DNA of 64,000 nucleotides from Terriglobus albidus (lineage in GTDB: Bacteria; Acidobacteriota; Terriglobia; Terriglobales; Acidobacteriaceae). Numbering within the stretch: position 1 is the first letter of the stretch; each line of letters begins with the position of its first letter. Below the pieces are notes generated by a model. That model worked only from the letters and a program-made list of their open reading frames with translations, did not search any database and was not told the origin of the DNA. Below are positions 1 through 64,000 of the stretch, in pieces. A program made the position numbers and the translations under genes. Location of the stretch: NCBI RefSeq assembly GCF_025685425.1, contig NZ_JAGTAS010000057.1, forward strand, positions 248,001 to 312,000. The letters run 5' to 3'.

Positions 1-1131
1 TCCGAGGGAGATCCCGACTATCTGTTCCCGGATCGACTGGAAGAACTGGCTGTTCTTGAACAGGCCCTGGAGATCAATCCGAAGGACGCACGTGCGGCTT
101 ACGCGTTGGGCAATCTTTTATACGATCGCCGGAGACACCGCGAGGCCATTGCGCGCTGGGAACAGAGTGTCGCTGCAGAGCCTGACTTCCCGGTCGCATG
201 GCGAAATCTCGGAATCGCATACTTCAATATCCACTCCGACAGCCGCAGCGCTGTTGATGCCTTTGAATGCTCACGTCGGTGCGCTCCGGACGATGCACGG
301 CTTCTTTACGAACTGGATCAACTTCGCAAGCGCACAGGGACGCCACTCGCAGCGCGCGAGAGAGCACTTCTTGATGAACCCGACCTGGTCGAGAAGCGCG
401 ACGATCTCTCCCTAGAACTGGCTTCGCTGCACAACAGTCTCGGCAGACCTGAAGAAGCGCTACGGATTCTTCGTCAGCGGCAATTCCAGCCGTGGGAAGG
501 TGGAGAGGGGCTGGTGCTCTCAGAGTATGTCCGCGCCAACGTGCTTCTGGCGCAGGATGCGCTTCCCGCAGAGCCACAGAAAGCTCTGGAGTTTCTCGAT
601 GCCGCGAGCTCCCCTCCCCGCAACCTCAGCGAAGCGAAGCATCTGCTGATGAACCTAAGCATGATCGATTACTGGTACGGGGTTGTCTATACGGCACTCG
701 GCAACGTGAAGAAAGCCCAGGAATCCTGGTCACGAGCGGCCCGGTATACAGGCGACTTCCAACAGATGCAAGTGCAGCCCGTCTCTGAGATGACCTACTG
801 GAGCGCGATGGCCTTACGGCAGCTGGGACAGGAACAGGAAGCAACTGATCTTTTCCGCACGATTGAGACGTACGCATCCGTCCTGGAGCACCAGACACCT
901 AAGATTGATTACTTCGCCACATCATTGCCCGCAATGCTGCTGTTCGAGGTCGACCTGAAGGAGCGCCAAACGATCACTGCCCGCTTCCTCGAAGCACAGG
1001 CGGCATTCGGAATGGGAGATCGGCAACGCGCGGTAGAGCTTCTCGATCAGGTTGAAGCCATGGATCGCAGTCATAGCGGCGCCATCGATATGCGCAGGCT
1101 GGTTATGGGTGAATCATGCACGGTCCGATAG
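1..1131 (+). CDS. TPR-repeat protein, 5' end outside window
   Basis: The reading frame is open from base 1, so the gene starts before the window and about 376 C-terminal residues are visible. The sequence has helical TPR-like units (for example YALGNLLYDRRRHREAIARW near the left edge, and ARFLEAQAAFGMGDRQRAVE near the end). This arrangement resembles the C-terminal half of large TPR proteins with an N-terminal DUF5107 domain that sit in sugar-use loci, but the N-terminus is not visible, so that is inference. Its last 16 bases overlap the start of the sugar transporter, which suggests one transcript and translational coupling. No catalytic motif is seen. Confidence 0.8.
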   Translation, partial: SEGDPDYLFPDRLEELAVLEQALEINPKDARAAYALGNLLYDRRRHREAIARWEQSVAAEPDFPVAWRNLGIAYFNIHSDSRSAVDAFECSRRCAPDDARLLYELDQLRKRTGTPLAARERALLDEPDLVEKRDDLSLELASLHNSLGRPEEALRILRQRQFQPWEGGEGLVLSEYVRANVLLAQDALPAEPQKALEFLDAASSPPRNLSEAKHLLMNLSMIDYWYGVVYTALGNVKKAQESWSRAARYTGDFQQMQVQPVSEMTYWSAMALRQLGQEQEATDLFRTIETYASVLEHQTPKIDYFATSLPAMLLFEVDLKERQTITARFLEAQAAFGMGDRQRAVELLDQVEAMDRSHSGAIDMRRLVMGESCTVR

Positions 1132-2546
1132 AGGTTGCCACAACAGGAAGTTCTGCCGAAGCAGAAAAGACGACGTATGTGTGGGGTATTGCAATCGTAG
1201 CAGCGTTAGGTGGCCTGCTCTTCGGTTATGACTGGGTGGTGATTGGCGGCGCGCGAGAGTTCTATGAGATTTACTTTCATCTCACCTCCGCCAATCTTGT
1301 GGGATGGGCGAATAGTTGCGCGCTGGTAGGCTGTCTCGCCGGTTCTTTGATCGCAGGCTCGCTGGCGGATGGGTTTGGAAGAAAGCCAGTCTTGCTGATC
1401 TCTGCCCTGCTATTCGCTGTCTCGTCTATTCTTACGGGCTGGGCATATTCATTTACGAGCTTCATTGCGTGGCGAATCGCCGGAGGAGTGGCGATTGGAC
1501 TCAGTTCCAACGTCTCGCCTCTTTATATCGCTGAGGTCAGTCCGTCATCGCTTCGCGGGCGCCTCGTGAGCCTGAATCAGTTCGCGATCGTGGTCGGAAT
1601 TCTCCTTGCCCAGGTCGTCAACTGGCTTGTGGCAAAGCCTATTCCGGAACATGCTTCCGCGGACATTCTTTTTGCATCATGGAATGTCCAGTATGGCTGG
1701 CGCTGGATGTTCACCGCGCTCGTCATTCCATCCGCGATCTTTGCGTTTGCCGCTTCATGGATTCCGGAAAGTCCGCGCTGGCTGGCGGCCCGTAGACGTC
1801 AAGAGGATGCGCAGCGAACGCTCGCGAGGGTTGGCGGCCAGGCTTACGCCCAGGCAGAGTTGGCCAATATTGACCGCACGCTAAGCCTTGAACACAAGGT
1901 TGCGACCAGCCTCTGGCAGGAGCTGGCGGCTCCTGCCGTTCGCCGCATTCTGCTTGTTGGAATCGGTCTCGCTGTCCTGCAGCAATGGACGGGGATCAAT
2001 GTGCTATTCAACTATGCGGCAGAGGTCTACCGCAATGCCGGCTATGGCGCCAATGACATCTTCCTCAACATCGTCATTACCGGAACCATCAATCTGGTCT
2101 TTACCATCGCGGCCGTCTTCCTGATCGATCGGGTAGGGCGGCGCAGGCTGATGATCTTCGGTTGCGCAGGTATCGCCATCTCTCATGTTCTGTGCGCAAT
2201 GGCGTATCGAGCGGGAATGGGCGGCATCGCGGTTCTAGCGCTTACCCTGAGTGCTATCGGTTGCTATGCACTGACGCTGGCGCCGGTGACCTGGGTTCTC
2301 ATCTCAGAGATCTTTCCCCAACGTGTGCGGGCACAGGGTGTCTCGATTGCCGTCAGCGCATTGTGGATCGCCTCCTTCGTCCTGACCTACAGCTTTCCCA
2401 TCCTCAATCGCCGTCTGGGGACAGCGTGGGTCTTCGCCGGATATGGCGCGATCTGTATCCTTGGAGGCATTCTGGTTGCAACATCGGTTACAGAGACCAA
2501 GGGCCGCAGTCTTGAGGAGATTGAGGCAGGAGTTCTGCAGGGCTGA
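1116..2546 (+). CDS. MFS sugar-porter family transporter
   Basis: This 476-aa inner-membrane protein has the signatures of the sugar porter family (TC 2.A.1.1), which imports monosaccharides with protons. Near the first helix it reads GYDWVVIGGA. The loop 2-3 motif is DGFGRKP, PESPRWL follows helix 6, QQWTGINVLFNYA is in helix 7, DRVGRRRL is in loop 8-9, and ETKGRSLEEIE closes the protein. Length and about 12 hydrophobic segments fit the family. The ATG overlaps the upstream TPR gene by 16 bp. A LacI-type regulator and an aldose-epimerase-like gene follow, so a sugar substrate is likely, but which one cannot be read from sequence. Confidence 0.93.
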   Translation: MHGPIEVATTGSSAEAEKTTYVWGIAIVAALGGLLFGYDWVVIGGAREFYEIYFHLTSANLVGWANSCALVGCLAGSLIAGSLADGFGRKPVLLISALLFAVSSILTGWAYSFTSFIAWRIAGGVAIGLSSNVSPLYIAEVSPSSLRGRLVSLNQFAIVVGILLAQVVNWLVAKPIPEHASADILFASWNVQYGWRWMFTALVIPSAIFAFAASWIPESPRWLAARRRQEDAQRTLARVGGQAYAQAELANIDRTLSLEHKVATSLWQELAAPAVRRILLVGIGLAVLQQWTGINVLFNYAAEVYRNAGYGANDIFLNIVITGTINLVFTIAAVFLIDRVGRRRLMIFGCAGIAISHVLCAMAYRAGMGGIAVLALTLSAIGCYALTLAPVTWVLISEIFPQRVRAQGVSIAVSALWIASFVLTYSFPILNRRLGTAWVFAGYGAICILGGILVATSVTETKGRSLEEIEAGVLQG

Positions 2547-2616
2547 AAACGCAGCAGTTCCCCGTGTTTTTCAGTGAGAGAATAGCTCGTATTCCCAGGA
2601 ACGGATCAAAGCCTGC

Positions 2617-3714
2617 ATGAACGATGAACCGAAGAGTGTCAGCATTAAAGATATTGCCGAGGCTCTGGATATCTCGATCGGAACCGTGGACCGCGCCCTT
2701 CACGGACGCCGCGGTGTAAGTGAAAAGACAAAAGCCCGTGTTCTGAAGATGGCCGGGCAGATGGGGTATAAGCCCAATCTCGCGGCCCAGGCCTTGAAGC
2801 TGAATCGGCGCATTTCGATCGGTGTCGTCCTGCCCAAGCACATCTCCTACTTCTTCGATCCGCTGCGCGCGGGCATTCGCGCCGCCGCCAACGCGGCCAT
2901 GGGTTCGCAGATCTCCCTCGAATTTCACGAATATCCCCGCATCGGCAGCGGCGACATTGAGGCATTGGAAGCGGCACATGCACGGAAGCATGACGGCCTG
3001 ATCTTTCTTCCGGGTGACATTCAGAGATTCAGTCCATTGATCCGCAAGATCTCGCGAAGCGGCACGTCGATGATGTGTGTCGGCAGCGATGCTCCCGACA
3101 CTGGACGCGTCGGTTCCGTCTCCGCACATGCCTATATCAGCGGGTCGATTGCGGCAGAGTTGCTGGCCCACAAGCTGCCCCGCAAAGCCAACGTAGCCAT
3201 CCTGACAGGAGAGCTGTCCACGTTGGATCATGCAGAGAAGCTAAGCGGATTTGCAGCGACACTGGCGATCCAGGCACCGCATCTGATGCTTCTGCCTACG
3301 TTGGAAGGTCACGAGAAGCCTAAGGAGGCGTACCGTCAGGCGCTTACGCTAATGCGACAGAAGGATCGCCCCGAGGGGCTTTATCTCAGCACGGCCAACA
3401 GCATGGCCGTCATCGAAGCCCTGCAAGAGCTGGGACTGCTGGGCAAGGTTCAGGTGGTGGCGACCGATCTGTTTCAGGAGCTGGCTACGCTGATTAAGGC
3501 CAACAAAATTCTGGCAACGCTCTATCAACGGCCGTTCACGCAGGGTAAGGTGGCCTTTGAAAACCTCGTAGCCCATCTCACCCGTGGCCATCTTGAGTCG
3601 CCAGTCGTGCAGCTCGCGCCTCACATTGTATTGCGAAGCAACTTACCACTGTTTGCCAGCCGTATCTCCGAGGCTGAGGACGAGAGCGAGCTCGAGTCAG
3701 ACGACCTGGATTAA
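2617..3714 (+). CDS. LacI-family transcriptional regulator
   Basis: The 365-aa protein starts with a LacI-type helix-turn-helix (SIKDIAEALDISIGTVDRAL, about residues 8-27) and hinge helix (NLAAQALKL), followed by a periplasmic-binding-protein-like sensor domain for a small sugar. The variant VDRAL in the recognition helix occurs in a subset of the family with type-1/type-4 PBP sensors. It lies 70 bp after the sugar transporter on the same strand and probably controls the local sugar genes. The C-terminus is acidic (EAEDESELESDD). I could not identify a convincing operator nearby. Confidence 0.92.
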   Translation: MNDEPKSVSIKDIAEALDISIGTVDRALHGRRGVSEKTKARVLKMAGQMGYKPNLAAQALKLNRRISIGVVLPKHISYFFDPLRAGIRAAANAAMGSQISLEFHEYPRIGSGDIEALEAAHARKHDGLIFLPGDIQRFSPLIRKISRSGTSMMCVGSDAPDTGRVGSVSAHAYISGSIAAELLAHKLPRKANVAILTGELSTLDHAEKLSGFAATLAIQAPHLMLLPTLEGHEKPKEAYRQALTLMRQKDRPEGLYLSTANSMAVIEALQELGLLGKVQVVATDLFQELATLIKANKILATLYQRPFTQGKVAFENLVAHLTRGHLESPVVQLAPHIVLRSNLPLFASRISEAEDESELESDDLD

Positions 3715-3720
3715 AAGAAG

Positions 3721-4674
3721 CTACCTTTTATCGACTGATTCCCGGAATGCCTCCCAGGTGATTCCCGGAGACGTGAGATGGAATCCCAGCTCCCAGTCGA
3801 AGCCCTCTTCGGGCGCCAGTTGGAAAGCGAGTTCCTTCTCCTGAGCCTGCTTCAAAGTGCCGTATGGAGCTGTTGTGGGTTCCAGGGCAACCGCATATTG
3901 CTGAGGCGCCGATCCCCCGGGCCATCCTCCATAACAGAGCCAGAGACCGAGGTACGGCAGCTTCTGTGGCGAGAACGACAGAATCAGCCCTTGCCTCCCC
4001 ACTGATCGAAACAGACCGCAGCAGCCAGTGCTCAATTTACTGCTGTAGAGCATCTCTGCCTCTCCTGCTTCGGCTGGAAGAACCGTGTCGAGCCCGCTAC
4101 CAGGCCAGTCCACCCGATTGCCGGGCTGTCCCATTCTTCCCGTGCGTGTGTAGGTCAACTGCAAGGTCTCCACCTCAGACGGGAGCGCTACCTGGTCGCC
4201 GGCTTCGATCGCAAAAAGAGGATGGCAGGCGTACAGAAACGAAGTATCACTTTGGCCGACGTTCTGAACACGATAGCGAATGGAGAGGCCACTCTCCTGC
4301 AGAGATATCGACTTCTGAAATACCAGAGGCCGACTGAATCCAGCCGCCGCAAGGGCAACATGGTTTTCCGATTGTGCGGTCACCTGCCAGGGAAGTTGCC
4401 AGAAATCGCCGTGGTCGGGGACGCGGCCGCCGTCGGTTGTGTCGTCACAAATACCTACTGTCGGCAGACACTCTTCGATTCCCGCACAGGCGCCGTGCTG
4501 AAATGGTGTATCGTAACCCGGGTTAAGATGGAGATCCTCATTCGTTGACTGCGTCAGGAACTCGATGCCGGTGACGCGCGAGACCAGGGAGCTGATGCGG
4601 CCACCCTCTTCCGGCACGATACTCACCGAAAGCGCGCTATTTACCAGGACAATTCTTTTGCGGTGGACACCCAC
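3721..4674 (-). CDS. Aldose 1-epimerase-like (galactose mutarotase fold) protein
   Basis: This 317-aa protein has the beta-sandwich layout of the galactose mutarotase superfamily. It has an N-terminal strand pattern ending EEGGRISSL, a conserved central DHGDFW with a likely active-site His, and FLYACHPLFAIE around the second conserved His. Members interconvert sugar anomers or bind sugars. It has no signal peptide and is probably cytoplasmic. The gene converges on the LacI-type regulator with only 6 bp between stop codons. The exact sugar is unknown, and a DUF4432-like relative rather than a true GalM is possible. Confidence 0.8.
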   Translation of the reverse strand: MGVHRKRIVLVNSALSVSIVPEEGGRISSLVSRVTGIEFLTQSTNEDLHLNPGYDTPFQHGACAGIEECLPTVGICDDTTDGGRVPDHGDFWQLPWQVTAQSENHVALAAAGFSRPLVFQKSISLQESGLSIRYRVQNVGQSDTSFLYACHPLFAIEAGDQVALPSEVETLQLTYTRTGRMGQPGNRVDWPGSGLDTVLPAEAGEAEMLYSSKLSTGCCGLFRSVGRQGLILSFSPQKLPYLGLWLCYGGWPGGSAPQQYAVALEPTTAPYGTLKQAQEKELAFQLAPEEGFDWELGFHLTSPGITWEAFRESVDKR

Positions 4675-4790
4675 GTCGTCAAGTATCCTTCACGGGCGAG
4701 AGTGAATCCAATTACCTTTGCGTTACTTTCAATCGGCATCAACAAATACACACAGCGAAAATATACCGAATCGTCGGCTATTCTTGAGAT

Positions 4791-5192
4791 ATGGAAATTG
4801 ACTGGATCATTCGCGAAATCGACACAGAAATAGAACGGCTTCGCCATATCCGCGATTTCGTCGAGAACCTGTCCAACACGCTTGACGCAGCGCCCAAGAC
4901 GGCTCGCAAGACATCCTCGAATAACAAGACATCCTCGAAGAAAAGGACCTCACCGCAGGTTGAGCCTCCGGTGGTCGTACTCCCCCCGAAAGAGAAGCGG
5001 ACCTATACTCCCCGCCGCAAGCCGACCGTGGAGTCACCTCGAGCTTTGGCTGCGGCGATCCCCGATCGGCCGGTGTTCGTCTCGAAACCGTCTCCTGTAG
5101 CCGCTCCAGGCGTAAAGGTCGAGACCCCGCAGATCGACACGAAGGATCTGGAAGCGGCGGTCCGGCGCAGCTTGTTCGGCCAGACTGCATAG
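4791..5192 (+). CDS. Small hypothetical Lys/Pro-rich protein
   Basis: The 133-aa product starts with a short predicted helix (MEIDWIIREIDTEIERLRHI). A basic, Ser/Thr/Lys-rich linker with a duplicated KTSS/NNKTSSKK stretch follows, then Pro-rich segments and a short C-terminal helix (LEAAVRRSLFGQ). No domain is recognised. The layout (helix, disordered basic linker, helix) would suit an adaptor or nucleic-acid-associated protein, but no function can be assigned. The gene has its own AT-rich upstream region shared with the divergent epimerase gene. Confidence 0.7.
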   Translation: MEIDWIIREIDTEIERLRHIRDFVENLSNTLDAAPKTARKTSSNNKTSSKKRTSPQVEPPVVVLPPKEKRTYTPRRKPTVESPRALAAAIPDRPVFVSKPSPVAAPGVKVETPQIDTKDLEAAVRRSLFGQTA

Positions 5193-5193
5193 C

Positions 5194-5215
5194 TTGGAGC
5201 CGTTTTAAGCTCCAA
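5194..5215 (+). terminator. Weak hairpin after the Lys/Pro-rich gene
   Basis: A perfect 7-bp stem TTGGAGC / GCTCCAA with an 8-base loop begins directly after the stop codon. It has no T-tract, so it may be a mRNA-end structure rather than an efficient intrinsic terminator. Confidence 0.35.
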
Positions 5216-5251
5216 ATCCATCGAAGCTTGAGATTTTTGCCCGCCGCAGCT

Positions 5252-5267
5252 AACTAAAACATTAGTT
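5252..5267. promoter_or_regulatory. Probable BlaI operator upstream of blaI
   Basis: The inverted repeat AACTAA-AACA-TTAGTT has perfect 6-bp arms and a 4-bp centre and ends 25 bp before the blaI ATG. BlaI/MecI repressors bind short inverted repeats of this kind in their own promoters. An operator with identical arms recurs at 7067-7082 in htrA, which strengthens the assignment. Confidence 0.7.
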
Positions 5268-5292
5268 GAACGTCTCTTCCTTCAGAGACGCT

Positions 5293-5715
5293 ATGCCACC
5301 GCGCCGCTCCAATACGCTCACCGAAGCCGAACTCAGGCTGATGCGCCTGCTCTGGCGGCTGGGTGAATGTTCCGTTCAGGATCTTGTCTCGGCCATGCCT
5401 GCCGATGGGCGGCTGGCCTACAACTCCGTCCTGACAACGATCCGTATTCTCGAATCCAAGGGTTACGTCGAACACCGTCAGGATGGCCGTGCCTTCCTTT
5501 ATACAGCGGTCGTCGCCGAACACGATGCGCAGCAGAGCGAAGTGCGTCATGTGATCGGCCGCTTCTTTGAAAACAGCCGCGAGAAGCTGATGCTCGCGGT
5601 TCTGGGAGACGGCCAGGTCAGCGCGGAAGAGCTTGCCCGGCTCAAACAGGCCATTGCGGACGCCGAAGTTGCGGCACGATCTGCAGAGCAAGGTGAGGAG
5701 GAGTCCGGCCAATGA
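5293..5715 (+). CDS. blaI: BlaI/MecI/CopY-family repressor
   Basis: The product (140 aa from the ATG at 5293) is a winged-helix repressor of the penicillinase-repressor family. It reads LTEAELRLMRLLWRLGECSV at the start, then TTIRILESKGYVEHRQDGRAFLY for the recognition helix and wing. In known systems the repressor is released when the membrane metalloprotease BlaR1 is triggered. A TTG start at 5266 would add nine residues but lies inside the inverted-repeat operator, so the ATG is preferred. The stop overlaps the BlaR1-like gene by 4 bp (ATGA), so the two are co-translated. Confidence 0.9.
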   Translation: MPPRRSNTLTEAELRLMRLLWRLGECSVQDLVSAMPADGRLAYNSVLTTIRILESKGYVEHRQDGRAFLYTAVVAEHDAQQSEVRHVIGRFFENSREKLMLAVLGDGQVSAEELARLKQAIADAEVAARSAEQGEEESGQ

Positions 5716-7025
5716 CTGCGTCTCTGTCTTTCCTGAAGCTCTCATCACTGTTGGCCACAACCTGGGTTGCGAGTCTATGGGAAGGCGCGGCGTTCTCCCT
5801 CATCGGCTTCGCGCTTCTCCGTCTGATGCCTCGCGCCTCCGCGACCCTTCGCCACACACTGCTGCTGGCGCTCTTTCTGCTGAGCGCAATCCTTCCCTGG
5901 CTCCCGCTTGGCCACAGCGAGGCGAATGGCGTAACGGCCCATGCACTCATGCTTTCCCAGTGGCTGGCGGCAACGATCGCCTCTATTTGGCTGGTGGCCA
6001 CGGCGATCCGGGCTACTTTATTGGTCATCGCCTGGAAGCATCTCCGTGATGTGCGCCGTTCTGCCCAGCCACTCGCTCTTGATCTGCCGCTTGCTACGCG
6101 CCGCCGGACGGTCGTGGGAACATCCTCGGCGGTGGAGTCGCCGCTCATCGTTGGCTTCTTCCGCCCGGTGCTTCTATTACCTGAGTGGCTCGTCCCTCAG
6201 CTTAGCGTCGGCGAGCTTCGCCAGATCGTCGTTCATGAATGCGAGCACCTGCGGCGCGGCGACGATTGGACAAATCTACTGTTGCAGATCGGCCTGATGT
6301 TATTCCCGTTGAATCCGGCGCTGACATGGCTGAACCGCCACATCGGCGTACAACGCGAACTCTCCTGCGATGCCGCCGTCGTCGCGGCAACTGCACAGCC
6401 CCTGGCCTATGCCGCGTCCTTGACGCGTATTGCGGAACAACACCTCGAACGTAATTCACTTCGCCTGGCACTGGCTGCATGGGGACGCCGCTCCGAACTT
6501 GCCCAACGGGTCCATGCTCTTCTTAAACAGTCAAAGAACTGGACGACGCGACAGTCCGCAATTGCTTCTATTGCCAGCGCAGTCGTGCTGCTGGCAATAG
6601 CCGCCGGTTTCTCTCGCGTACCGCAGCTTGTCGCGGTCGCAACGCCTGTATCGGAGGTGGCTGCTGCGAATTTGCCCACAGCCCCGACATTGCCTTCCGT
6701 AATGCCGGTTCGGTTTGTTCCCGCATCGTTTACGACAGACACGCCGGAACCAGCTATACATAAACACAGCCGCAAGCATGCGCCGCTAAAGCAAACTTCT
6801 ACTCCAGAACCCGGCCGCGATTCCATCAAGATCAAGCGCGCCGAGATGCAACGCGTGGAACATGCTCCGACGTTCCTCCGTACCACTGCGGAAACCGATA
6901 CAACACCTTTGCAAAACTCTGACGGCAGCATCAGAACACCTGAACATACTGCTCCGGCTGTCGTGCTGACACCTGCGTGGCTCGCCGTGCCGGTACCGGA
7001 CGGCTGGCTCGTCATTCAACTCTAG
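5712..7025 (+). CDS. BlaR1-like M56 family membrane metallopeptidase
   Basis: The 437-aa protein has several N-terminal transmembrane segments and a zinc-protease motif HECEH at residues 175-179 followed by LRRGDDW, typical of peptidase family M56 (BlaR1/MecR1). Another hydrophobic helix lies near residues 280-300. The C-terminal extracytoplasmic part (about 130 residues) is low-complexity and lacks the beta-lactam-binding sensor domain of true BlaR1, so the inducer is unknown. It probably senses an envelope signal and inactivates the BlaI-like repressor. The htrA gene follows 30 bp downstream. Confidence 0.88.
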   Translation: MTASLSFLKLSSLLATTWVASLWEGAAFSLIGFALLRLMPRASATLRHTLLLALFLLSAILPWLPLGHSEANGVTAHALMLSQWLAATIASIWLVATAIRATLLVIAWKHLRDVRRSAQPLALDLPLATRRRTVVGTSSAVESPLIVGFFRPVLLLPEWLVPQLSVGELRQIVVHECEHLRRGDDWTNLLLQIGLMLFPLNPALTWLNRHIGVQRELSCDAAVVAATAQPLAYAASLTRIAEQHLERNSLRLALAAWGRRSELAQRVHALLKQSKNWTTRQSAIASIASAVVLLAIAAGFSRVPQLVAVATPVSEVAAANLPTAPTLPSVMPVRFVPASFTTDTPEPAIHKHSRKHAPLKQTSTPEPGRDSIKIKRAEMQRVEHAPTFLRTTAETDTTPLQNSDGSIRTPEHTAPAVVLTPAWLAVPVPDGWLVIQL

Positions 7026-7055
7026 TCACACTCACCATAGGAGAAGACTCACCCC

Positions 7056-8615
7056 ATGTCCGCTAAAACTAATTCATTAGTTACCAACAAATTGACTCGC
7101 CGCATTATCCTGCCCGGCGTTCTCGCTCTCGGCGCCTCGGGCGCTGTACTCATGACGCACAAGCATGAGGTGCATGCCGCGGCAGTTACCGCCTCTGCGC
7201 TCGACGACAATAGCGTCTCTTCTCTGCTCGCGCTCGATCGCGACATGGAAACCCTTGCAGCTCGTGTAACCCCGGCGGTCGTCAACGTGGCCGTGACCAG
7301 CAAGGGAGGCGATGACGACGACGTGCAGACGCACATACAGGGCGATCTTGATCCGAACGACCTTCCACCGCAGTTCCGTCAGTTCTTCGGCTTCGGAGGT
7401 CCTGGCAGCCGCCGCATGCCACAACAGGAACCGCTTCGTCACGGAGTCGGTTCGGGCGTCATCATTTCGCCCGATGGTTATATCGTGACCAATCATCACG
7501 TAGTCGATGGTGCTACACAGATCAAGGTCACGCTCCATGATCGTCGTGTGCTCACCGGCAAGGTCATCGGGTCCGATAAGCTGACGGACATCGCCGTCGT
7601 CAAAGTCGATGCGCACGATCTTCCCGCGATCACCTGGGGCGATTCCTCGAAGCTGCAACCAGGTCAGAACGTGCTCGCCTTCGGCAGCCCCTTCGGCGTG
7701 CTGCAGTTCAGCGTCACTCGCGGCATTGTCAGTGCCGTAAATCGTCCAGCGCCGTTCTCCAGCGATGCGCGCACGCCCGGAGGTCTGATCCAGACGGATG
7801 CTGCCGTCAACCCTGGAAACAGCGGCGGTCCATTGGTCAACGCTCACGGTGAACTGGTCGGCATCAACCAGATGATTGCCACCAATAGCGGATCGTTCGC
7901 CGGCGCCAGCTTTGCTATTCCGGCAAACACAGCCAAGGCGATCTCTGACCAGATCATCCGCACCGGTTCGGTGCATCACGCATATCTCGGCATAGGGATG
8001 AACGACGTCACGCCTGAGAATGCACAGTTCTTCAATCTTAAAGATGCGCGCGGTGCGATCATCTCTCAGGTCACAGCCGGATCTCCTGCTGCATCGGCCG
8101 GCCTGAAGAATGGCGACGTCATCTATACCCTCAACGGCCGTCCCATCGCGAATGGAGGTGACCTGCAGTTACAGGTTGCACAGATGACGCCTGGAACGAA
8201 GGTTGCTCTCGGTATCCTGCGTAACGGTAGTGAACAAACAGTCAATGTCACGCTGGGCGAATACAAGAAGAACGCCGAAATGGCCTCCGACGACAGTAAC
8301 AACGGACAGCCAAGCGGAAACAACGGCAAAATCGGAATCGCGTTGGGCGAGCTGACACCGGATCTGCGCCAGCAGCTCAATATCCCCTCTGACGTAAAAG
8401 GCGCCGCCATTGAGCAGGTGCGGCCTGGCAGCCCTGCTGAAGATGCCGGTCTTCAGCCCGGCGATGTCGTACTCGAGGTAAATCGCAAGCCTGTTGCATC
8501 AGCCGATCAAGCGGCAAACAGCCTTCGCGCAACCCCAGACGGAAAGAAAGTTCTACTCCTGGTCTGGTCAAACGGTGGTGCAAGTTATCGCGTCGTCACA
8601 CCGAGCCGCGGTTAA
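7056..8615 (+). CDS. HtrA/DegP-type periplasmic serine protease with two PDZ domains
   Basis: The 519-aa protein has an N-terminal membrane anchor or signal (RRIILPGVLALGASGAVLM) and a trypsin-like domain with catalytic His148 (TNHHV), Asp178 (DIAVV) and Ser256 (NPGNSGGPL). Two PDZ domains follow, at about residues 295-400 and 425-515 (AYLGIGM at the start of the first; QPGDVVLEVN in the second). Family members degrade or refold misfolded envelope proteins. The ATG at 7056 has AGGAG 12 bases upstream. A copy of the BlaI-type operator lies within codons 4-9, implying control by the adjacent BlaI-BlaR1 pair. Confidence 0.93.
   Translation: MSAKTNSLVTNKLTRRIILPGVLALGASGAVLMTHKHEVHAAAVTASALDDNSVSSLLALDRDMETLAARVTPAVVNVAVTSKGGDDDDVQTHIQGDLDPNDLPPQFRQFFGFGGPGSRRMPQQEPLRHGVGSGVIISPDGYIVTNHHVVDGATQIKVTLHDRRVLTGKVIGSDKLTDIAVVKVDAHDLPAITWGDSSKLQPGQNVLAFGSPFGVLQFSVTRGIVSAVNRPAPFSSDARTPGGLIQTDAAVNPGNSGGPLVNAHGELVGINQMIATNSGSFAGASFAIPANTAKAISDQIIRTGSVHHAYLGIGMNDVTPENAQFFNLKDARGAIISQVTAGSPAASAGLKNGDVIYTLNGRPIANGGDLQLQVAQMTPGTKVALGILRNGSEQTVNVTLGEYKKNAEMASDDSNNGQPSGNNGKIGIALGELTPDLRQQLNIPSDVKGAAIEQVRPGSPAEDAGLQPGDVVLEVNRKPVASADQAANSLRATPDGKKVLLLVWSNGGASYRVVTPSRG
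7067..7082. promoter_or_regulatory. Second BlaI-type operator inside the htrA 5' end
   Basis: AACTAA-TTCA-TTAGTT has arms and spacing identical to the blaI operator at 5252-5267. It begins 11 bases into the htrA coding sequence. A repressor here could block elongation or act as a downstream operator for a promoter just before htrA. Confidence 0.6.
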
Positions 8616-8639
8616 AAAAAACAGCAAGAAAACAACAAC

Positions 8640-8674
8640 AAAGAGGCTCCCGTTCGAGCGGGAGCCTCTTTGTT
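8640..8674 (+). terminator. Intrinsic terminator after htrA
   Basis: A perfect 13-bp stem (AAAGAGGCTCCCG pairing with CGGGAGCCTCTTT) with a 6-base loop is followed by TGTTTC. It lies 25 bp after the htrA stop and ends the blaI-blaR1-htrA unit. Because the stem carries A on one side and T on the other, it could act in both directions. Confidence 0.85.
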
Positions 8675-8864
8675 TCTCAGTGATGAAGTGTGATCTCAAG
8701 AACTTTGTCACTTCTTCGTCTCCACAATGCCATTTCTCGGCATATCTCCGTTCAGAAGGCCAGCAACGGTATCAAATTTTTAAGGGCACCGAAGGTGCAA
8801 ACGCGATCGTTGAGATGACGATCCCGACCGAGAAAGCTCAAAACCGATTGAGGTAATATTCACG

Positions 8865-9404
8865 ATGAAGCGCGCACATACTGCACTCCTCTTCCTGATC
8901 CTCGGTATTGTTCTTGTTCCGGCAGCCGGATGGCTCTATCTGCACTTCGGCCATCCACCCGTTGCGGTAGCGGATCCAATGCTTCCCGGTGAGGAGCGGA
9001 TCGCACGTTCCACGCTACTCGCTCGTGTCGATGAGGAACGCCCCAGGAGTAATCCCATCCCCATCAACGAAGCTACCTTGCGGGAAGGCGCATCCATTTA
9101 CATGAGCGAATGCGCATTCTGCCACGGCGTTCCTGCTGTTCAGTCAGAAGTGGGAGTCAATACATTTCCGAAGACACCGCAGTTCTTTCGTCATCACGCC
9201 GTGGGCAACAACCCACCCGATCTGGCTGATCGAGCCGCGTCATATCACTGGTTCATCGAGAACGGCGTCCGTCTGACCGCCATGCCCTCATTCAAGCACG
9301 TCCTGAGCGATCGGGAGCAGTGGGAGGTAGCAAATCTGCTGGCGGTGAGTGAGACTCCCCTGCCGGAGAGTGTAAAGAAGGTTCTGGCCGGATCTACCGA
9401 TTAG
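8865..9404 (+). CDS. Monohaem cytochrome c, membrane-anchored or exported
   Basis: The 179-aa protein has an N-terminal hydrophobic segment (LLFLILGIVLVPAAGWLYL), a haem c site CAFCHG, and a C-terminal MPSF with a candidate axial Met. This is the layout of class I cytochromes c. It acts outside the cytoplasmic membrane as an electron carrier. A GMC oxidoreductase and its small subunit lie 0.55 kb downstream on the same strand, and cytochrome c is the usual electron acceptor of such dehydrogenases, so they may work together (inference). The stop TAG is followed by AGCAATTCTCC, resembling the end of the window's 114-bp repeat. Confidence 0.88.
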   Translation: MKRAHTALLFLILGIVLVPAAGWLYLHFGHPPVAVADPMLPGEERIARSTLLARVDEERPRSNPIPINEATLREGASIYMSECAFCHGVPAVQSEVGVNTFPKTPQFFRHHAVGNNPPDLADRAASYHWFIENGVRLTAMPSFKHVLSDREQWEVANLLAVSETPLPESVKKVLAGSTD

Positions 9405-9568
9405 AGCAATTCTCCTAAAGGCTTAGTGCGGAGTTCGGGATTCTTCACGAACTCGATCGCTGGGCGAAGCTGCGCCTTTCCCGAAGGACTACGCGATGCC
9501 TTTGTTACTGGCAGCTTGACCAGATCGCACAGATCAAGAGCATGAGAAGAATCGAGAACCAGGTTGTC
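9401..9568 (-). pseudogene. Possible degraded small gene in the cytochrome-to-dehydrogenase gap
   Basis: On the minus strand, one frame stays open for about 54 codons and ends with LRPAIEFVKNPELRTKPLGE and a stop at 9401-9403. It is preceded by an in-frame TAG and has no start codon. The peptide looks non-random and could be the tail of a decayed antitoxin-like or other small gene, but I do not recognise it. The rest of 9405-9960 shows only a GAGA-rich hairpin (about 9607-9643) and no supported gene. Confidence 0.2.
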
Positions 9569-9960
9569 CAGCGGCTATCGGCTACATTGATCTGCATCGC
9601 AATCTCCTCTCTCTGAGACACGGCGTATCTCAGAAGAGAGAGTTTAGCGCTGTTCCGCGAATTCGCAACAAAAACTATTGAACATCGAGAACCAAATCGA
9701 TACCGCCACGATACCGGGAATAGATGTGTAATCTCGTATGGAGCCTCTGCGACAGGTCACCTTTAAATAGAGCACTCTGAGCGAAATGAATCGTCTCAAA
9801 CGATTTCCGCTGGCCTGTCACGTCAGATTGATGGAAGAGTATGAACATGAGCGCCGGCGCAAGGATATGCAAGAACTGCCGTCATCCCCAAAAATATCCG
9901 CTCTCAGGCGGCGGGGAAAACGACGCTCAACGAAGACGGTCCAACGAAAAGGAGTTTTGA

Positions 9961-10551
9961 ATGCAACGACGTGACGTCTTGAAGCTTCTAGGGTCAGCCG
10001 CCGCCATCTCGGCCCTGCCGCAAGAAGCACTCGCTATGCTAACGCAAGCCACCAACACAGCGGCTGTGCGTTCTAACGCGCTGAAGACGCTTAGTGCGCA
10101 CCAGGATGCAACCGTCATCTGCATTGCCGAGATGATTATCCCGGAGACCGATACTCCAGGAGCAAAGGGAGCGAAGGTAAACGCGTTTATCGACCTCCTG
10201 CTCAGCGAATGGTTCGAGCCTGCAGAAACAAAGCAGTTCCTCGCCGGACTGGATCAGGTGGATACGCAAAGCCGTGCGCGGTTCTCCGCCAGCTTTGTCG
10301 ATTGCAGTGAAGCACAACGTACCGAGTTGCTGAAGGAACTCGATGCCGCGGCTATGCACTTCGTCCGGAGGCAAAAAGAGGCGGCACAGGCTGCGGCGCC
10401 GCCGCCACCGATGGACTTCTTCTACCAGATGAAGAAGCTGACCCTGGCCAGCTACTACACCTCCGAGATCGGCTTTGCGAAAGAGCTCGGTAAATCGATT
10501 ATCCCGCCGGGACACGCCGGCTGCGCACCACTGGCGGAGGCATCGAAGTGA
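9961..10551 (+). CDS. Gluconate 2-dehydrogenase subunit 3 family protein
   Basis: The 196-aa protein begins MQRRDVLKLLGSAAAISALP, a Tat-like twin-arginine signal, and continues with the helical pattern of the gluconate 2-dehydrogenase subunit 3 (gamma) family (VICIAEMIIPETDTPGAK, then FIDLLLSEW). In characterised enzymes this subunit carries the flavoprotein through the Tat system to the periplasm. The stop overlaps the GTG start of the GMC oxidoreductase by 4 bp, so the two are co-translated partners. Confidence 0.9.
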   Translation: MQRRDVLKLLGSAAAISALPQEALAMLTQATNTAAVRSNALKTLSAHQDATVICIAEMIIPETDTPGAKGAKVNAFIDLLLSEWFEPAETKQFLAGLDQVDTQSRARFSASFVDCSEAQRTELLKELDAAAMHFVRRQKEAAQAAAPPPPMDFFYQMKKLTLASYYTSEIGFAKELGKSIIPPGHAGCAPLAEASK

Positions 10552-12239
10552 ACGTCATTACTAACAAAGCAAATACGTACGACGCAATTGTTGTGGGCTC
10601 GGGCATCAGCGGCGGCTGGGCGGCGAAAGAGCTAACCGGAAAAGGCCTCCAGACCCTTGTGCTTGAGGCAGGCCAGACGATTGTTCCTGAACAAGATTAT
10701 GTGGAGCATGTGCCGGTGTGGGATCTGAAGTTTCGCGGCATGCAGGACCGGCAGTACATGAAGGTCCACCAGCCGATGCAGCGGTATATCGCCGACGAAT
10801 GGAACTCCAAGTTCTTCGTCGACGATCTTGAGAACCCGTACACCACGCCTGCCGATCAGCCGTATCTCTTCCTGCGTGGACGCCATGTCGGTGGACGCTC
10901 GGTGATGTGGGGACGTCAAAGCTACCGGTGGAGCGATCTTGACTTTGAGGCAAACCTGAAAGACGGTCACGGCGTAGACTGGCCCATTCGCTATAAGGAC
11001 ATCGAGCCGTGGTATGACTACGTGGAAGATTTCATCGGCGTCAGCGGGCAGGCCGAGAACCTGCCGCAGCTGCCGGATGGTAAGTTCCTTCCGCCCTTTG
11101 AGATGAACTGCGCCGAGCTGGAGATGCGGGACATCGTGGCGAAGAAGTTTCCCGATCGTCGCCTGACTATCGGACGTACAGCGATCCTGACCGTACCCCA
11201 CCGCGGACGTGCAGCCTGCCACTACTGCGGACCGTGCGGGCGCGGCTGCATCACGCGCTCCTACTTCAGCAGTATCCATTCGACCCTGCCTGCGGCGGAG
11301 GCAACAGGGAGGATGACACTTCGCCCCTTCAGCGTGGTGCATAGTCTGATCTTCGACTCGAAGACGCGCCGGATTACAGGCGTTCGGGTCATCGATGCCC
11401 AGACGAAAGAAACACTCGAGTTTCACTCCAAGATTGTTTTTCTGTGTGCATCGACGCTGGAATCGGCGCGTATCCTGATGAACTCGGCGACGCCGGAGTT
11501 CTCGACCGGTCTGGCAAACTCAAGCGACCAGCTGGGACGCAATCTGATGGACCACATCTTCCATGCCGGGGCGAGCGGCATCATGCCGGGGCACGAGGAT
11601 CGTCAGCAGATAGGCAACCGGCCGAACGGCATCTACATGCCGCGCTTCCGCAATGTCAAGGACAAGCATCCGGATTTCGTCCGTGGTTATGGCTATCAGG
11701 GCGGCGCCGCACGCGAGGACTGGGGACGTGGCAGCAACATGCCGGGCTTCGGCGTGGACTTCAAGCATCAGCTGCGGCAGCCCGGGCCGTGGCGATTCAC
11801 CTTCGGCGCCTGGGGCGAGTGCCTTCCGCATCCGGACAACCGCATGGTTCTTGATAAGAACAAGGTCGATGCGTGGGGGATTCCTGCCATGAGAATCAGC
11901 CACAAGTGGCGCGAAAACGAGCTGGCCATCTTCAAGGATGCGACGACAACCGCTGCCGAGATGCTGGAGGCGGCGGGTGCGAAAGATATCACGCAGATGA
12001 ATACACCGTCGCTACCCGGCGAGTGCATTCACGAGATGGGAAGTGCCCGCATGGGACGCAATCCGAAGAGTTCCGTGTTGAACCAGTGGAACCAGGCGCA
12101 CGATGTGAAGAACCTTTTCATAACAGATGGATCGTTTATGGCGTCGTCTGCGTGCCAGAATCCGTCGCTGACGTACATGGCGATGACGGCACGAGCATGC
12201 GACTATGCGGTGAAACAGATGAAGCGTGGCGACCTTTAG
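10548..12239 (+). CDS. GMC-family FAD-dependent oxidoreductase
   Basis: The 563-aa flavoprotein has the dinucleotide-binding motif GSGISGG at residues 17-23, VGGRSVMWGRQSYRW in the FAD region, a Cys-rich CHYCGPCGRGC segment, and the C-terminal GMC pattern CIHEMGSARMG followed by SSACQNPSLTYMAMTARA with the active-site His/Asn pair. It belongs to the gluconate/sugar dehydrogenase-like branch that oxidises sugar alcohols or aldonates in the periplasm. It starts with GTG overlapping the Tat-signal subunit by 4 bp and likely feeds electrons to a cytochrome c. The exact substrate is unknown. Confidence 0.92.
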   Translation: MNVITNKANTYDAIVVGSGISGGWAAKELTGKGLQTLVLEAGQTIVPEQDYVEHVPVWDLKFRGMQDRQYMKVHQPMQRYIADEWNSKFFVDDLENPYTTPADQPYLFLRGRHVGGRSVMWGRQSYRWSDLDFEANLKDGHGVDWPIRYKDIEPWYDYVEDFIGVSGQAENLPQLPDGKFLPPFEMNCAELEMRDIVAKKFPDRRLTIGRTAILTVPHRGRAACHYCGPCGRGCITRSYFSSIHSTLPAAEATGRMTLRPFSVVHSLIFDSKTRRITGVRVIDAQTKETLEFHSKIVFLCASTLESARILMNSATPEFSTGLANSSDQLGRNLMDHIFHAGASGIMPGHEDRQQIGNRPNGIYMPRFRNVKDKHPDFVRGYGYQGGAAREDWGRGSNMPGFGVDFKHQLRQPGPWRFTFGAWGECLPHPDNRMVLDKNKVDAWGIPAMRISHKWRENELAIFKDATTTAAEMLEAAGAKDITQMNTPSLPGECIHEMGSARMGRNPKSSVLNQWNQAHDVKNLFITDGSFMASSACQNPSLTYMAMTARACDYAVKQMKRGDL

Positions 12240-12310
12240 AGCAGTTCACCCAATAACGTCACCTTAGATAATCTGCTTGTGCCGTTTTCTTAGCGGAAAC
12301 GGCACAAGCA
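12237..12310. repeat. Stop-codon-linked hairpin, possible degenerate repeat copy
   Basis: Directly after the GMC gene the sequence reads TAGAGCAGTTCACC (like the 114-bp repeat end) and then a perfect 14-bp stem at 12274-12287 and 12297-12310 (TGCTTGTGCCGTTT / AAACGGCACAAGCA). The core resembles the inner hairpin of the 114-bp repeat. It may also terminate the operon, although no T-tract follows. Confidence 0.45.
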
Positions 12311-12502
12311 GCCAAGGCTTCGCTCCACGGCATGCAACGCGCGTCGCCCTTTCGCACTCTCCTTCGGCTATCGACGAGATGACGGTCAACAAATCATGCG
12401 TGTACTCTTCCGAAGAGTTGCATCAAGCGCGAGAGCCCGTTGTCTGGGGACCTCCGCCTGAATCAGGCATTTCCCGTGAATGCCGACATCCAGGAGATTC
12501 TG

Positions 12503-14548
12503 ATGAAGCGCATCCTTCCTGCTGTACTGGCTACTGTTCTCTTCGCCAATCCGCTGGTGTCCCAGGCGCCGGCAACGGATGCCACGAAGCTCTACCTTGG
12601 CGCGGCATGGTATCCGGAAGCGTGGCCCGAGAGCCGGTGGGAACGCGACCTCACGCTCATGCAGCAAGCAGGCATCAACTTCGTCCGCATTACCGAGTTT
12701 GCCTGGAGCGCGATGGAGCCCAGCGAGGGCCACTACGACCTGGACTGGGTCAATCGAGCGATTCGCCTGGCGGAGAAACACGGCATCGCCGTAGTGCTTG
12801 GTACGCCGAGTGCCGCGCCGCCCGCATGGTTGACGCAGAAATATCCCCAGACCTTGTGGGTTGACCAGAATGGAAAACGCGCGGAACACGGCAACCGTCA
12901 GCAGTTCAACTGGGCCAATCCCAAATATCGTGAGCTCTCCGCCAAGATGGCGTCAGTCATGGCGGAGCGGTTTGGCCATGACCCTAATGTTATCGGCTGG
13001 CAGATCGATAACGAGTACGCGGAAGTCAGCTACGATCCACAGACCAAAAAGATGTTTCAGGATTGGCTTCGGACACGCTACGGCACGCTCGATGCATTGA
13101 ACGCGCGTTGGACCACCAGCTACTGGAGCCAGACCTATAGCGACTGGTCACAGATTCCCATTGAGACGAAGTACGGAAATCCTGGTCTGCTCTTGAGCTG
13201 GAAGCGGTTTATTTCCGACACCTGGCGCAGCTATCAGAAGAATCAGCTCGATGTCATTCGGACGAAGGCAGACCGTCGCCAATGGATCACCACCAACATG
13301 ATGGGATGGTTTGATGAGTATGACCACTACACCGTCAGCCAGGACCTTGATCTCGCATCGTGGGACGATTATGTCGGAAGCGGTCATCTCAACGCAGCAC
13401 GCAACGGCGCAGCCCACGATCTGACCCGCGGCTTTCTACGCAAGAATTTTTGGGTGATGGAGACACAGCCGGGATTCGTGAACTGGCACGCAAACAATAA
13501 CGCGCTCGACAAAGGCGAAGTTCGTGCCATGGCATGGCACGACATTGGTCATGGCGCCGATGCGGTCGAATACTGGCAGTGGCGTTCTGCGTTGAATGGG
13601 CAGGAGGAGTACCACGGGACCCTGGTTGGCGCCGATGGCGAGCCCGTTCCGCTGTACGACGAAGTTGCTCGGGTGGGTAAAGAGTTCACCGCCGCTTCAC
13701 ACGAACTGATGGGCACCACGGTCAAGTCTCAGGTTGCGGTACTGCAATCCTATGAGAGCCGCTGGGCCATCAACTGGCAGAGGCATAACCGCCAATGGGA
13801 TCCCGTAGATGCGCTGGTCAGCTATTATCAGCCGCTTCGTGCAGAGGCACACTCGGTCGATATCGTGTCGCCTTCGGCGCCGCTTGACTCCTACAAGTTG
13901 GTCGTTGCCCCTGCAATGAACCTGCTCACACCTCAACAGACGGCCAACCTGATGCAGTATGTAGAACACGGCGGTCACCTTGTATTTGGCCAGCGTTCTG
14001 TAATGAAAGACGAGGATAACTCGCTACAGCCCGCACGCCAGCCGGGTCCCTTCGCCGCACCTCTGGGAGGACGCGTGGAGCAATACTATGCACTCCTGGC
14101 TCCTGTTCCGGTTGAGGGTGCTTGGGGCAACGGGACCTCAGCCATCTGGGCGGAGCAACTCAGCGCGAAGGACGATACCGAAACTTTGATGCGCTATGGC
14201 AAGAGCAACGGCTGGCTCGATGGGCAACCGGCGGCGATTACGAAGAAGGTTGGCAAGGGCCGTATTACGTATATCGGTGCGTGGCTGGACGAAAACACCG
14301 CCAAGAAGGCCGTGCACTGGATGTTGGACACCAGTGGAGTGAAGAGCGCCTGGCCTGTGATGCCCGAGGGCGTTGAGTTGTCTCTTCGGGAGAGCAATCA
14401 GCGGGAGATTGCCATCCTGGTGAATCTGAGCACTGAGACAAAGACCATTACGCTGCCAGGCGCACGCAAGGACATCCTGCACAACGGCGAATCCGTCACG
14501 AGTGTCAGTCTGCCTGCCTATGGTGTTGCGGTACTCGGCAACCAATAG
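12503..14548 (+). CDS. Secreted GH42 beta-galactosidase
   Basis: The product (681 aa) begins at an ATG with AGGAG six bases upstream, followed by a signal peptide (MKRILPAVLATVLFANPLVS). The GH42 pattern is clear: YLGAAWYPEAWPESRW, EFAWSAMEPSEG, the acid/base Glu171 in WQIDNEYAE and the nucleophile Glu320 in METQPGFVNW. The middle region matches the GH42 trimerisation domain and the C-terminus is a small beta domain. It should release galactose from beta-galactosides outside the cytoplasm. A longer frame from 12440 exists but would bury the signal peptide. Confidence 0.94.
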   Translation: MKRILPAVLATVLFANPLVSQAPATDATKLYLGAAWYPEAWPESRWERDLTLMQQAGINFVRITEFAWSAMEPSEGHYDLDWVNRAIRLAEKHGIAVVLGTPSAAPPAWLTQKYPQTLWVDQNGKRAEHGNRQQFNWANPKYRELSAKMASVMAERFGHDPNVIGWQIDNEYAEVSYDPQTKKMFQDWLRTRYGTLDALNARWTTSYWSQTYSDWSQIPIETKYGNPGLLLSWKRFISDTWRSYQKNQLDVIRTKADRRQWITTNMMGWFDEYDHYTVSQDLDLASWDDYVGSGHLNAARNGAAHDLTRGFLRKNFWVMETQPGFVNWHANNNALDKGEVRAMAWHDIGHGADAVEYWQWRSALNGQEEYHGTLVGADGEPVPLYDEVARVGKEFTAASHELMGTTVKSQVAVLQSYESRWAINWQRHNRQWDPVDALVSYYQPLRAEAHSVDIVSPSAPLDSYKLVVAPAMNLLTPQQTANLMQYVEHGGHLVFGQRSVMKDEDNSLQPARQPGPFAAPLGGRVEQYYALLAPVPVEGAWGNGTSAIWAEQLSAKDDTETLMRYGKSNGWLDGQPAAITKKVGKGRITYIGAWLDENTAKKAVHWMLDTSGVKSAWPVMPEGVELSLRESNQREIAILVNLSTETKTITLPGARKDILHNGESVTSVSLPAYGVAVLGNQ

Positions 14549-14571
14549 TTGCGGTACTCGGCAACCAATAG
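14526..14571 (+). repeat. 23-bp perfect tandem duplication across the GH42 stop codon
   Basis: Bases 14526-14548 are repeated exactly at 14549-14571. The copy includes the codons for the last residues and the TAG stop. It looks like a recent slippage event that left the protein unchanged because the first stop is kept. Confidence 0.9.
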
Positions 14572-14635
14572 AGGAGTAGGAGATAGAGGGCGAACGTAGT
14601 TCTTGCCCGAAGCATCCTACGGTGCATGAAACGAC

Positions 14636-15763
14636 ATGCACCAACTCAGGTGGGTCAACGTGAAAGAGAAACGTAACTTCGATCTTCCCGTCGATCCACC
14701 GGTACTCCCCATGCTTTCCAAGCGCGTCGATCAACTACCCGTGGGTTCCGAGTGGATCTATGAACCGAAGTGGGATGGGTTTCGTGCGCTGGTGTTTCGT
14801 GATGGAAAAGAACTTCTGCTCCAGAGCCGGGATACGAAGCCGCTGAATCGATACTTCCCGGAGCTTGTCCAGGCCCTCCTGGAGCAGCTCCCGGAGAGAT
14901 GCGTTCTCGATGGCGAGATTGTGATCTCGAGAAACGGAGCTCTCGACTTCGATGCTTTACAGCTCCGCATTCATCCGGCGGCATCAAGAGTAAAGCTGCT
15001 TAGCCAGCAGACACCTGCCTCGGTCGTGTTTTTCGATCTGTTGGCCCAGGGTAACCGTGACTGGAGAGAGACAGCGTTTCGAGAACGGCGGGCTAAGCTG
15101 CAATCATTGCTTTCCAAAGTAAAGCCGCCGATTCACCTCACACCAGCCACAGACGATCCGGAGTTAGCGCGTGACTGGTTCCAGCGTTTCGAAGGCGCCG
15201 GCTTCGATGGCGTTATCGCAAAGGCAAAAGACAGCACCTACCAATCCGACAAGCGAACCATGTTTAAGGTGAAGCATGAACGTGACTGTGATTGCGTCGT
15301 TGCCGGGTTTCGTTGGTATCGCAAAGGTGACCGGCCGGCAGTTGGTTCCCTGCTGTTGGGTCTCTATGACGATTCCGGAGTACTGCAGCACGTCGGAGTC
15401 TGCGGGAGCTTTCCTCTCAAAAAACGATATGAGCTTGTCGAGTACCTGAAGCCCTATCAGAAGGATGCTCTCGCGAATCATCCCTGGAAGGGGCAGTTGG
15501 ACGAGGAAACGGAAGATGGCGGCGGGCATCGCAGACCCGGAGGCCAGAGTCGCTGGAGTCAAGGCAAAGACCTTTCCTGGGAGCCTCTTCGCCTGGAGCT
15601 TGTTGCCGAAGTGGCCTATGAGCACATGCAGAGTGGACGTTTTCGCCACATGGCGCAGTTTCGCCGCTGGCGTTTTGATAAAAAGCCGGAGGAGTGTACG
15701 TACGAACAGCTTGAGGTCGTGCCACCGGAAGAGCTGAAGGCGATCTTTCCAGAGAATCAATAG
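14636..15763 (+). CDS. ATP-dependent DNA ligase (LigD ligase-domain type)
   Basis: The 375-aa protein has the nucleotidyltransferase motifs of ATP-dependent ligases: motif I EPKWDGFRA with Lys45 as adenylated residue, RCVLDGEIV (III), GFDGVIAK (IV) and MFKVKHERDCDCVVAGF (V), then an OB-fold C-terminal domain. It matches the stand-alone ligase part of bacterial NHEJ LigD. A GTG at 14660 after AGGTGG is an alternative start. It converges with a separate LigD-type polymerase gene, with a 114-bp repeat filling the gap. The TAG stop is also the first three bases of that repeat. Confidence 0.93.
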   Translation: MHQLRWVNVKEKRNFDLPVDPPVLPMLSKRVDQLPVGSEWIYEPKWDGFRALVFRDGKELLLQSRDTKPLNRYFPELVQALLEQLPERCVLDGEIVISRNGALDFDALQLRIHPAASRVKLLSQQTPASVVFFDLLAQGNRDWRETAFRERRAKLQSLLSKVKPPIHLTPATDDPELARDWFQRFEGAGFDGVIAKAKDSTYQSDKRTMFKVKHERDCDCVVAGFRWYRKGDRPAVGSLLLGLYDDSGVLQHVGVCGSFPLKKRYELVEYLKPYQKDALANHPWKGQLDEETEDGGGHRRPGGQSRWSQGKDLSWEPLRLELVAEVAYEHMQSGRFRHMAQFRRWRFDKKPEECTYEQLEVVPPEELKAIFPENQ

Positions 15764-15874
15764 AGCATTTTCACGTCGGTGTAGTGCAGGGGTTCCGCAT
15801 CTATGGGCGTTTTCCGCAATGAAACCCCACTGCACTCCTCTTCAGGGATATCGAGCAACAGGGAAACTGCTCTA
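15761..15874 (-). repeat. 114-bp palindromic repeat, single copy, reverse orientation
   Basis: The element begins TAGAGCATTTTC and ends GGGAAACTGCTCTA, with an inner GGCGTTTTCCGC and an imperfect inverted partner. Its left three bases are the ligase stop codon, and its right end stops 2 bp before the stop of the convergent polymerase gene, so it exactly fills the intergenic space. Confidence 0.9.
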
Positions 15875-15876
15875 AA

Positions 15877-17172
15877 TCAGCCTTTTGCCGGCTGCCGTCG
15901 CGATCTGCCAGCCTTGCGAGTCGGATCGTCGTCCGGGTCCGGAGTCTCCTGGGCTGGCCGCATTGCCTCAGGCACATGACGAAGGTTCACCCGAATCCTG
16001 GTCCATGTGGATGATCGCCCGCGCATGGAATCGACGAGCACATCGTCTATCTCCAAATAGCTAGCCGCTTTTGCGTGTCGCGTCTTCCATCGCTCGAGTC
16101 CAGCCAGAGCAGCATCTTTGTCCGGCGAATTGGCGACCGTTACAAGCGGCATTTTCACCCGGGGCTGCTTTGCGCGGGAGGGCGCCACACGAGTTCCTTC
16201 TCCTTCCGTCTTGCGGAAATGAGGTGGCCAGGGTGCGTCCCCAAGGCCGGCGGCATCGTCTCGCGCAGCCATCTCTAAAAGCCCTTCCAGTGACCCAGCG
16301 TAGGCATCCATATCGGCATGTGCATCCCCTCGCTCGGCAAACAGCCTGGGCACAGTCAACACAGTGAAATCGGCAGGCTCGCAATCTCGCACCTCATTCC
16401 ACGACACAGGCATGGATACGCGGGCATCTGGAAGTGGCCGAACAGAATAGGCTGAAGCTGTCGTGCGGTCCTTCGCGTTTTGGTTGTAATCGAGAAAGAC
16501 TCCGTGGCGTTCTTCTTTCCACCATTTGGATGTAGCCAAAGACGGCGCGCGACGTTCGATCTCGCGAGACAATGCCAGCGCGGCACGCCGCACCTCTTCA
16601 AATGTCCACCGTGGCTCTATGCGGACATTGACATGCATGCCTCGGGAGCCGCTTGTCTTGGGCCATCCCCGGAGCCCGATCTCCTCAAGCAATGCGTGCA
16701 CTTCGAGCGCGATTTTACGAACCTCGTCCCACCCAATGCCTGGACCGGGATCGAGATCGATTCTCAACTCATCCGGATGGTCGAGATCGGTTACCCGAAT
16801 GGCGTGGGGATGCAGTTCGATGCAGCCAAGGTTCACCACCCAGATCAAACCGGCAGCATGATTGACCACCAGTTCTTCGGCAGTTCTTCCAGAAGGGAAA
16901 GAAAGCGTGGCCGTCTGCATCCATGTGGGGTGATCCGCCGGAGCACGTTTCTGGTAGAAAGCCGGCGCCTCGGCGCCATTCACAAAGCGCTTCAATACCA
17001 GCGGACGGTCCCGAATTCCGCCAAGTGCGCCAGATGCGACGGAGAGGTAATAGCGGACAAGATCAAGTTTGGTGAGACGGGTATCCTTCGAGAAATAGAG
17101 CTTCTCAGGATGGGTAATACGTACTTCGTGCCCATCGATCGAGAGAACCTCGGCCGCTTCTGTTTTCGCCAT
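15877..17172 (-). CDS. LigD-type DNA polymerase/primase (PolDom) protein
   Basis: The product (431 aa from the ATG at 17172, with AAGGGAG nine bases upstream) is a LigD polymerase-domain protein of the archaeo-eukaryotic primase fold. It shows ITHPEKLYF, the metal-binding pair Asp139/Asp141 in RIDLDPGPG, TSGSRGMHVNVRI, and KWWKEERHGVFLDYNQNAKD with RPLPDARVSMPV. In NHEJ it fills or extends broken DNA ends, often with ribonucleotides. The C-terminal 130 residues are basic and low-complexity. A longer frame to 17334 only translates repeat DNA. No Ku gene is in the window. Confidence 0.93.
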   Translation of the reverse strand: MAKTEAAEVLSIDGHEVRITHPEKLYFSKDTRLTKLDLVRYYLSVASGALGGIRDRPLVLKRFVNGAEAPAFYQKRAPADHPTWMQTATLSFPSGRTAEELVVNHAAGLIWVVNLGCIELHPHAIRVTDLDHPDELRIDLDPGPGIGWDEVRKIALEVHALLEEIGLRGWPKTSGSRGMHVNVRIEPRWTFEEVRRAALALSREIERRAPSLATSKWWKEERHGVFLDYNQNAKDRTTASAYSVRPLPDARVSMPVSWNEVRDCEPADFTVLTVPRLFAERGDAHADMDAYAGSLEGLLEMAARDDAAGLGDAPWPPHFRKTEGEGTRVAPSRAKQPRVKMPLVTVANSPDKDAALAGLERWKTRHAKAASYLEIDDVLVDSMRGRSSTWTRIRVNLRHVPEAMRPAQETPDPDDDPTRKAGRSRRQPAKG

Positions 17173-17261
17173 CTGACCGCACTCCCTTTCCACCATTTGA
17201 TGCGTCGCAGCCCCGCGACAGAAAAGCTGCCACACACGATATGGTCGTCTTTTGGCGCATC

Positions 17262-17720
17262 TAGAGTATTTTCCCTGTTGCTGGGTATCCCGAAAGAGCA
17301 GTGCTGCGGCGTTTTCATTGCGAAAAACGCCCATAGATGCGGAAGCCCTACACTACACCTGCAGGCAAAATGTTCTAGTCGCATTTTCCCTGTTGCTGGG
17401 TATCCCGGAAGAGCAGTGCTGCGGCGTTTTCATTGCGGAAACGCCGATAGATGCGGAAGCCCTACACTACACCTACAGGGAAAATGCTCTAGTCGCATTT
17501 TCCCTGTTGCTGGGTATCCCGAAGAGCAGTGCTGCGGCGTTTTCATTGCGGAAAACGCCCATAAGTGCGGAAGCCCTACACTACACCTACAGGGAAAATG
17601 CTCTAGTCGCATTTTCCCTGTTGCTGGGTATCCCGGAAGAGAAGTACTGCGGCGTTTTCATTGCGGAAAACGCCCATAGATGCGGAAGCCCTACACTACA
17701 CCTACAGGGAAAATGCTCTA
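17262..17720 (+). repeat. Tandem array of four 114-bp palindromic repeats
   Basis: Four units start near 17266, 17381, 17495 and 17609 with a 114-bp period. Each begins GCATTTTCCCTGTTGCTGGG (first unit GTATTTT) and ends ACAGGGAAAATGCTCTA, with a central hairpin GGCGTTTTC / GAAAACGCC. The units differ by few bases, so they likely arose by recent tandem amplification. The array fills the space between the LigD polymerase start and the multicopper oxidase start, so either promoter must lie within or beside it. Confidence 0.95.
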
Positions 17721-17736
17721 ACGGGTTTGAGGAGAC

Positions 17737-19434
17737 ATGGGGAAAAGACACAGACGTGAGTTCCTGAAGCTATGGGCGGCGTCCATGCCTGGGCTTTTTC
17801 TGGAGCACGAGGCACACGGCCAGAAAAAAGAACCGAGCTCACCGAAGGTTGGCTACCGGAAGCCCGCGACCATCGAGCGATACATCGACCCTTTACCGAG
17901 ACTGTCGCAACTGTCGCCCTATGGACATCGGAAAGGTAAAGACCTGTACCGCATCCGGATGGTGGAGTTCACTCGTCCGTTGCATTCCCAGCTTCCTCCG
18001 GCACGCCTTTGGGGGTACGAAGGACAGTATCCCGGGCCACTGATTGAGGCCCGCCGAAATAGGCCTATTGAAGTGCAATGGGAGAACAGGCTTCCGATGC
18101 GGCATATCCTGCCGATTGATCCCCATATTCATGGGGCCATGCCTCCAGCACCTGAAGTCAGAACTGTGCCTCATCTGCATGGAGCCAATGTCCCCTCCTC
18201 GAGCGATGGCCTTCCGGAGAAATGGTTCACGCCGGGACACTCGGTGCATTACGACTACCCCAATCAGCAACGCGCCGCGACGCTTTGGTACCACGATCAT
18301 GCCATCGGTATCACGCGGCTGAACGTCTATGCCGGCCTGTCGAGTTTCTACCTGTTGCGGGATGATGAAGAACTGAACATGCACCTGCCTTCCGGCGAAT
18401 ACGAAATTCCTCTCGTCCTGCAGGACCGCACACTGGACGAAGACGGCCAGCTTCTCTATGCCCCTACGTTAGACGATGCTGTTCCCCTGCCAAAAGGAGT
18501 CTGGGGGCCGATGTTCTTCGGAGAGCTTCCGGTGGTCAACGGGGCAATCTATCCCTATGTGGAGGTCCGGCCGCAGCTTTACAGGATTCGTCTGCTGAAT
18601 TCCTGCAACTCTCGCGTATTGAATCTGTATTTGAATCTGGCGAAGCGGCCGACGGATATCCCTCAATTAATCAGGTTCCATCAGATTGGCTCAGACGGTG
18701 GATTGATGCCGCAACCTGTTGCTCTCGAAAAGCTGGAACTGGCGCCAGGAGAACGGGCAGATCTCATCGTCGACTTCTCGTCGCTCGCTGGGAAGACAGT
18801 GACTCTCAGCAACGACGCTCCCGCTCCATATCCAGGGTGGAATGTGATGAATGCCACCTGGCCAATTCTGCTGGAATTCATGCAGTTCCGGGTCACCCTT
18901 CCTGCCGGGCCGGCACGCTCATTCAGCCTTCCAGAGAACGTAACCTTTACGAAGCTGAACGAAGGAGAAGCCATAAAGACACGTGACTTCATCCTTACCG
19001 AGGAGATGGACGCACAAGGCCGATCGATCGGCCTCCATATCAATGGAAAGGGATATCACGATCCTGTTACCGAAACGGTGACGCTAGGTACGCTGGAGAA
19101 GTGGCGGTTTATTAATACCAGCGATGATGCACATCCCATGCATGTGCACCTTGTCCAGTTTCAGATTTTGCACCGGCAAGGCTTCGACCTGGGCGCCTAC
19201 CGCATGAACGGAAAGATTGAGCCTGTAGGCTCACCGAGACCACCACGCGCGAATGAGCAGGGGTGGAAAGATACTGCCACGGTAAATCCTGGCGACATTC
19301 TGACTATCCTTGCACGGTTTGAAGGCTATACGGGCAAGTACGTCTTTCACTGCCACATGCTGGAGCACGAAGACAACGATATGATGCGGCCATTCGTGGT
19401 TGTCGCGCCCGACCAGGATACGAAAGGCACGTAA
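17737..19434 (+). CDS. Tat-exported multicopper oxidase (CotA/laccase-like)
   Basis: The 565-aa protein starts MGKRHRREFLKLW, a twin-arginine signal, with GAGGAG before the ATG. The four copper-ligand motifs are present: HLHGANVPSSSDG, WYHDHAIGITRLNVYAG, HPMHVHLVQFQIL and HCHMLEHED (His538-His540) with a Met axial ligand. The pattern GANVPSSSDGLPEKWFTPG and length match the CotA/bilirubin-oxidase branch, which oxidises phenolics, bilirubin or metal ions outside the cytoplasm. It starts 17 bp after a tandem repeat array, so its promoter may involve repeat DNA. Confidence 0.93.
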   Translation: MGKRHRREFLKLWAASMPGLFLEHEAHGQKKEPSSPKVGYRKPATIERYIDPLPRLSQLSPYGHRKGKDLYRIRMVEFTRPLHSQLPPARLWGYEGQYPGPLIEARRNRPIEVQWENRLPMRHILPIDPHIHGAMPPAPEVRTVPHLHGANVPSSSDGLPEKWFTPGHSVHYDYPNQQRAATLWYHDHAIGITRLNVYAGLSSFYLLRDDEELNMHLPSGEYEIPLVLQDRTLDEDGQLLYAPTLDDAVPLPKGVWGPMFFGELPVVNGAIYPYVEVRPQLYRIRLLNSCNSRVLNLYLNLAKRPTDIPQLIRFHQIGSDGGLMPQPVALEKLELAPGERADLIVDFSSLAGKTVTLSNDAPAPYPGWNVMNATWPILLEFMQFRVTLPAGPARSFSLPENVTFTKLNEGEAIKTRDFILTEEMDAQGRSIGLHINGKGYHDPVTETVTLGTLEKWRFINTSDDAHPMHVHLVQFQILHRQGFDLGAYRMNGKIEPVGSPRPPRANEQGWKDTATVNPGDILTILARFEGYTGKYVFHCHMLEHEDNDMMRPFVVVAPDQDTKGT

Positions 19435-19450
19435 ACACTATCGACATTTC

Positions 19451-20743
19451 TCAGGTTTCCGAGGTGGAGACAAGGGCTACTTCCGCCGGCCCGGCCAATG
19501 GCTTCGGCGCCAATAGCGGCCAGCCTTTATGCACGACCATATCGAGCCACACGCCCGCAATCTGCGATGTAACCACAGCAGCCACAACTAACGTCGTGTA
19601 GAACTGCGCGCTGATGATGCCTGCATCGAGGGCAACGCTGGCGAGGACAATCCCCGGACCTCCGCGTGCATTCGTGGTGATGGCGAGGTTGATAAGGTCA
19701 AGTCCACGGAACCCCGCGAAGCGTCCGGCCAAGGAAACAGACAACACTTTCACCGCGGATGTCCCAAGAATAAAGGCAACCAGCATCCAGAAGGATATTC
19801 CTCGAATCAGATCGAGCCGTAAACCAACGATCGCAAAGTAAACCGGGATGAAGAACGCAAAGGAGACCTTGCCGATCGCTTCCAATGCATCCGCAAAGAG
19901 CCGGCGCTTTTTATGGACGACGGCAAAACCGGCGAGAAAGGCAGCGAAAACCATACTGATATGCAGCGCTCCGGCTACGACACAGTAAGCAAGCAATACG
20001 GCAACGGCGTAACCGGTCGGTGAGGCCTTTGCCATCACGTTGAAGCTGGCCTTGTTAAACCGCTTGACCAGGCGCGGCGCCAGGCTGAGTCCAAGAATGA
20101 AGAAGGTCACCGTTACGATAAGGTGATACGACAGCCCCCGGACATCCAATGCAGCCTTCCCTGCGGCTGCAGTAGCAACCGCCAGCGCCAACCAGAGAAC
20201 GATATCCTCGAGCACCGCTACCCCTAGAACCAAACGAGCGAAACGCGTGTGAAGGATATGCAGGTCGGCAAAGATCTTAGAGACAACCGGCACCGAAGTG
20301 ACGGCGACGCCTACAGCCAGAATGATTGTGATTGAGATTCGATTGCCATTCGGGCCCAGCAATGATGGCTTAATCAGCCAAGGGGCAAAGAATAGCCCCA
20401 GCAGGAATGGAAGGCCCGTACCGACGATTGTCAGCCAACCGACCTCGCGTCGCTCTTCATGAGTAAAGAGCTGCTGGGTCTCCGCGCCCGAAAGAAACAT
20501 AAGGAGGAGAAGACCGAGCCAATAGACGAAATCGAGTACATTCCCTTGATGTTTTGCACTGTCAATGAAGTGCGCGACAGTCGGGATTCGACCGGCCACC
20601 GCATCTCCCAAAAGGATGCCGGCGAGAATCTCACCAACTGCTTTCGGTTGCCGCAGTTTGACAAAGACCCATCCCAGCAGCTGGGCCAATCCTGCCAACA
20701 GCAAAAGAAGAAGGAGAACCTGGGTCAGTTCAGAATTACTCAT
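19451..20743 (-). CDS. CPA2-family cation/proton antiporter (KefB-like)
   Basis: The 430-aa inner-membrane protein has about 12 hydrophobic segments and the sodium/proton exchanger fold of the CPA2 family: QPKAVGEILAGILLGDAVAG near the N-terminus, ILAVGVAVTSVPVVSKIFAD in the core, LEDIVLWLALAVA with the acidic pair, and TNARGGPGIVLASVALDAG near the C-terminus. There is no C-terminal TrkA-N domain. It exchanges K+ or Na+ for H+. It converges with the multicopper oxidase gene (16 bp between stops), and a three-unit repeat array lies just before its start. Confidence 0.9.
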   Translation of the reverse strand: MSNSELTQVLLLLLLLAGLAQLLGWVFVKLRQPKAVGEILAGILLGDAVAGRIPTVAHFIDSAKHQGNVLDFVYWLGLLLLMFLSGAETQQLFTHEERREVGWLTIVGTGLPFLLGLFFAPWLIKPSLLGPNGNRISITIILAVGVAVTSVPVVSKIFADLHILHTRFARLVLGVAVLEDIVLWLALAVATAAAGKAALDVRGLSYHLIVTVTFFILGLSLAPRLVKRFNKASFNVMAKASPTGYAVAVLLAYCVVAGALHISMVFAAFLAGFAVVHKKRRLFADALEAIGKVSFAFFIPVYFAIVGLRLDLIRGISFWMLVAFILGTSAVKVLSVSLAGRFAGFRGLDLINLAITTNARGGPGIVLASVALDAGIISAQFYTTLVVAAVVTSQIAGVWLDMVVHKGWPLLAPKPLAGPAEVALVSTSET

Positions 20744-20758
20744 CGGCGCAAGATCTCA

Positions 20759-21102
20759 TGAGAGTATTTTCCCTGTTGCTGGGTATTCCGAAAGGGCGTG
20801 AAGCGGCGTTTTCATTGCGGAAAACGCCGATAGATGCGGAGACCCAACTCTACACCTACAGGGAAAATGCTCTAGTCGCATTTTCCCTGTTGCTGGGTAT
20901 CCCGAAGAGCAGTGCTGCGGCGTTTTCATTGCGGAAAACGCCCATAGATGCGGAGACCCAACTCTACACCTACAGGGAAAATGCTCTAGTCGCATTTTCC
21001 CTGTTGCTGGGTATCCCGAAGAGCAGTGCTGCGGCGTTTTCATTGCGGAAAACGCCCATAGATGCGGAGACCCAACTCTACACCTACAGGGAAAATGCTC
21101 TA
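20759..21102 (+). repeat. Tandem array of three 114-bp palindromic repeats
   Basis: Units begin near 20764, 20878 and 20992 with an exact 114-bp period between the last two. They share the GCATTTTCCCTGTTGCTGGG start, the GGCGTTTTC / GAAAACGCC core and the ACAGGGAAAATGCTCTA end. Compared with the 17-kb array, all three share the variant GAGACCCAACTCTAC, so each array amplified locally. The last CTA (21100-21102) is the complement of the TAG stop of the next minus-strand gene. Confidence 0.95.
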
Positions 21103-22140
21103 GTGGATCTCGTTCATGGCTGCTACGGTCGTTACCGGCGGCCGATTTGGAGCTTCGGCAAAGACCCACACTCCTCGAAAGTTTTGCCGAAGTGCAGGAT
21201 GTTGCTTCAGAAATGCACTCATAGCGTCGCGGTTACGCTTCTCCGCCACCGCCGGATCCGTGATGGATGGATCCATCTGCATATGAATCGCGATATCCAA
21301 CTTATCTGCGTGGAGGCCATTATCCGGAGCGATGGAAAAGAAGCGGTACGCCGTACCATCGTCTCCTTTGACGAGTAGCGGTGAGTCCGCGCTGATTCCA
21401 TTGGCAAGCTCCGGAGGCAGCGCATTCGAAGATTCGGAGCGAAGGCTTTCCAGATGAGTACTGGAAACAAAGACGGCAGGCTGAAGTAGCTGCCTGGCCT
21501 GCTGATAGTAGATATAAGCTACCCACGGTTCTTTGCTGGCCGCCATGGTCCGACCCTGGCGCCAGTACCATAAACCATCATGTCCGGCTGCTGAGTCCTC
21601 TTTCGGGAAGAGACCCGCGAGCTTCCAAGGGCTACCTGAGCTATCCTGCCGCAACAGCATGGAGAGGGTCCAGGGAGAAGAGCCTACAAAATCCACCATC
21701 GCAAACGCGTAGCGGCCTGGCGGTAGCCCTGGAATGCTGAAGTCCGCCTCAGCATTTTTACCACCGTTGAGTGTGCAGAAAAATTCGGCGTTTGGGAAGG
21801 TACCGTCGGCATTACGAGTGTTACTACTGGCGTCGAGTATATATACCTGCTCAACTTCAGCGCTCTTCCCTGCCAGCTTGGGAGATACCGTAGTGATGGC
21901 GCTGGCGATGCCACTGAAGTTCGAGGCAAACTCCGGGATCGTCGCCGCCTGTACTCCAGCCTGATCGTTTGCCTGGACCTTCCGCGCCAATGCCAATGAG
22001 TCATCCGCCAGCGCGTTCCTCTCAGCCGATTGCATCTTTGATTGCGTCGTACACGTTTCAGCACGAACCTGATAAGGAAGAGTCAGCAACATTCCCGTGC
22101 AGAATGTTAACCAAAAGCTCCGCTTCATCGATCGCTTCAT
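21100..22140 (-). CDS. Exported hypothetical protein
   Basis: The 346-aa protein has a signal peptide (FWLTFCTGMLLTLPYQVRA) and is otherwise soluble. Recognisable pieces are a small beta-sandwich-like segment (DFSIPGLPPGRYAFAMVDF) and a repeated Trp/Tyr-rich stretch (GLWYWRQGRTMA, YIYYQQARQLL). No catalytic motif is seen. AAGGAT lies six bases before the ATG. Its stop codon TAG is the terminal TAG of the adjacent repeat array. It lies just downstream of the TonB-like gene on the same strand and may share its transcript. Confidence 0.75.
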   Translation of the reverse strand: MKRSMKRSFWLTFCTGMLLTLPYQVRAETCTTQSKMQSAERNALADDSLALARKVQANDQAGVQAATIPEFASNFSGIASAITTVSPKLAGKSAEVEQVYILDASSNTRNADGTFPNAEFFCTLNGGKNAEADFSIPGLPPGRYAFAMVDFVGSSPWTLSMLLRQDSSGSPWKLAGLFPKEDSAAGHDGLWYWRQGRTMAASKEPWVAYIYYQQARQLLQPAVFVSSTHLESLRSESSNALPPELANGISADSPLLVKGDDGTAYRFFSIAPDNGLHADKLDIAIHMQMDPSITDPAVAEKRNRDAMSAFLKQHPALRQNFRGVWVFAEAPNRPPVTTVAAMNEIH

Positions 22141-22187
22141 AATGTCATCCTTGCATTCTTACCAAAGCAGTTCCAATGACGCAGAAT

Positions 22188-23189
22188 CTAGCTCAGGATC
22201 TGGAAGTTCACTTCTACGTTCATCTCAACCGTGACGGGGTGTCCGTCCTTCATCGCCGGCTTGAACTTGTACTGGCGAACAGCTTCCAGAGCCTTTTCAT
22301 CCAATCCCATCCCCAGGCCACGCACAAGACGTACATGCATGGGGCGCCCGTCGGGGCTTACCTGCAGATAGACAATGACTTTGCCGGAGACCTTCGCCCG
22401 CCTGGCCTCTTCGGTAAATCCTGGAGCGGGTGCAGAGATTACCTGTGGCTCCGAGACACCCCCGCCGACCTTGAAGACACCGCCACCGAAGTTCCCTCCA
22501 GAGCCTGATCCCAGTCCGTTTCCAAAGCCCGCACCGAGTCCTGCACCTGCCCCGTTTCCTGCTGATACCACGACCGAGGGTGCACTTGATATTCCCAGGT
22601 TGGGCACATCGGCTTTGGCCATCTTCAGATCCGCCTGAACATTAATCGTCGGCTGGACGGCCATCGTGATCTTCGGAGCCGCAGTCGGCATTACAGCCGG
22701 CATGATGGTTGGTTTCGGCTCGAACTTCGGCGGGTTCCCACGTGAGACCGGAATCGGGGTGTGCTGCCCTCCACCGCCGCTCATCGCCACCGCCTTCGGA
22801 GGAGCGATGGGGAGTACTGGGGGAGGCGGCAAAGGATCAACCAGGGTCACCGTTTTGGCCGGTCTCGGAGTCACGACAGCAACTATCTTCCGACTACCAA
22901 GCCAGATAAGAGCCATCAGTGCAACGCAGTTGATCGCAATCGCGAGACCAGTCGCCCGAGGGTCTCGCTTCACTGCCATGCGGTCGGGCAAAACAATGGG
23001 TTTGGATGTTGTATGCAGGGGAGGAGCCTTCGGTGGGGCAATCACATCGTGCAGGCCCTCCATGAGAGAAGCAAGCACGCCCTTCCCGGTAACCTGAGAG
23101 AGATCGCCACTCAAGATCTTGTAGTCTTGAGAATTTTTTGCGAGGGGTTGCTTTCGATCAAAGGCAGGTAATGTTTGCGAGATTCCCAT
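22188..23189 (-). CDS. TonB-family energy transducer
   Basis: The product (333 aa from the ATG at 23189) has a cytoplasmic N-terminus, one membrane helix (about residues 80-97, TGLAIAINCVALMALIW), a Pro-rich and Gly-rich periplasmic linker, and a C-terminal TonB domain (FTEEARRAKVSGKVIVYLQV, then LDEKALEAVRQYKFKPA). TonB proteins carry proton-motive energy to outer-membrane receptors. The long N-terminal cytoplasmic segment is typical of acidobacterial TonB proteins. A frame from 23351 exists, but the extra 54 residues have no support. The window's right-edge receptor is a possible but unproven partner. Confidence 0.9.
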   Translation of the reverse strand: MGISQTLPAFDRKQPLAKNSQDYKILSGDLSQVTGKGVLASLMEGLHDVIAPPKAPPLHTTSKPIVLPDRMAVKRDPRATGLAIAINCVALMALIWLGSRKIVAVVTPRPAKTVTLVDPLPPPPVLPIAPPKAVAMSGGGGQHTPIPVSRGNPPKFEPKPTIMPAVMPTAAPKITMAVQPTINVQADLKMAKADVPNLGISSAPSVVVSAGNGAGAGLGAGFGNGLGSGSGGNFGGGVFKVGGGVSEPQVISAPAPGFTEEARRAKVSGKVIVYLQVSPDGRPMHVRLVRGLGMGLDEKALEAVRQYKFKPAMKDGHPVTVEMNVEVNFQILS

Positions 23190-23396
23190 GAAAGTTACAT
23201 CCTCAGTTTTTCTGCCGCTATCGCAGGATGTCGTTCGAGTATTTGGATGCGGTGAAGGAGAGGAGTGTTTCCTTCGGAATTCGAGTACAGCATTGCCATT
23301 TCTCATGAGTGCTCCGATGCGCGGGGAATGGGGAAGAATGCCCGCGTGCATGCGAATAGGGATACGTGAGGGGGGATGAGTAGTAGCTCATATTCT

Positions 23397-24215
23397 TTAT
23401 TGGGCGATTGCAGGTTGTTTCGATCTCTCGATAGGACGAGAAGGGGCAGTCACCAGATTGCTGGTATCCCTCATCATCGCGATTGCCTTGCTGTAGCGCC
23501 CGGCAGCCGCATTGAATCGTATGATTGCCATCTCCTCCAACATCTTGGCGCCATCCCTGAGATAACTGATACGGCTACGGTCATCATGTCCCCATGTCAC
23601 AGGAACCTCCGCAATGCGGTAGCCAAGCTTGCTGGCAATGAACAGCAGCTCCGGATCGAATCCCCAACGCTCGATTGTCTGCAGGCGGAAGATTACCTGT
23701 GCCGCATCACGCTTGAACGCTTTGAACCCGCACTGCGTGTCCTTGAAAGAGAGGCCCGTCATAGCTCTTGTAACGTAGTTGAAGCAACGGCCGAATATCT
23801 GACGGTACAGCGGCTGCCGGACGGTTTGCCGAGCCCGGTCAAGCCAGCGAGAACCAATGGCTACATCGGCCCCGGCGCCAAGCGCAGCAATCAGCCGCTC
23901 CGCCTCGATGATCGGTGCAGACAGATCAGCATCGCTAAATATGACGATGTCACCTGCGGCCTGCAGAACGCCATTGCGGACAGCGTATCCCTTACCGCGA
24001 TTTCTGAGATTCTTGATCAGATGTAACCGCGAGTAACGCTGCATCCACGCTTCAACAATCGAAACGGTACGATCCGTGGAACCATCGTCCACCACCAGCA
24101 ACTCCGCGTCCCATTGACGCGCCTCAATGCATTTCAGTGTGAGGCTTAGGGTGTTATCGATCCGGTTAGCTTCGTTGTAGGCAGGAATTACTATGCTGAG
24201 ATGCGGATGGGACAT
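23397..24215 (-). CDS. Family 2 glycosyltransferase (dolichyl-phosphate glucosyltransferase-like)
   Basis: The 272-aa protein has the GT-A fold signatures of family GT2: LSIVIPAYNEANRI, LLVVDDGSTD, GKGYAVRNGVLQA, IVIFSDADLS and a C-terminal DTQCGFKAFKRDAAQ. This pattern matches the Alg5/DPM-like branch that transfers a sugar from a nucleotide donor to a polyprenyl phosphate. There is no membrane helix, so it acts at the cytoplasmic face. It starts an apparent polysaccharide region, with a nucleotidyltransferase-like gene just upstream on the same strand. Confidence 0.9.
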   Translation of the reverse strand: MSHPHLSIVIPAYNEANRIDNTLSLTLKCIEARQWDAELLVVDDGSTDRTVSIVEAWMQRYSRLHLIKNLRNRGKGYAVRNGVLQAAGDIVIFSDADLSAPIIEAERLIAALGAGADVAIGSRWLDRARQTVRQPLYRQIFGRCFNYVTRAMTGLSFKDTQCGFKAFKRDAAQVIFRLQTIERWGFDPELLFIASKLGYRIAEVPVTWGHDDRSRISYLRDGAKMLEEMAIIRFNAAAGRYSKAIAMMRDTSNLVTAPSRPIERSKQPAIAQ

Positions 24216-24297
24216 CGCCCAACTCCAGACAGGAAATTAACGTTCCATAAGGATGACCTGTGTGCCCCACGTAGCTTCACTGCTTGCCGTAGACCAC

Positions 24298-24354
24298 ACA
24301 TGTCACAAAAACATGTGCACTATTGGTTGCCACATGTCTGCACAAGGTTGTGCA
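24298..24354. promoter_or_regulatory. Inverted-repeat cluster upstream of the GT2 gene
   Basis: Three ACATGT palindromes (24298, 24311, 24332) and a 16-bp inverted repeat TGCACAA-GG-TTGTGCA (24339-24354) lie within 60 bases in the gap before the GT2 start. This density suggests a regulator binding region, but no cognate regulator is visible. Confidence 0.35.
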
Positions 24355-24371
24355 CATCACACAGGAAGAGC

Positions 24372-25478
24372 TCACCAGATTCCCTTGTCGCTACCGGTGA
24401 TCTTGTGTCCGATTGCCGCAGCCGTCGCAAGCCACGGTAAAAGCCCCAGGCGGGCGCCGCTGCTGATTTCTCCCTTTCTGAACGTATCCAGCAATTGCAG
24501 TCTGTACAGCTCTGCCGATTGCGGCATGATGGGCACGCGGAGAAAGTTCTTCCCGCAGTACATGACCTTCCCATCGAAGCGGGCGGCATCTCGCACAAAC
24601 TCAGGAAGTAGAAGATGGGAGCCGGTGTACTTCCACACGTAATCCGAGACCAGCACGAGATAGGTTGCAACCCCTTCCCAGATTCCGCTTTGTTGTGCTG
24701 AACGCCTCAAGTCCTCATAGTCCAGGATGCCGGAGGCTACCAGTCCTGAAGAGTCGACAATGTCGCACAGGCGGAAGTAGAAATGGCGATACATGCGCTG
24801 CAAGGTTGAAATCATGATCCGGTCCGAAGGCGATGGCACGCGAAACACCTTTCCTTCAAACTCCAGTGCTCGCGATCGCGCCGGAATATTCTCTGCCAGT
24901 GTCAGATGTTCCCCCGTCTGTCCAAGGCGACACATGTGGATCTCGACAGCTTCAGGCAGGCCGGGAATCTCGAAGTTCCACTTGCCTGCCAAGCGATCTC
25001 CCCAACTACGCGACGCAATTGTGGCATCGAACTGTCGCTGCATCAGGGCAACCACGAGGTCAGGGGCCGCATTCGTATATAGATCCATATCGCTCCCAAA
25101 GTCAGGCCAGTGATCCAGGGTTTTGATGACGGTTACGTCTAAACCGGCGTTAGCGAATACGGTACAGATCGCCTGCAGATAAGTCGCAGCATGTGCGATA
25201 CGGGCACGCTCGGCTGCGATGACATTATCGGCACACCGAACCTGTTCACGATCGTTCGCCTGGAGCATCAAGCTCCGGTACGCCTCCATCCCGCGGATAA
25301 CCACATGGTTGCTATGCGCCAGCGACACGAGCTCATCGAACTGCGCCGTACTCATCTGCTGCAAGCGGCTAATGAGAGGAGAGAGACCGGCCACTGGGGA
25401 TAGGACCAGCCGAGAGAGTATGTCCATAGTGTCGGCTGAGGTGTCGGGCAGATGGGAGTTTGGCATTCCGGGGAGCAT
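24372..25478 (-). CDS. Nucleotidyltransferase-family protein (PF14907-like)
   Basis: The 368-aa protein has the pattern of the uncharacterised nucleotidyltransferase family often found in exopolysaccharide loci: TVIKTLDHWPDFGSDMDLY with a GSxxD-type metal-binding pair (about residue 130), then VEIHMCRLGQTGEHL and ILDYEDLRR. A catalytic role in activating sugars or modifying a carrier is plausible but not shown. An alternative start at the internal Met of MPNSHLP cannot be excluded. It is followed 156 bp later by the GT2 gene on the same strand. Confidence 0.75.
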   Translation of the reverse strand: MLPGMPNSHLPDTSADTMDILSRLVLSPVAGLSPLISRLQQMSTAQFDELVSLAHSNHVVIRGMEAYRSLMLQANDREQVRCADNVIAAERARIAHAATYLQAICTVFANAGLDVTVIKTLDHWPDFGSDMDLYTNAAPDLVVALMQRQFDATIASRSWGDRLAGKWNFEIPGLPEAVEIHMCRLGQTGEHLTLAENIPARSRALEFEGKVFRVPSPSDRIMISTLQRMYRHFYFRLCDIVDSSGLVASGILDYEDLRRSAQQSGIWEGVATYLVLVSDYVWKYTGSHLLLPEFVRDAARFDGKVMYCGKNFLRVPIMPQSAELYRLQLLDTFRKGEISSGARLGLLPWLATAAAIGHKITGSDKGIW

Positions 25479-25501
25479 CCTTTGATTCGTCGTGATTACA
25501 T

Positions 25502-26650
25502 TTAGCGAGGCAGCGGTGCACTGGAAGGCGCCGGCTCTGGATTTTCGGGTTGAGACGGCGGCGGTTCCGGACTGCCATCACGCCGTATGAGTTCAACGGG
25601 TTCATTAGGGTTAGCAGGAGCTGGCTTCGGGGACTTCAATTCCTGGTAGACATCCTGCCGGCTCTGAAGTGCTACTTCGGCGAGGCGACGGCCTTCGGCC
25701 TCGGAACGGCTCGCCATACCAACAGCATCCCCGGCATCCTTCGCAGCTCTGGCTCGTGCATAGTAAGAAACAGCCGTCTCCAGGTCGCCGTCCCGCTCTG
25801 CCAGATAACCGATATTGTTGAGAGAGAACGCACTGTTGGGGTCCGCGGCATAGGCTTGCTCAAAATAGCTGCGGGCGGTTGCCCAATCTTCTTTATTGAG
25901 GGCGGACACACCTCTTACCGTGAACATGTGGGCGCGAATCTGATGGATATCCATCTCCGCCATGCGTGCGCGAAGTTTCTCGGCGGATTCAGCAGCGAGC
26001 GAACTGATCGACTTGCCCCGCGATGACTTCTCCAGCGCTACCACCACCTTCTGCGTCGAATGGGTCCTCGCTGCTGCGTCGTAGTACTTGAGGGCGTCTT
26101 CGAGATTCCCCGTCGCCTGTTCAGCAATACCGAGATTATTCAGCGTAAACGGATTGTTCGGATCGAGAGGAAGAGTCTGCTTCAACACGGCTTCCGCATC
26201 GAAAGCCCGATTCTGCTGCAACAACTGCATCGCATAGATATTGATGCGATTGATCCTCATCGGCATGTTCTTGATGGTGCCGAGAGCATCCATCATGGGT
26301 TTTCCCTTAAGGTCTTTATCGCTGCTGCGGTCGATCACGGCTTCGCATCCCTGCTCCACCGCAAGCCGGTAATATTCGGCGGCCCGATCGACCTGGCCCT
26401 GGAGTTCGGATACATAACCGAGGTTGTTCAGGGTAAACGGATCGGAAGGGTCGTAGAGATAGGCTTTGTAAAACAGGGCCTCTGCCTTCTCATACTTATG
26501 CTTTACGACGTGGTCCACACCTTCCCGGTTGAGCCGTTGCACCGGAGTCAACTCGGCACGCCGCGGAATTGTGATTCGAATGTACTGCGCAGAAAGAGGC
26601 GGAGAGGCTAGAACACCAGCGAGCGCAGTCAAAAGATATTTGCGATTCAT
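25502..26650 (-). CDS. Exported TPR protein
   Basis: The product (382 aa from the ATG at 26650) has a signal peptide (YLLTALAGVLASPPLSAQ) and several TPR units with the recurring core PFTLNNLGY/NPFTLNNLGI/SAFSLNNIGY. The C-terminus is Pro/Glu-rich and disordered. TPR proteins scaffold protein complexes; here a periplasmic role in the neighbouring polysaccharide region is inferred from location only. It is 23 bp upstream of the nucleotidyltransferase-like gene on the same strand and probably in one operon with it and the GT2 gene. A longer frame to 26782 reads into repeat DNA. Confidence 0.85.
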   Translation of the reverse strand: MNRKYLLTALAGVLASPPLSAQYIRITIPRRAELTPVQRLNREGVDHVVKHKYEKAEALFYKAYLYDPSDPFTLNNLGYVSELQGQVDRAAEYYRLAVEQGCEAVIDRSSDKDLKGKPMMDALGTIKNMPMRINRINIYAMQLLQQNRAFDAEAVLKQTLPLDPNNPFTLNNLGIAEQATGNLEDALKYYDAAARTHSTQKVVVALEKSSRGKSISSLAAESAEKLRARMAEMDIHQIRAHMFTVRGVSALNKEDWATARSYFEQAYAADPNSAFSLNNIGYLAERDGDLETAVSYYARARAAKDAGDAVGMASRSEAEGRRLAEVALQSRQDVYQELKSPKPAPANPNEPVELIRRDGSPEPPPSQPENPEPAPSSAPLPR

Positions 26651-26734
26651 TAGGATGACCTGTAATTTCGGGTAACCGATACACGTCGGCAATTGGGGAG
26701 TTAGATTCAGACGCAAGGTATTTTGGTTTTCTGC

Positions 26735-26949
26735 TAGAGCATTTTCCTGTAGGTGTAAAGCATCTATGGGCCTTTTCCGCAATAAAACGCCGCTGCACTC
26801 CTCTTCCGGGATACCCCAGCAACAGGGAAAATGCGATTAGAGCATTTCCTGTAGGTGTAAAGTAGGGCTTCTGCATCTATGGGCGTTTCCGCAATGAAAA
26901 CGCCGCTGCCTTCTCTTCCGGAATACCCAGTAACACGGGAAATGCTGTA
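26735..26949 (-). repeat. Two 114-bp-family repeats, reverse orientation
   Basis: Two adjacent copies begin TAGAGCATTTTCC (26735) and TAGAGCATTTCC (26838). The first lacks about 14 bases in the left arm. Both contain the GGCGTTTTCATT-type hairpin in reverse and end near GGGAAAATGC / GGGAAATGC. They are more diverged than the array copies. Confidence 0.85.
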
Positions 26950-27014
26950 AGTACACGTATAGGTCAAGGTTCCCTTCCAGGCACCCTGAGAGCCCGCCAA
27001 AGCATCTCACCGTC

Positions 27015-27866
27015 ATGCGTGTTTCGTGTCTTGGTCTGCTGGCTTTCTGTGCAACTGCCGCTTCCGGTCAGGCGCTTCCGGAAGGATTGCTCCCTCCGTC
27101 TGAAGCCGTTTCGAGGACGACCCTGCCATCTGTACCGCCAGGGCGCAGCACCGTTATGGGCGGGCAAATCGAAAATGTTGACCTTATCCGCGACCAATTT
27201 GCCCTGAAGGTGCCAGGCGGCGGCAGTAGCCACACCATCAAGATCCTCTTCGACGAGCGGACGCAGGTCTATCAAAATGGACAGAAGATTTCAGTATTGC
27301 ACCTGCATCCCGCCGACCATGCCTCGATCGAGACCAGACTGGACGGCACCTCCATCTTTGCGGTCCGCATTCACATTCTTTCCAACGCGCCCAACGGACA
27401 GCTACGTGGCCAGGTCGTCGGTTATAACGCCGGCAAGGGCGAGCTGAAGATCCGCGGGACAAACATCGATAACACCGTAACCATCGCAGTACCTGCCGGA
27501 ACGCCAGTCGCGCGGACCGGACAGGCGGCATTTGCACAAACAAGCCCCGGCCTCGCCGATCTGGTCCCAGACGCGATCGTTGATGTTGCGTTTCAGCCCG
27601 GAAAAGACGGCATTGGGCAGGCGAATCGGATCGATGTTCTTGCCGTTCCGGGCGCAGAGTTCATCTTCCGTGGTGAACTTTTATCTGTGGACCTTCGCGC
27701 CGGAAGAATGTCCATCGCGACAACCTCAGACCATCCCCCGATGGATATCGCGTTTGATCCTTCCCGCTTCGAAGTAGGCCGGCAGCTACATCAGGGCGGA
27801 TTAGTAAAAGTCACGGCCCGATTTGACGGAACCCGTTACAACGCGACCGATATCCTGACTCAGTAA
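27015..27866 (+). CDS. Exported DUF5666-like beta-barrel protein
   Basis: The 283-aa protein has a signal peptide (MRVSCLGLLAFCATAASGQA). Three or four similar beta-rich units of about 70 residues follow, each with a pattern such as GQIENVDLIRDQFALKV, GQVVGYNAGKGELKIRG and GELLSVDLRAGRMSI. This resembles DUF5666 small OB-like domains common in exported proteins of soil bacteria. No catalytic residues are seen. It lies alone on the plus strand between the diverged repeat pair and a half repeat. Confidence 0.75.
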   Translation: MRVSCLGLLAFCATAASGQALPEGLLPPSEAVSRTTLPSVPPGRSTVMGGQIENVDLIRDQFALKVPGGGSSHTIKILFDERTQVYQNGQKISVLHLHPADHASIETRLDGTSIFAVRIHILSNAPNGQLRGQVVGYNAGKGELKIRGTNIDNTVTIAVPAGTPVARTGQAAFAQTSPGLADLVPDAIVDVAFQPGKDGIGQANRIDVLAVPGAEFIFRGELLSVDLRAGRMSIATTSDHPPMDIAFDPSRFEVGRQLHQGGLVKVTARFDGTRYNATDILTQ

Positions 27867-27990
27867 ACCCACCTCAACATTCCCTATTGGGCTGATCACA
27901 ATCTTCTCTTCTGTTGAAAATCCTTATCTTCGAAAAATCAGAGGGAGCCGATAGTCCGGCCCCCTCTCTGGTTTGCGACTTTCCTGAGAC

Positions 27991-28062
27991 TAGAGCATTT
28001 TCACTGTTGCTTGGTATTCCGGCAGAGGAGTGCAGCGGCGTTTCCATCGCGGAAAACGCCTA
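27991..28062 (+). repeat. Half copy of the 114-bp repeat
   Basis: The 72-bp piece starts TAGAGCATTTTCACTGTTGC and continues through the GGCGTTTCC...GGAAAACGCC hairpin. It then ends at CTA (28060-28062), the complement of the stop codon of the phosphoesterase gene. The right half of the element is missing. Confidence 0.85.
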
Positions 28063-30759
28063 CGGCCCAAAGTTCGTAGGTGTGCAGGAGTTGTATCCGA
28101 GTGTGTTGTCGGACACAGGGGTTGGAGGTGTCGGCGGTGTGGCCCAGGGTGTAGCGGTGAAGTCGAAGAAATCCGTCAGATCCGGTTGAGCCTTATCGCG
28201 TTCGGTGAGGTGCTCCGAGGCTCCGAGGAAGCGGTTCTGAACAAACTTCAGAATTGCCGTGTGATCCATCGGGATATGCGAGACATAGTGCTTCCGGACG
28301 TATGGAGAGATAACCATATTGGGCACCCGAAAACCCAGTTGCGCGGCGAAGCCCAATTTAGCCGGCGCATCGTTGACGTTCGCACCGGGCTGTGATGGTC
28401 TCAGGTCGCAATGCTGGGTTGGAGTTCCTCCTGGCGGCACACAGGGATAGTATGTGTCCGGGTTCACGGCGATCGTCCCTATATCCGGAATGCTTGCAAC
28501 AGAGATGTCGCCAACCATTGAATCGGTATAGTCATTCGAATGTGTGGGAACCGGGGGCACGTGATCGTAAGGACCACCGCCCTCATCATAGGCCAGGAAG
28601 AAGACAGAGTTCATCCAGGAAGAACTTGTCATCAATGCATTTACGATCTTCGCAACCTGCTGCTGTCCGACGAGAATTGATTGTCCCGAACCAGGATGCT
28701 CATCGTTTATCCCGTAGCCGGCTTCGATAAATGCGAAACTCGGCAATGTTCCGTTTGCCAGGTCGGTGTAGTACGACGACAGGGGTGCGATGTGTGTCGG
28801 ATCGATGCAAAACGAGTTCGACGAGTCACCAACCACGCTCGATGGCTGGGTCGGGGCGGCACAGGCGCCTCCCGATGGATTCGAATGAAGGTAGGTATAG
28901 GAGTCGGCAAGCTGCGAGAAGTTTGTTGCCGGATACGTGGCGGATGCTCCTCCGCTCTGGCAGTCGTCAGGATCGAGACACCCCCCTTGGGTCACTGTGT
29001 AGTAAAGCTTCCAGGAGACATTCGCGGCAGTCAGCTTGGCGAAAATCGTAGGAATCTGCAACTGTGGCAGGCCGTCATCGTTACCGGGGTCCAGAGCAAG
29101 CCCTTGGGTCGTGCCTCCGGTAAAGGTCGCGATGCGGTTCGGGATGCTCTTGCTGGATACAGGCGAGAACCAGCGATCGGACAAGGCAAACTGAGACGCC
29201 ATGTAGTAGTAATAGTTCAGGAAACCCTGATCGTAATACCCCATGGCGCGACGCCCAGTAAAATCACTGAAGGTTCCGGCACATCCTTTACCTGCCGCCT
29301 GACAATTCTTTGCATAGTTTTCATTCGTATGTACGAAGCCATCCATCAGGATTGACCTGCCAAGCGTGAAGTCATACCGGCTGGCATCACCATAGCTTTC
29401 GAGCCATGAGGATGTCTCGTCTTCGACACAGCTACTGGTCAGTTTGAACAGAGAATAGGATGTTCCCTCATCGCTCTGATTGCTTATCTTGGATAGTTTG
29501 TCATCGATACCATCGACATCGTAGGTCTTTGCATCGTCACCGACGTTCCAGTTGTTCGCCAGACGATAGGGATTCAGCATGCCGAAGTACTGGTCGAAGC
29601 TGTGGTTCTCCTGCAGCATGAAGATGACATGGCGAATGGATTGCAAATCCGCTGTCACCGTCACTTTTGCCGTAGCAGTTGCATTGCCTCCACTTGAGCC
29701 AGTTGCTGTGGCGGTGTAGGTCGTGGTTGCAGACGGCGTCACATTCTGGGTTCCACCGGTCGCCGACAGGGTATAACTGCTGCCGTCTGTCCCGGTAATG
29801 ACAACCTTCGTCGCATTCGTCGCGGTCGCGGTCAGGACCGAAGATCCGCCGGGTGAGATGGAAGTAGGATTGGCGCTCAGAGTGACCGTTGCCGGGCTAC
29901 CCGTCACTGTCACAGTTGCGGTGGCGGTAGCTGCGCCGCCACTGACGCCCGTGGCAGTTGCCGTATAGGTCGTGGTCGCAGACGGTGTGACATTGTGGCT
30001 CCCGCCCGTCGCCGGAAGCGTATAACTGCTGCCGTCTGTCCCCGTAATAACAACCTTCGTCGCATTCGTCGCAGTCGCGGTGAGGACCGAAGATCCGCCG
30101 GGTGAGATGGAAGTAGGGTTGGCACTCAGGGTCACCGTTGCGGCATTCGCCGTGACTGCCACCGCTGCGGTGGCCGTCGCTGTCCCACCGGTTGTACCGG
30201 TGGCTGTCGCCGTATAAGTGGTGGTTGAAGACGGTGTCACGTTCTGGGTACCGCCGGTCGGCGACAATGTATAGCGACTGCCATCTGTGCCAGTAATCAC
30301 AACCTGCGTCGCATTCGTCGCGGTTGCTGTAAGTACCGACGATCCGCCAGGCGCCACCGACGTAGGATTGGCGCTCAAGGTGACCGTGGGCGGGTTGGCC
30401 GCTGCACCTACCGTTACGGTTGCAGTAGCGGTGGCGCTCGCCCCTCCAAGCCCCGTTGCGGTGGCTGTATACGTGGTTGTCGCAGATGGAGATACGCTCT
30501 GGGTCCCGCCCGGCGGCGACACCGTATAGCTGCTCCCGTCACTTCCTGTTACGGAGATATGCGTAGCATTCGTTGCGGTTACGGTCAGGACGGCCGTCCC
30601 CTCAGCAGAGATGGAATTCGGATTGGCACTCAAGGTGACCAGGACAATCGGGTTACCTGACATGCCAGAACCGCATCCACTCAACATCAACAGTAAGGAT
30701 AGGAAAACGACCCACTTCGCCCTTAGCAGGGCACGCCAATTGAGGACAGCACCGAGCAC
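28060..30759 (-). CDS. Phospholipase-C-type phosphoesterase lipoprotein with four Ig-like repeats
   Basis: The product (899 aa from a GTG at 30759 with AGGAG seven bases upstream) has a lipoprotein signal (FLSLLLMLSGC). Four Ig-like repeats of about 81 residues follow, each with VTLSANPTSISPGGSSVLTA. A phosphoesterase domain of the phospholipase C/acid phosphatase family comes next, beginning IRHVIFMLQENHSFDQYFG and containing AYDEGGGPYDHVPP near the C-terminus. It should cleave phosphodiester or phosphomonoester substrates at the cell surface. A frame to 30819 exists without ribosome-binding support. The TAG stop belongs to a half repeat. Confidence 0.9.
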   Translation of the reverse strand: MLGAVLNWRALLRAKWVVFLSLLLMLSGCGSGMSGNPIVLVTLSANPNSISAEGTAVLTVTATNATHISVTGSDGSSYTVSPPGGTQSVSPSATTTYTATATGLGGASATATATVTVGAAANPPTVTLSANPTSVAPGGSSVLTATATNATQVVITGTDGSRYTLSPTGGTQNVTPSSTTTYTATATGTTGGTATATAAVAVTANAATVTLSANPTSISPGGSSVLTATATNATKVVITGTDGSSYTLPATGGSHNVTPSATTTYTATATGVSGGAATATATVTVTGSPATVTLSANPTSISPGGSSVLTATATNATKVVITGTDGSSYTLSATGGTQNVTPSATTTYTATATGSSGGNATATAKVTVTADLQSIRHVIFMLQENHSFDQYFGMLNPYRLANNWNVGDDAKTYDVDGIDDKLSKISNQSDEGTSYSLFKLTSSCVEDETSSWLESYGDASRYDFTLGRSILMDGFVHTNENYAKNCQAAGKGCAGTFSDFTGRRAMGYYDQGFLNYYYYMASQFALSDRWFSPVSSKSIPNRIATFTGGTTQGLALDPGNDDGLPQLQIPTIFAKLTAANVSWKLYYTVTQGGCLDPDDCQSGGASATYPATNFSQLADSYTYLHSNPSGGACAAPTQPSSVVGDSSNSFCIDPTHIAPLSSYYTDLANGTLPSFAFIEAGYGINDEHPGSGQSILVGQQQVAKIVNALMTSSSWMNSVFFLAYDEGGGPYDHVPPVPTHSNDYTDSMVGDISVASIPDIGTIAVNPDTYYPCVPPGGTPTQHCDLRPSQPGANVNDAPAKLGFAAQLGFRVPNMVISPYVRKHYVSHIPMDHTAILKFVQNRFLGASEHLTERDKAQPDLTDFFDFTATPWATPPTPPTPVSDNTLGYNSCTPTNFGP
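29645..30640 (-). repeat. Four in-frame ~243-bp repeats inside the phosphoesterase gene
   Basis: The Ig-like units are encoded by four tandem stretches of about 243 bp, and the last two (nearest the catalytic domain) are nearly identical in DNA as well as protein. Such repeats can gain or lose units by recombination, changing the length of the surface stalk. Confidence 0.85.
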
Positions 30760-30873
30760 TGTATTTCTCCTATCCCACTGGGGAGTGGAATGTGCCGCAA
30801 ACATCAGAGATACAACCAAGAACCCAAAAGCTCTGCTACTTCAAACTCCATTGCATATTCGTGATGCATACAA

Positions 30874-32301
30874 CTAAAGAACCTGTTCTGGGTAGCCATT
30901 CATCGCTGTCGAGGGTGCGGTCTCAAGCGGCACTGGACTTGGACCGGGCACATCGCGGTGCGGCGCCACCGTCTCTTCCCGGGCAGCATATCCACCGCTG
31001 AAAATGTGCTGCACAGGCATTCCGCCAACGTGTCGAGTCCACACGCTCCACGGACGCAAACGCCGTGCCAATCCTTTGGCATCCACAATCCGCTTGAGCT
31101 TGTGCAGCTCAAACCAACGAAGATAGGTGCGAGCCACATTCGCCATCGCCATCTGGACGCCCGCCTGATAGTTGTGCTCTGACATCTCCAACTGGAGTTG
31201 GGGAGATTCAAGAACCTGGATAATTTTTTGGGCGAAATCCGTGGCATCACCGGTTTTATAAAACAGGATGGCCATATCGTCGTCTCTCCCCATGCAACGA
31301 AAGTCTGGGATATCCGAGCACACAATCGGAAGGCCGTACTCACAGGCCTGATGTGCCGGACCGCTTGACCCAGTGGAAGAGTCATACGGCATCACCAGAA
31401 GAGAACTGGTACGAAAGAGCTCTGGAACATCCTTTTGAGGGATATAGCCGAGGAAATCGACCGGCAGCTCAGGCGGCAGCGAAGCGCGCACAGACTCCCA
31501 ATAGCCCGCGGCAGCTGGATGATTTCCTCCGGCCACGATCAGCCGGGCATTTGGGATCTTCTCCAATACGGCCGGGAAGGCTTCCATCAACTTCTCGAGC
31601 CTCTTGTAGGTTCCCCAGTTCCCAAACGCAAGAATGCGGTGCTCCGGGTTTCCGCGCCGACTTAGGTCGGGTCCCTCTGAGATAGTCGTGAAAGTGCCAT
31701 GCGTACCGATCATGATGTTTCGAGCGGCATACTTCCTCTCGAGTGTCTTTCGATAGTCGGATAGCAAGACGGTGACCCAGTTCGCCTTCAACAGAACACG
31801 GGTTGCTACATACGTTCCTGTACGCAGGAGCTTTTCCCGCTGCAGACTAGCGATAGAAGCGCTTTTGAAGTCAACGTGCTCGATGATGTGATGGAGCGTG
31901 ATGTGCGTATAGAATCCGGCTGCCCGGGTAAGAGCCGGAGCAAACAGCCCCAGAAACGCCGCAATTGGATTCTTCGGCGTTCCGAAGCTCGAAAATACCA
32001 GGTTGAACCATACGACATCCGGCTTCCATTCGTGAATTGCTTTAAGAAGCCTTGCAGGGTTCGCCAGGCTATCGACCTTCCAGCAACGCACGATCCTCAC
32101 CCCTGGAAGACCTGACACCTCTTCCGAAGAGAGGGTTTTGCCATGAGCATCTGTGACGAACTTGTACTCTTCGATTTCATCCGCAAGAACGATCAGCTCT
32201 ACGCCTTCATGACGCTGAATCTCTTTTGCGATGTGGTAGGAATATTCGTTCAACGGCCCCTTACTTGGAGGAAACGCCGCGACTAGGCAGATTCGAATCA
32301 T
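30874..32301 (-). CDS. Family 4 glycosyltransferase
   Basis: The 475-aa protein has the GT-B fold of family GT4: an N-terminal acceptor-side domain (RICLVAAFPPSKGPLNEYSY), the donor-side start HRILAFGNWGTYKRLEKLME, the sugar-nucleotide region VDFLGYIPQKDVPELFRTS, and YDSSTGSSGPAHQACEYGLP with the E(x7)E-like end. It is cytoplasmic or peripheral and adds a sugar to a growing glycan. It lies 172 bp after the large TPR/barrel gene on the same strand, suggesting a shared role in polysaccharide making and export. Confidence 0.9.
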   Translation of the reverse strand: MIRICLVAAFPPSKGPLNEYSYHIAKEIQRHEGVELIVLADEIEEYKFVTDAHGKTLSSEEVSGLPGVRIVRCWKVDSLANPARLLKAIHEWKPDVVWFNLVFSSFGTPKNPIAAFLGLFAPALTRAAGFYTHITLHHIIEHVDFKSASIASLQREKLLRTGTYVATRVLLKANWVTVLLSDYRKTLERKYAARNIMIGTHGTFTTISEGPDLSRRGNPEHRILAFGNWGTYKRLEKLMEAFPAVLEKIPNARLIVAGGNHPAAAGYWESVRASLPPELPVDFLGYIPQKDVPELFRTSSLLVMPYDSSTGSSGPAHQACEYGLPIVCSDIPDFRCMGRDDDMAILFYKTGDATDFAQKIIQVLESPQLQLEMSEHNYQAGVQMAMANVARTYLRWFELHKLKRIVDAKGLARRLRPWSVWTRHVGGMPVQHIFSGGYAAREETVAPHRDVPGPSPVPLETAPSTAMNGYPEQVL

Positions 32302-32473
32302 GGTACTTAGAAGAGTTGTAATGACTAATTGGATGTATTGGCTAAAGCCATTTTTTGAGAGAGGAACGTACTAATGCGCGCGCCAATCCTTCAAACTTAA
32401 GTAACCGCTACCACGCTGGATCAAAGCGTTTTGCAGGATGAAAACAGCTTCCATTTATAAGGACAGAACTTCC

Positions 32474-35400
32474 CTAGAAGATGGTGAGACTGAAAAACGG
32501 AACCAGCTTCTGGCTCGAACCCTGGGTAAAGTTCGGGAAGTTCTGTGTGCGAACACCTGCCGCCAAACGGATGGGATACTTCAGACGTACTGCCCCCGTG
32601 CTCTCATTAAAGTTGCGTTCGAGCGGGCGAACGTAGGAAACCGTAAATGAGTTCTGGATCATGTCATAGACATGAAACCCACGCGTCAGCTCATAGGAAC
32701 TCGATGCCTGCATCTCCCAGCGAGTGGTTGGGGAGTAACGAATGGAAGCAGCAGGTCGAAGAGCCTGCGAGATGGCCGAGTGGATAGGAGAATAAGGCTG
32801 GCTCCGCCACGCACGAAGATCTTCAGCAATTGCTTGTGCGCTAAAACGCGACGAGAAGCGCCGGCTCAGACCAATGTATGTAGAGGTGTAGAAATTTCGA
32901 CTATTCCCTAATTGGGAAGAGTTGAACCGCTGGTCGGTCGCATTCCAGCCCGTAATTAATGCAGTCTTACCCCAGGGCATACCGACACGGAAATTGAGCG
33001 CGCCCGAAAGGAGACGCTCGGTGATCGGCGTCTGGGTAAACGAGCCAAATTCGGCGGAGAAGAAACCATCTGCGGAGAGTGCATTGAAGAACGAGCTGGT
33101 GCTCCCATACGTAAAGACGCGAAACAGGTTCTGATTCATCTGAACCGGAGAGCGCGTATCGCGGCGAATCGTCCCCTGTATGCCGCTATTGAACGAGACA
33201 ACGTTCGAGCCCACGTGCAGCGTAGGGTCAATCCCGAAATTGAGAGCGTAGTCAGTTGTGTTGCGATGCACCACGGATCGCGTCGCCGGGACAGAAATGG
33301 TGCCCTGTGCGTTTCGGACCTGGAAGAATCCGCTTGTCGTCGGAAGCGATGCCAGGTGCAGGTTGAAGGAGTTGAGCAGATTGGTCTCTACCGAGGATCG
33401 GGGCGGTGGCAAGTTCGCAACATCGGAAGCGTTCACCGGACCTGCAGGGCTGTTTAATTTCGAATCGAGCACATAGACGGTACTGTCTTCAAAGATGGGC
33501 TGCACAATAAGGTTGGAGAGCAGGCTTACCTTGGGATTTATCCGGTAGCCTTCCGTTCCCCCAGCCTCGAGAAGACGTTGCTCCGCCGTAGGGTCTTCTC
33601 CGGCATCAGAAGCGGCCGCGGCGAAGGACGACAACGTCTCCGCACTCCGGTGTTCCTGCTGGTAAAGCGACGCCTGCGCCAGAAGGTATTGATAATCCAC
33701 TTCGCTGTCTTCCACCTGCTTGACGGCGGCAAGTTCAGCGGCGGCGCGGCGCGTCTCTCCCAGAGCCAGATAGCTGTTCGCGAGAGTGATGCGCACAGAG
33801 GTGTCCGGCGCACCTGCGGCCTTGGCGCGTTCGAGATACGTCTCAGAGAGCTCGTACTCATGCAATTGCTGGAGCACGCTTGCCATGGCGATATATTGTT
33901 CCCCGTTGGGAGGTTCGGCATCCTTCGCGTCAACTTCCATCTGTGCCAAAGCGATCTGGCGCTCCGCATCGTCAGTTCGCCCCTGTTTCGCCATATTTTG
34001 GGCGACAGCCAGACGCACACCCACGCGGTCTTTCGGATGCAACTCGAGTGCCTTACTGAAACGATTCATGGCAGCATCCTGCTCTCCAAGCAGACTCAAA
34101 GCCTCTCCCGTGGAGACATAGATATTGGCAAGTGCATCCTGTGCATCTGGATCGTCTGCATTTGTCTTATCCGGCGAGCCAGACGCGACAGCATACTGCT
34201 CGGCCAGATCGACGTCACGCATTGCTTCGTCGCGATTGTGCAGCTCAGCATTGGCCCGTGCCATGACGGCGTAGAGGGAGGCGTCTTTCGGCAGGTGCTC
34301 CCGTGCGTTTTGCATCTCCGCCAAAGCTTCGCGATAACGCCTCTGCGCCATCAGAATGTTGGCTAGTCCAAGGTTCAGTGAACCATCGTCCGGATCGAAC
34401 TGGAGAGCTGCCTGGTACTCCTGTGCAGATTTGGTGAGCGCTCCCTGCCGGCCATATGCCGTTGCCCGCACGACGTGGATCAACTTTGAATCACCCGCAA
34501 TCGTCTCAGCGAGTTGCGTCTGCTCGATGGCAATCTTCGGATGACCAAGATTCAGCTCCGCAAACGCCAGGCCCATGTGCGTCTCTGCATCATCGGGATT
34601 GATCTTGAGCGACGCTTCAAAATCGGCCGCCGCCAGCGCAGGTTTGCGTAGATCGTTATAGACAAATCCCCTGTTTGTATAAGCTGTCGCAACCTTCGGA
34701 TCCCGCCTTAGCGACTCGGTAAAGCTGTTCACCGCCTCCTCGCGTTGACCATTGTGCTTGTAGACATACCCGGCCAAAAGCGGAACATCAGCATCCTTGG
34801 GGAGTACATCCAGGTTGTTTGTCGTAAGCGTCTGCAATTCGTCGAAGAGCTGCAGATGAAGCAGGTCATATCCGAGGTAGACAATGACCTCGCGGTCACG
34901 GGGAATCAGCTTGAGGGCTTGACGGCCAAGGTCTGCAGAGCGCCGATAGTCTCCCATGAAGTTGAAATAGCGCTCCTCCTCCCGTAGCACCTGGGGAACC
35001 CCCGCCATCTTCTCGGTCACCCGCTGTTGCCAGATCCCGGCCAGAGGAAGATTATGTGACTCGATTGCTGCGTCCATTCCCCCGGCGACAATCATGGAAT
35101 TCTGGGGAGCAAGCTTGTATCCGTGGGAATACGCCTCTTCTGCCTTCTTGTACTCGCGATTATCGGTGTACATGTCCCCGAGAGCGAGGTACGGAACATA
35201 GGACGACGGATACTCTTTGGCCAGAAGATTGAAGTACTTCTCCGCTTCAGCACCGTCCCCCTTGGCGCGCGACGCGTATCCGAGGGATGTTAGAGCGAAA
35301 CGGTTATGAGGATCGATCTTGAGAACCTGCTGGAACACCGCGATCGCTTCGGAGGTGCGGCCGAGCTTGACCAACACGTCTCCATTGAGCTGAAGACTAT

Positions 35401-36724
35401 TGGGATCGTTCGGCATGAGCGTGAGAGATGCCTTCATGTCACTCAGAGCCGCCTCGTACTCTCCTGCCTCGGAATGAATCACAGCTCTCAGGCGAAGAAA
35501 TGCAGCACGATCTGCTCCGCGCTCATCCAGACTGCCAATCAACTTCTGAGCGTTTGTCAGCTCCTGGCGAGCCTGTTCAGGTTGATTGATGTTCTTGTAG
35601 AGCGGGATGAGATTCATGTGGAGCTGGATGCCATAGAGTGGACCTTCGATCGGGGCAGCCGGAAGGGCTGCGATCGCGGCGCTGAACTCATGGGCAGCAT
35701 CCTCATCGCGATCCTGAATCTGGGCGATCTCGCCGCGGATTGCGTGCAGACGGTAATAGTTCGAGTCAAGCCTGGATGCCCGCTGCAGAAACTCTTCCGC
35801 GCGGTCAAAGGATGCGATACCTACCTGTGACTGTGCCGCGGAAAGCTGCAGATTCAGATCACGCGGCAGAGCGTCGGCCGCCTGGGCGTAGGCGCGCGCG
35901 GACTCTTCCGGGCGACCGGCGAGACCATAGGTGAAAGCGAGTTCGGCTACGACATCGGGCTTGGGATTGCGGATTCCCAGCAGCGACGAGACGGCTTTAT
36001 CGTAGTCGCCAGTGTCGCGATAGAAGGCCGCAAATGCCCGCTGCACGTCAGGGTTATTCGGAGCCCGGCCTTTTGCCAGCTCCAGATAATGGGCAGCCTG
36101 GTCCATTTGCTTCAGATGCTGGCACGCAATCGCCAGCAGAAGTTCTGTCTGCGCTGCCGGCTCCAGGTGCTCGGCCTTTTCAAGCCAGACCGTTGCCTCC
36201 TGATAGTTTGCCGCCCGAATATACAAATCGCCGAGAATCAGGAGCTCGTTTTTACGCTGAGGCGCCGCGGCTACAACCTGTTTCAGCAGGCGTTCAGCCT
36301 CACCGGTACGGCCGGAGGCAAGGTAGGTTTGCCCCAGTCCAGACATCCCATCAAGGGACGACGGATTCAGGCGAAGACTATGTTGATAAGCATCCAGGGA
36401 GGCGCCCAGCTTGCCGTCTAGCCGGGCGGCATATCCCAGTAACAGCCAGAGCTGCGGATCGTTGGGAGCTGCCTGTGCGGCACGCTGCGCATAGCTGAAG
36501 GCCTGGGCGTGATCGCCACGCTGCAACGCAAGCTCGGCCGTCCTGGCAAGACGTGCATTCTGGATGTTTGATCCCCAGCCGAGATTCTGTTGCCCTTCGG
36601 ACTGTTTCGTCGCCGGCTGCCCAGCGGCATCTGGTCCGACTTGATAGGTTTGAGCGACACCATTGCTGGCGAGAATAAGCGCAGCAACACACCAAACGGA
36701 TCGAAACTTAATACGAATGTTCAA
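32474..36724 (-). CDS. Giant TPR protein with C-terminal outer-membrane barrel (BcsC/PgaA/PelB-like)
   Basis: The 1416-aa protein starts at a TTG (36724) with GGTGA upstream and has a signal peptide (VWCVAALILASNGVAQ). About 20 TPR units with cores such as PNDPQLWLLLGYAARLDG span residues 60-1060. The last 330 residues are beta-rich (RSVVHRNTTDYALNFGIDP) and end in Phe, the typical outer-membrane barrel signal. This TPR-plus-porin layout matches BcsC, PgaA and PelB, which pass polysaccharides through the outer membrane. It is divergent from the membrane-protein operon and precedes the GT4 gene. Confidence 0.85.
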   Translation of the reverse strand: MNIRIKFRSVWCVAALILASNGVAQTYQVGPDAAGQPATKQSEGQQNLGWGSNIQNARLARTAELALQRGDHAQAFSYAQRAAQAAPNDPQLWLLLGYAARLDGKLGASLDAYQHSLRLNPSSLDGMSGLGQTYLASGRTGEAERLLKQVVAAAPQRKNELLILGDLYIRAANYQEATVWLEKAEHLEPAAQTELLLAIACQHLKQMDQAAHYLELAKGRAPNNPDVQRAFAAFYRDTGDYDKAVSSLLGIRNPKPDVVAELAFTYGLAGRPEESARAYAQAADALPRDLNLQLSAAQSQVGIASFDRAEEFLQRASRLDSNYYRLHAIRGEIAQIQDRDEDAAHEFSAAIAALPAAPIEGPLYGIQLHMNLIPLYKNINQPEQARQELTNAQKLIGSLDERGADRAAFLRLRAVIHSEAGEYEAALSDMKASLTLMPNDPNSLQLNGDVLVKLGRTSEAIAVFQQVLKIDPHNRFALTSLGYASRAKGDGAEAEKYFNLLAKEYPSSYVPYLALGDMYTDNREYKKAEEAYSHGYKLAPQNSMIVAGGMDAAIESHNLPLAGIWQQRVTEKMAGVPQVLREEERYFNFMGDYRRSADLGRQALKLIPRDREVIVYLGYDLLHLQLFDELQTLTTNNLDVLPKDADVPLLAGYVYKHNGQREEAVNSFTESLRRDPKVATAYTNRGFVYNDLRKPALAAADFEASLKINPDDAETHMGLAFAELNLGHPKIAIEQTQLAETIAGDSKLIHVVRATAYGRQGALTKSAQEYQAALQFDPDDGSLNLGLANILMAQRRYREALAEMQNAREHLPKDASLYAVMARANAELHNRDEAMRDVDLAEQYAVASGSPDKTNADDPDAQDALANIYVSTGEALSLLGEQDAAMNRFSKALELHPKDRVGVRLAVAQNMAKQGRTDDAERQIALAQMEVDAKDAEPPNGEQYIAMASVLQQLHEYELSETYLERAKAAGAPDTSVRITLANSYLALGETRRAAAELAAVKQVEDSEVDYQYLLAQASLYQQEHRSAETLSSFAAAASDAGEDPTAEQRLLEAGGTEGYRINPKVSLLSNLIVQPIFEDSTVYVLDSKLNSPAGPVNASDVANLPPPRSSVETNLLNSFNLHLASLPTTSGFFQVRNAQGTISVPATRSVVHRNTTDYALNFGIDPTLHVGSNVVSFNSGIQGTIRRDTRSPVQMNQNLFRVFTYGSTSSFFNALSADGFFSAEFGSFTQTPITERLLSGALNFRVGMPWGKTALITGWNATDQRFNSSQLGNSRNFYTSTYIGLSRRFSSRFSAQAIAEDLRAWRSQPYSPIHSAISQALRPAASIRYSPTTRWEMQASSSYELTRGFHVYDMIQNSFTVSYVRPLERNFNESTGAVRLKYPIRLAAGVRTQNFPNFTQGSSQKLVPFFSLTIF

Positions 36725-36936
36725 AGCACGTCACCGGCAGAAATCTATTTGAACGCATTCAAGGAGTAGGGCTCCCAAGGCGAGCGAAGTTGCACTTTCG
36801 GATGCTGGCAGAGGCTTTGAAAGTTGTCCGGGGCTCTATCTCGCGTGGCGGAGAACTTACCAATTGAAGGGGCTTTGAGGGGAGCAACTAAGAGAAGAAC
36901 TAAGCGCATCTCAAGGAAAGACAAGAGGGAAGTCCC

Positions 36937-38697
36937 TTGCAAAATTCTGCTTCCGCATATCCATCCGCACGACCGATTCCCATGAGCTTCATCCTCATGG
37001 TAGCTGCAGCCGTTCATCTGCCTCTTCTGCTGATGCAGTTACCGCTGAAGTCGTACGACACCAACTTCCATATCTTCTTTGCCTCGCACTACGCGCAACA
37101 CTGGTTCGATCCGTGGAACCCCAAGTGGTTTGCCGGTTTCTCCCAGACCACGTACCCGCCCCTGCCGCAACAATGGACAGCAATTCTTTCCTGGGTCCTG
37201 GGACTGAACATGGCGTATATGGCGGTACAGTTCATTGGAATCCTGCTGCTGGTTGTAGGGGTATACCGCTTCGCGGAGCTCTGGGTTTCACCACGCGCGG
37301 CATCGTACGCCGCACTGGCATCCGTCTTCATCGCCTCTGAAGGTTTCCTTGTCTATACGGCAGGCCAGCTCGGTACAACCGTTGCCGCCCCCATCTATCT
37401 GAACGCCCTTCCCTTTCTCTTCCAATGGCTCCGCCATGGGAGCTGGCGATCTTTTTTGAAAGCATTTGTACTCCTGGTAACGGCGGCCGCCGCCCACCAC
37501 GTCACGCTGATCTTTGGCTCGGTGCTATTTGCGTTGCCAGTCATCGCTCTCGCCTGGATGGATGGTAGAGAAAACGAAGACTCGGATAAGGTCTCCATGC
37601 CAGCCCTGGTAGTACGCGTTGTCTCGATCGCCCTTGTGACCGGAGCCGCGATCGCCGTTGTACTACTTCCCTTCTGGATCGGGTTGATCCGTTATCCAGT
37701 AACCCAGACACCGATTCCCCACCCCAGCCGCGCTAACTTCCTGCTGAGCCCGGAGCATGGAATAAACTACTTCGTCGTTCCATACGGCGCCCTGATCCTG
37801 GCATTACCGTTCATCGTGATTCGCGGAGGTTCCATCCGTCGGCTTCGGCCGCTGCTGTTCGGCTTCTGGGCCACATTCCTGCTTGGACTGGGTGGCACCA
37901 CCCCTGTGGCTCCGGTTCTGTTGGGACGCTCCTTTAATGTTTTGACCTTCGAGCGTTTCAGCTACTGGGCAACCTTGCTCTGCCTGCCCATTCTTGGCCA
38001 GGTGATCGTGGAGAGCCTTGACCGGTTCCGGCTGAAGGCACTTATCCCGATTGCATCGCTTGCAGCAGCTACATGCGCGCTGGCCGCAGCGTGGTCGACG
38101 TATAAGCCGGCCGACGCCGCCAATTTCAATGTCGATTCCGTAGCCCTGTGGCTTAACCGGGACGGCCATGACCGCTATCGCTACATCACACTGGGGTTTG
38201 GGAGCAAGCTGTCACGCCTGGCGATCCAGACAAACGCCAACAGCGTCGACGGAGAATCCAATTCAGCGCGCATGTTGCCGGAGCTTACCCAGTTTGGGGG
38301 CGCAGCCCTTACCAGCGCCAAGTACTTCTCCAAACCCGGTCTGGACTCGCTGAGAGCGATGCTGAATCATGCTGATAGGTATGGACTTAAGTTCGTCATC
38401 GTCCGTGACTCCTACTACGATCCCCTGCTCTACTTCGCCGGTTGGCGCCAGGTTGATTCTCTTGACGACAAAACGATCACCATTTGGAGCAAAGATGGTG
38501 TGCCTCCTGCGGTTCCGATGAATGCGGCGGAGATGCCGACTCACTTCCAGGGTCTTATCTGGGGCACGCTTCCTGTCGGCTTCAGTCTTCTTGCCATGCT
38601 TGTCGTCCTTCTTCCGGAAAAGCGATTGCGTCCAGTACATGTCGAAGACGCCGCCTATGTCCGGGAAGATCTCGTCTCTGGAGGAATGGTGTCGTGA
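36937..38697 (+). CDS. Polytopic membrane protein, PTPS-related type
   Basis: The 586-aa protein has about 10-12 membrane helices and resembles the 6-pyruvoyl-tetrahydropterin-synthase-related membrane protein family. Sequence marks are YDTNFHIFFASHYAQHWFD, then NPKWFAGFSQTTYPPLPQQW in the first extracytoplasmic loop, as in polyprenyl-phosphate-dependent glycosyltransferases (GT-C). The TTG at 36937 has AGAGGGAAG upstream; an ATG at 36982 is an alternative without one. Three exported proteins follow with overlapping start/stop codons. The role, possibly glycan assembly at the periplasmic face, is inference. Confidence 0.8.
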   Translation: MQNSASAYPSARPIPMSFILMVAAAVHLPLLLMQLPLKSYDTNFHIFFASHYAQHWFDPWNPKWFAGFSQTTYPPLPQQWTAILSWVLGLNMAYMAVQFIGILLLVVGVYRFAELWVSPRAASYAALASVFIASEGFLVYTAGQLGTTVAAPIYLNALPFLFQWLRHGSWRSFLKAFVLLVTAAAAHHVTLIFGSVLFALPVIALAWMDGRENEDSDKVSMPALVVRVVSIALVTGAAIAVVLLPFWIGLIRYPVTQTPIPHPSRANFLLSPEHGINYFVVPYGALILALPFIVIRGGSIRRLRPLLFGFWATFLLGLGGTTPVAPVLLGRSFNVLTFERFSYWATLLCLPILGQVIVESLDRFRLKALIPIASLAAATCALAAAWSTYKPADAANFNVDSVALWLNRDGHDRYRYITLGFGSKLSRLAIQTNANSVDGESNSARMLPELTQFGGAALTSAKYFSKPGLDSLRAMLNHADRYGLKFVIVRDSYYDPLLYFAGWRQVDSLDDKTITIWSKDGVPPAVPMNAAEMPTHFQGLIWGTLPVGFSLLAMLVVLLPEKRLRPVHVEDAAYVREDLVSGGMVS

Positions 38698-39824
38698 GCC
38701 AAGGAAGAGTTCTCGCTACCGCGATTGCCGTCACAACGGGCCTGCTGGTCGCAGCAGGCACACTTTGGCCCTCCCCGATCGCCGCCTCCTACGCCGGGGG
38801 CAAGACGGAGGGCATACTCAGCTCCACCTCAACTCCAGAGGCGGCGGTAAATGACCTTACCGCGCAACTCAAGCTGCACGCACTGGCCAAAGCGTATTCC
38901 AGTCTTGCCAATAAGGCCGAGTTCAGTGAAGCCGACTTTGAGCGTGACTTGCTTGGTGCCGGGCTAAGTCTCCGCACCTATGCCACGCTCGACAGCGTCG
39001 AAGTACGCCCTCTCCATCAATCCAACACTGACGCCGATCTGACAATGAAGATGCATTGGGCCTCCGTTGTCGGCAACTTTGATGACACCCGCGATGTTCA
39101 CGCCGTCAGAGTGGGTAACCACTGGGCGCTCAACTGGCCGTTGAAGCATGAAGCGCCTGTACCGCCCCAGGTGATTCCGGTGAACTACCTGCGCTGGGAC
39201 GTCATCTACCGCGGTGCGGGCGACGACTGGGGAAGCCAGGACGTGGAAGCCCCTCATGTCCGCATCGTCGACATGCACCCTCTGAGCCGCGCTGAGGGGG
39301 TGGTGGTCATGGGTGAGTTACTGAACGAGGACGTTGTTCCCGCGTTCGTCTCAGTAAAAGCCACACTCGTAACCAAATCAGGAGAGACGCTGGACAGCGA
39401 AGGCGCCTTTGACATGATCTCGCATACCCTGCTGCCGAAACAGGTCACACCATTCATCATTCATTTTCCGGGAGCAGATCTCGCCAAGGTGTCTACCATT
39501 CGTATGGAACCAACTTCCGTACTTGTATCTGCATCAGCTGACCCGGTGGTCGAGATCGAAAACCAGCAATACCACGAGGGTGCCGGCGCCGCTGTCACGG
39601 GCCAGCTTACAAACCAGAGCGGACATACGGTCAACGTTTCCCACGTGCTGTCGACGTTCTATGACGCCAACGGCCAGGTGGTTTGGGTTGGCGGGCAATA
39701 TATCGATCGAGCCTTGCAGCCGCAGGCTCCTGTGGATTTCCGCGTTCCCGTACCTCAGGATCTCGCAGAAAAGGTGAAGAGCGAGCGCACCGTGGTCTCT
39801 ACCTATATTCAGGGGAATTCCTAG
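38694..39824 (+). CDS. Exported hypothetical protein, module gene 2
   Basis: The product (376 aa) starts at a GTG (38694) overlapping the preceding stop as GTGA, with GGAGG upstream. It has an N-terminal hydrophobic signal (LATAIAVTTGLLVAAGTLW) and a mostly beta/alpha soluble part with FERDLLGAGLSLRTYATLDSV and a C-terminal Ig-like region (GAGAAVTGQLTNQSGHTVNV). No known domain is certain. Translational coupling to the PTPS-related membrane protein makes a shared complex likely. The longer open frame from 38484 overlaps the previous gene and is not used. Confidence 0.8.
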   Translation: MSQGRVLATAIAVTTGLLVAAGTLWPSPIAASYAGGKTEGILSSTSTPEAAVNDLTAQLKLHALAKAYSSLANKAEFSEADFERDLLGAGLSLRTYATLDSVEVRPLHQSNTDADLTMKMHWASVVGNFDDTRDVHAVRVGNHWALNWPLKHEAPVPPQVIPVNYLRWDVIYRGAGDDWGSQDVEAPHVRIVDMHPLSRAEGVVVMGELLNEDVVPAFVSVKATLVTKSGETLDSEGAFDMISHTLLPKQVTPFIIHFPGADLAKVSTIRMEPTSVLVSASADPVVEIENQQYHEGAGAAVTGQLTNQSGHTVNVSHVLSTFYDANGQVVWVGGQYIDRALQPQAPVDFRVPVPQDLAEKVKSERTVVSTYIQGNS

Positions 39825-40687
39825 TGAAACCGCGAGTATTGCTTTTACTTACTCTTGCTCTGCCGCTATCGAAGATGCCTGCTCAGGAAATGCAGGTCCC
39901 GAGCACGGTGACGGCCGGGAGCGCCTTCGCCGTCACCACCACTGGTAGCGGAAAGGCCGTGTTGTACATTGTCGGCCCAGGACAGGCACTTCGCCGGGAC
40001 CTCCAGCTTGGAGAACGTGTCTCATTTGCCACAGGGGAGCTATACAGCGCTGGACACTACACAGCCGTACTGGCAACCGAGTCCTCGGCGAAAAACGCGG
40101 AATTTGATGTGCTGCCCGCAACGCAGCCCGGCTCGCTGGGATTTCTTGCAAAGCCCTCTCGTTTGCCGGTCAATGTGGCCAATGGCATAAGTGGCTCGAT
40201 GTATGTCTTCGACTCGTACCATAACCTCATCACCACCCCAATGCCTGCAACCCTTGAGCTGTCCATCGCGGGTGGAGCAACACTCACTCGCACGGTGACG
40301 ACGCGCAACGGACTGGCGTGGGCCACGATGAACTCAGCCACCAAAGAGGGCTCAGCACGCTTCACAGCGCGCGTTGGAGATATCTCAAGCACACGCATCA
40401 TTAATCAGGTCCCGGGAGAACCTTGTTCCATCTCCATCAGCGCCAGACCCAACGGATCGAAATTGGAAGTACAGACGGCGCCTGTGCGTGATTGCAGCGG
40501 AAATACGATCCCCGATGGCACCATCGTCACGTTTATCGAAACCCTTGGTAATTCCCAATCCACAGTTGATGTACCACTGAAGAAAGGCATCGCCAGCGTG
40601 GTCATGCCAGCGAACAAAGGATCGAAGATATCTGCCGCTAGTGGCGCCGTAGCAGGAAACGAAATTCATTGGGATGGTGGCCGCTGA
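39824..40687 (+). CDS. Exported beta-rich hypothetical protein, module gene 3
   Basis: The product (287 aa) starts at GTG 39824, overlapping the preceding TAG by one base. It has a signal peptide (VLLLLTLALPLSKMPAQ) and at least two Ig-like beta units (MQVPSTVTAGSAFAVTTTGS and PADGTIVTF-like stretches near the end). It is probably periplasmic or surface-exposed. Its position inside the coupled four-gene module is the only hint of function. Confidence 0.8.
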   Translation: MKPRVLLLLTLALPLSKMPAQEMQVPSTVTAGSAFAVTTTGSGKAVLYIVGPGQALRRDLQLGERVSFATGELYSAGHYTAVLATESSAKNAEFDVLPATQPGSLGFLAKPSRLPVNVANGISGSMYVFDSYHNLITTPMPATLELSIAGGATLTRTVTTRNGLAWATMNSATKEGSARFTARVGDISSTRIINQVPGEPCSISISARPNGSKLEVQTAPVRDCSGNTIPDGTIVTFIETLGNSQSTVDVPLKKGIASVVMPANKGSKISAASGAVAGNEIHWDGGR

Positions 40688-41181
40688 TGAAGCCAATTGC
40701 CTGTCTGACTTCGGCTCTCCTGCTCTCGGCGACTCTGCTCGCAGAGGAACCCGCGGTGCGCGTGGCTCCTCCCCAGCTTCAGGGTTCCCGGCCGCTGGAG
40801 CAGCAGACCGAGTCCTCGGTTATCCGCAACTATCTGGAGTCATGGAAGAGCCTGCAGGAGGCGCTTGATCACAACCAGGCCGGCAAACTCGACCGGGATT
40901 TTGTTGGCGTAGCCAGAGATAAGCTGGGCGATACCGTCGAAGCGCAGAGCCGGATGGGAATACACACGCACTACCAGGATCTTTCCCACGATCTGCAGAT
41001 CGTCTTCTATTCGCCGGAGGGTCTGTCGATCCAGATGACCGACAACGTCGAATACCGGCAGCAGATCTTCGAAAAGGATAAGCTTCTAGCCACGACAGTG
41101 GTCCGCCGGCGCTATCTTGTTGTTCTGACTCCTTCTGAAGTCCGTTGGCAGGTCCGAATCCTGCAAGCTGGACTCGACTAG
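40687..41181 (+). CDS. Exported hypothetical protein, module gene 4
   Basis: The 164-aa product starts at an ATG (40685-40689 reads TGATG) that overlaps the previous stop. It has a signal peptide (CLTSALLLSATLLA) and a compact alpha/beta body (NYLESWKSLQEALDHNQAG, then VVRRRYLVVLTPSEVRWQV). No family is recognised. The stop TAG is the first three bases of a 114-bp repeat that follows, closing the module. Confidence 0.8.
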   Translation: MKPIACLTSALLLSATLLAEEPAVRVAPPQLQGSRPLEQQTESSVIRNYLESWKSLQEALDHNQAGKLDRDFVGVARDKLGDTVEAQSRMGIHTHYQDLSHDLQIVFYSPEGLSIQMTDNVEYRQQIFEKDKLLATTVVRRRYLVVLTPSEVRWQVRILQAGLD

Positions 41182-41294
41182 AGCATTTTTCCAATTGCTG
41201 GTGTTCCAGAAGAGGAGTGCAGCGGCGTTTTCATTGCAGAAAACGCCCACAGATGGGAATCCCTACTCTACCCCTCTACAGGGAAAATATTCTG
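41179..41294 (+). repeat. 114-bp-family repeat, single copy
   Basis: It starts TAGAGCATTTTTCC, has the GGCGTTTTCATTGCAGAAAACGCC hairpin core split into two inverted 9-base arms, and ends CAGGGAAAATATTCTGA. The right end has lost the TGCTCTA match, so this copy is older than the array copies. Its TAG is the stop of the upstream gene. Confidence 0.9.
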
Positions 41295-41311
41295 ACGCCC
41301 TTGTCCCAAAG

Positions 41312-41342
41312 CAATGGCGATCGCATCAAGCGACCGCCATTG
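41312..41342 (-). terminator. Hairpin downstream of the GH99-like gene
   Basis: A 13-bp stem with one mismatch (CAATGGCGATCGC and GCGACCGCCATTG) and a 5-base loop lies 21 bp past the stop of the minus-strand GH99-like gene. On that strand a short TTTG follows, so a weak terminator role is possible. Confidence 0.4.
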
Positions 41343-41362
41343 AGATTTCTCCGTGATCTTTT

Positions 41363-42343
41363 CTACTGAATGGTCGTACTCTGCCCGCTGCTCAGGTTCT
41401 TTCCGGATCCCTGCGTACAGCTCGGAATACCGGTTTCGATTTGTGAGCCCTCTTCGTAATCGTTCCACGTCTGGACCAACATAAACGGAATGACCTGCCC
41501 GGCTGGAAAATACTCTTTCCATAACTCCAGAGCATCACGATACGTTTGTCCGCACCGTGCAGAGATACGGCGATTCAGGCTCCATGCGGCCCTGGAATCG
41601 TCGAACTGAGGCCATGCACCCCCTACGACGATTTTGTCGGAGTACTTCTCGGCCATGTTTTTATAAAAGTCTCTGAGATAGCGATCTCCCCAGTGGCTTC
41701 CGTCAGCAGCCCACCCATCCGGACCGGGATTCACCCACGGGTAAAAACCATCAAAGGCTTCGGGATGAGGGCCAGGAAGGTTTTCCTGCATCAGCCATGG
41801 GGGCGAACTCCACTTATTCACCGCAGTCCGTACCTGCGCCCAATCGGTATGGTTGCCTTTTGGAAAAACAAAGATGACCGGCCTCCCCTTGTATGTCAGG
41901 TAGGCCTCGTGCCCCGGGGAGTTCGGGAGTAGATAGTTGTCATGAAAGGACGTGAGGTCGGCAATCACCTGATCCGTCGCTCCCTCATCTATATCAGCCT
42001 CCTCGTACATCAGAGCAACCGAGAACTTTTCTTTCGCGGCAGCTTTTTGAATCACCGCGTAGCTTTGATCGATGAACGGCTCGCGGTTTCCATACCAGTC
42101 GACCACAAATCCCGTGATCCCAATTGCCTTCGCCTTGCGCATCTGGGTACGTACCGTCTGAGCATTATTGGTCGAATAACCTACAGAGATATGTTTGGGC
42201 TGGCCGAACCACGCTTCATATACGGCCAGCATCTGCGGCGCATTTCCGGTGGCTTTATGCTTCAACTCGACAGCCCGCGTTGTACCGCAACCACGGAACA
42301 GAAGAAAAAGGCATAAACAAGAGAAACTCGTGGCGAACGACAT
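41363..42343 (-). CDS. GH99/GH71-like glycoside hydrolase lipoprotein
   Basis: The 326-aa protein has a probable lipoprotein signal (LCLFLLFRGC) and a TIM-barrel pattern of the GH99-like group: MLAVYEAWFGQPKHISVGYS, GFVVDWYGNREPFIDQSY, VALMYEEADIDEG, and a C-terminal VQTWNDYEEGSQIE. Members cleave internal alpha-mannosidic or similar bonds. It lies between the exported-protein module and the flippase gene, so it may trim or edit the polymer made there (inference). The catalytic Glu pair cannot be assigned with certainty. Confidence 0.8.
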   Translation of the reverse strand: MSFATSFSCLCLFLLFRGCGTTRAVELKHKATGNAPQMLAVYEAWFGQPKHISVGYSTNNAQTVRTQMRKAKAIGITGFVVDWYGNREPFIDQSYAVIQKAAAKEKFSVALMYEEADIDEGATDQVIADLTSFHDNYLLPNSPGHEAYLTYKGRPVIFVFPKGNHTDWAQVRTAVNKWSSPPWLMQENLPGPHPEAFDGFYPWVNPGPDGWAADGSHWGDRYLRDFYKNMAEKYSDKIVVGGAWPQFDDSRAAWSLNRRISARCGQTYRDALELWKEYFPAGQVIPFMLVQTWNDYEEGSQIETGIPSCTQGSGKNLSSGQSTTIQ

Positions 42344-42566
42344 GCCTCGTTAGAGGCCCTCACGGAGCATCCGGTTGCATGGTGTCTTCCAAGCGAAGTG
42401 AATGGGTCAAACTACTGTGAAGTAAGGTAGAAGAGCATTGCGTCGCTCCAAATATTGGATGAATAGCGGGCAACGGGAATGAAAGCTTACTGCATCGATA
42501 TCCCCAATACGAACGCTTCATTTCGGGGAGACAAGTGCGTCTCGCTCGGTAGCAAGGACTTTTACT

Positions 42567-44552
42567 GTGTTTACGGGGTCGGTCGAAAAAAGTCTAAGGG
42601 CGCGAATTATTTCCGGAAGCGTGGTTCTCCTTTCCGGTTCAACTCTTTCGGTTGTCATCAATCTTGCCTATAACGTTTCTGTCGCCCACTTTCTTGGGCC
42701 AAAGGGATTTGGAAACGCAAATGCGCTTTACACAATTCTGACGCTCATCTCTGCCATTACTCTTTCGTTCCAGATCATTACCGCAAAGATTGTCGCACAG
42801 CAAGGTGAGGAAGCCCGCCGCGACGCGGCATACCAGACGTTGCATCGGGGCAGTTGGGTATGTGGACTGCTGGTAGCGATCCTACTCCTCGCCTTCCAAA
42901 ATCAGATCACAGCATATCTCGATCTTCCGGGCACGAACCTTGTGACGATCCTGGCCGTGGGAGCCGCCTTCTATGTTCCCCTGGGATCTCGCCGTGGATA
43001 CATCCAAGGGGCTTATGGATTCCGCAAGCTGGCCACGAACCTGGTGCTTGAAGGCGTCATGCGGCTGCTTGGTTCGCTCTTCATGATTTCATTCGGTTTC
43101 GGCGTGGAGGGAGTGATTGTCGCGAACTCAGTGGCCATGGCTGTCGCCTATTTCGCTATTGCCCCGAAGCTCAACTCGACCGCGATCAACCCGCTAACGC
43201 TCCGCGCAGCCTTTCAGGAGATCTCGCACGCTACCGTGTTCTTTACCGGGCAGGTATTGATCAACAACTCCGACATTGTTCTGGTCAAACACTTTCTGCC
43301 TGCTCAGGACGCAGGACTATACGCCGCAATTGCCATGGTGGGGCGCGTGATCTTTTCGGGGTCTCAGGCGATTGTGAACAGCATGTTCCCTGTCGTCGCA
43401 GGGTCGAAGGCTGAAGAGAGAAAGAGCCTGTCATTGATCGGAACAGCACTTCTTTCGGTGCTGGCCGTAGGCATGGCAGTCTCTGTCGGCCTTGCGATCA
43501 CACCAGACTGGCTATGGACTATTCTGTTCGGCTCCGAATTCAAGATTCTCGGCCCCCACGGATTTCCATATCTCCTCGCGCTGTATGCCGCAACTACGGT
43601 TGTCTATTGCCTGAGTGTGGTGGTGATGACGTATGAGATGTCATACAAGATTGCGAACACCGCCTGGTTCCAGCTCATCTTCAGCGGGGTTCTGATCGCC
43701 GGCATCTGCAAATATCACGGCTCACTGCAACAGGTGATCATGGTGCAGCTCGTTTTACTCGCCTGTTTTCTGATTTTGGTAGCCGTCCCATTCTTCCTGG
43801 ACATGCTGAACAACGCCGGCTTCCTGTTGGAGCGTCGTAAGCTTCGGCTAATGCGGCGGATGAGCGAAGACGAAGTGATCTCAGGCTTCCTTAAGAGCGA
43901 GCTCGGAAAGGGCGTTTACGCCGAGTACGAGGAGAGAATGCGGAACATTCTCCTAACCCCTGACCTCCAGGATGCCGCGGAGTGCGCCGTTCGCCGAGCA
44001 CTCCTGGAACTTCGACATCGAGCTCTCTGGCGGGAACTCCCGGATGATACCCAATGGTACGAGGTCGAGATCAGCGCGGCAGAATTGAATCAGATCCGAG
44101 TCTTCCCAAGGGCACAATGGGCGAGAACCGCCCGTGGCAACTTTGCGATCAAAGCGGTAGCAGAACGCATCAAGAACCGCCCGCTCGCTCCTGAAGACAC
44201 CTTCGTGCGCAAGATCAGTGAAATCCGTGGTGCGCTCACCGCGGACACCCTGGATTCAGGACCAATTATTTTGATCGGTCAAACGGAGTCAGACCCGCTG
44301 ACAATTCTTGACGGCAACCACCGTTTTGTCGCGGGTGTTTTGGAACAAAAAGTGGAACGCCTCAAATTTGTCTGCGGCCTGTCAACCAGCATGGCGCAGT
44401 GCTGCTGGTACAAAACCAGCTTGTTCAATCTGCTCAGGTATGGACGCAATCTTCTCAGAGCTTTTTTGGAGATACGAAACACAGAAGTACTGCAGTTATG
44501 TGAAAGTTCGGGAACGCTTCCTGATGAAGTTCCGCCTCCCCCTGTGCTGTAA
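42567..44552 (+). CDS. Wzx-like flippase fused to a soluble ParB-like C-terminal region
   Basis: The 661-aa protein starts at a GTG with AAGGA nine bases upstream. Residues 1-430 form 12-14 helices of the MOP/polysaccharide-flippase superfamily (SGSVVLLSGSTLSVVINLAY at the start), which flip lipid-linked glycans. Residues 430-661 are soluble and cytoplasmic and contain a stretch (ILIGQTESDPLTILDGNHRF, then VAGVLEQ) like the DGxHR site of ParB/Srx-fold domains. Such a fusion is unusual, and I know of no described case. A STAS gene follows 47 bp later. The first part is certain, while the family of the second is a judgement. Confidence 0.85.
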   Translation: MFTGSVEKSLRARIISGSVVLLSGSTLSVVINLAYNVSVAHFLGPKGFGNANALYTILTLISAITLSFQIITAKIVAQQGEEARRDAAYQTLHRGSWVCGLLVAILLLAFQNQITAYLDLPGTNLVTILAVGAAFYVPLGSRRGYIQGAYGFRKLATNLVLEGVMRLLGSLFMISFGFGVEGVIVANSVAMAVAYFAIAPKLNSTAINPLTLRAAFQEISHATVFFTGQVLINNSDIVLVKHFLPAQDAGLYAAIAMVGRVIFSGSQAIVNSMFPVVAGSKAEERKSLSLIGTALLSVLAVGMAVSVGLAITPDWLWTILFGSEFKILGPHGFPYLLALYAATTVVYCLSVVVMTYEMSYKIANTAWFQLIFSGVLIAGICKYHGSLQQVIMVQLVLLACFLILVAVPFFLDMLNNAGFLLERRKLRLMRRMSEDEVISGFLKSELGKGVYAEYEERMRNILLTPDLQDAAECAVRRALLELRHRALWRELPDDTQWYEVEISAAELNQIRVFPRAQWARTARGNFAIKAVAERIKNRPLAPEDTFVRKISEIRGALTADTLDSGPIILIGQTESDPLTILDGNHRFVAGVLEQKVERLKFVCGLSTSMAQCCWYKTSLFNLLRYGRNLLRAFLEIRNTEVLQLCESSGTLPDEVPPPPVL

Positions 44553-44599
44553 GCACGTTCGTCCATCCATACGTCCTCAACTAAAAAAGGATGATTCCG

Positions 44600-44998
44600 A
44601 TGTCTATTAGAAAAAGAGCGGTAAATATTCTTCAACTTCCAGGCCAAATCTCCGTCAATAGTCATGCAGACATGCTTCGCCGCCTTAAGACAGCCGCTCA
44701 AAACGGGCATCCCCGTTTCGTACTGGATTGCTCGAAGATTGAAACCATGGGTACGGAAGAGATCCAGTTTCTTCTCTGCTGTCTGGAAGAAGTTATGAAA
44801 CATAACGGTGATGTCAGACTTGCCACAGTGACGCCGGAAGCTCGTACCGTACTACAGAACGCCGGAATCAGCCGACTGTTTGAAATCTATGGATCGATCG
44901 AAAGCGCAATCCACAGCTATCAGGTTCGTCCAGCAAGCATGGCGCCCCTGTACACAGAAAGTGCCGAAACGCACCAGGACAGCGAATACGCGGCCTAA
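44600..44998 (+). CDS. STAS-domain protein (anti-sigma-factor-antagonist-like)
   Basis: The product (132 aa from the ATG at 44600 with AAAGGA nine bases upstream) is a single STAS domain: VNILQLPGQISVNSHADML, FVLDCSKIETMGTEEIQFLL, TVTPEARTVLQNAGISRLFE. In SpoIIAA-type antagonists the loop holds a phosphorylated Ser in DSSG; here it reads MGTEE, so the usual site is replaced and regulation may differ. The gene follows the flippase fusion by 47 bp and may be co-transcribed. Confidence 0.85.
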   Translation: MSIRKRAVNILQLPGQISVNSHADMLRRLKTAAQNGHPRFVLDCSKIETMGTEEIQFLLCCLEEVMKHNGDVRLATVTPEARTVLQNAGISRLFEIYGSIESAIHSYQVRPASMAPLYTESAETHQDSEYAA

Positions 44999-45058
44999 AG
45001 CATCCAACCTCTAGCAGGTCTCAATTGGCGCAGCAACATCAGCCTGGAGCGTGAAAGA

Positions 45059-45598
45059 ATGCCCCGCAATCGATTTCTGAAACAATCCTTATCTTTATGC
45101 CTTGCAGCTTCACTGGTTCTGCCGCTCGAAGCATATGCCTCAGCGAGCCATGACGATGCGCAACAGACATCATCAACAGACCAGCGGAGTACCCAAAATA
45201 CCGAGCCTGCCACGACAGGCAAGGATTCCAGCGTTCCTGCGCCGCAGTCTGCGGGTGCATCCCAGAACGGCTCCCAAAACGGCTCCCAGAACAGTTCCCA
45301 GAACAGTTCCCAGCCCAACTCTCAACCCAACAACACTCCGAACAGCTCCCAAGCTCTCCCTCAGCAGCCCTCACAACCGCAGGAGAAGGCGCCTCCACCC
45401 AGGGGTACGGCGGCTGCTCCTGATACCCGCGTCGATGGAGTGCCTGCAGCCACTCCATCCGGCGCAGCCATTGCGCCGGCGAAACAAAAACGCGTTCGCA
45501 GATTCTCCATCAGAACGGCTCTTGTCGTTGGAACTGTAATCGCTGTGGGAACCGTCGCCGGACTATCCCTTGCTACATCAGCAAAGCCTTCCAACTGA
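45059..45598 (+). CDS. Ser/Gln/Asn-rich exported hypothetical protein
   Basis: The 179-aa protein has an N-terminal signal (SLSLCLAASLVLPLEAYA), a disordered centre with tandem SQNG/SQNS units from 12-bp DNA repeats (45253-45320), a Pro-rich stretch, and a C-terminal membrane helix (ALVVGTVIAVGTVAGLSLA) after a basic cluster. This order suggests a periplasmic or surface linker protein anchored at the C-terminus. No domain is recognised. It lies between the STAS and thymidylate-kinase-like genes. Confidence 0.75.
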   Translation: MPRNRFLKQSLSLCLAASLVLPLEAYASASHDDAQQTSSTDQRSTQNTEPATTGKDSSVPAPQSAGASQNGSQNGSQNSSQNSSQPNSQPNNTPNSSQALPQQPSQPQEKAPPPRGTAAAPDTRVDGVPAATPSGAAIAPAKQKRVRRFSIRTALVVGTVIAVGTVAGLSLATSAKPSN

Positions 45599-45611
45599 AG
45601 CGAGCCGCAAG

Positions 45612-46355
45612 ATGAAACGGATTTTGCCTGAAAAGAGGCCGCTCCTCATAAGCTTTTCCGGTATCGATGGAGCCGGAAAGAGCACCCAGATTGCGTTGCT
45701 CCGCGACGTTCTGCGATTGTCGGGACAACAGGTCCAGGTGGTTACCTTCTGGGACGATGTCGTCGCGCTTAAGTCTTTCCGGGAAGATGTGGGGCACAAA
45801 GTTTTCAAAGGCGACCGCGGAGTCGGTTCTCCGGAAGCTCCCATTCATCGACGGGACAAGAACGTTCAATCACCCATGCTCTCCTGTATTCGGATGGCAC
45901 TCTACGCGCTGGATCTTCTATCGTTGCGCCGAACGGTAAAGAAGCTCGTTCGAGCGGCGGAAGATCGTGTCGTAATCTTCGATCGCTTCCTCTATGACGA
46001 GCTTGCCAACCTGCGGCTGGACCGTCCTCTTCAGCGCTTGTATGTCCACGCAATCCTACGGTTTGTTCCAAAGCCGGATCTTGCCTTTGTCCTGGACGCC
46101 GATCCCGACGCAGCGTTCGCCCGCAAGCCGGAATATCCTCTGCAGTTTCTGCGCTCGAACCGCATGGCGTATCTCCGTCTCGCTGAGATTGCGGGAATGA
46201 CGGTAATTCCCCCCTCAAACGCGGAGCATGCACACTGTGAGATCTGCCGCCACGTCGAAGAAAAGAAACATGCCCTGCTCTCCGAAGGAAAGTCAGGGCA
46301 TGAATCGCATGGGGATGAGAGATTGTTTTCCGGCCCGGTCTCTACCAGTACGTAA
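45612..46355 (+). CDS. Thymidylate-kinase-like P-loop protein
   Basis: The product (247 aa from the ATG at 45612) has a Walker A motif GIDGAGKST (residues 17-25), a DR-type motif VIFDRFLYDELANL, and a C-terminal lid (PDPDAAFARKPEYPLQF), as in the thymidylate kinase superfamily. Family members of this size in polysaccharide loci are often not housekeeping Tmk, and the substrate is unknown. It starts 13 bp after the previous gene and its last 14 bases overlap the convergent Ig-domain gene. A longer frame from 45570 adds only repeat-poor residues. Confidence 0.85.
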   Translation: MKRILPEKRPLLISFSGIDGAGKSTQIALLRDVLRLSGQQVQVVTFWDDVVALKSFREDVGHKVFKGDRGVGSPEAPIHRRDKNVQSPMLSCIRMALYALDLLSLRRTVKKLVRAAEDRVVIFDRFLYDELANLRLDRPLQRLYVHAILRFVPKPDLAFVLDADPDAAFARKPEYPLQFLRSNRMAYLRLAEIAGMTVIPPSNAEHAHCEICRHVEEKKHALLSEGKSGHESHGDERLFSGPVSTST

Positions 46356-47616
46356 AGTGGAAGTTGTCCAGCGCGGTGGTATAGCCATCCATCTTGTAAT
46401 TGCCATCCATTTGATAATTGACCGTCATGCCCCACCATCCAGAGGGAACTGATTTTGGAGCGACAGTGATATTCAGCGGATAAACCACTCCGTTTACGGT
46501 GATGGACTGATAGAGAAGATCATTGTTTGCCTGACGATGAGCCTGTAATGTTACGTGGTTCCACCCATCTTTGAGCGTGCACGGGATAGACGTCGGTACC
46601 CATCGGGCTTCAACGTTGTTCCAATAGTCCCAGACATTGCCGTTCAGATGGTTACACTCAGTTCCCCATTCCATACCAACTCCACCGGCGTACATATTCA
46701 GGTCGAACTCAAGCACCTGCGTAACCGCCCAATTGCTCACATATACGTCGGTGTCATAGAGAAAGTCATGCAATGTCGGCAGGAGAGTGTGGCTTTCGTC
46801 CGTCAATCCCTGTTTGTTCCCATGCCCGATGACAGGGTTGGAGAAGAGAACGTCCGAATAGGGAGTTGTACCTCCAAGATAGAACTGCGTTGCGTTTCCA
46901 CTGAGCGAAGGCGTCTTCTGGTTCTGTATCATCGACCAGTTGACTCCCGGACAGGGTGCATCGCAGATGTCATAGACAGGCGGTAACTGTCCCCACTGAT
47001 TCCATCCGGGAGCGGCCTGTAGATTTGTGAGCCTGGTTCCCGTAACGGTGACATCAATGGGCGTTGTCGCGGTTCCTCCACAGTTATCCCACGCCTGAAC
47101 GACCGTGGATTGCCGCCCATGTCCCATGGTGATTGGCGTGGCGAGCGTTGAACCGGCGACCTTATAAACGAGCTGATGATTGACGTAAATGCCCATAGCA
47201 GAAACGCCCTTGTCACAAGCGGTTGTGGCACTCGCGACATAGATCGCCGGAGTTCCTACCTTGCTGCCGTTTGCGGGTGAAGCTACGTTTACACCGGAGG
47301 AGGAGGAGGAGGTCAGATCCAACGATGTGTAGGTAGCGCCGCCACAGTAATCCCATTCCTGCACCACGACACGGTGTTTGCCCGGGCTAAGAGAAATGGA
47401 TGAGTCCAGATTGGTTCCGTCTACGACACGTTGTAAGGCATGGTCGACATAGATGCCCATCGATGCGACCCCTTTGGAGCAGGACGTCGTGGCACTCGCA
47501 GTGACCCGGACAGATGGTCCGACGGTCGTGTTGTTGGTGGGTGAAGTAACTGCAACTGTAGCAAGCGCTGGAATGGCGCAGCCAAAGAACAACATCAAAC
47601 GAACAAAGACGTTCAT
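46342..47616 (-). CDS. Secreted protein with two Cys-containing Ig-like modules, paralog 1
   Basis: The 424-aa protein has a signal peptide (RLMLFFGCAIPALA), two Ig-like modules of about 80 residues (each with SC near the start and W-D-x-CGG near the end, suggesting a disulfide), and a C-terminal domain of about 210 residues. The C-terminal domain reads SLSGNATQFYLGGTTPYSDV, VLEFDLNMY and ends FHFTYW. Two close paralogs lie at 54584 and 56375, and the module also ends the FG-GAP proteins. It is likely exported; a carbohydrate-binding role for the C-terminal jelly-roll-like part is a guess. Confidence 0.85.
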   Translation of the reverse strand: MNVFVRLMLFFGCAIPALATVAVTSPTNNTTVGPSVRVTASATTSCSKGVASMGIYVDHALQRVVDGTNLDSSISLSPGKHRVVVQEWDYCGGATYTSLDLTSSSSSGVNVASPANGSKVGTPAIYVASATTACDKGVSAMGIYVNHQLVYKVAGSTLATPITMGHGRQSTVVQAWDNCGGTATTPIDVTVTGTRLTNLQAAPGWNQWGQLPPVYDICDAPCPGVNWSMIQNQKTPSLSGNATQFYLGGTTPYSDVLFSNPVIGHGNKQGLTDESHTLLPTLHDFLYDTDVYVSNWAVTQVLEFDLNMYAGGVGMEWGTECNHLNGNVWDYWNNVEARWVPTSIPCTLKDGWNHVTLQAHRQANNDLLYQSITVNGVVYPLNITVAPKSVPSGWWGMTVNYQMDGNYKMDGYTTALDNFHFTYW

Positions 47617-47628
47617 TCACACTAACTT

Positions 47629-47653
47629 AGCGGTCGCAAGCGACCGCTTTTTT
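47629..47653 (+). terminator. Plus-strand hairpin with T-tract before the paralog-1 start
   Basis: AGCGGTCGC and GCGACCGCT form a tight stem followed by TTTTTT on the plus strand. No plus-strand gene ends here, and the hairpin lies 13 bases upstream of the minus-strand start codon, so it is also in that gene's leader. It may stop antisense transcription or act as a leader structure. Confidence 0.55.
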
Positions 47654-47751
47654 CCTGGGGGAGTGCCGAGGAGTGCTCGCCTTGGCAACTTGAGTATATG
47701 AGAAAAAAACCTTAGTGACGGGCAACGAAGTTCCCACAGGCATGCATCTTT

Positions 47752-47770
47752 CGATAGCCGGGGGCTATCG
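47752..47770. other. Small perfect hairpin in the 47.7-47.98 kb gap
   Basis: CGATAGCC-GGG-GGCTATCG is an 8-bp inverted repeat with a 3-base loop in the AT-rich gap before the STN-domain gene. It could be a leader structure or operator. The rest of the gap is AT-rich (CCATATATATAGTG near 47850) and holds no supported gene. Confidence 0.35.
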
Positions 47771-47979
47771 GCAATTATTTCCAGCGCAAAAGCAAATAAT
47801 TCCGTCCTATCCTGAAGTTTCTTCCTATTCTTCCATATATATAGTGATTACTAATAACGGGGCTCGTGCGAGATGCAATTTATGCCCGAAGCTTCTAGAA
47901 TCCTAGCAGCGAACGCCAATGACAGAGTAGCTTCGTCCGATCTTTGCGGCATCTGAACGCGCCGGCGAAAAGCTTTCCC

Positions 47980-48663
47980 ATGCGTCAGAGAAATATCAAA
48001 AATCGCTTTCAAGATCAGGCTGCAAAGTTAACTTTGGCTTCGTTTGCGCTCGTCATCATGTCAGTAGCAGGTTCCCTTTGTTGGGCACAAACGACTCCAC
48101 AGTCAACCGCGGTCACAAAGAGTCATGTACGGTCTCGCGAGAAGCCGAATTCCAAGATCGTCAGCCTTGCTCCAGCACCTGCGCCGGCGGCTAGTCCCGC
48201 AACCGTCCACCTCAATGGCGGAATGCTGACCGTCCATGCGAATAACTCCGAGCTCCGCCAAGTCCTGCAGGACATCTCAAGAGAGAGTGGCATGGCGATT
48301 CAGGGTCAGATCAGAGATGCGCGGATCTTTGGCAGCTACGGTCCAGGAGAGCCATCGGCGGTTCTCACCGAACTCCTGGCCGGCCAGGGTTACAACATCC
48401 TGATAGTTGGCGGCGGCCCGCAAGGCGCTCCGCGGCAACTGCTACTCACTGATCGCAGTAGCGGTCCCTCTCTTCCTCCTCCGCAGACCATCATCCAGAA
48501 CAACGCCGAAAGAGTCGAGCTCGGCCCAGGCGCAATCGCACATCCTCCACCAGAGGCCGTGGACGATCCCCAGATGCGCACGTATCTCCGCGACCGAAAG
48601 TTGCAACAGATGTACGAGTCACAGGAGAAGGAAAATAAGGGAAACCCCGCTCCTCCTAAATAG
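47980..48663 (+). CDS. Exported STN-domain-like protein
   Basis: The product (227 aa from the ATG at 47980) has a signal-like segment (LTLASFALVIMSVAGSLCWAQ) and a segment like the STN (secretin/TonB short N-terminal) domain: LTVHANNSELRQVLQDISRE, then GYNILIVGG. Pro-rich, charged tails flank it. STN domains are docking modules of outer-membrane machines, so a periplasmic partner role is likely. It is followed 105 bp later by the VWFA gene. A TTG start at 47944 is possible but weaker. Confidence 0.75.
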   Translation: MRQRNIKNRFQDQAAKLTLASFALVIMSVAGSLCWAQTTPQSTAVTKSHVRSREKPNSKIVSLAPAPAPAASPATVHLNGGMLTVHANNSELRQVLQDISRESGMAIQGQIRDARIFGSYGPGEPSAVLTELLAGQGYNILIVGGGPQGAPRQLLLTDRSSGPSLPPPQTIIQNNAERVELGPGAIAHPPPEAVDDPQMRTYLRDRKLQQMYESQEKENKGNPAPPK

Positions 48664-48768
48664 ACAAACAACGTTGAAGGGCCCGGTTGTCATCCAACCA
48701 AGCGTACGTTGAAGATTGTGGCAGTACCTCAATCGGAATCCTACGGATCTTCGTTCGACCAGGTATCT

Positions 48769-49836
48769 ATGCGGCTTCGCCTTTCCTTTCTGATCTGCTC
48801 GGTTTTGACAGTGATGTGTGTGCGTGCAGGTTTTGCGCAGACTGCGCCACAATCATCACGATCTCTAAGTGTGGATCGTGATCCGGCGCCTTCTATCGAT
48901 CCTGATAGTGTTACTCCGGCTCAGCCGGAACCAGCTTCTGCGGCGCCTACCGGTCCAATCCAGAAAGATGCTGGTGGACGATACACGTTACGAGCTGATG
49001 CCTATGAAGTACAGCTCAACGTAACCGTGCTGGATCCTTCAGGCCGGCCGGCGATGAATCTTACAAAGGAGATGTTCCGAGTTGCAGAAGATGGCGTGCC
49101 GCAAACCATCACCAGCTTCCGCCATGAGGACACAGCCGTTTCAATCGGCCTGCTGATCGACAGTTCGGCGTCCATGTATGACAAGCGCGCGGCGGTTGAG
49201 AAAGCATCTCTCGACCTTATTCGCCTTTCCAATCCGAAAGATGAAGCCTTTCTCGTCGACTTCAGCTCGAAGGCCTATATCGATCAGGACTTTACTTCCT
49301 CGGTGGACAAGCTGCAGCAGGGCTTACGCTACGTGAAATCCACTGGAGGTACCGCGGCTTACGACGCGGTGATGGCGTCTGCCGAATACATGTCGAAACA
49401 CCGTAAGAACACCAAACAGGTTCTTGTTCTGATTACAGACGGTGACGACAACGCCTCGCGAACGACGTTGAGAGACATGATCAGACGTGTACAGAGTCTG
49501 GAAGGTCCGGTGATCTATTGCGTTGGCCTTCTCTTCGGCGATGATATCGATAAGGCGGAAGCACAACGGGCGAGGGCCCTGCTCGAGCAGGTTGCCGAAC
49601 AGACGGGTGGAGCCGCCTTCTTCCCGAAATCCCTCAAGGAAGTGGATACCATTGCTTCAGCCGTAGCAGAAGATATCAGGACCCAATACACCATTGGGTA
49701 CCGATCAACCAACCCGCCGAGTAATGGCGGCTATCGCACAGTCCACGTTGATGCATTCGCGGGACGTCAGAAGCTCACCGTACGAACAAGAAATGGATAT
49801 CTGGCGAAAGCATTGCCTGTTGCATCCGCCAAATAA
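48769..49836 (+). CDS. VWFA-domain protein of the acidobacterial type
   Basis: The product (355 aa from the ATG at 48769) has a signal peptide (LSFLICSVLTVMCVRAGFAQ) and a von Willebrand factor A domain with a MIDAS metal site DSSAS (Asp131 on). The core is preceded by YEVQLNVTVLDPSGRPAMN, typical of the VWFA-related acidobacterial family. The function is thought to be protein binding at the cell surface. It ends with a typical YRTVHVDAFAGRQKLTVRTR strand pattern. A TTG frame from 48709 would place 20 unneeded residues before the signal peptide. Confidence 0.88.
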   Translation: MRLRLSFLICSVLTVMCVRAGFAQTAPQSSRSLSVDRDPAPSIDPDSVTPAQPEPASAAPTGPIQKDAGGRYTLRADAYEVQLNVTVLDPSGRPAMNLTKEMFRVAEDGVPQTITSFRHEDTAVSIGLLIDSSASMYDKRAAVEKASLDLIRLSNPKDEAFLVDFSSKAYIDQDFTSSVDKLQQGLRYVKSTGGTAAYDAVMASAEYMSKHRKNTKQVLVLITDGDDNASRTTLRDMIRRVQSLEGPVIYCVGLLFGDDIDKAEAQRARALLEQVAEQTGGAAFFPKSLKEVDTIASAVAEDIRTQYTIGYRSTNPPSNGGYRTVHVDAFAGRQKLTVRTRNGYLAKALPVASAK

Positions 49837-49994
49837 CCAATCACTCTCAGGCCTCGGCAACACACTTGAATCCGAGGTATGGGAAGACTTTTGTTCCTGT
49901 ACGAGAATTATTTGAAAATCGAGCAACCATCCGGCTAACGAAAGACTCCTTTAGTGCGCACTTCAATCACAAGGCTCGCCCTCAGGAGTCCCCC

Positions 49995-51767
49995 ATGCGG
50001 TTCCCTTTTGTCTTTGTCCCACTTCTATTAGCCAGCACCTCCCTTCTTCCGGCGCAAACCAATCTAAGCTTTGAACTGAGTCGCGATACCTACATGGCCT
50101 TCGGCGTCGAGGCCATGGCACAAGGTGACTTCAACGGCGACGGCAAGCCCGACATGGTCTTCGGCGGTGGCTCCAGCTTTACCACGATTACGCTGCGCCT
50201 GGGCAATGGCGACGGGACCTTTCAGCCGCCGATCACTGTAGGACAGGCGGACAGCTCAGAGGTGGAAGACATAGCCGCCGCCGACCTCAACCAGGACGGC
50301 AAGCTGGATGTCATCGTTCTTTGTATCGGAGGCACCTTCGATGTCTTCCTCGGCAATGGAGACGGAACTTTCCAGCCTGCGGTCGCAGCGGCTACCGCGG
50401 GTTCTCCGCGTGCCATGGCGGTAGGCGATTTCAACGGAGATCATCGCCCTGACCTGGCGATCGGCGATACGCAAGGCTCGGTCGAGATTTTCAACAATAC
50501 AGACGGTAAAAACTTTGTGTTGAGCAACACAGTTCCGATCGATCCGACCAGGGGCATCCTGAATGTGAAGGCCGGCGATTTCGACAACGATGGAATCACG
50601 AATCTTGCGGTGCTCACCTCTAATTCCGCCTATGTCCTCTGGAACGACGGACACGGAAATTTCAGGAAGAGTGCCCTGACCGCTTACACCAGCCCCGCCG
50701 GACTCAACGTCGGTGATCTTAACCAGGATGGGATGGCAGACATCCTCATCTCCTATGACTGCAACCCCAACCCCCAGAATCCTAGCGCCAAAGGGCCAAT
50801 CTCCACGTGCGAAGGTGTCGATGTCTTCTATGGGCAAGGACAGCAGAAGACCTTCGCTCGCCACATCATCACCGCGGATACAGTTGGAGCCGCGAGATAT
50901 CTATGGGCCGCTGACGTAAACGGCGATGGCATCGGCGATCTTGTCACCGGCACCTCTGACCAGAACGGCAGCCAGACAGGGCTCTTCGTCTGGCTCGGCC
51001 ACCCGGATGGTTCCTTCGATCAGCGTGCAAACCGCTTCATCGCAACCTCGAACGGTGCGGGCCAACTTGTCCTGGCCGATTTCAACCGCGATGGAATGAT
51101 CGACGTCGCACAAGCTCTTCCCGGAGATGCACAGACCCAGATCTATCTAAATGCGACCAACCGGGCTCCCTGCGCGACGAGTCAGATCAATCCGGCGGTC
51201 ACAGTATGCCAGCCTGTGGACAATACCTATCTTCCCGCTCCCACGATCACGGTAGAGGCCAATGCGTATGACTCAAACCAAGTGACGGCAATGCAGTTAT
51301 ATGTCAATGGTTCCCTAGCCTACTCGCAACCGGTCACTGATTTCTCCCAAACCTTCCAGCTCGGAGAAGGCTCTTTTTATCTCGTCACTAAAGCATGGGA
51401 CTATACCGGTCTGAGCTTCAGGTCGGTCCGGCATGTGACGCTCTATAACGGGACACCAGGGTCTGTCTGCCCGGCTGCGCTGGGAACCGCAGAGATCTGC
51501 CTTCCCTCCGGCGCGACCGCCTCTTCCCCCGTGCATATCGTTGCGAATGGCTATACCTCCTATGTGCCAACCGCAGCGCAGCTCTATATTGACGGCAACC
51601 TCGTCATCAACAACACAAGCTGCAACAACTATGGGGCTTGCCCCGGCGGATCATCGCTTGTTGATACCTATCAAGGCCTCTCCAGCGGTAGCCATGACCT
51701 GGTCTTCAAATTATGGGACGCCACTGGGAACATCTACAGCGCTGATAAGACCATTACTGTCCAATAG
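49995..51767 (+). CDS. Secreted FG-GAP/VCBS-repeat protein with Ig-like C-terminal modules, copy 1
   Basis: The product (590 aa from the ATG at 49995 with AGGAG six bases upstream) has a signal peptide (RFPFVFVPLLLASTSLLPAQ), about seven FG-GAP beta-propeller blades (DFNGDGKPDMVFGG, DLNQDGKLDVIVL and similar calcium-binding loops), and two C-terminal Ig-like units (ITVEANAYDSNQVTAMQLYV; WDYTG). It is extracellular. FG-GAP propellers bind proteins or sugars, and none of the blades suggests catalysis. A second copy lies divergently at 52129. Confidence 0.88.
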   Translation: MRFPFVFVPLLLASTSLLPAQTNLSFELSRDTYMAFGVEAMAQGDFNGDGKPDMVFGGGSSFTTITLRLGNGDGTFQPPITVGQADSSEVEDIAAADLNQDGKLDVIVLCIGGTFDVFLGNGDGTFQPAVAAATAGSPRAMAVGDFNGDHRPDLAIGDTQGSVEIFNNTDGKNFVLSNTVPIDPTRGILNVKAGDFDNDGITNLAVLTSNSAYVLWNDGHGNFRKSALTAYTSPAGLNVGDLNQDGMADILISYDCNPNPQNPSAKGPISTCEGVDVFYGQGQQKTFARHIITADTVGAARYLWAADVNGDGIGDLVTGTSDQNGSQTGLFVWLGHPDGSFDQRANRFIATSNGAGQLVLADFNRDGMIDVAQALPGDAQTQIYLNATNRAPCATSQINPAVTVCQPVDNTYLPAPTITVEANAYDSNQVTAMQLYVNGSLAYSQPVTDFSQTFQLGEGSFYLVTKAWDYTGLSFRSVRHVTLYNGTPGSVCPAALGTAEICLPSGATASSPVHIVANGYTSYVPTAAQLYIDGNLVINNTSCNNYGACPGGSSLVDTYQGLSSGSHDLVFKLWDATGNIYSADKTITVQ

Positions 51768-51978
51768 TTCGACTGCGGCTGGAAATACTCCAGCCGCGGT
51801 TGGTAACCCCAAGACCTGGGCGTGCTCCAGGCCGATATTGAGCGTACGTCTGGTCCTTATGATCATGACCTTTGCTTGTCATTTCTTAGCGCCGCGGAGA
51901 AATCCGCTTTTCTAGCGATGCTTTCTTACTTTGGTGTCCTGAATCTAAAGTTCGCTACATAAATCAAGAAAAGCATTT

Positions 51979-52026
51979 GTCACCCTGAACGGTGAAAAGC
52001 AGGTCCTTCACTCTGTTCAGGATGAC
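51979..52026. repeat. Palindromic CHPEQSEGP-type intergenic repeat
   Basis: GTCACCCTGAAC at the left and GTTCAGGATGAC at the right form an 11/12-match inverted repeat around GGTGAA...TTCAC. This is the family of dispersed bacterial palindromes whose chance translation gives CHPEQSEGP, which appears here in a spurious minus-strand frame. The surrounding 51768-52128 gap holds no supported gene. Confidence 0.6.
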
Positions 52027-52128
52027 AACATTTATGACAAGAATTTCTGAGCCACCACGCGACAAAGCCGCGATGAATGTGGCAACAAGAGCGCTGACTC
52101 AATCGAATTTCTCGATATGCTCCAAGGC

Positions 52129-53961
52129 TTACTCTACGTAAATTGTCTTCTGGTCCTGATATACATTGCCCGCAAGGTCCCACACTTTGAAGACGAGATT
52201 GTGCGATCCGGACGATAGGGCCTGTTCCGTCTGTACCATCGTATTGAGGCCATAACAGGCTACCCCGCAAGAGGCTTCATTGTTCACGACCAGATTGTCA
52301 TCGATATAAAGCTGTGCAGAGGTTGTGAGGCTTGTCCCGGTATTCCCATTGCCCACAATCAAAACAGGTCCGGAGCTACTCGTCCCTTTTGGCAAACAAA
52401 GCCTGGCGGTGTTCATCGCCGCATAGCAGGTGGCTCCGGGCGTCCCGTCGTACACCGTTATTGTCCTCGAGGACATGAAGCTCGCCCCGCTTGCATCCCA
52501 GCCTTTGGTCACAAACAGATGGGGACCCTCGCCCACCGGGAATCTCTGGTCGAAGCTCGTTACCGGCTCAGAAAACTTCAGCACACCGTCGACGTATTCT
52601 TGAAGAGCGGTCACCTGTGCCGTGTCGTAGCTATGGGCATGAACACGCACGGAGCCCCGCGAATAGGTATTGTCTACCGGGGCACACACCGTTACAGAGG
52701 GACTGATCGTATAGGTCCCGCAACTCTCTCGCCGCGACGCGTTCAGATAGAACTCCGTCGGCCCGCCGGCTCCAGGTTGCGTCTGGGCAAAGTCCATCCT
52801 TCCGTCGCGATTGAAATCCGCCATAACGGCTGCGCCCACCTGCACATTCCGCGAGGTGAAGAAGTTCTCTGGAGTCTGGAGAAATGATCCGTCGGCATTT
52901 CCCCGCCAGATCGAAAGGCCCTGCGGTGCATCATTACACTCTCCGGTGGAGCTATCACACTGCAGAGCGCCAATCGCGGCGATATCGATATAACCATCTC
53001 CATCCACATCGACGCCTGCAATCTTCCCAAGATCTCCGGGATTTAAGCCTGACGTCGAATTGACCAGCGTTCTCTTATAAAGCCTGTTCTCTCCCTGCCC
53101 ATAGAAACCATCAAACCCTACGCAATAGCTGGATCCTGCCGGAAGAGCGCACTGATAGCTGACAAGGATGTCTGCGTTCATGTCTCCGTTTATCTGAGCG
53201 CTTGTGATTTGCGGCCATGAGTATTGACCGAGCACCTGCCGGTTGAAGCTCCCACTACCGTTGTTCCATAAGACACTCAGTTCCGATGGCATTGCGAAGT
53301 CATTGGAATTCAGAACAAGGGCCGCAAGGTCAGAGATTCCCGTGCCGTTCAAACTCCCTGCTACCACTTGAACGGGGCTGAAGTTTCCAGTACCGACCGA
53401 TATGGAACCCGCAAAGACAAATGTTCCATCTCCACTGTTACGGAATAGCTCAATCAGTCCATACGATTCGCCAACTGCAATATCCGGATAACCATCATTG
53501 AAGAAATTTCCGACAACGGCTTGCCCAGGACCTTGAGTGGTTGCATAGACCTCTGGTACCCGAAACGTGCCATCCCCATTCCCCAGAAAGATACTCAGCA
53601 CATATGTACCTGACGCCGGAGGAGAGGGTGGATTCTGGGATGCGACAGTAACCAGATCAAGGTTGCCATCATGATTGACATCCGATGCAACGCCACCCTG
53701 CAGCGCAAGAGCATCAGCAAATGCTGTTACTGGCGGCTGAAATGTACCATCTCCTTTGCCGGCTCGAAAGACCAAACGTTGCGTTGGACTGCAGCATTGG
53801 ACCAGGTCAACTTTGCCGTCATGATCAAAGTCAGCTGCGATCAACGGACCACTGCCCCCGTTCGACCTATCTCCATAGCTCTCGAAACTAAGCGGTGATT
53901 GGCTGTAAAGCCGTGACGTGCACATGGCCACGATAGCGACTACAACAAGTCGTGAAAGCAT
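52129..53961 (-). CDS. Secreted FG-GAP/VCBS-repeat protein with Ig-like C-terminal modules, copy 2
   Basis: The 610-aa protein has a signal peptide (LVVVAIVAMCTSRLYSQ), FG-GAP blades with calcium loops (DFDHDGKVDLVQ, DVNHDGNLDLVT, DVDGDGYIDIAA), and two C-terminal Ig-like units with VHAHSYDTAQVTALQEYVDG and YIDDNLVVNNEASCG. It has the same architecture as the 49995 gene and is its paralog. The two are convergent and separated by a 361-bp gap with an intergenic palindrome. It is probably a surface or extracellular binding protein. Confidence 0.88.
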   Translation of the reverse strand: MLSRLVVVAIVAMCTSRLYSQSPLSFESYGDRSNGGSGPLIAADFDHDGKVDLVQCCSPTQRLVFRAGKGDGTFQPPVTAFADALALQGGVASDVNHDGNLDLVTVASQNPPSPPASGTYVLSIFLGNGDGTFRVPEVYATTQGPGQAVVGNFFNDGYPDIAVGESYGLIELFRNSGDGTFVFAGSISVGTGNFSPVQVVAGSLNGTGISDLAALVLNSNDFAMPSELSVLWNNGSGSFNRQVLGQYSWPQITSAQINGDMNADILVSYQCALPAGSSYCVGFDGFYGQGENRLYKRTLVNSTSGLNPGDLGKIAGVDVDGDGYIDIAAIGALQCDSSTGECNDAPQGLSIWRGNADGSFLQTPENFFTSRNVQVGAAVMADFNRDGRMDFAQTQPGAGGPTEFYLNASRRESCGTYTISPSVTVCAPVDNTYSRGSVRVHAHSYDTAQVTALQEYVDGVLKFSEPVTSFDQRFPVGEGPHLFVTKGWDASGASFMSSRTITVYDGTPGATCYAAMNTARLCLPKGTSSSGPVLIVGNGNTGTSLTTSAQLYIDDNLVVNNEASCGVACYGLNTMVQTEQALSSGSHNLVFKVWDLAGNVYQDQKTIYVE

Positions 53962-54064
53962 GACTGGGAGAACCTCCTGCGAATCAACGAGACATGAAAT
54001 GTTCGGTACGCACTGGCATAGTTCTTATGGCGTGAGCTTATTTACAAGTTGTGATGGGATTGTT

Positions 54065-54181
54065 TAAAGCATTTTCCCTGTTGCTGGGTATCCCGGAAGG
54101 ATCGTGCCGCGGCGTTTTCATTGCGGAAAACGCCCATAGATGCGAATGCTCTGGACTACACCTACAGGGAAAATGCTCTAG
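54065..54181 (+). repeat. 114-bp-family repeat, single copy
   Basis: It begins TAAAGCATTTTCCCTGTTGC, contains the GGCGTTTTC / GAAAACGCC core and ends ACAGGGAAAATGCTCTAG. It is close to the array consensus. It lies upstream of the minus-strand FG-GAP gene; the remaining 54182-54583 gap has no supported gene. Confidence 0.9.
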
Positions 54182-54583
54182 CGGGATGGTGGGGGATGAA
54201 GGTTGTTCAATACAGAACGATCACGGAGAAAGGTATACCGCAACATAACAAAACTCCAGGCGTGATCATGAGAGCGCTGCATTGAGTATTAGGTTGTACT
54301 TCCTGTAATAAAGTCGTGAATTCACGATTAACAGGCTGCGATGTTCCTTCTGCGTGCTTTGGCGACCCGGGTTGCTGAAACGGGCCAATATCCGGGCTGA
54401 TTTGCGTTAAGAGTCTTTAATCCCAAATCGGCATCACTTCTTCCGGTTCCTCGAAAGTCGTAGCTGAATTCCTGAGGGACCGGGTTACTCTCTGGATAAC
54501 AAAGCAAGCAAATCCCCCCACGAGAACTGCTCAAGCTCAGGGAGATTCAGGGCAGCAGCACTTTCGTGGTCAAGCAGGTTCCC

Positions 54584-55897
54584 ATGCGGAAGCTCACCGC
54601 ACTCGTATGCCTTGTCGCGGCATTGGTCATCGCCAGCTCAGCACACGCTACTGTTCTCGTCTCACAGCCCTTCATCGGACAGACCACCGGCACCAACGTA
54701 ACCTTCGCCGCTACCGCTACCACAACGACGTGCAGCCGTGGTATCGCATCCATTGGCGTCTACGTTGACCACACGCTCGCATACGTAGCTCAGGGGGCTT
54801 CTCTCAACACAACACTGCCGGTTTCATCGGGATCGCACTATACGGTCGTGCAAGCATGGGACCTCTGCGGTGGTTCATCAAATCTGCCAGTGCCGATCAC
54901 AGCCAAGAGCCAGGCAGGCGTCTGGGTGAACTCTCCTGCCGCCGGTAAGTCGGGCCCGCAGCCGGCGTTCGTAGCCTCCGCCACAACGACATGCGCTTCC
55001 GGCGTGGCTGCAATCGGGCTTTATGTGGATGACAAGCTGGTCGACGTCGAAAATGGCAATGCCCTCAATTACCAGGCGACTCTGACTCCCGGTGCACATC
55101 GCACCATTGTGCAGTCCTGGGACAATTGTGGTGGCTACGCCAAGACTCCCGTAGACCTTACGGTTCTCGGAGCATCGAATACCTTCAATAATCTGCAGAT
55201 GAGCTCAGCATGGAAGATGTCCGGCCAGAAGTCCCCTTACTACGACAACTGTGTCGACCATCTTGAGGCAAACGCCTGCGCCGGCATTACCTACTCCTTC
55301 AACCGAAACATGGCCAATCCGTCCCTCGGCGGGTCTGCGACGCAGTTCAATCTTGGGGGCACACTGCCTTACTCCGATGTGCTCTTCTGGAACCACCTGA
55401 TCGGTGCGTACTCCTCGCAGGGGCTTCCGGATGTCGATCACACTCTCATCGCTGCAACCAAGAACTTCACCTACGATGCCTACTTCTATGTCACCAGCTA
55501 TGATGAGGCGCACACCCAGGCACTGGAGTTCGACATCAACTGGTTCCTCAACTCCTTCGGTATGACCTGGGGTACGGAGTGCCGCCTCCACGGAGGCCAT
55601 GAATGGGCGCTCTGGAACAACGTTGACAAGCATTGGGAAGCTACCGGCATCGCATGCAATCCCCTGAAGGATGCCTGGAACCACGTGACCATCAGCGGCA
55701 AAAGGAACGACGACAACACTCTGACTTACCAGACCATTACATTGAACGGCAAGACCATCGCACTGAACAAGACGGTTCCACCGTTCTACGTCCCTGCTAA
55801 CTGGTATGGCGTCACCGTGAACTACCAGATGGATGGTGATGAGTACCAGACCTCAATCAAGAGCTATGTCGACAACCTCAGCCTGATCTACTGGTAA
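54584..55897 (+). CDS. Secreted protein with two Cys-containing Ig-like modules, paralog 2
   Basis: The product (437 aa from the ATG at 54584) has a signal peptide (LTALVCLVAALVIASSAHA), two Ig-like modules (each ending W-D-x-CGG) and the same C-terminal domain as the 46342 gene (SLGGSATQFNLGGTLPYSDV, ALEFDINWFL, ending LSLIYW). It differs from paralog 1 by a Cys-containing insert near residue 225 (NCVDHLEANACAG). The function is unknown; paralogs on both strands suggest local duplication. A GTG at 54566 is an alternative start. Confidence 0.85.
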   Translation: MRKLTALVCLVAALVIASSAHATVLVSQPFIGQTTGTNVTFAATATTTTCSRGIASIGVYVDHTLAYVAQGASLNTTLPVSSGSHYTVVQAWDLCGGSSNLPVPITAKSQAGVWVNSPAAGKSGPQPAFVASATTTCASGVAAIGLYVDDKLVDVENGNALNYQATLTPGAHRTIVQSWDNCGGYAKTPVDLTVLGASNTFNNLQMSSAWKMSGQKSPYYDNCVDHLEANACAGITYSFNRNMANPSLGGSATQFNLGGTLPYSDVLFWNHLIGAYSSQGLPDVDHTLIAATKNFTYDAYFYVTSYDEAHTQALEFDINWFLNSFGMTWGTECRLHGGHEWALWNNVDKHWEATGIACNPLKDAWNHVTISGKRNDDNTLTYQTITLNGKTIALNKTVPPFYVPANWYGVTVNYQMDGDEYQTSIKSYVDNLSLIYW

Positions 55898-55921
55898 ATA
55901 GAAGCGAAGCGAGCGATGAAA

Positions 55922-55950
55922 AGGCCCTCCCATACGGAGGGCTCTTTTTT
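55922..55950 (+). terminator. Intrinsic terminator after paralog 2
   Basis: A 7-bp GC-rich stem (GCCCTCC / GGAGGGC) with a 5-base loop is followed by CTTTTTT, 26 bp after the stop. Confidence 0.9.
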
Positions 55951-56010
55951 ACCGTATTCAAATCGTTTCATCTGCCGACTGCCAGTCAAAGAAGGCTCGT
56001 CCAACCCTTT

Positions 56011-56074
56011 ATACCTCTTGGCAAAAAAGTTCCGAATACCTGGTAAAAATTGCCGACACCTGGGAACAAATTGC
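56011..56074 (+). repeat. Three imperfect ~21-bp direct repeats before paralog 3
   Basis: Three similar segments follow each other: ATACCTCTTGGCAAAAAAG, ATACCTGGTAAAAATTGC and ACCTGGGAACAAATTGC. They lie 300 bp before the paralog-3 start in a 477-bp gap that otherwise shows no supported gene. Spacing near two helical turns could reflect repeated regulator sites. Confidence 0.3.
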
Positions 56075-56374
56075 GCTTAGATGTAGCTCATCAAAAATAC
56101 GTTGCCAAGAAAACAGAATACGTATTGCGTTTTCTCGAAACAGGGCGTTAGGATTTGGTTATTCCAGTAGTGGATTTGGAAAGCACGTTTGCAGACTTGC
56201 AAGTCAGCCGGGGGAGTGCCTGTGGCTGAGAGTAAAGCAACGGCGCAATCGCGAATTTCACATTTTGCAATCAGAACGATTGCTTTCCCTTTTTGCCTGC
56301 CAGCATCGCCAACAACTTGTCGACCCTTGCAGAACACCCGGGGGCGGTGCGCGACATTACTACTAGGATTTTTG

Positions 56375-57658
56375 ATGAAGACCTTCCGTCTTTTTTTCTT
56401 ACTCTCTCTCTTCATCTCGTGGCCGGCATTCGCGACGGTCGTTGTCAGTTCTCCCGCAAACGGATCGACTGTCGGTACCAGCGTTCAGTTTGTAGCATCG
56501 GGAAGTACCAGTTGCTCAAGTGGCGTTTCCGCTATGGGCGTTTATGTGGACAATGGCCTGATCTATCAGGCGGGCGGCTCATCGATGAATGCCACCCTAA
56601 ACCTTTCGGCTGGCCCCCATCGGGTCGCGGTACAGGAGTGGGATTATTGCGGTGGATCCACCAATGCGATCCTGAATCTTACGGCAACCTCTCAAGGAGG
56701 AGTCTCGGTCAGCTCTCCTGCAAATAACAGCACTGTGAGCGCCCAGACGCATTACGTTGCGAATGCATCCACAAGCTGCCCCAGCGGAGTGAGCGCGATG
56801 GGAGTCTACGTGAATGACTCTCTGGCTTACATAGTCGGCGGATCGTCACTGGATACGAACCTTACCCTTCCCGCCGGGACGCAAAATACAGTCGTTCAAG
56901 CATGGGATCACTGTGGTGGAGCTGCGAAGACTCCCGTCACAGTCAATGTCGCCGCAGGGACGAAGATCAGCAATATTCACGCGACCAACGGCTGGAATCA
57001 GTGGGGTGAGCTCCCGCCCGTCTATGACATCTGCAGTGCTCCCTGCTCCGGAGTGGATTGGTCGATGACGCAGCATGTCAGCTCCGGTTCATTGAGCGGC
57101 AACGGCACCATCTTCTGGGTTGGCGGATCTACCCCCTACTCCGATGCTCTTTTTTCGAATAAGCTGATCGGCCAGGGCACCACCCAGAACATGCCCGACA
57201 CGAATCAGACCATCCTGCCTTCCATTCATCACATGGTCTACGACACAGATGTCTATGTCAGCAATCTTGCGGTTACGCAGGACCTGGAGTTTGACGTCAA
57301 CCTGTTTATGTACGGTGTGGGCATGGAGTTTGGGATGGAGTGCAACCATCTCAATGGCAATGTGTGGGACATTTGGAACAATGTGAATGTACAGTGGGTC
57401 CATACCAGCATTCCGTGCACGCTCAACGACAAAAGCTGGAATCATGTCAGCTTCCAGGTCCAACGCGAGTCGAATAACGACCTGACCTACCAAACCATAA
57501 CGGTGAACGGCGCCACCTACAACATCAATCAGACCGTTGCTCCGTTCGCCGTTCCCAGCGGCTGGTACGGCATGACGGTGAACTACCAGATGGATGGCAA
57601 CTATAACCAGACTCCCTATACAACCATGCTGGATAACTTGAGTATTACGTATTGGTAG
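56375..57658 (+). CDS. Secreted protein with two Cys-containing Ig-like modules, paralog 3
   Basis: The product (427 aa from the ATG at 56375 with AGGA upstream) has a signal peptide (LFFLLSLFISWPAFA), two Ig-like modules with STSCSSGVSAMGVYVDNGL-like cores and W-D-x-CGG ends, and a C-terminal domain ending LSITYW. It is the closest match to paralog 1 (both read GWNQWG(Q/E)LPPVYDIC in the linker). A longer frame from 56189 has no signal peptide. It is followed by two plus-strand hairpins. Confidence 0.88.
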   Translation: MKTFRLFFLLSLFISWPAFATVVVSSPANGSTVGTSVQFVASGSTSCSSGVSAMGVYVDNGLIYQAGGSSMNATLNLSAGPHRVAVQEWDYCGGSTNAILNLTATSQGGVSVSSPANNSTVSAQTHYVANASTSCPSGVSAMGVYVNDSLAYIVGGSSLDTNLTLPAGTQNTVVQAWDHCGGAAKTPVTVNVAAGTKISNIHATNGWNQWGELPPVYDICSAPCSGVDWSMTQHVSSGSLSGNGTIFWVGGSTPYSDALFSNKLIGQGTTQNMPDTNQTILPSIHHMVYDTDVYVSNLAVTQDLEFDVNLFMYGVGMEFGMECNHLNGNVWDIWNNVNVQWVHTSIPCTLNDKSWNHVSFQVQRESNNDLTYQTITVNGATYNINQTVAPFAVPSGWYGMTVNYQMDGNYNQTPYTTMLDNLSITYW

Positions 57659-57675
57659 TCGAGGATGTCGACATC

Positions 57676-57699
57676 GGGCGCCGCATCGCGGCGCCCTTT
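57676..57699 (+). terminator. Intrinsic terminator after paralog 3
   Basis: GGGCGCCGC-ATC-GCGGCGCCC is a 9-bp GC-only stem followed by TTTAT, 18 bp after the stop. Confidence 0.85.
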
Positions 57700-57821
57700 A
57701 TGTTGCGCCCACCGGTCCAGAAGTTCACACAACCATTTGAGGGACCAGCGCATCTATTTTTTTCGAATTGGTGGCGCCAGTCCTGAGCGAACCAATATAT
57801 ATTCTTCCGCTAGATTGCATT

Positions 57822-57859
57822 AGCGCATTCCCCCGACTCCGAGGAATGCGCTTTTTTTT
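57822..57859 (+). terminator. Second plus-strand terminator hairpin
   Basis: AGCGCATTCC and GGAATGCGCT form a 10-bp stem, followed by eight T. It may be a back-up terminator for paralog 3, preventing read-through into the convergent ABC operon, or the end of a small transcript from the intervening 120 bp. No promoter is clear. Confidence 0.75.
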
Positions 57860-57867
57860 AATCAGAT

Positions 57868-58986
57868 CTACGCATGCTGCTGTTGGCGCACGAACAACCA
57901 TGCCGCAATCCCAGTTGCCGCACAGCCCATCACAAGCAGAATCATCGCATCCAGCAACAGATCCTGAAGGCCGGCGCCGCGCAGCACAACACCGCGCAAG
58001 ATGCGGATGTAGTACGTAGTCGGAACCAGCTTACTGAGCACAGCGAAGAAGGGCGGCATATTCTCGATCAGAAAGATGTAGCCGGAGAGGAAGACTGAAG
58101 GCAGAATCGTCGCCATCGCAAGCTGAAAGGCCTCTGCTTGTGTCTGCGCCTTAGTGGAGATAATCAGCCCGAGGCCAAGCACCGTCAGCAGGAAAGGCAC
58201 CGACAGAACCAGCAACGTCAGCACATTTCCATGCACCGGCACCAGGAAGACCACGCGCATAACCGCCAGGATCACGCACAACTCCGCAAAGGCCATGACG
58301 CCATACGGAATCATCTTGCCGACCATCAGCCCCAGCGGAGCCACCGGCGTCATGGTCAACTGCTCCAGCGTGCCGCGCTCCCGTTCACGCACCAGGCTCA
58401 ACGCCACCATCAGGATCACCATCATCTGCAGCAATACCGCAATCAGACCTGGGATAAAGAAGTTCGCTGAACGTGTGCTGGGGTTGTAGAGAACCGATGG
58501 CCTCACTTCTACCGGCATGGGCGAGTTGCCCAGTAACTGCGTAAGCGAGAGCTGCATCGCCACACCGGTGGAAGCATTTGTAGCCTGCCCGGCAACCGAT
58601 GAGTCCGAGCCATCCATCAGCACCAGCACGCTGGCGGTGTTGCCTTCCTGCAAGCGGCGCGCGTAGTCATATGGAATCCGCACGCCGACCCTTGCTTTGC
58701 CTGCACGAATGGCGCTATCCAGCTTATCCGCGGAGTCTACGTGAGCCACGATATGGAATGAGTCTGACGCCGCAAGTTTGTCGACAAACTGCCTGCTTTG
58801 CGGCGTATGAGACTCGTCCAGAATGGCCGTCGCAATCTGGCGCACGTTCGTGTCCACGGCAAGGCCAAGCAGGAACAACTGCATCAGCGGCACAGCCAAC
58901 GTAAAGAATAGAGTTGTCGGGTCGCGCCGGATATGCGTGAACTCTTTGCGGCAGATGGGCCATAGACCGTAGAAGAGATCCTTCAT
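57868..58986 (-). CDS. ABC-2 type transporter permease
   Basis: The 372-aa membrane protein has an N-terminal helix (TTLFFTLAVPLMQLFLLGLAV), a large extracytoplasmic domain (about residues 45-170) and a C-terminal block of five helices, as in ABC-2 (YhhJ/YbhR-like) permeases. It starts at the ATG overlapping the ATPase stop (TGATG). It is the last gene of the TetR-HlyD-ATPase-permease operon and would export a drug or lipid together with the HlyD protein. Many such systems have two permeases; only one is here. Confidence 0.9.
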   Translation of the reverse strand: MKDLFYGLWPICRKEFTHIRRDPTTLFFTLAVPLMQLFLLGLAVDTNVRQIATAILDESHTPQSRQFVDKLAASDSFHIVAHVDSADKLDSAIRAGKARVGVRIPYDYARRLQEGNTASVLVLMDGSDSSVAGQATNASTGVAMQLSLTQLLGNSPMPVEVRPSVLYNPSTRSANFFIPGLIAVLLQMMVILMVALSLVRERERGTLEQLTMTPVAPLGLMVGKMIPYGVMAFAELCVILAVMRVVFLVPVHGNVLTLLVLSVPFLLTVLGLGLIISTKAQTQAEAFQLAMATILPSVFLSGYIFLIENMPPFFAVLSKLVPTTYYIRILRGVVLRGAGLQDLLLDAMILLVMGCAATGIAAWLFVRQQQHA

Positions 58987-59912
58987 CACCGCTCCTTCAT
59001 GATCTCGTAGGTCAACGTGACGAAGACGTCTTCAAGCGATGGAACAACTGGCTCTACAGATGCCCCACTGAGCTGCTGTCGAATAGCTTCCAGATCATGC
59101 TGCTCCACCAGGGCATGAATCGAGCGTCCGAAGATCGTCGCTTCGCGAACACCCCTCATCGATCGCAGACGCGTCAGTTCCACGGAAGCATCAGGCGCTT
59201 CAATCTGTACCCGCACTGTTCCCTTCGGATTAGCCGCAGGCAGCTGCTGCAATTCGGCAACGGTGCCAATCGCCGCCAGCTTTGAAAGATAGATATAGCC
59301 GACACGGCCGCAGCGTTCAGCTTCATCCATGTAGTGCGTCGTCACGAAAAAAGTAACGCCCTGTCCCGAAAGCTGAAAGAACAGATCCCATAGTGACCGC
59401 CGCGCTACGGGGTCGATACCGGCCGTCGGCTCATCCAGAAAGACCACCTGTGGCGAATGAATGATGGCACAGCACAACGACAGTCGCTGCTTCCATCCGC
59501 CTGAGAGTGCACCTACACGTCGCCGCAGATACGGCTCCATGCCGGTCAACGCAAGCAACTCCTTCGTGCGCTGCTCTGCTTGCGTTCCTTTGATGCCATA
59601 CACACCGGCGTAGAACGTCAGGTTCTCCGCCACCGTCAGGTCTTCATACAAACCGAACTTCTGCGACATGTATCCGACGTGGCGGCGAATCTCCGCTGCT
59701 TGCTTGCGGATATCCATTCCGAGGATGGTGCCCGTGCCTTCAGTTGGCGTCAGCAGACCACATAAGGCTTTGATGATCGTCGTCTTCCCCGAGCCGTTTG
59801 GTCCAAGGAATCCAAACAATTCCCCCTTGCCTACCTGGAAACTCACGTCCTGCACGGCCGTAAAACTGCCAAAGCGGATTGTCATGCCCTCTGCCGTGAT
59901 CGCTGGAGTCAT
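58986..59912 (-). CDS. ABC transporter ATP-binding protein
   Basis: The 308-aa protein has Walker [10 protein letters not shown] (residues 37-45, Lys43), the signature LSGGWKQR, and Walker B VVFLDEP. The length and the C-terminal [19 protein letters not shown] match drug-export ATPases of the CcmA/YbhF type. The start overlaps the HlyD stop by 4 bp and its own stop overlaps the permease start, so the genes are co-translated. Confidence 0.93.
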
Positions 59913-61036
59913 GGCAGGCGCACCGTTGCTGCCATGCCCGATTTCAGCACGCCGTCGGGGTTATCAATCGTTACCTTTGCACCAAATACCTGGTGCTGGC
60001 GGTCATCGCGCGTCTGCACATTCCGCGGTAGAAATTCGGACGAAGCATTCACCTGCATCACGTGTCCGGTAAAGCTGCGGCCACCAAAGGAGTCCAACGT
60101 GACCGTTGCCTCTTGGCCTACCTTTATCTTGGCCATCTCCGTCTCAGGGACATAGATCCTGACCCAGAGCTGCGAGCTCTCAAGCATCGTCAGCACAATG
60201 CGTCCAGCGGGAACCAAGTCTCCGCTGCGCACACTTACCGTCTCAATCAAGCCATCTGCCGGGGCCGTCAGTTCTGCTTCGCGCAGTCGCGCCTGCAATT
60301 CTTCGACATGACCTTTAGCCTGTGCCACCCGCCCGCGCGCAGCCTGGATATCCTCCTTGCGATAGCCGCGCTGCGTCAGCGTAGCCGCAGCTTTGGCCTG
60401 TAGATACCGTTGTTCGGCCGCATCCAGATCTTCTTTGCGCGTACCGGCCTGCAATAGCTTCAACCGCTGCCTCGCGGACTCCGCCTTCTGCGCCATCGCA
60501 TCGCGTTTCGCCAATGCGTCATCGTACTGCTGCCGCGAGATCGTCTCACCCCGCACCAGCATTGCCATACGGTTGAAAGTCACCTCCGCGTTGAGCGCAT
60601 CTGCCTGTGCTGCGTCGTAGTCAGCCTGTGCCTGCGCAAGCTCCTGCGTGCGCGGCCCGCTCTTCGCGGCCTCGTACGCTGCCTGCTGTGCTCGTGCCGT
60701 AGCCTCGGCCTGGGCAATCTCTTCAGGACGGTTACCGTGCTCCAACTTGGCAAGATCTGCCTCGGCCTGCTCCACCGAGGCCCGCGATTGCGCTAACTGT
60801 GCCTTCAGCTCATCCGCCTCAAAGCGCACCAGCGTGGTAGAGGCTTTCACCATCTGGCCCTCTTCGACGGCAACGTCGGTCACACGGCCACCGACCTTCG
60901 ATCCAACCTCGATCTCGCGCGTTTCCACCGTACCGGAGTAGACCAACGCCTTCGGTCTGCGTAACAGCCAGTACGACAGGACAAAAATCGTCACCAGGAT
61001 TACGCCGCCACCCGCGATCACTGCGGTCCGCTTCAT
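59909..61036 (-). CDS. HlyD-family membrane-fusion protein
   Basis: The 375-aa protein has an N-terminal membrane anchor ([20 protein letters not shown]), a biotinyl-lipoyl-like domain ([20 protein letters not shown]), a long alpha-helical hairpin rich in Ala/Glu/Gln (residues 85-240), and a beta-barrel C-terminal region ending MAATVRLP. It links the inner-membrane ABC pump to the outer membrane. The stop overlaps the ATPase start by 4 bp, and its start overlaps the TetR stop by 4 bp. Confidence 0.92.
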
Positions 61037-61626
61037 ACGACCCCCGCAAACGCGACACCCAGCCGCTGCTCCAGCGTATGCGAAAGCCAGTTCACCGGCA
61101 GCTCTTCATTGACCATCCATTCGAGCATGGTTGCCATCAAGACGGCGAATATCGTCTCAGCTACCATACGCGGGGCAAATAGCTTTTTCCTGCGTGACAT
61201 CCGCTCGATCAAACCACTCAGGACTTCCACTGCTTCTGCACGCCGTTCCAGCAGATAGCCATACGACGCCGGCTGAAACCACGCCAACATCATCAGCTTG
61301 CGATGCCCGCGAGCGATCTCTTCATGCTCTCGCGCAATCCGCAGAATGAAGGCAAGTATCTCGTCCCGTGTGGCAGGGTGGGCGGCTGTCTCCATCTGCC
61401 CGGCGAATTCCTTCAGCCGCTCTACACGTAAACGCGCAATCTCAGGGAGGATCAACTCCTTGCGCGCAAAGTAGTTGAACAAGGTCGCACGCGAGACGCC
61501 CGCGGCCTCGCTGATGGCGTCCATGGAAACCGCGTCATATCCATCCCGGATGAAGAGATCGTAGGCGGCGCGCACCATCTCCATGCGGGTCTGTTCCTTC
61601 TGCCGTTCGCGAAGTGAGCTGGCCAT
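61033..61626 (-). CDS. TetR-family repressor of the export operon
   Basis: The product (197 aa from the ATG at 61626) has an N-terminal helix-turn-helix (DAISEAAGVSRATLFNYFA, about residues 36-54) and a helical ligand-binding domain. It is the first gene of the HlyD/ABC operon, overlapping it by 4 bp, and is probably an autorepressor relieved by a compound the pump exports. A 17-bp operator lies just upstream. An in-frame start at 61647 would lie inside that operator, so 61626 is preferred. Confidence 0.9.
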   Translation of the reverse strand: MASSLRERQKEQTRMEMVRAAYDLFIRDGYDAVSMDAISEAAGVSRATLFNYFARKELILPEIARLRVERLKEFAGQMETAAHPATRDEILAFILRIAREHEEIARGHRKLMMLAWFQPASYGYLLERRAEAVEVLSGLIERMSRRKKLFAPRMVAETIFAVLMATMLEWMVNEELPVNWLSHTLEQRLGVAFAGVV

Positions 61627-61640
61627 TTGCCTAACACTAT

Positions 61641-61657
61641 AGTCCAAAATTTGGACT
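61641..61657. promoter_or_regulatory. TetR operator
   Basis: AGTCCAAA-A-TTTGGACT is a perfect 17-bp palindrome 15 bases upstream of the TetR start. On the minus strand a TATAGT sequence overlaps its right end, so the site lies between or over the promoter elements of the operon. The other 61658-62030 sequence holds no supported gene. Confidence 0.8.
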
Positions 61658-62030
61658 TAAATATAATTTTTGCGGCCTATTTCTCTACGCGCATTGCGGC
61701 TTGAAACCTACTCATGAGACAGAAAGTTGCGATATCGCTCAAAATATCGGCCGAAGCGACAGCCTGAAGAATGTCGTCCAGACGATATCGAATGACGATT
61801 GAGCTCGCTGACGAGCAAGTTCAATCCCATCTATTGGATACCGATAGGTCTCAAAAGATCGAGGATCTGGTTACTGATGGTATAAAGCTCAATCTTCATG
61901 CAATCTCTTTTCTTGACAGCCTCTCTCAGGCTCTTCTAGTTTTCTCGTGGCCCAAATAGACATCTTTGGGTGTCACTAGAGTCGAGTTTCTTTAACTGCG
62001 GTGTTTCGGCACCTTTTCTTGGAGGCAGCG

Positions 62031-64000
62031 ATGAGCCTGCTACGACATTTCGGAATGTCGCGTTTTATCTTTGTTCTGTTCCTTCTTCTTCTCTTACCGT
62101 CCATTACAAACGCACAGACCGTCTCTGCCACATTGGTTGGCACTGTTACGGACAAGACCGGCGCGGCCGCGCCAAACGCCCGGGTAGTCGCACGCGAAAC
62201 CTCTACCAACGCACTGCGGGAGGCCATCACGAACGATAGCGGCAACTATACGTTCTCTGATATTCCCCCGGGCAACTACGCCATCTCCGTCGAGATGCAG
62301 GGTTTCAAGAAAGAGACCCGCGCATCCGTCGATGTGATCGTAAACACAACTTCGCGCGTGGACTTTAGCCTTACCCCTGGTGCGGCGACTGAAGAGATTA
62401 CTGTCACGGATACCATTCCGCTGCTGCAGACAGACCGTGCGGACGTCAGCACCAAGCTGGAAGCGGAAAAACTCGCGAACCTGCCCGTGGGGACCAACCG
62501 CAATTTCCAGTCTCTGCTTAATCTTGTACCCGGCACGACGCCGGCGACGTTCCAGCACTCACAGTTCTTCAACGCCAGCGCATCGCTGCAGACAGAAGCG
62601 AACGGTCTGCCTCGCATGGGCAACGTCTATCAGATCGAAGGTATTGACGACAATGAACGTACCGGCCTGCTGCAGGTGCTCATTCCTCCGGCAGATTCAA
62701 TTCAGACGGTAGATACGTCGACCAACAACTACGAAGCGGAGCTTGGGCGCGCTGTCGGCGCCGTAGTGAATGTGACGTTGAAATCTGGAAGCAATGCATT
62801 CCACGGCAGCGCTTCAGAGTATCTACAGAACGACTACCTCAACGCGCGCTCGTACTTCTCGACTAAAGTAGGCAAAGTTGCCTACAACTACTTCGGCGGC
62901 AACCTGAGCGGTCCCATCATCAAGGACAAGCTGTTCTTCTATGGCGATTACTTCCGCACCTCCGACCATGAAGCCAATAGCAACACGGTAACGATTCCGT
63001 TCAAGAAGGCGACGACCTGCGTCGGTGGCTTCTACGATCTGAGCGATGGCTATACTGCAAACGGTAAGGGCCAGGTCTATGACCCTTCAACGGGCACTCA
63101 GAGCGGCAGCAACACCGGCCGGGGCCGTACGCCGTTTGCCGGCAACCTCATTCCCTGCGGACGCGTGAACCCGGTCAGCGCAGCTCTGCTGGCGCTGATG
63201 CCGGCGCCCAATACAAACCTCAGTTCAACTGGCTCACCCAGCAACAACTACTTCATCAATCTTCCATTTCAGAAGACCTCGGACAACTATGACGGCAAGG
63301 TCGACTGGCAGATCAGGGCCACGGATCGCCTGAGCGGCCGCTTCAGCTATCAAAAGAACAACCTGTTTCAGGCGCCAATCTTCGGCAACTTTGCCGGCGG
63401 ACCTTCTCCGAACGGAGGCTTCGCAGGGCGCGGCGTTCAGAAAGCATGGAGCACAGGCGGCAACTACACGCACACTTTCTCGCCCACACTCCTCACCGAG
63501 GTCCGTCTGGGCGTGGCTCACTACAGGAACGACGCGCAACCTTCTGACTACGGCAACAAGGATGCAACCACTATTGGCGTTCCAGGTGTGAATCTTGACG
63601 CCTTGACCTCCGGCCAGGTGGGCATCAATCTTGGCAGCTTCTCGCAGCCGACCATCGGCTACTCCGCTTCTCTGCCGTGGATCCGGGCAGAGGCAAACAT
63701 TGACTTCGTCAATCACTGGACGAAGGTTATGGGCAACCATCAGTTCAAGTTCGGTGTAGATCTTCGCCGGGTGCGCGATGATTTGCTTCAGGGCCAGACA
63801 TACAGCCCCCGTGGACTCTACACCTTCGGCCAGAATCAGACCGGATTGAACGGCGGCCCTGCGACTGACTTTCACAACGATCTTGCTTCCTTCCTGCTTG
63901 GCCTGCCGAGTGCCGCCGGCCGTGACCTGTTCACCTATTTCCCCACCTATCGTCAGTGGTGGTTCTTTGCCTTTGCAGGCGATAAATGGAATGCCACATC
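62031..64000 (+). CDS. TonB-dependent receptor, Oar-like, 3' end outside window
   Basis: The frame opens at the ATG at 62031 (GGAGG just upstream) and stays open to the window end, giving at least 656 residues. It has a signal peptide (LLLLPSITNAQ), a carboxypeptidase-regulatory-like beta domain (TVSATLVGTVTDKTG, SGNYTFSDIPPGNYAISVEM), a plug domain (LGRAVGAVVNVTLKSGSNAF) and the start of the beta-barrel. This is the Oar-like SusC-related receptor type frequent in Acidobacteria, which imports sugars or other nutrients with TonB energy. Its substrate is unknown. Confidence 0.9.
   Translation, partial: MSLLRHFGMSRFIFVLFLLLLLPSITNAQTVSATLVGTVTDKTGAAAPNARVVARETSTNALREAITNDSGNYTFSDIPPGNYAISVEMQGFKKETRASVDVIVNTTSRVDFSLTPGAATEEITVTDTIPLLQTDRADVSTKLEAEKLANLPVGTNRNFQSLLNLVPGTTPATFQHSQFFNASASLQTEANGLPRMGNVYQIEGIDDNERTGLLQVLIPPADSIQTVDTSTNNYEAELGRAVGAVVNVTLKSGSNAFHGSASEYLQNDYLNARSYFSTKVGKVAYNYFGGNLSGPIIKDKLFFYGDYFRTSDHEANSNTVTIPFKKATTCVGGFYDLSDGYTANGKGQVYDPSTGTQSGSNTGRGRTPFAGNLIPCGRVNPVSAALLALMPAPNTNLSSTGSPSNNYFINLPFQKTSDNYDGKVDWQIRATDRLSGRFSYQKNNLFQAPIFGNFAGGPSPNGGFAGRGVQKAWSTGGNYTHTFSPTLLTEVRLGVAHYRNDAQPSDYGNKDATTIGVPGVNLDALTSGQVGINLGSFSQPTIGYSASLPWIRAEANIDFVNHWTKVMGNHQFKFGVDLRRVRDDLLQGQTYSPRGLYTFGQNQTGLNGGPATDFHNDLASFLLGLPSAAGRDLFTYFPTYRQWWFFAFAGDKWNAT

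Follow-up and report, generated by a model that had tools for sequence, protein, structure and literature searches.

A family of short repeats, well represented in the window (the whole 64,000-nucleotide stretch analyzed here, G000:C39:248001-312000, from a 6.1-Mb genome in 58 contigs), constitutes a new family of IS630-type MITEs, compared here with ERIC, RUP, and Correia by description only; within the scope of our searches, it looks stranded in the genomes that now carry it. Taken as a whole, the data are very probably best explained by a non-autonomous IS630 (Tc1/mariner-like) MITE that inserts at TA, that lies in stop codons at half of its sites with clean TA flanks, and for whose ends no matching transposase was found in the carrier genomes searched. 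It has long been asked how small mobile elements can multiply to hundreds of copies where genes fill four-fifths of the genome. This element sits where harm is least and carries the letter that repairs the stop codon it splits, an answer that is both visible and testable, and it may show how a DNA parasite spreads through a crowded genome with little damage.

The element is geneless and measures ~112 bp between two TAs (110 to 112 bp in 29 of the 37 single copies that have both TAs). Every copy named in the initial annotation was recovered: single copies at 15761..15874 (minus strand), 41179..41294 (plus), and 54065..54180 (plus), arrays of four (17262..17720, plus), three (20759..21102, plus), and two (26735..26949, minus) units, and a half copy made up of the left half and the core at 27991..28063 (plus). 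The ends, TAGAGCATTTTCCC, and the core hairpin, GGCGTTTTC/GAAAACGCC, were also as described there. Four of the seven sites in the window lie at stop codons. The left TA of the copy at 15761 and the G that follows it form the TAG stop of a ligase-domain open reading frame (ORF 14636-15763), TA plus G at 41179 forms the stop codon of ORF 40669-41181, the right end of the three-copy array supplies the stop of ORF 21100-22140 on the minus strand, and the half copy abuts the stop codon of the minus-strand ORF 28060-30819. One of the four, 15761, belongs to the strict set used below, which is confined to sites with TA on both sides. The copy at 41179 falls outside it with a right flank of TG, as does the array at 20759, where the left flank is TG and the far flank would read TAT, so that the original target is ambiguous. 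The statement that the window holds no transposase stood for IS630 (PF13358) and IS200/RAYT (PF01797) profiles, for which the listed matches in G000 are all on other contigs, and for a Pfam search of ten window ORFs. Three features now added to that description are the lack of a matching transposase in the carriers, the altered left end inside arrays, and the concentration in stop codons.

The copy density that had been singled out in the window is indeed far above chance, yet it is not special to this stretch: 800 kb of G000 hold 83 copies at 70 sites. With at most one mismatch, GCATTTTCCCTGT occurs 569 times in the 6.1-Mb genome versus 2 times for a reversed control, and the 24-base core, with at most three mismatches, occurs 347 times versus 0. 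A second species, G002, has 56 copies at 56 sites in 800 kb, and extrapolation gives roughly 630 copies in G000 and 450 in G002. Any match at all was found in 8 of 101 genomes searched. Hundreds of copies are present in 4 of the 19 genomes of the Granulicella-like genus of soil bacteria concerned (347 cores in G000, 263 in G002, 228 in G012, and 230 in G015), and the remaining 146 genomes of a 150-genome search yielded one core-like match in each of four. Two of these, in G010 and G109, can be recognized as diverged relatives in which the core is the same and the ends are altered, and the other two are chance-like. A 21-base match to the element was found, among the matches listed, in Granulicella mallensis X5P3 and in Acidobacteria metagenome assemblies, and the host is accordingly treated as a Granulicella relative. 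Viral contigs were rejected as carriers, since the two 17-base matches there are chance-like and come without the element. Because the other three carriers align more closely to the window in syntenic blocks (~82-90% identity) than does the rest of the genus (~65-73% where matching), the expansion belongs to one group. The copies average 10-12% divergence from a common consensus, in a set partly picked by similarity.

Insertion duplicates TA, as the initial annotation had proposed from the TA at each end. For 62 sites in G000 and G002, the flanks were joined through one TA and aligned to the other species; the joined flanks span the other genome at 27 sites, with 21 sites having no clear TA on both sides and 14 not spanning. 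Thirteen of the 27 are gap-free over 22 bases near the joint, and here the empty counterpart is exactly a single TA in 9, TG in 3, and CA in 1; TA is also present in 10 of the 14 alignments with gaps. A few of the spanned places hold remnants and are not truly empty, such as the shortened copy opposite G002:4553928. All three window arrays, of four, three, and two copies, correspond to empty sites in G002. Seven of 37 G000 sites were flagged as occupied in both species, and one of these, 289181, has its two copies in the stop codons of a pair of neighboring genes.

These empty sites bear directly on the alternative named in the initial annotation, a REP/BIME or REPIN, that is, a hairpin-forming repeat whose single-stranded form is mobilized by a transposase of IS200 type (Y1, RAYT). 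Y1 transposases are not known to make a target duplication. The element does fold strongly (consensus -51 versus -30.6 kcal/mol for shuffles; z -6.2), its core hairpin is the best-conserved part (in a copy set partly chosen by core), and G000 encodes ten Y1-type genes. A copy nevertheless lies within ~2 kb of only three of those ten (two genes were examined to 1.5 kb), about as expected from one site per 11 kb, Y1 genes also occur in genomes that do not carry the element, and the element ends match those of IS630 instead. With TA duplicated and RAYT genes not flanked by copies beyond the background density, this alternative fails, and we regard it as highly improbable.

Judged by their bases, the ends of the repeat match those of an Acidobacteriaceae IS630-type group. 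A search with PF13358 across the 19 genomes of the genus returned six matches in four genomes. An IS630 with the same terminal bases, the source that the initial annotation had supposed, exists in G014, a member of the genus, and more widely in the family, with none found in the carriers. The G014 copy (L156) is 1020 bp between its TAs, has GAGCATTTTC at both ends, and encodes DDE_3 and HTH_Tnp_IS630 domains in two overlapping frames. In a wider search, 57 of 398 genomes of the family had relatives at an E value of 1e-20 or better. Among the 30 returned IS630 loci, several of which are interrupted by contig ends, 19 had an end of this type on at least one side and six on both (L162, L166, L169, L170, L171, and L183). 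These six complete insertion sequences sit in CTAT, CTAG, CTAA, CTAG, CTAG, and TTAG.

We compared the MITE with profiles of these ends after six further pattern hits, either without GAGC or second hits, had been dropped. The consensus of 16 ends on the 3' side of the transposase is TAGAGCATTTTCCCTATTGCTGTAGAGC and the left end of the MITE is TAGAGCATTTTCCCTGTTGCTGGGTATC, with 21 of the first 22 bases in agreement; the consensus of nine ends on the 5' side is TAGAGCATTTTTCCTGAAGGTGTATAGT and the right end of the MITE is TAGAGCATTTTCCCTGTAGGTGTAGTGT, with 22 of 24 in agreement; the first ten bases formed part of the end-picking pattern, and positions 13-24 played no part in it. Over positions 13-24, the score of the left end is equaled by 79 of 20000 random windows on the 3' profile and 183 of 20000 on the 5' profile, and that of the right end is reached by 0 of 20000 on the 5' profile and 4 of 20000 on the 3' profile. 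These scores assign the right end of the MITE clearly and the left end weakly. One of the 16 3'-side ends (L174) resembles the other end type. Similarity between MITE and insertion sequence ends ~24 bases in. Single-TA empty sites, shared ends, and an IS630 group together supply a concrete transposase candidate.

The IS630 elements resident in the carriers were considered as donors and rejected. The element in G000 (L158) has TTGATTCCTGC at its ends and the one in G015 has GTGTACGG, and no TA-flanked inverted ends were found for the G002 copies; G012 gave no PF13358 match. GAGCATTT is absent from the sequence around each of the five IS630 loci of G000, G002, and G015. Since no matching IS630 was found in the carrier genomes, donor and recipient were not seen in one cell, and the element looks stranded.

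The tandem arrays have a history of their own. Inside the window arrays, internal copies start with TA-GTCGC (the junctions of the four-copy array) or TA-ATCGC (that of the two-copy array), not with TA-GAGC. All 18 arrays read in G000 have internal junctions of TA-NTC-GC, TA-ACC-GC, or TA-TC-GC, although two of these arrays are cut off at contig ends and could belong to a single one. Seven arrays were read in G002, G012, and G015: L242 of G015 has TA-ATC-GC, and at the other six, two of which represent a single locus in two species, neighboring units share an ordinary TA-GAGC or TA-AAGC. The arrays were drawn from best-match lists, which do not give a random sample. The changed left end of the internal units probably cannot serve as a transposon end. 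Unit identity is 0.92-0.95 within an array versus 0.85-0.88 between arrays. Movement of arrays as blocks was rejected: with the ends excluded, first units are no closer across arrays than under permutation (113 of 2000 reach the observed value). Given this result and the likeness within arrays, duplication or leveling in place is at least as likely. An earlier likeness of first units among arrays came partly from end bases. A candidate birthplace for the changed junction, G000:C39:464514, was also rejected: its right flank, TAATCGC, is similar, but the corresponding place in G002 holds another, longer element and a partial copy.

Native stop codons contain far more copies than the target motif and gene density would lead one to expect. 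We examined 1.6 Mb in four unselected stretches, 800 kb of G000 and 800 kb of G002, with genes called by a home-made model. In the first two stretches, a called stop lay no more than 4 bp from 28 sites (19 of 37 and 9 of 25), and two further stretches were added afterwards to test the stop-codon excess. Of the 126 sites in all four, 53 are at stops, 7 are intragenic, and 66 are elsewhere. The strict count retains the 76 sites with TA on both sides and leaves out the 50 of 126 without a recognizable TA on one or both sides. At 38 of the 76, TA is the first two bases of the stop of a called gene (12/24, 8/17, 9/18, and 9/17 by stretch). The stop share of non-coding TAs predicts 5.0 such sites, the flanking 4-mer predicts 9.3, and a target matrix that was trained with the 38 sites outside stops predicts 8.8 (P 2e-16). 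Before insertion, the triplet read from the far flank was TAA at 19 sites, TAG at 18, and TAT at 1; with TAA or TAG at 37 of 38, these were native stops and not genes cut short. The first base of the element, a G, turns the split stop into TAG, and because both element ends start with G, the stop is rebuilt whichever end adjoins the gene. Outside all four stretches, a frame of at least 100 codons runs into the boundary TAG in 14 of 28 copies versus 9 of 56 other frames, with 467 of 1984 random non-coding TAs satisfying the same definition; the 28 are a 40-copy sample (22 of 40 with such a frame) minus the 12 within the stretches.

In element orientation, the target is WY-TA-NCG at stop and non-stop sites alike; on the opposite strand, it is CGN-TA-RW, which resembles a sense codon followed by a TAA or TAG stop. 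None of the 76 sites lies in ATAC, GTAC, or ATAT, versus 27% expected (P 2e-6 for the 38 sites outside stops); relative to non-coding TAs, CTAG is 4.9-fold and CTAA 2.7-fold enriched. IS630 itself prefers CTAG. At stops, the element lies on the strand opposite to the gene 28 times and on the same strand 10 times, a bias that fits the motif, which as modeled predicts ~9 of the 38 stops. A better target model could raise the predicted stop share.

The comparison with orthologues covers the 28 stop sites of the first two stretches. Five sites had no orthologue in the stretch. Among the 23 comparisons, 13 combine a clearly empty site in the other species with a gene end at the identical residue, and five of those 13 have TGA in the other species, one transition from TAA. 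The end residue is also the same in four comparisons that represent two loci occupied in both species, seen from each side, and in four where the other species retains a copy that is degenerate or shortened, or what may be a remnant. The two that disagree comprise one 5-residue difference and one 32%-identical paralogue.

The stop-codon excess could be partly or wholly the product of selection. Under such a scenario, which in our estimate falls only just short of an even chance, insertion is random at motif-fitting TAs, hits in coding and regulatory sequence are purged, and stops are left as safe places. The seven intragenic sites among 126 are in keeping with it, as 77% of TAs outside elements are within called genes; a neutral landing requires only TA plus G, which the element supplies; and the placement is not seen for the complete insertion sequences, since at only one of the six (L166) does a long open frame extend into the TAG at the boundary. 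Non-coding TAs beside stops should be about equally safe, however, yet stops are used 4-fold over the motif-corrected expectation. Nor are non-stop copies scarce in the promoter-bearing gaps between divergent genes (14 of 38 versus 2421 of 9396 TAs), and they are few between convergent genes (3 of 38 versus 2051 of 9396), although both counts are small. The competing scenario is a safe-landing device, in which the stop-mimicking target motif (CGN-TA-RW) and the G ends would give preferred entry into native stops, rebuilt as TAG, and so permit hundreds of copies without harm to proteins; we consider this quite possible while leaning against it.

The position of many copies directly after a stop codon also invites the idea of a functional RNA or regulatory hairpin retained at gene 3' ends, its mobility long past, which we judge unlikely. 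The core hairpin is the best-conserved part and is found again, with diverged ends, in two other genomes. Among 46 copies from the first two stretches, cells with a change on each side of a stem number 19, all of them in the terminal stem, versus 7.6 in shuffles. The core itself has no pair changed on both sides, however, and pairs with a two-sided change number five, a count that 142 of 500 shuffles reach. Rfam yielded nothing at gathering score in the window, copies lie on either strand with respect to the gene, and few sites are occupied in both species (the 7 of 37 flagged above). Subfamilies with matched ends could also produce two-sided changes.

We thus favor a non-autonomous IS630 MITE and envisage the following history. 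An IS630-type transposase with ends of TA followed by GAGCATTTTC would have recognized both MITE ends in trans, excised the element, and joined it to a TA, which would be duplicated in the process; the chemistry is supposed, and the ends and the empty sites are observed. The target is WY-TA-NCG and not any TA, and a host stop split by insertion is rebuilt as TAG by the G of the end. The transposase may have been lost from the carriers searched or may never have been resident in them, and its absence suggests that the copies are now probably immobile and decaying. Tandem arrays would have arisen by secondary duplication, with the internal junctions of G000 sharing the changed left end.

A mostly open-access literature, including passages of PMC5900883, PMC2229807, PMC6267812, PMC5896051, PMC3049150, PMC2759123, and PMC6382973, yielded no description of this element or of MITEs in native stop codons. 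By analogy, the element belongs, as a kind, with RUP, ERIC, and MITEPlu5. MITEPlu5/ERIC (MITEEc1) of enterobacteria is described as ~123 bp long, with 552 complete copies in one genome, a terminal TA duplication, a strong fold, ends like those of a subset of IS630 elements, and related insertion sequences resident (PMC6267812). On that partial account, it shares with our element a similar length, hundreds of copies, TA duplication, a strong fold, and IS630-like ends; it differs in having other ends by description and in having related insertion sequences resident, where none was found in the carriers here. RUP of pneumococcus (107 bp, ~110 copies) has a TA target and ends common to IS630-Spn1 (PMC2229807, PMC3049150). 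It is alike in size class, target, and the sharing of ends with an IS630-type element; it differs in host, and in the passages seen it is proposed to lie often in or near IS elements (PMC2229807, PMC3049150). Stop-codon placement does not appear in the passages on MITEPlu5/ERIC (PMC6267812) or on RUP (PMC2229807, PMC3049150). The Correia/NEMIS elements of Neisseria, ~107 or 155 bp, have terminal inverted repeats and TA ends, and their filled and empty sites have been compared (PMC2229807); in all of these respects they resemble our element, and they differ in host and, in the parts of that review consulted, in having no matching insertion sequence. Nearest at the ends are the Acidobacteriaceae IS630 elements with GAGCATTTTC ends described in this analysis, which share the terminal bases and a YTAR-like target; unlike the MITE, they are ~1.0 kb long with a transposase, share no inner sequence beyond ~24 bases, and are not seen to favor stops. 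If ERIC, RUP, and Correia do as this element does, their "intergenic" label hides a rule.

One MITE copy in the window separates two facing ORFs, encoding an ATP-dependent DNA ligase (14636-15763) and a LigD primase-polymerase (15877-17172), and occupies the stop codon of the ligase. By joined-flank comparison, a shortened copy of ~50 bp, which carries an internal deletion and retains both ends, is the counterpart in the window's genome (G000) of position G002:4553928 in a second carrier species of the genus. A hairpin closely resembling the MITE core, without the MITE ends, is present in a genome of another genus (locus L037 of G035).

The top Y1_Tnp scores of the genus search belong to two IS200-type transposase matches in the window's own genome (L118 and L135, on contig G000:C28), with open frames of 151 aa.

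At 29647-30437 in the window, a 249-bp unit (83 codons) occurs three times in tandem within a minus-strand ORF of 919 aa that belongs to the phosphoesterase family. Three ORFs match the bacterial Ig domain Big_7, one on the minus strand (46342-47616) and two on the plus strand (54566-55897, under the curated cut-off, and 56189-57658), and stretches of 116-131 bp that lie within or between them are 70-74% alike.

In G002, an element longer than the MITE lies at ~4526920-4527090, within locus L230. Its ends are GAGCATTTCTCC...GGAGAAATGCTC, its core resembles that of the MITE, and it may represent a second subfamily of MITEs belonging to the same IS630 group.
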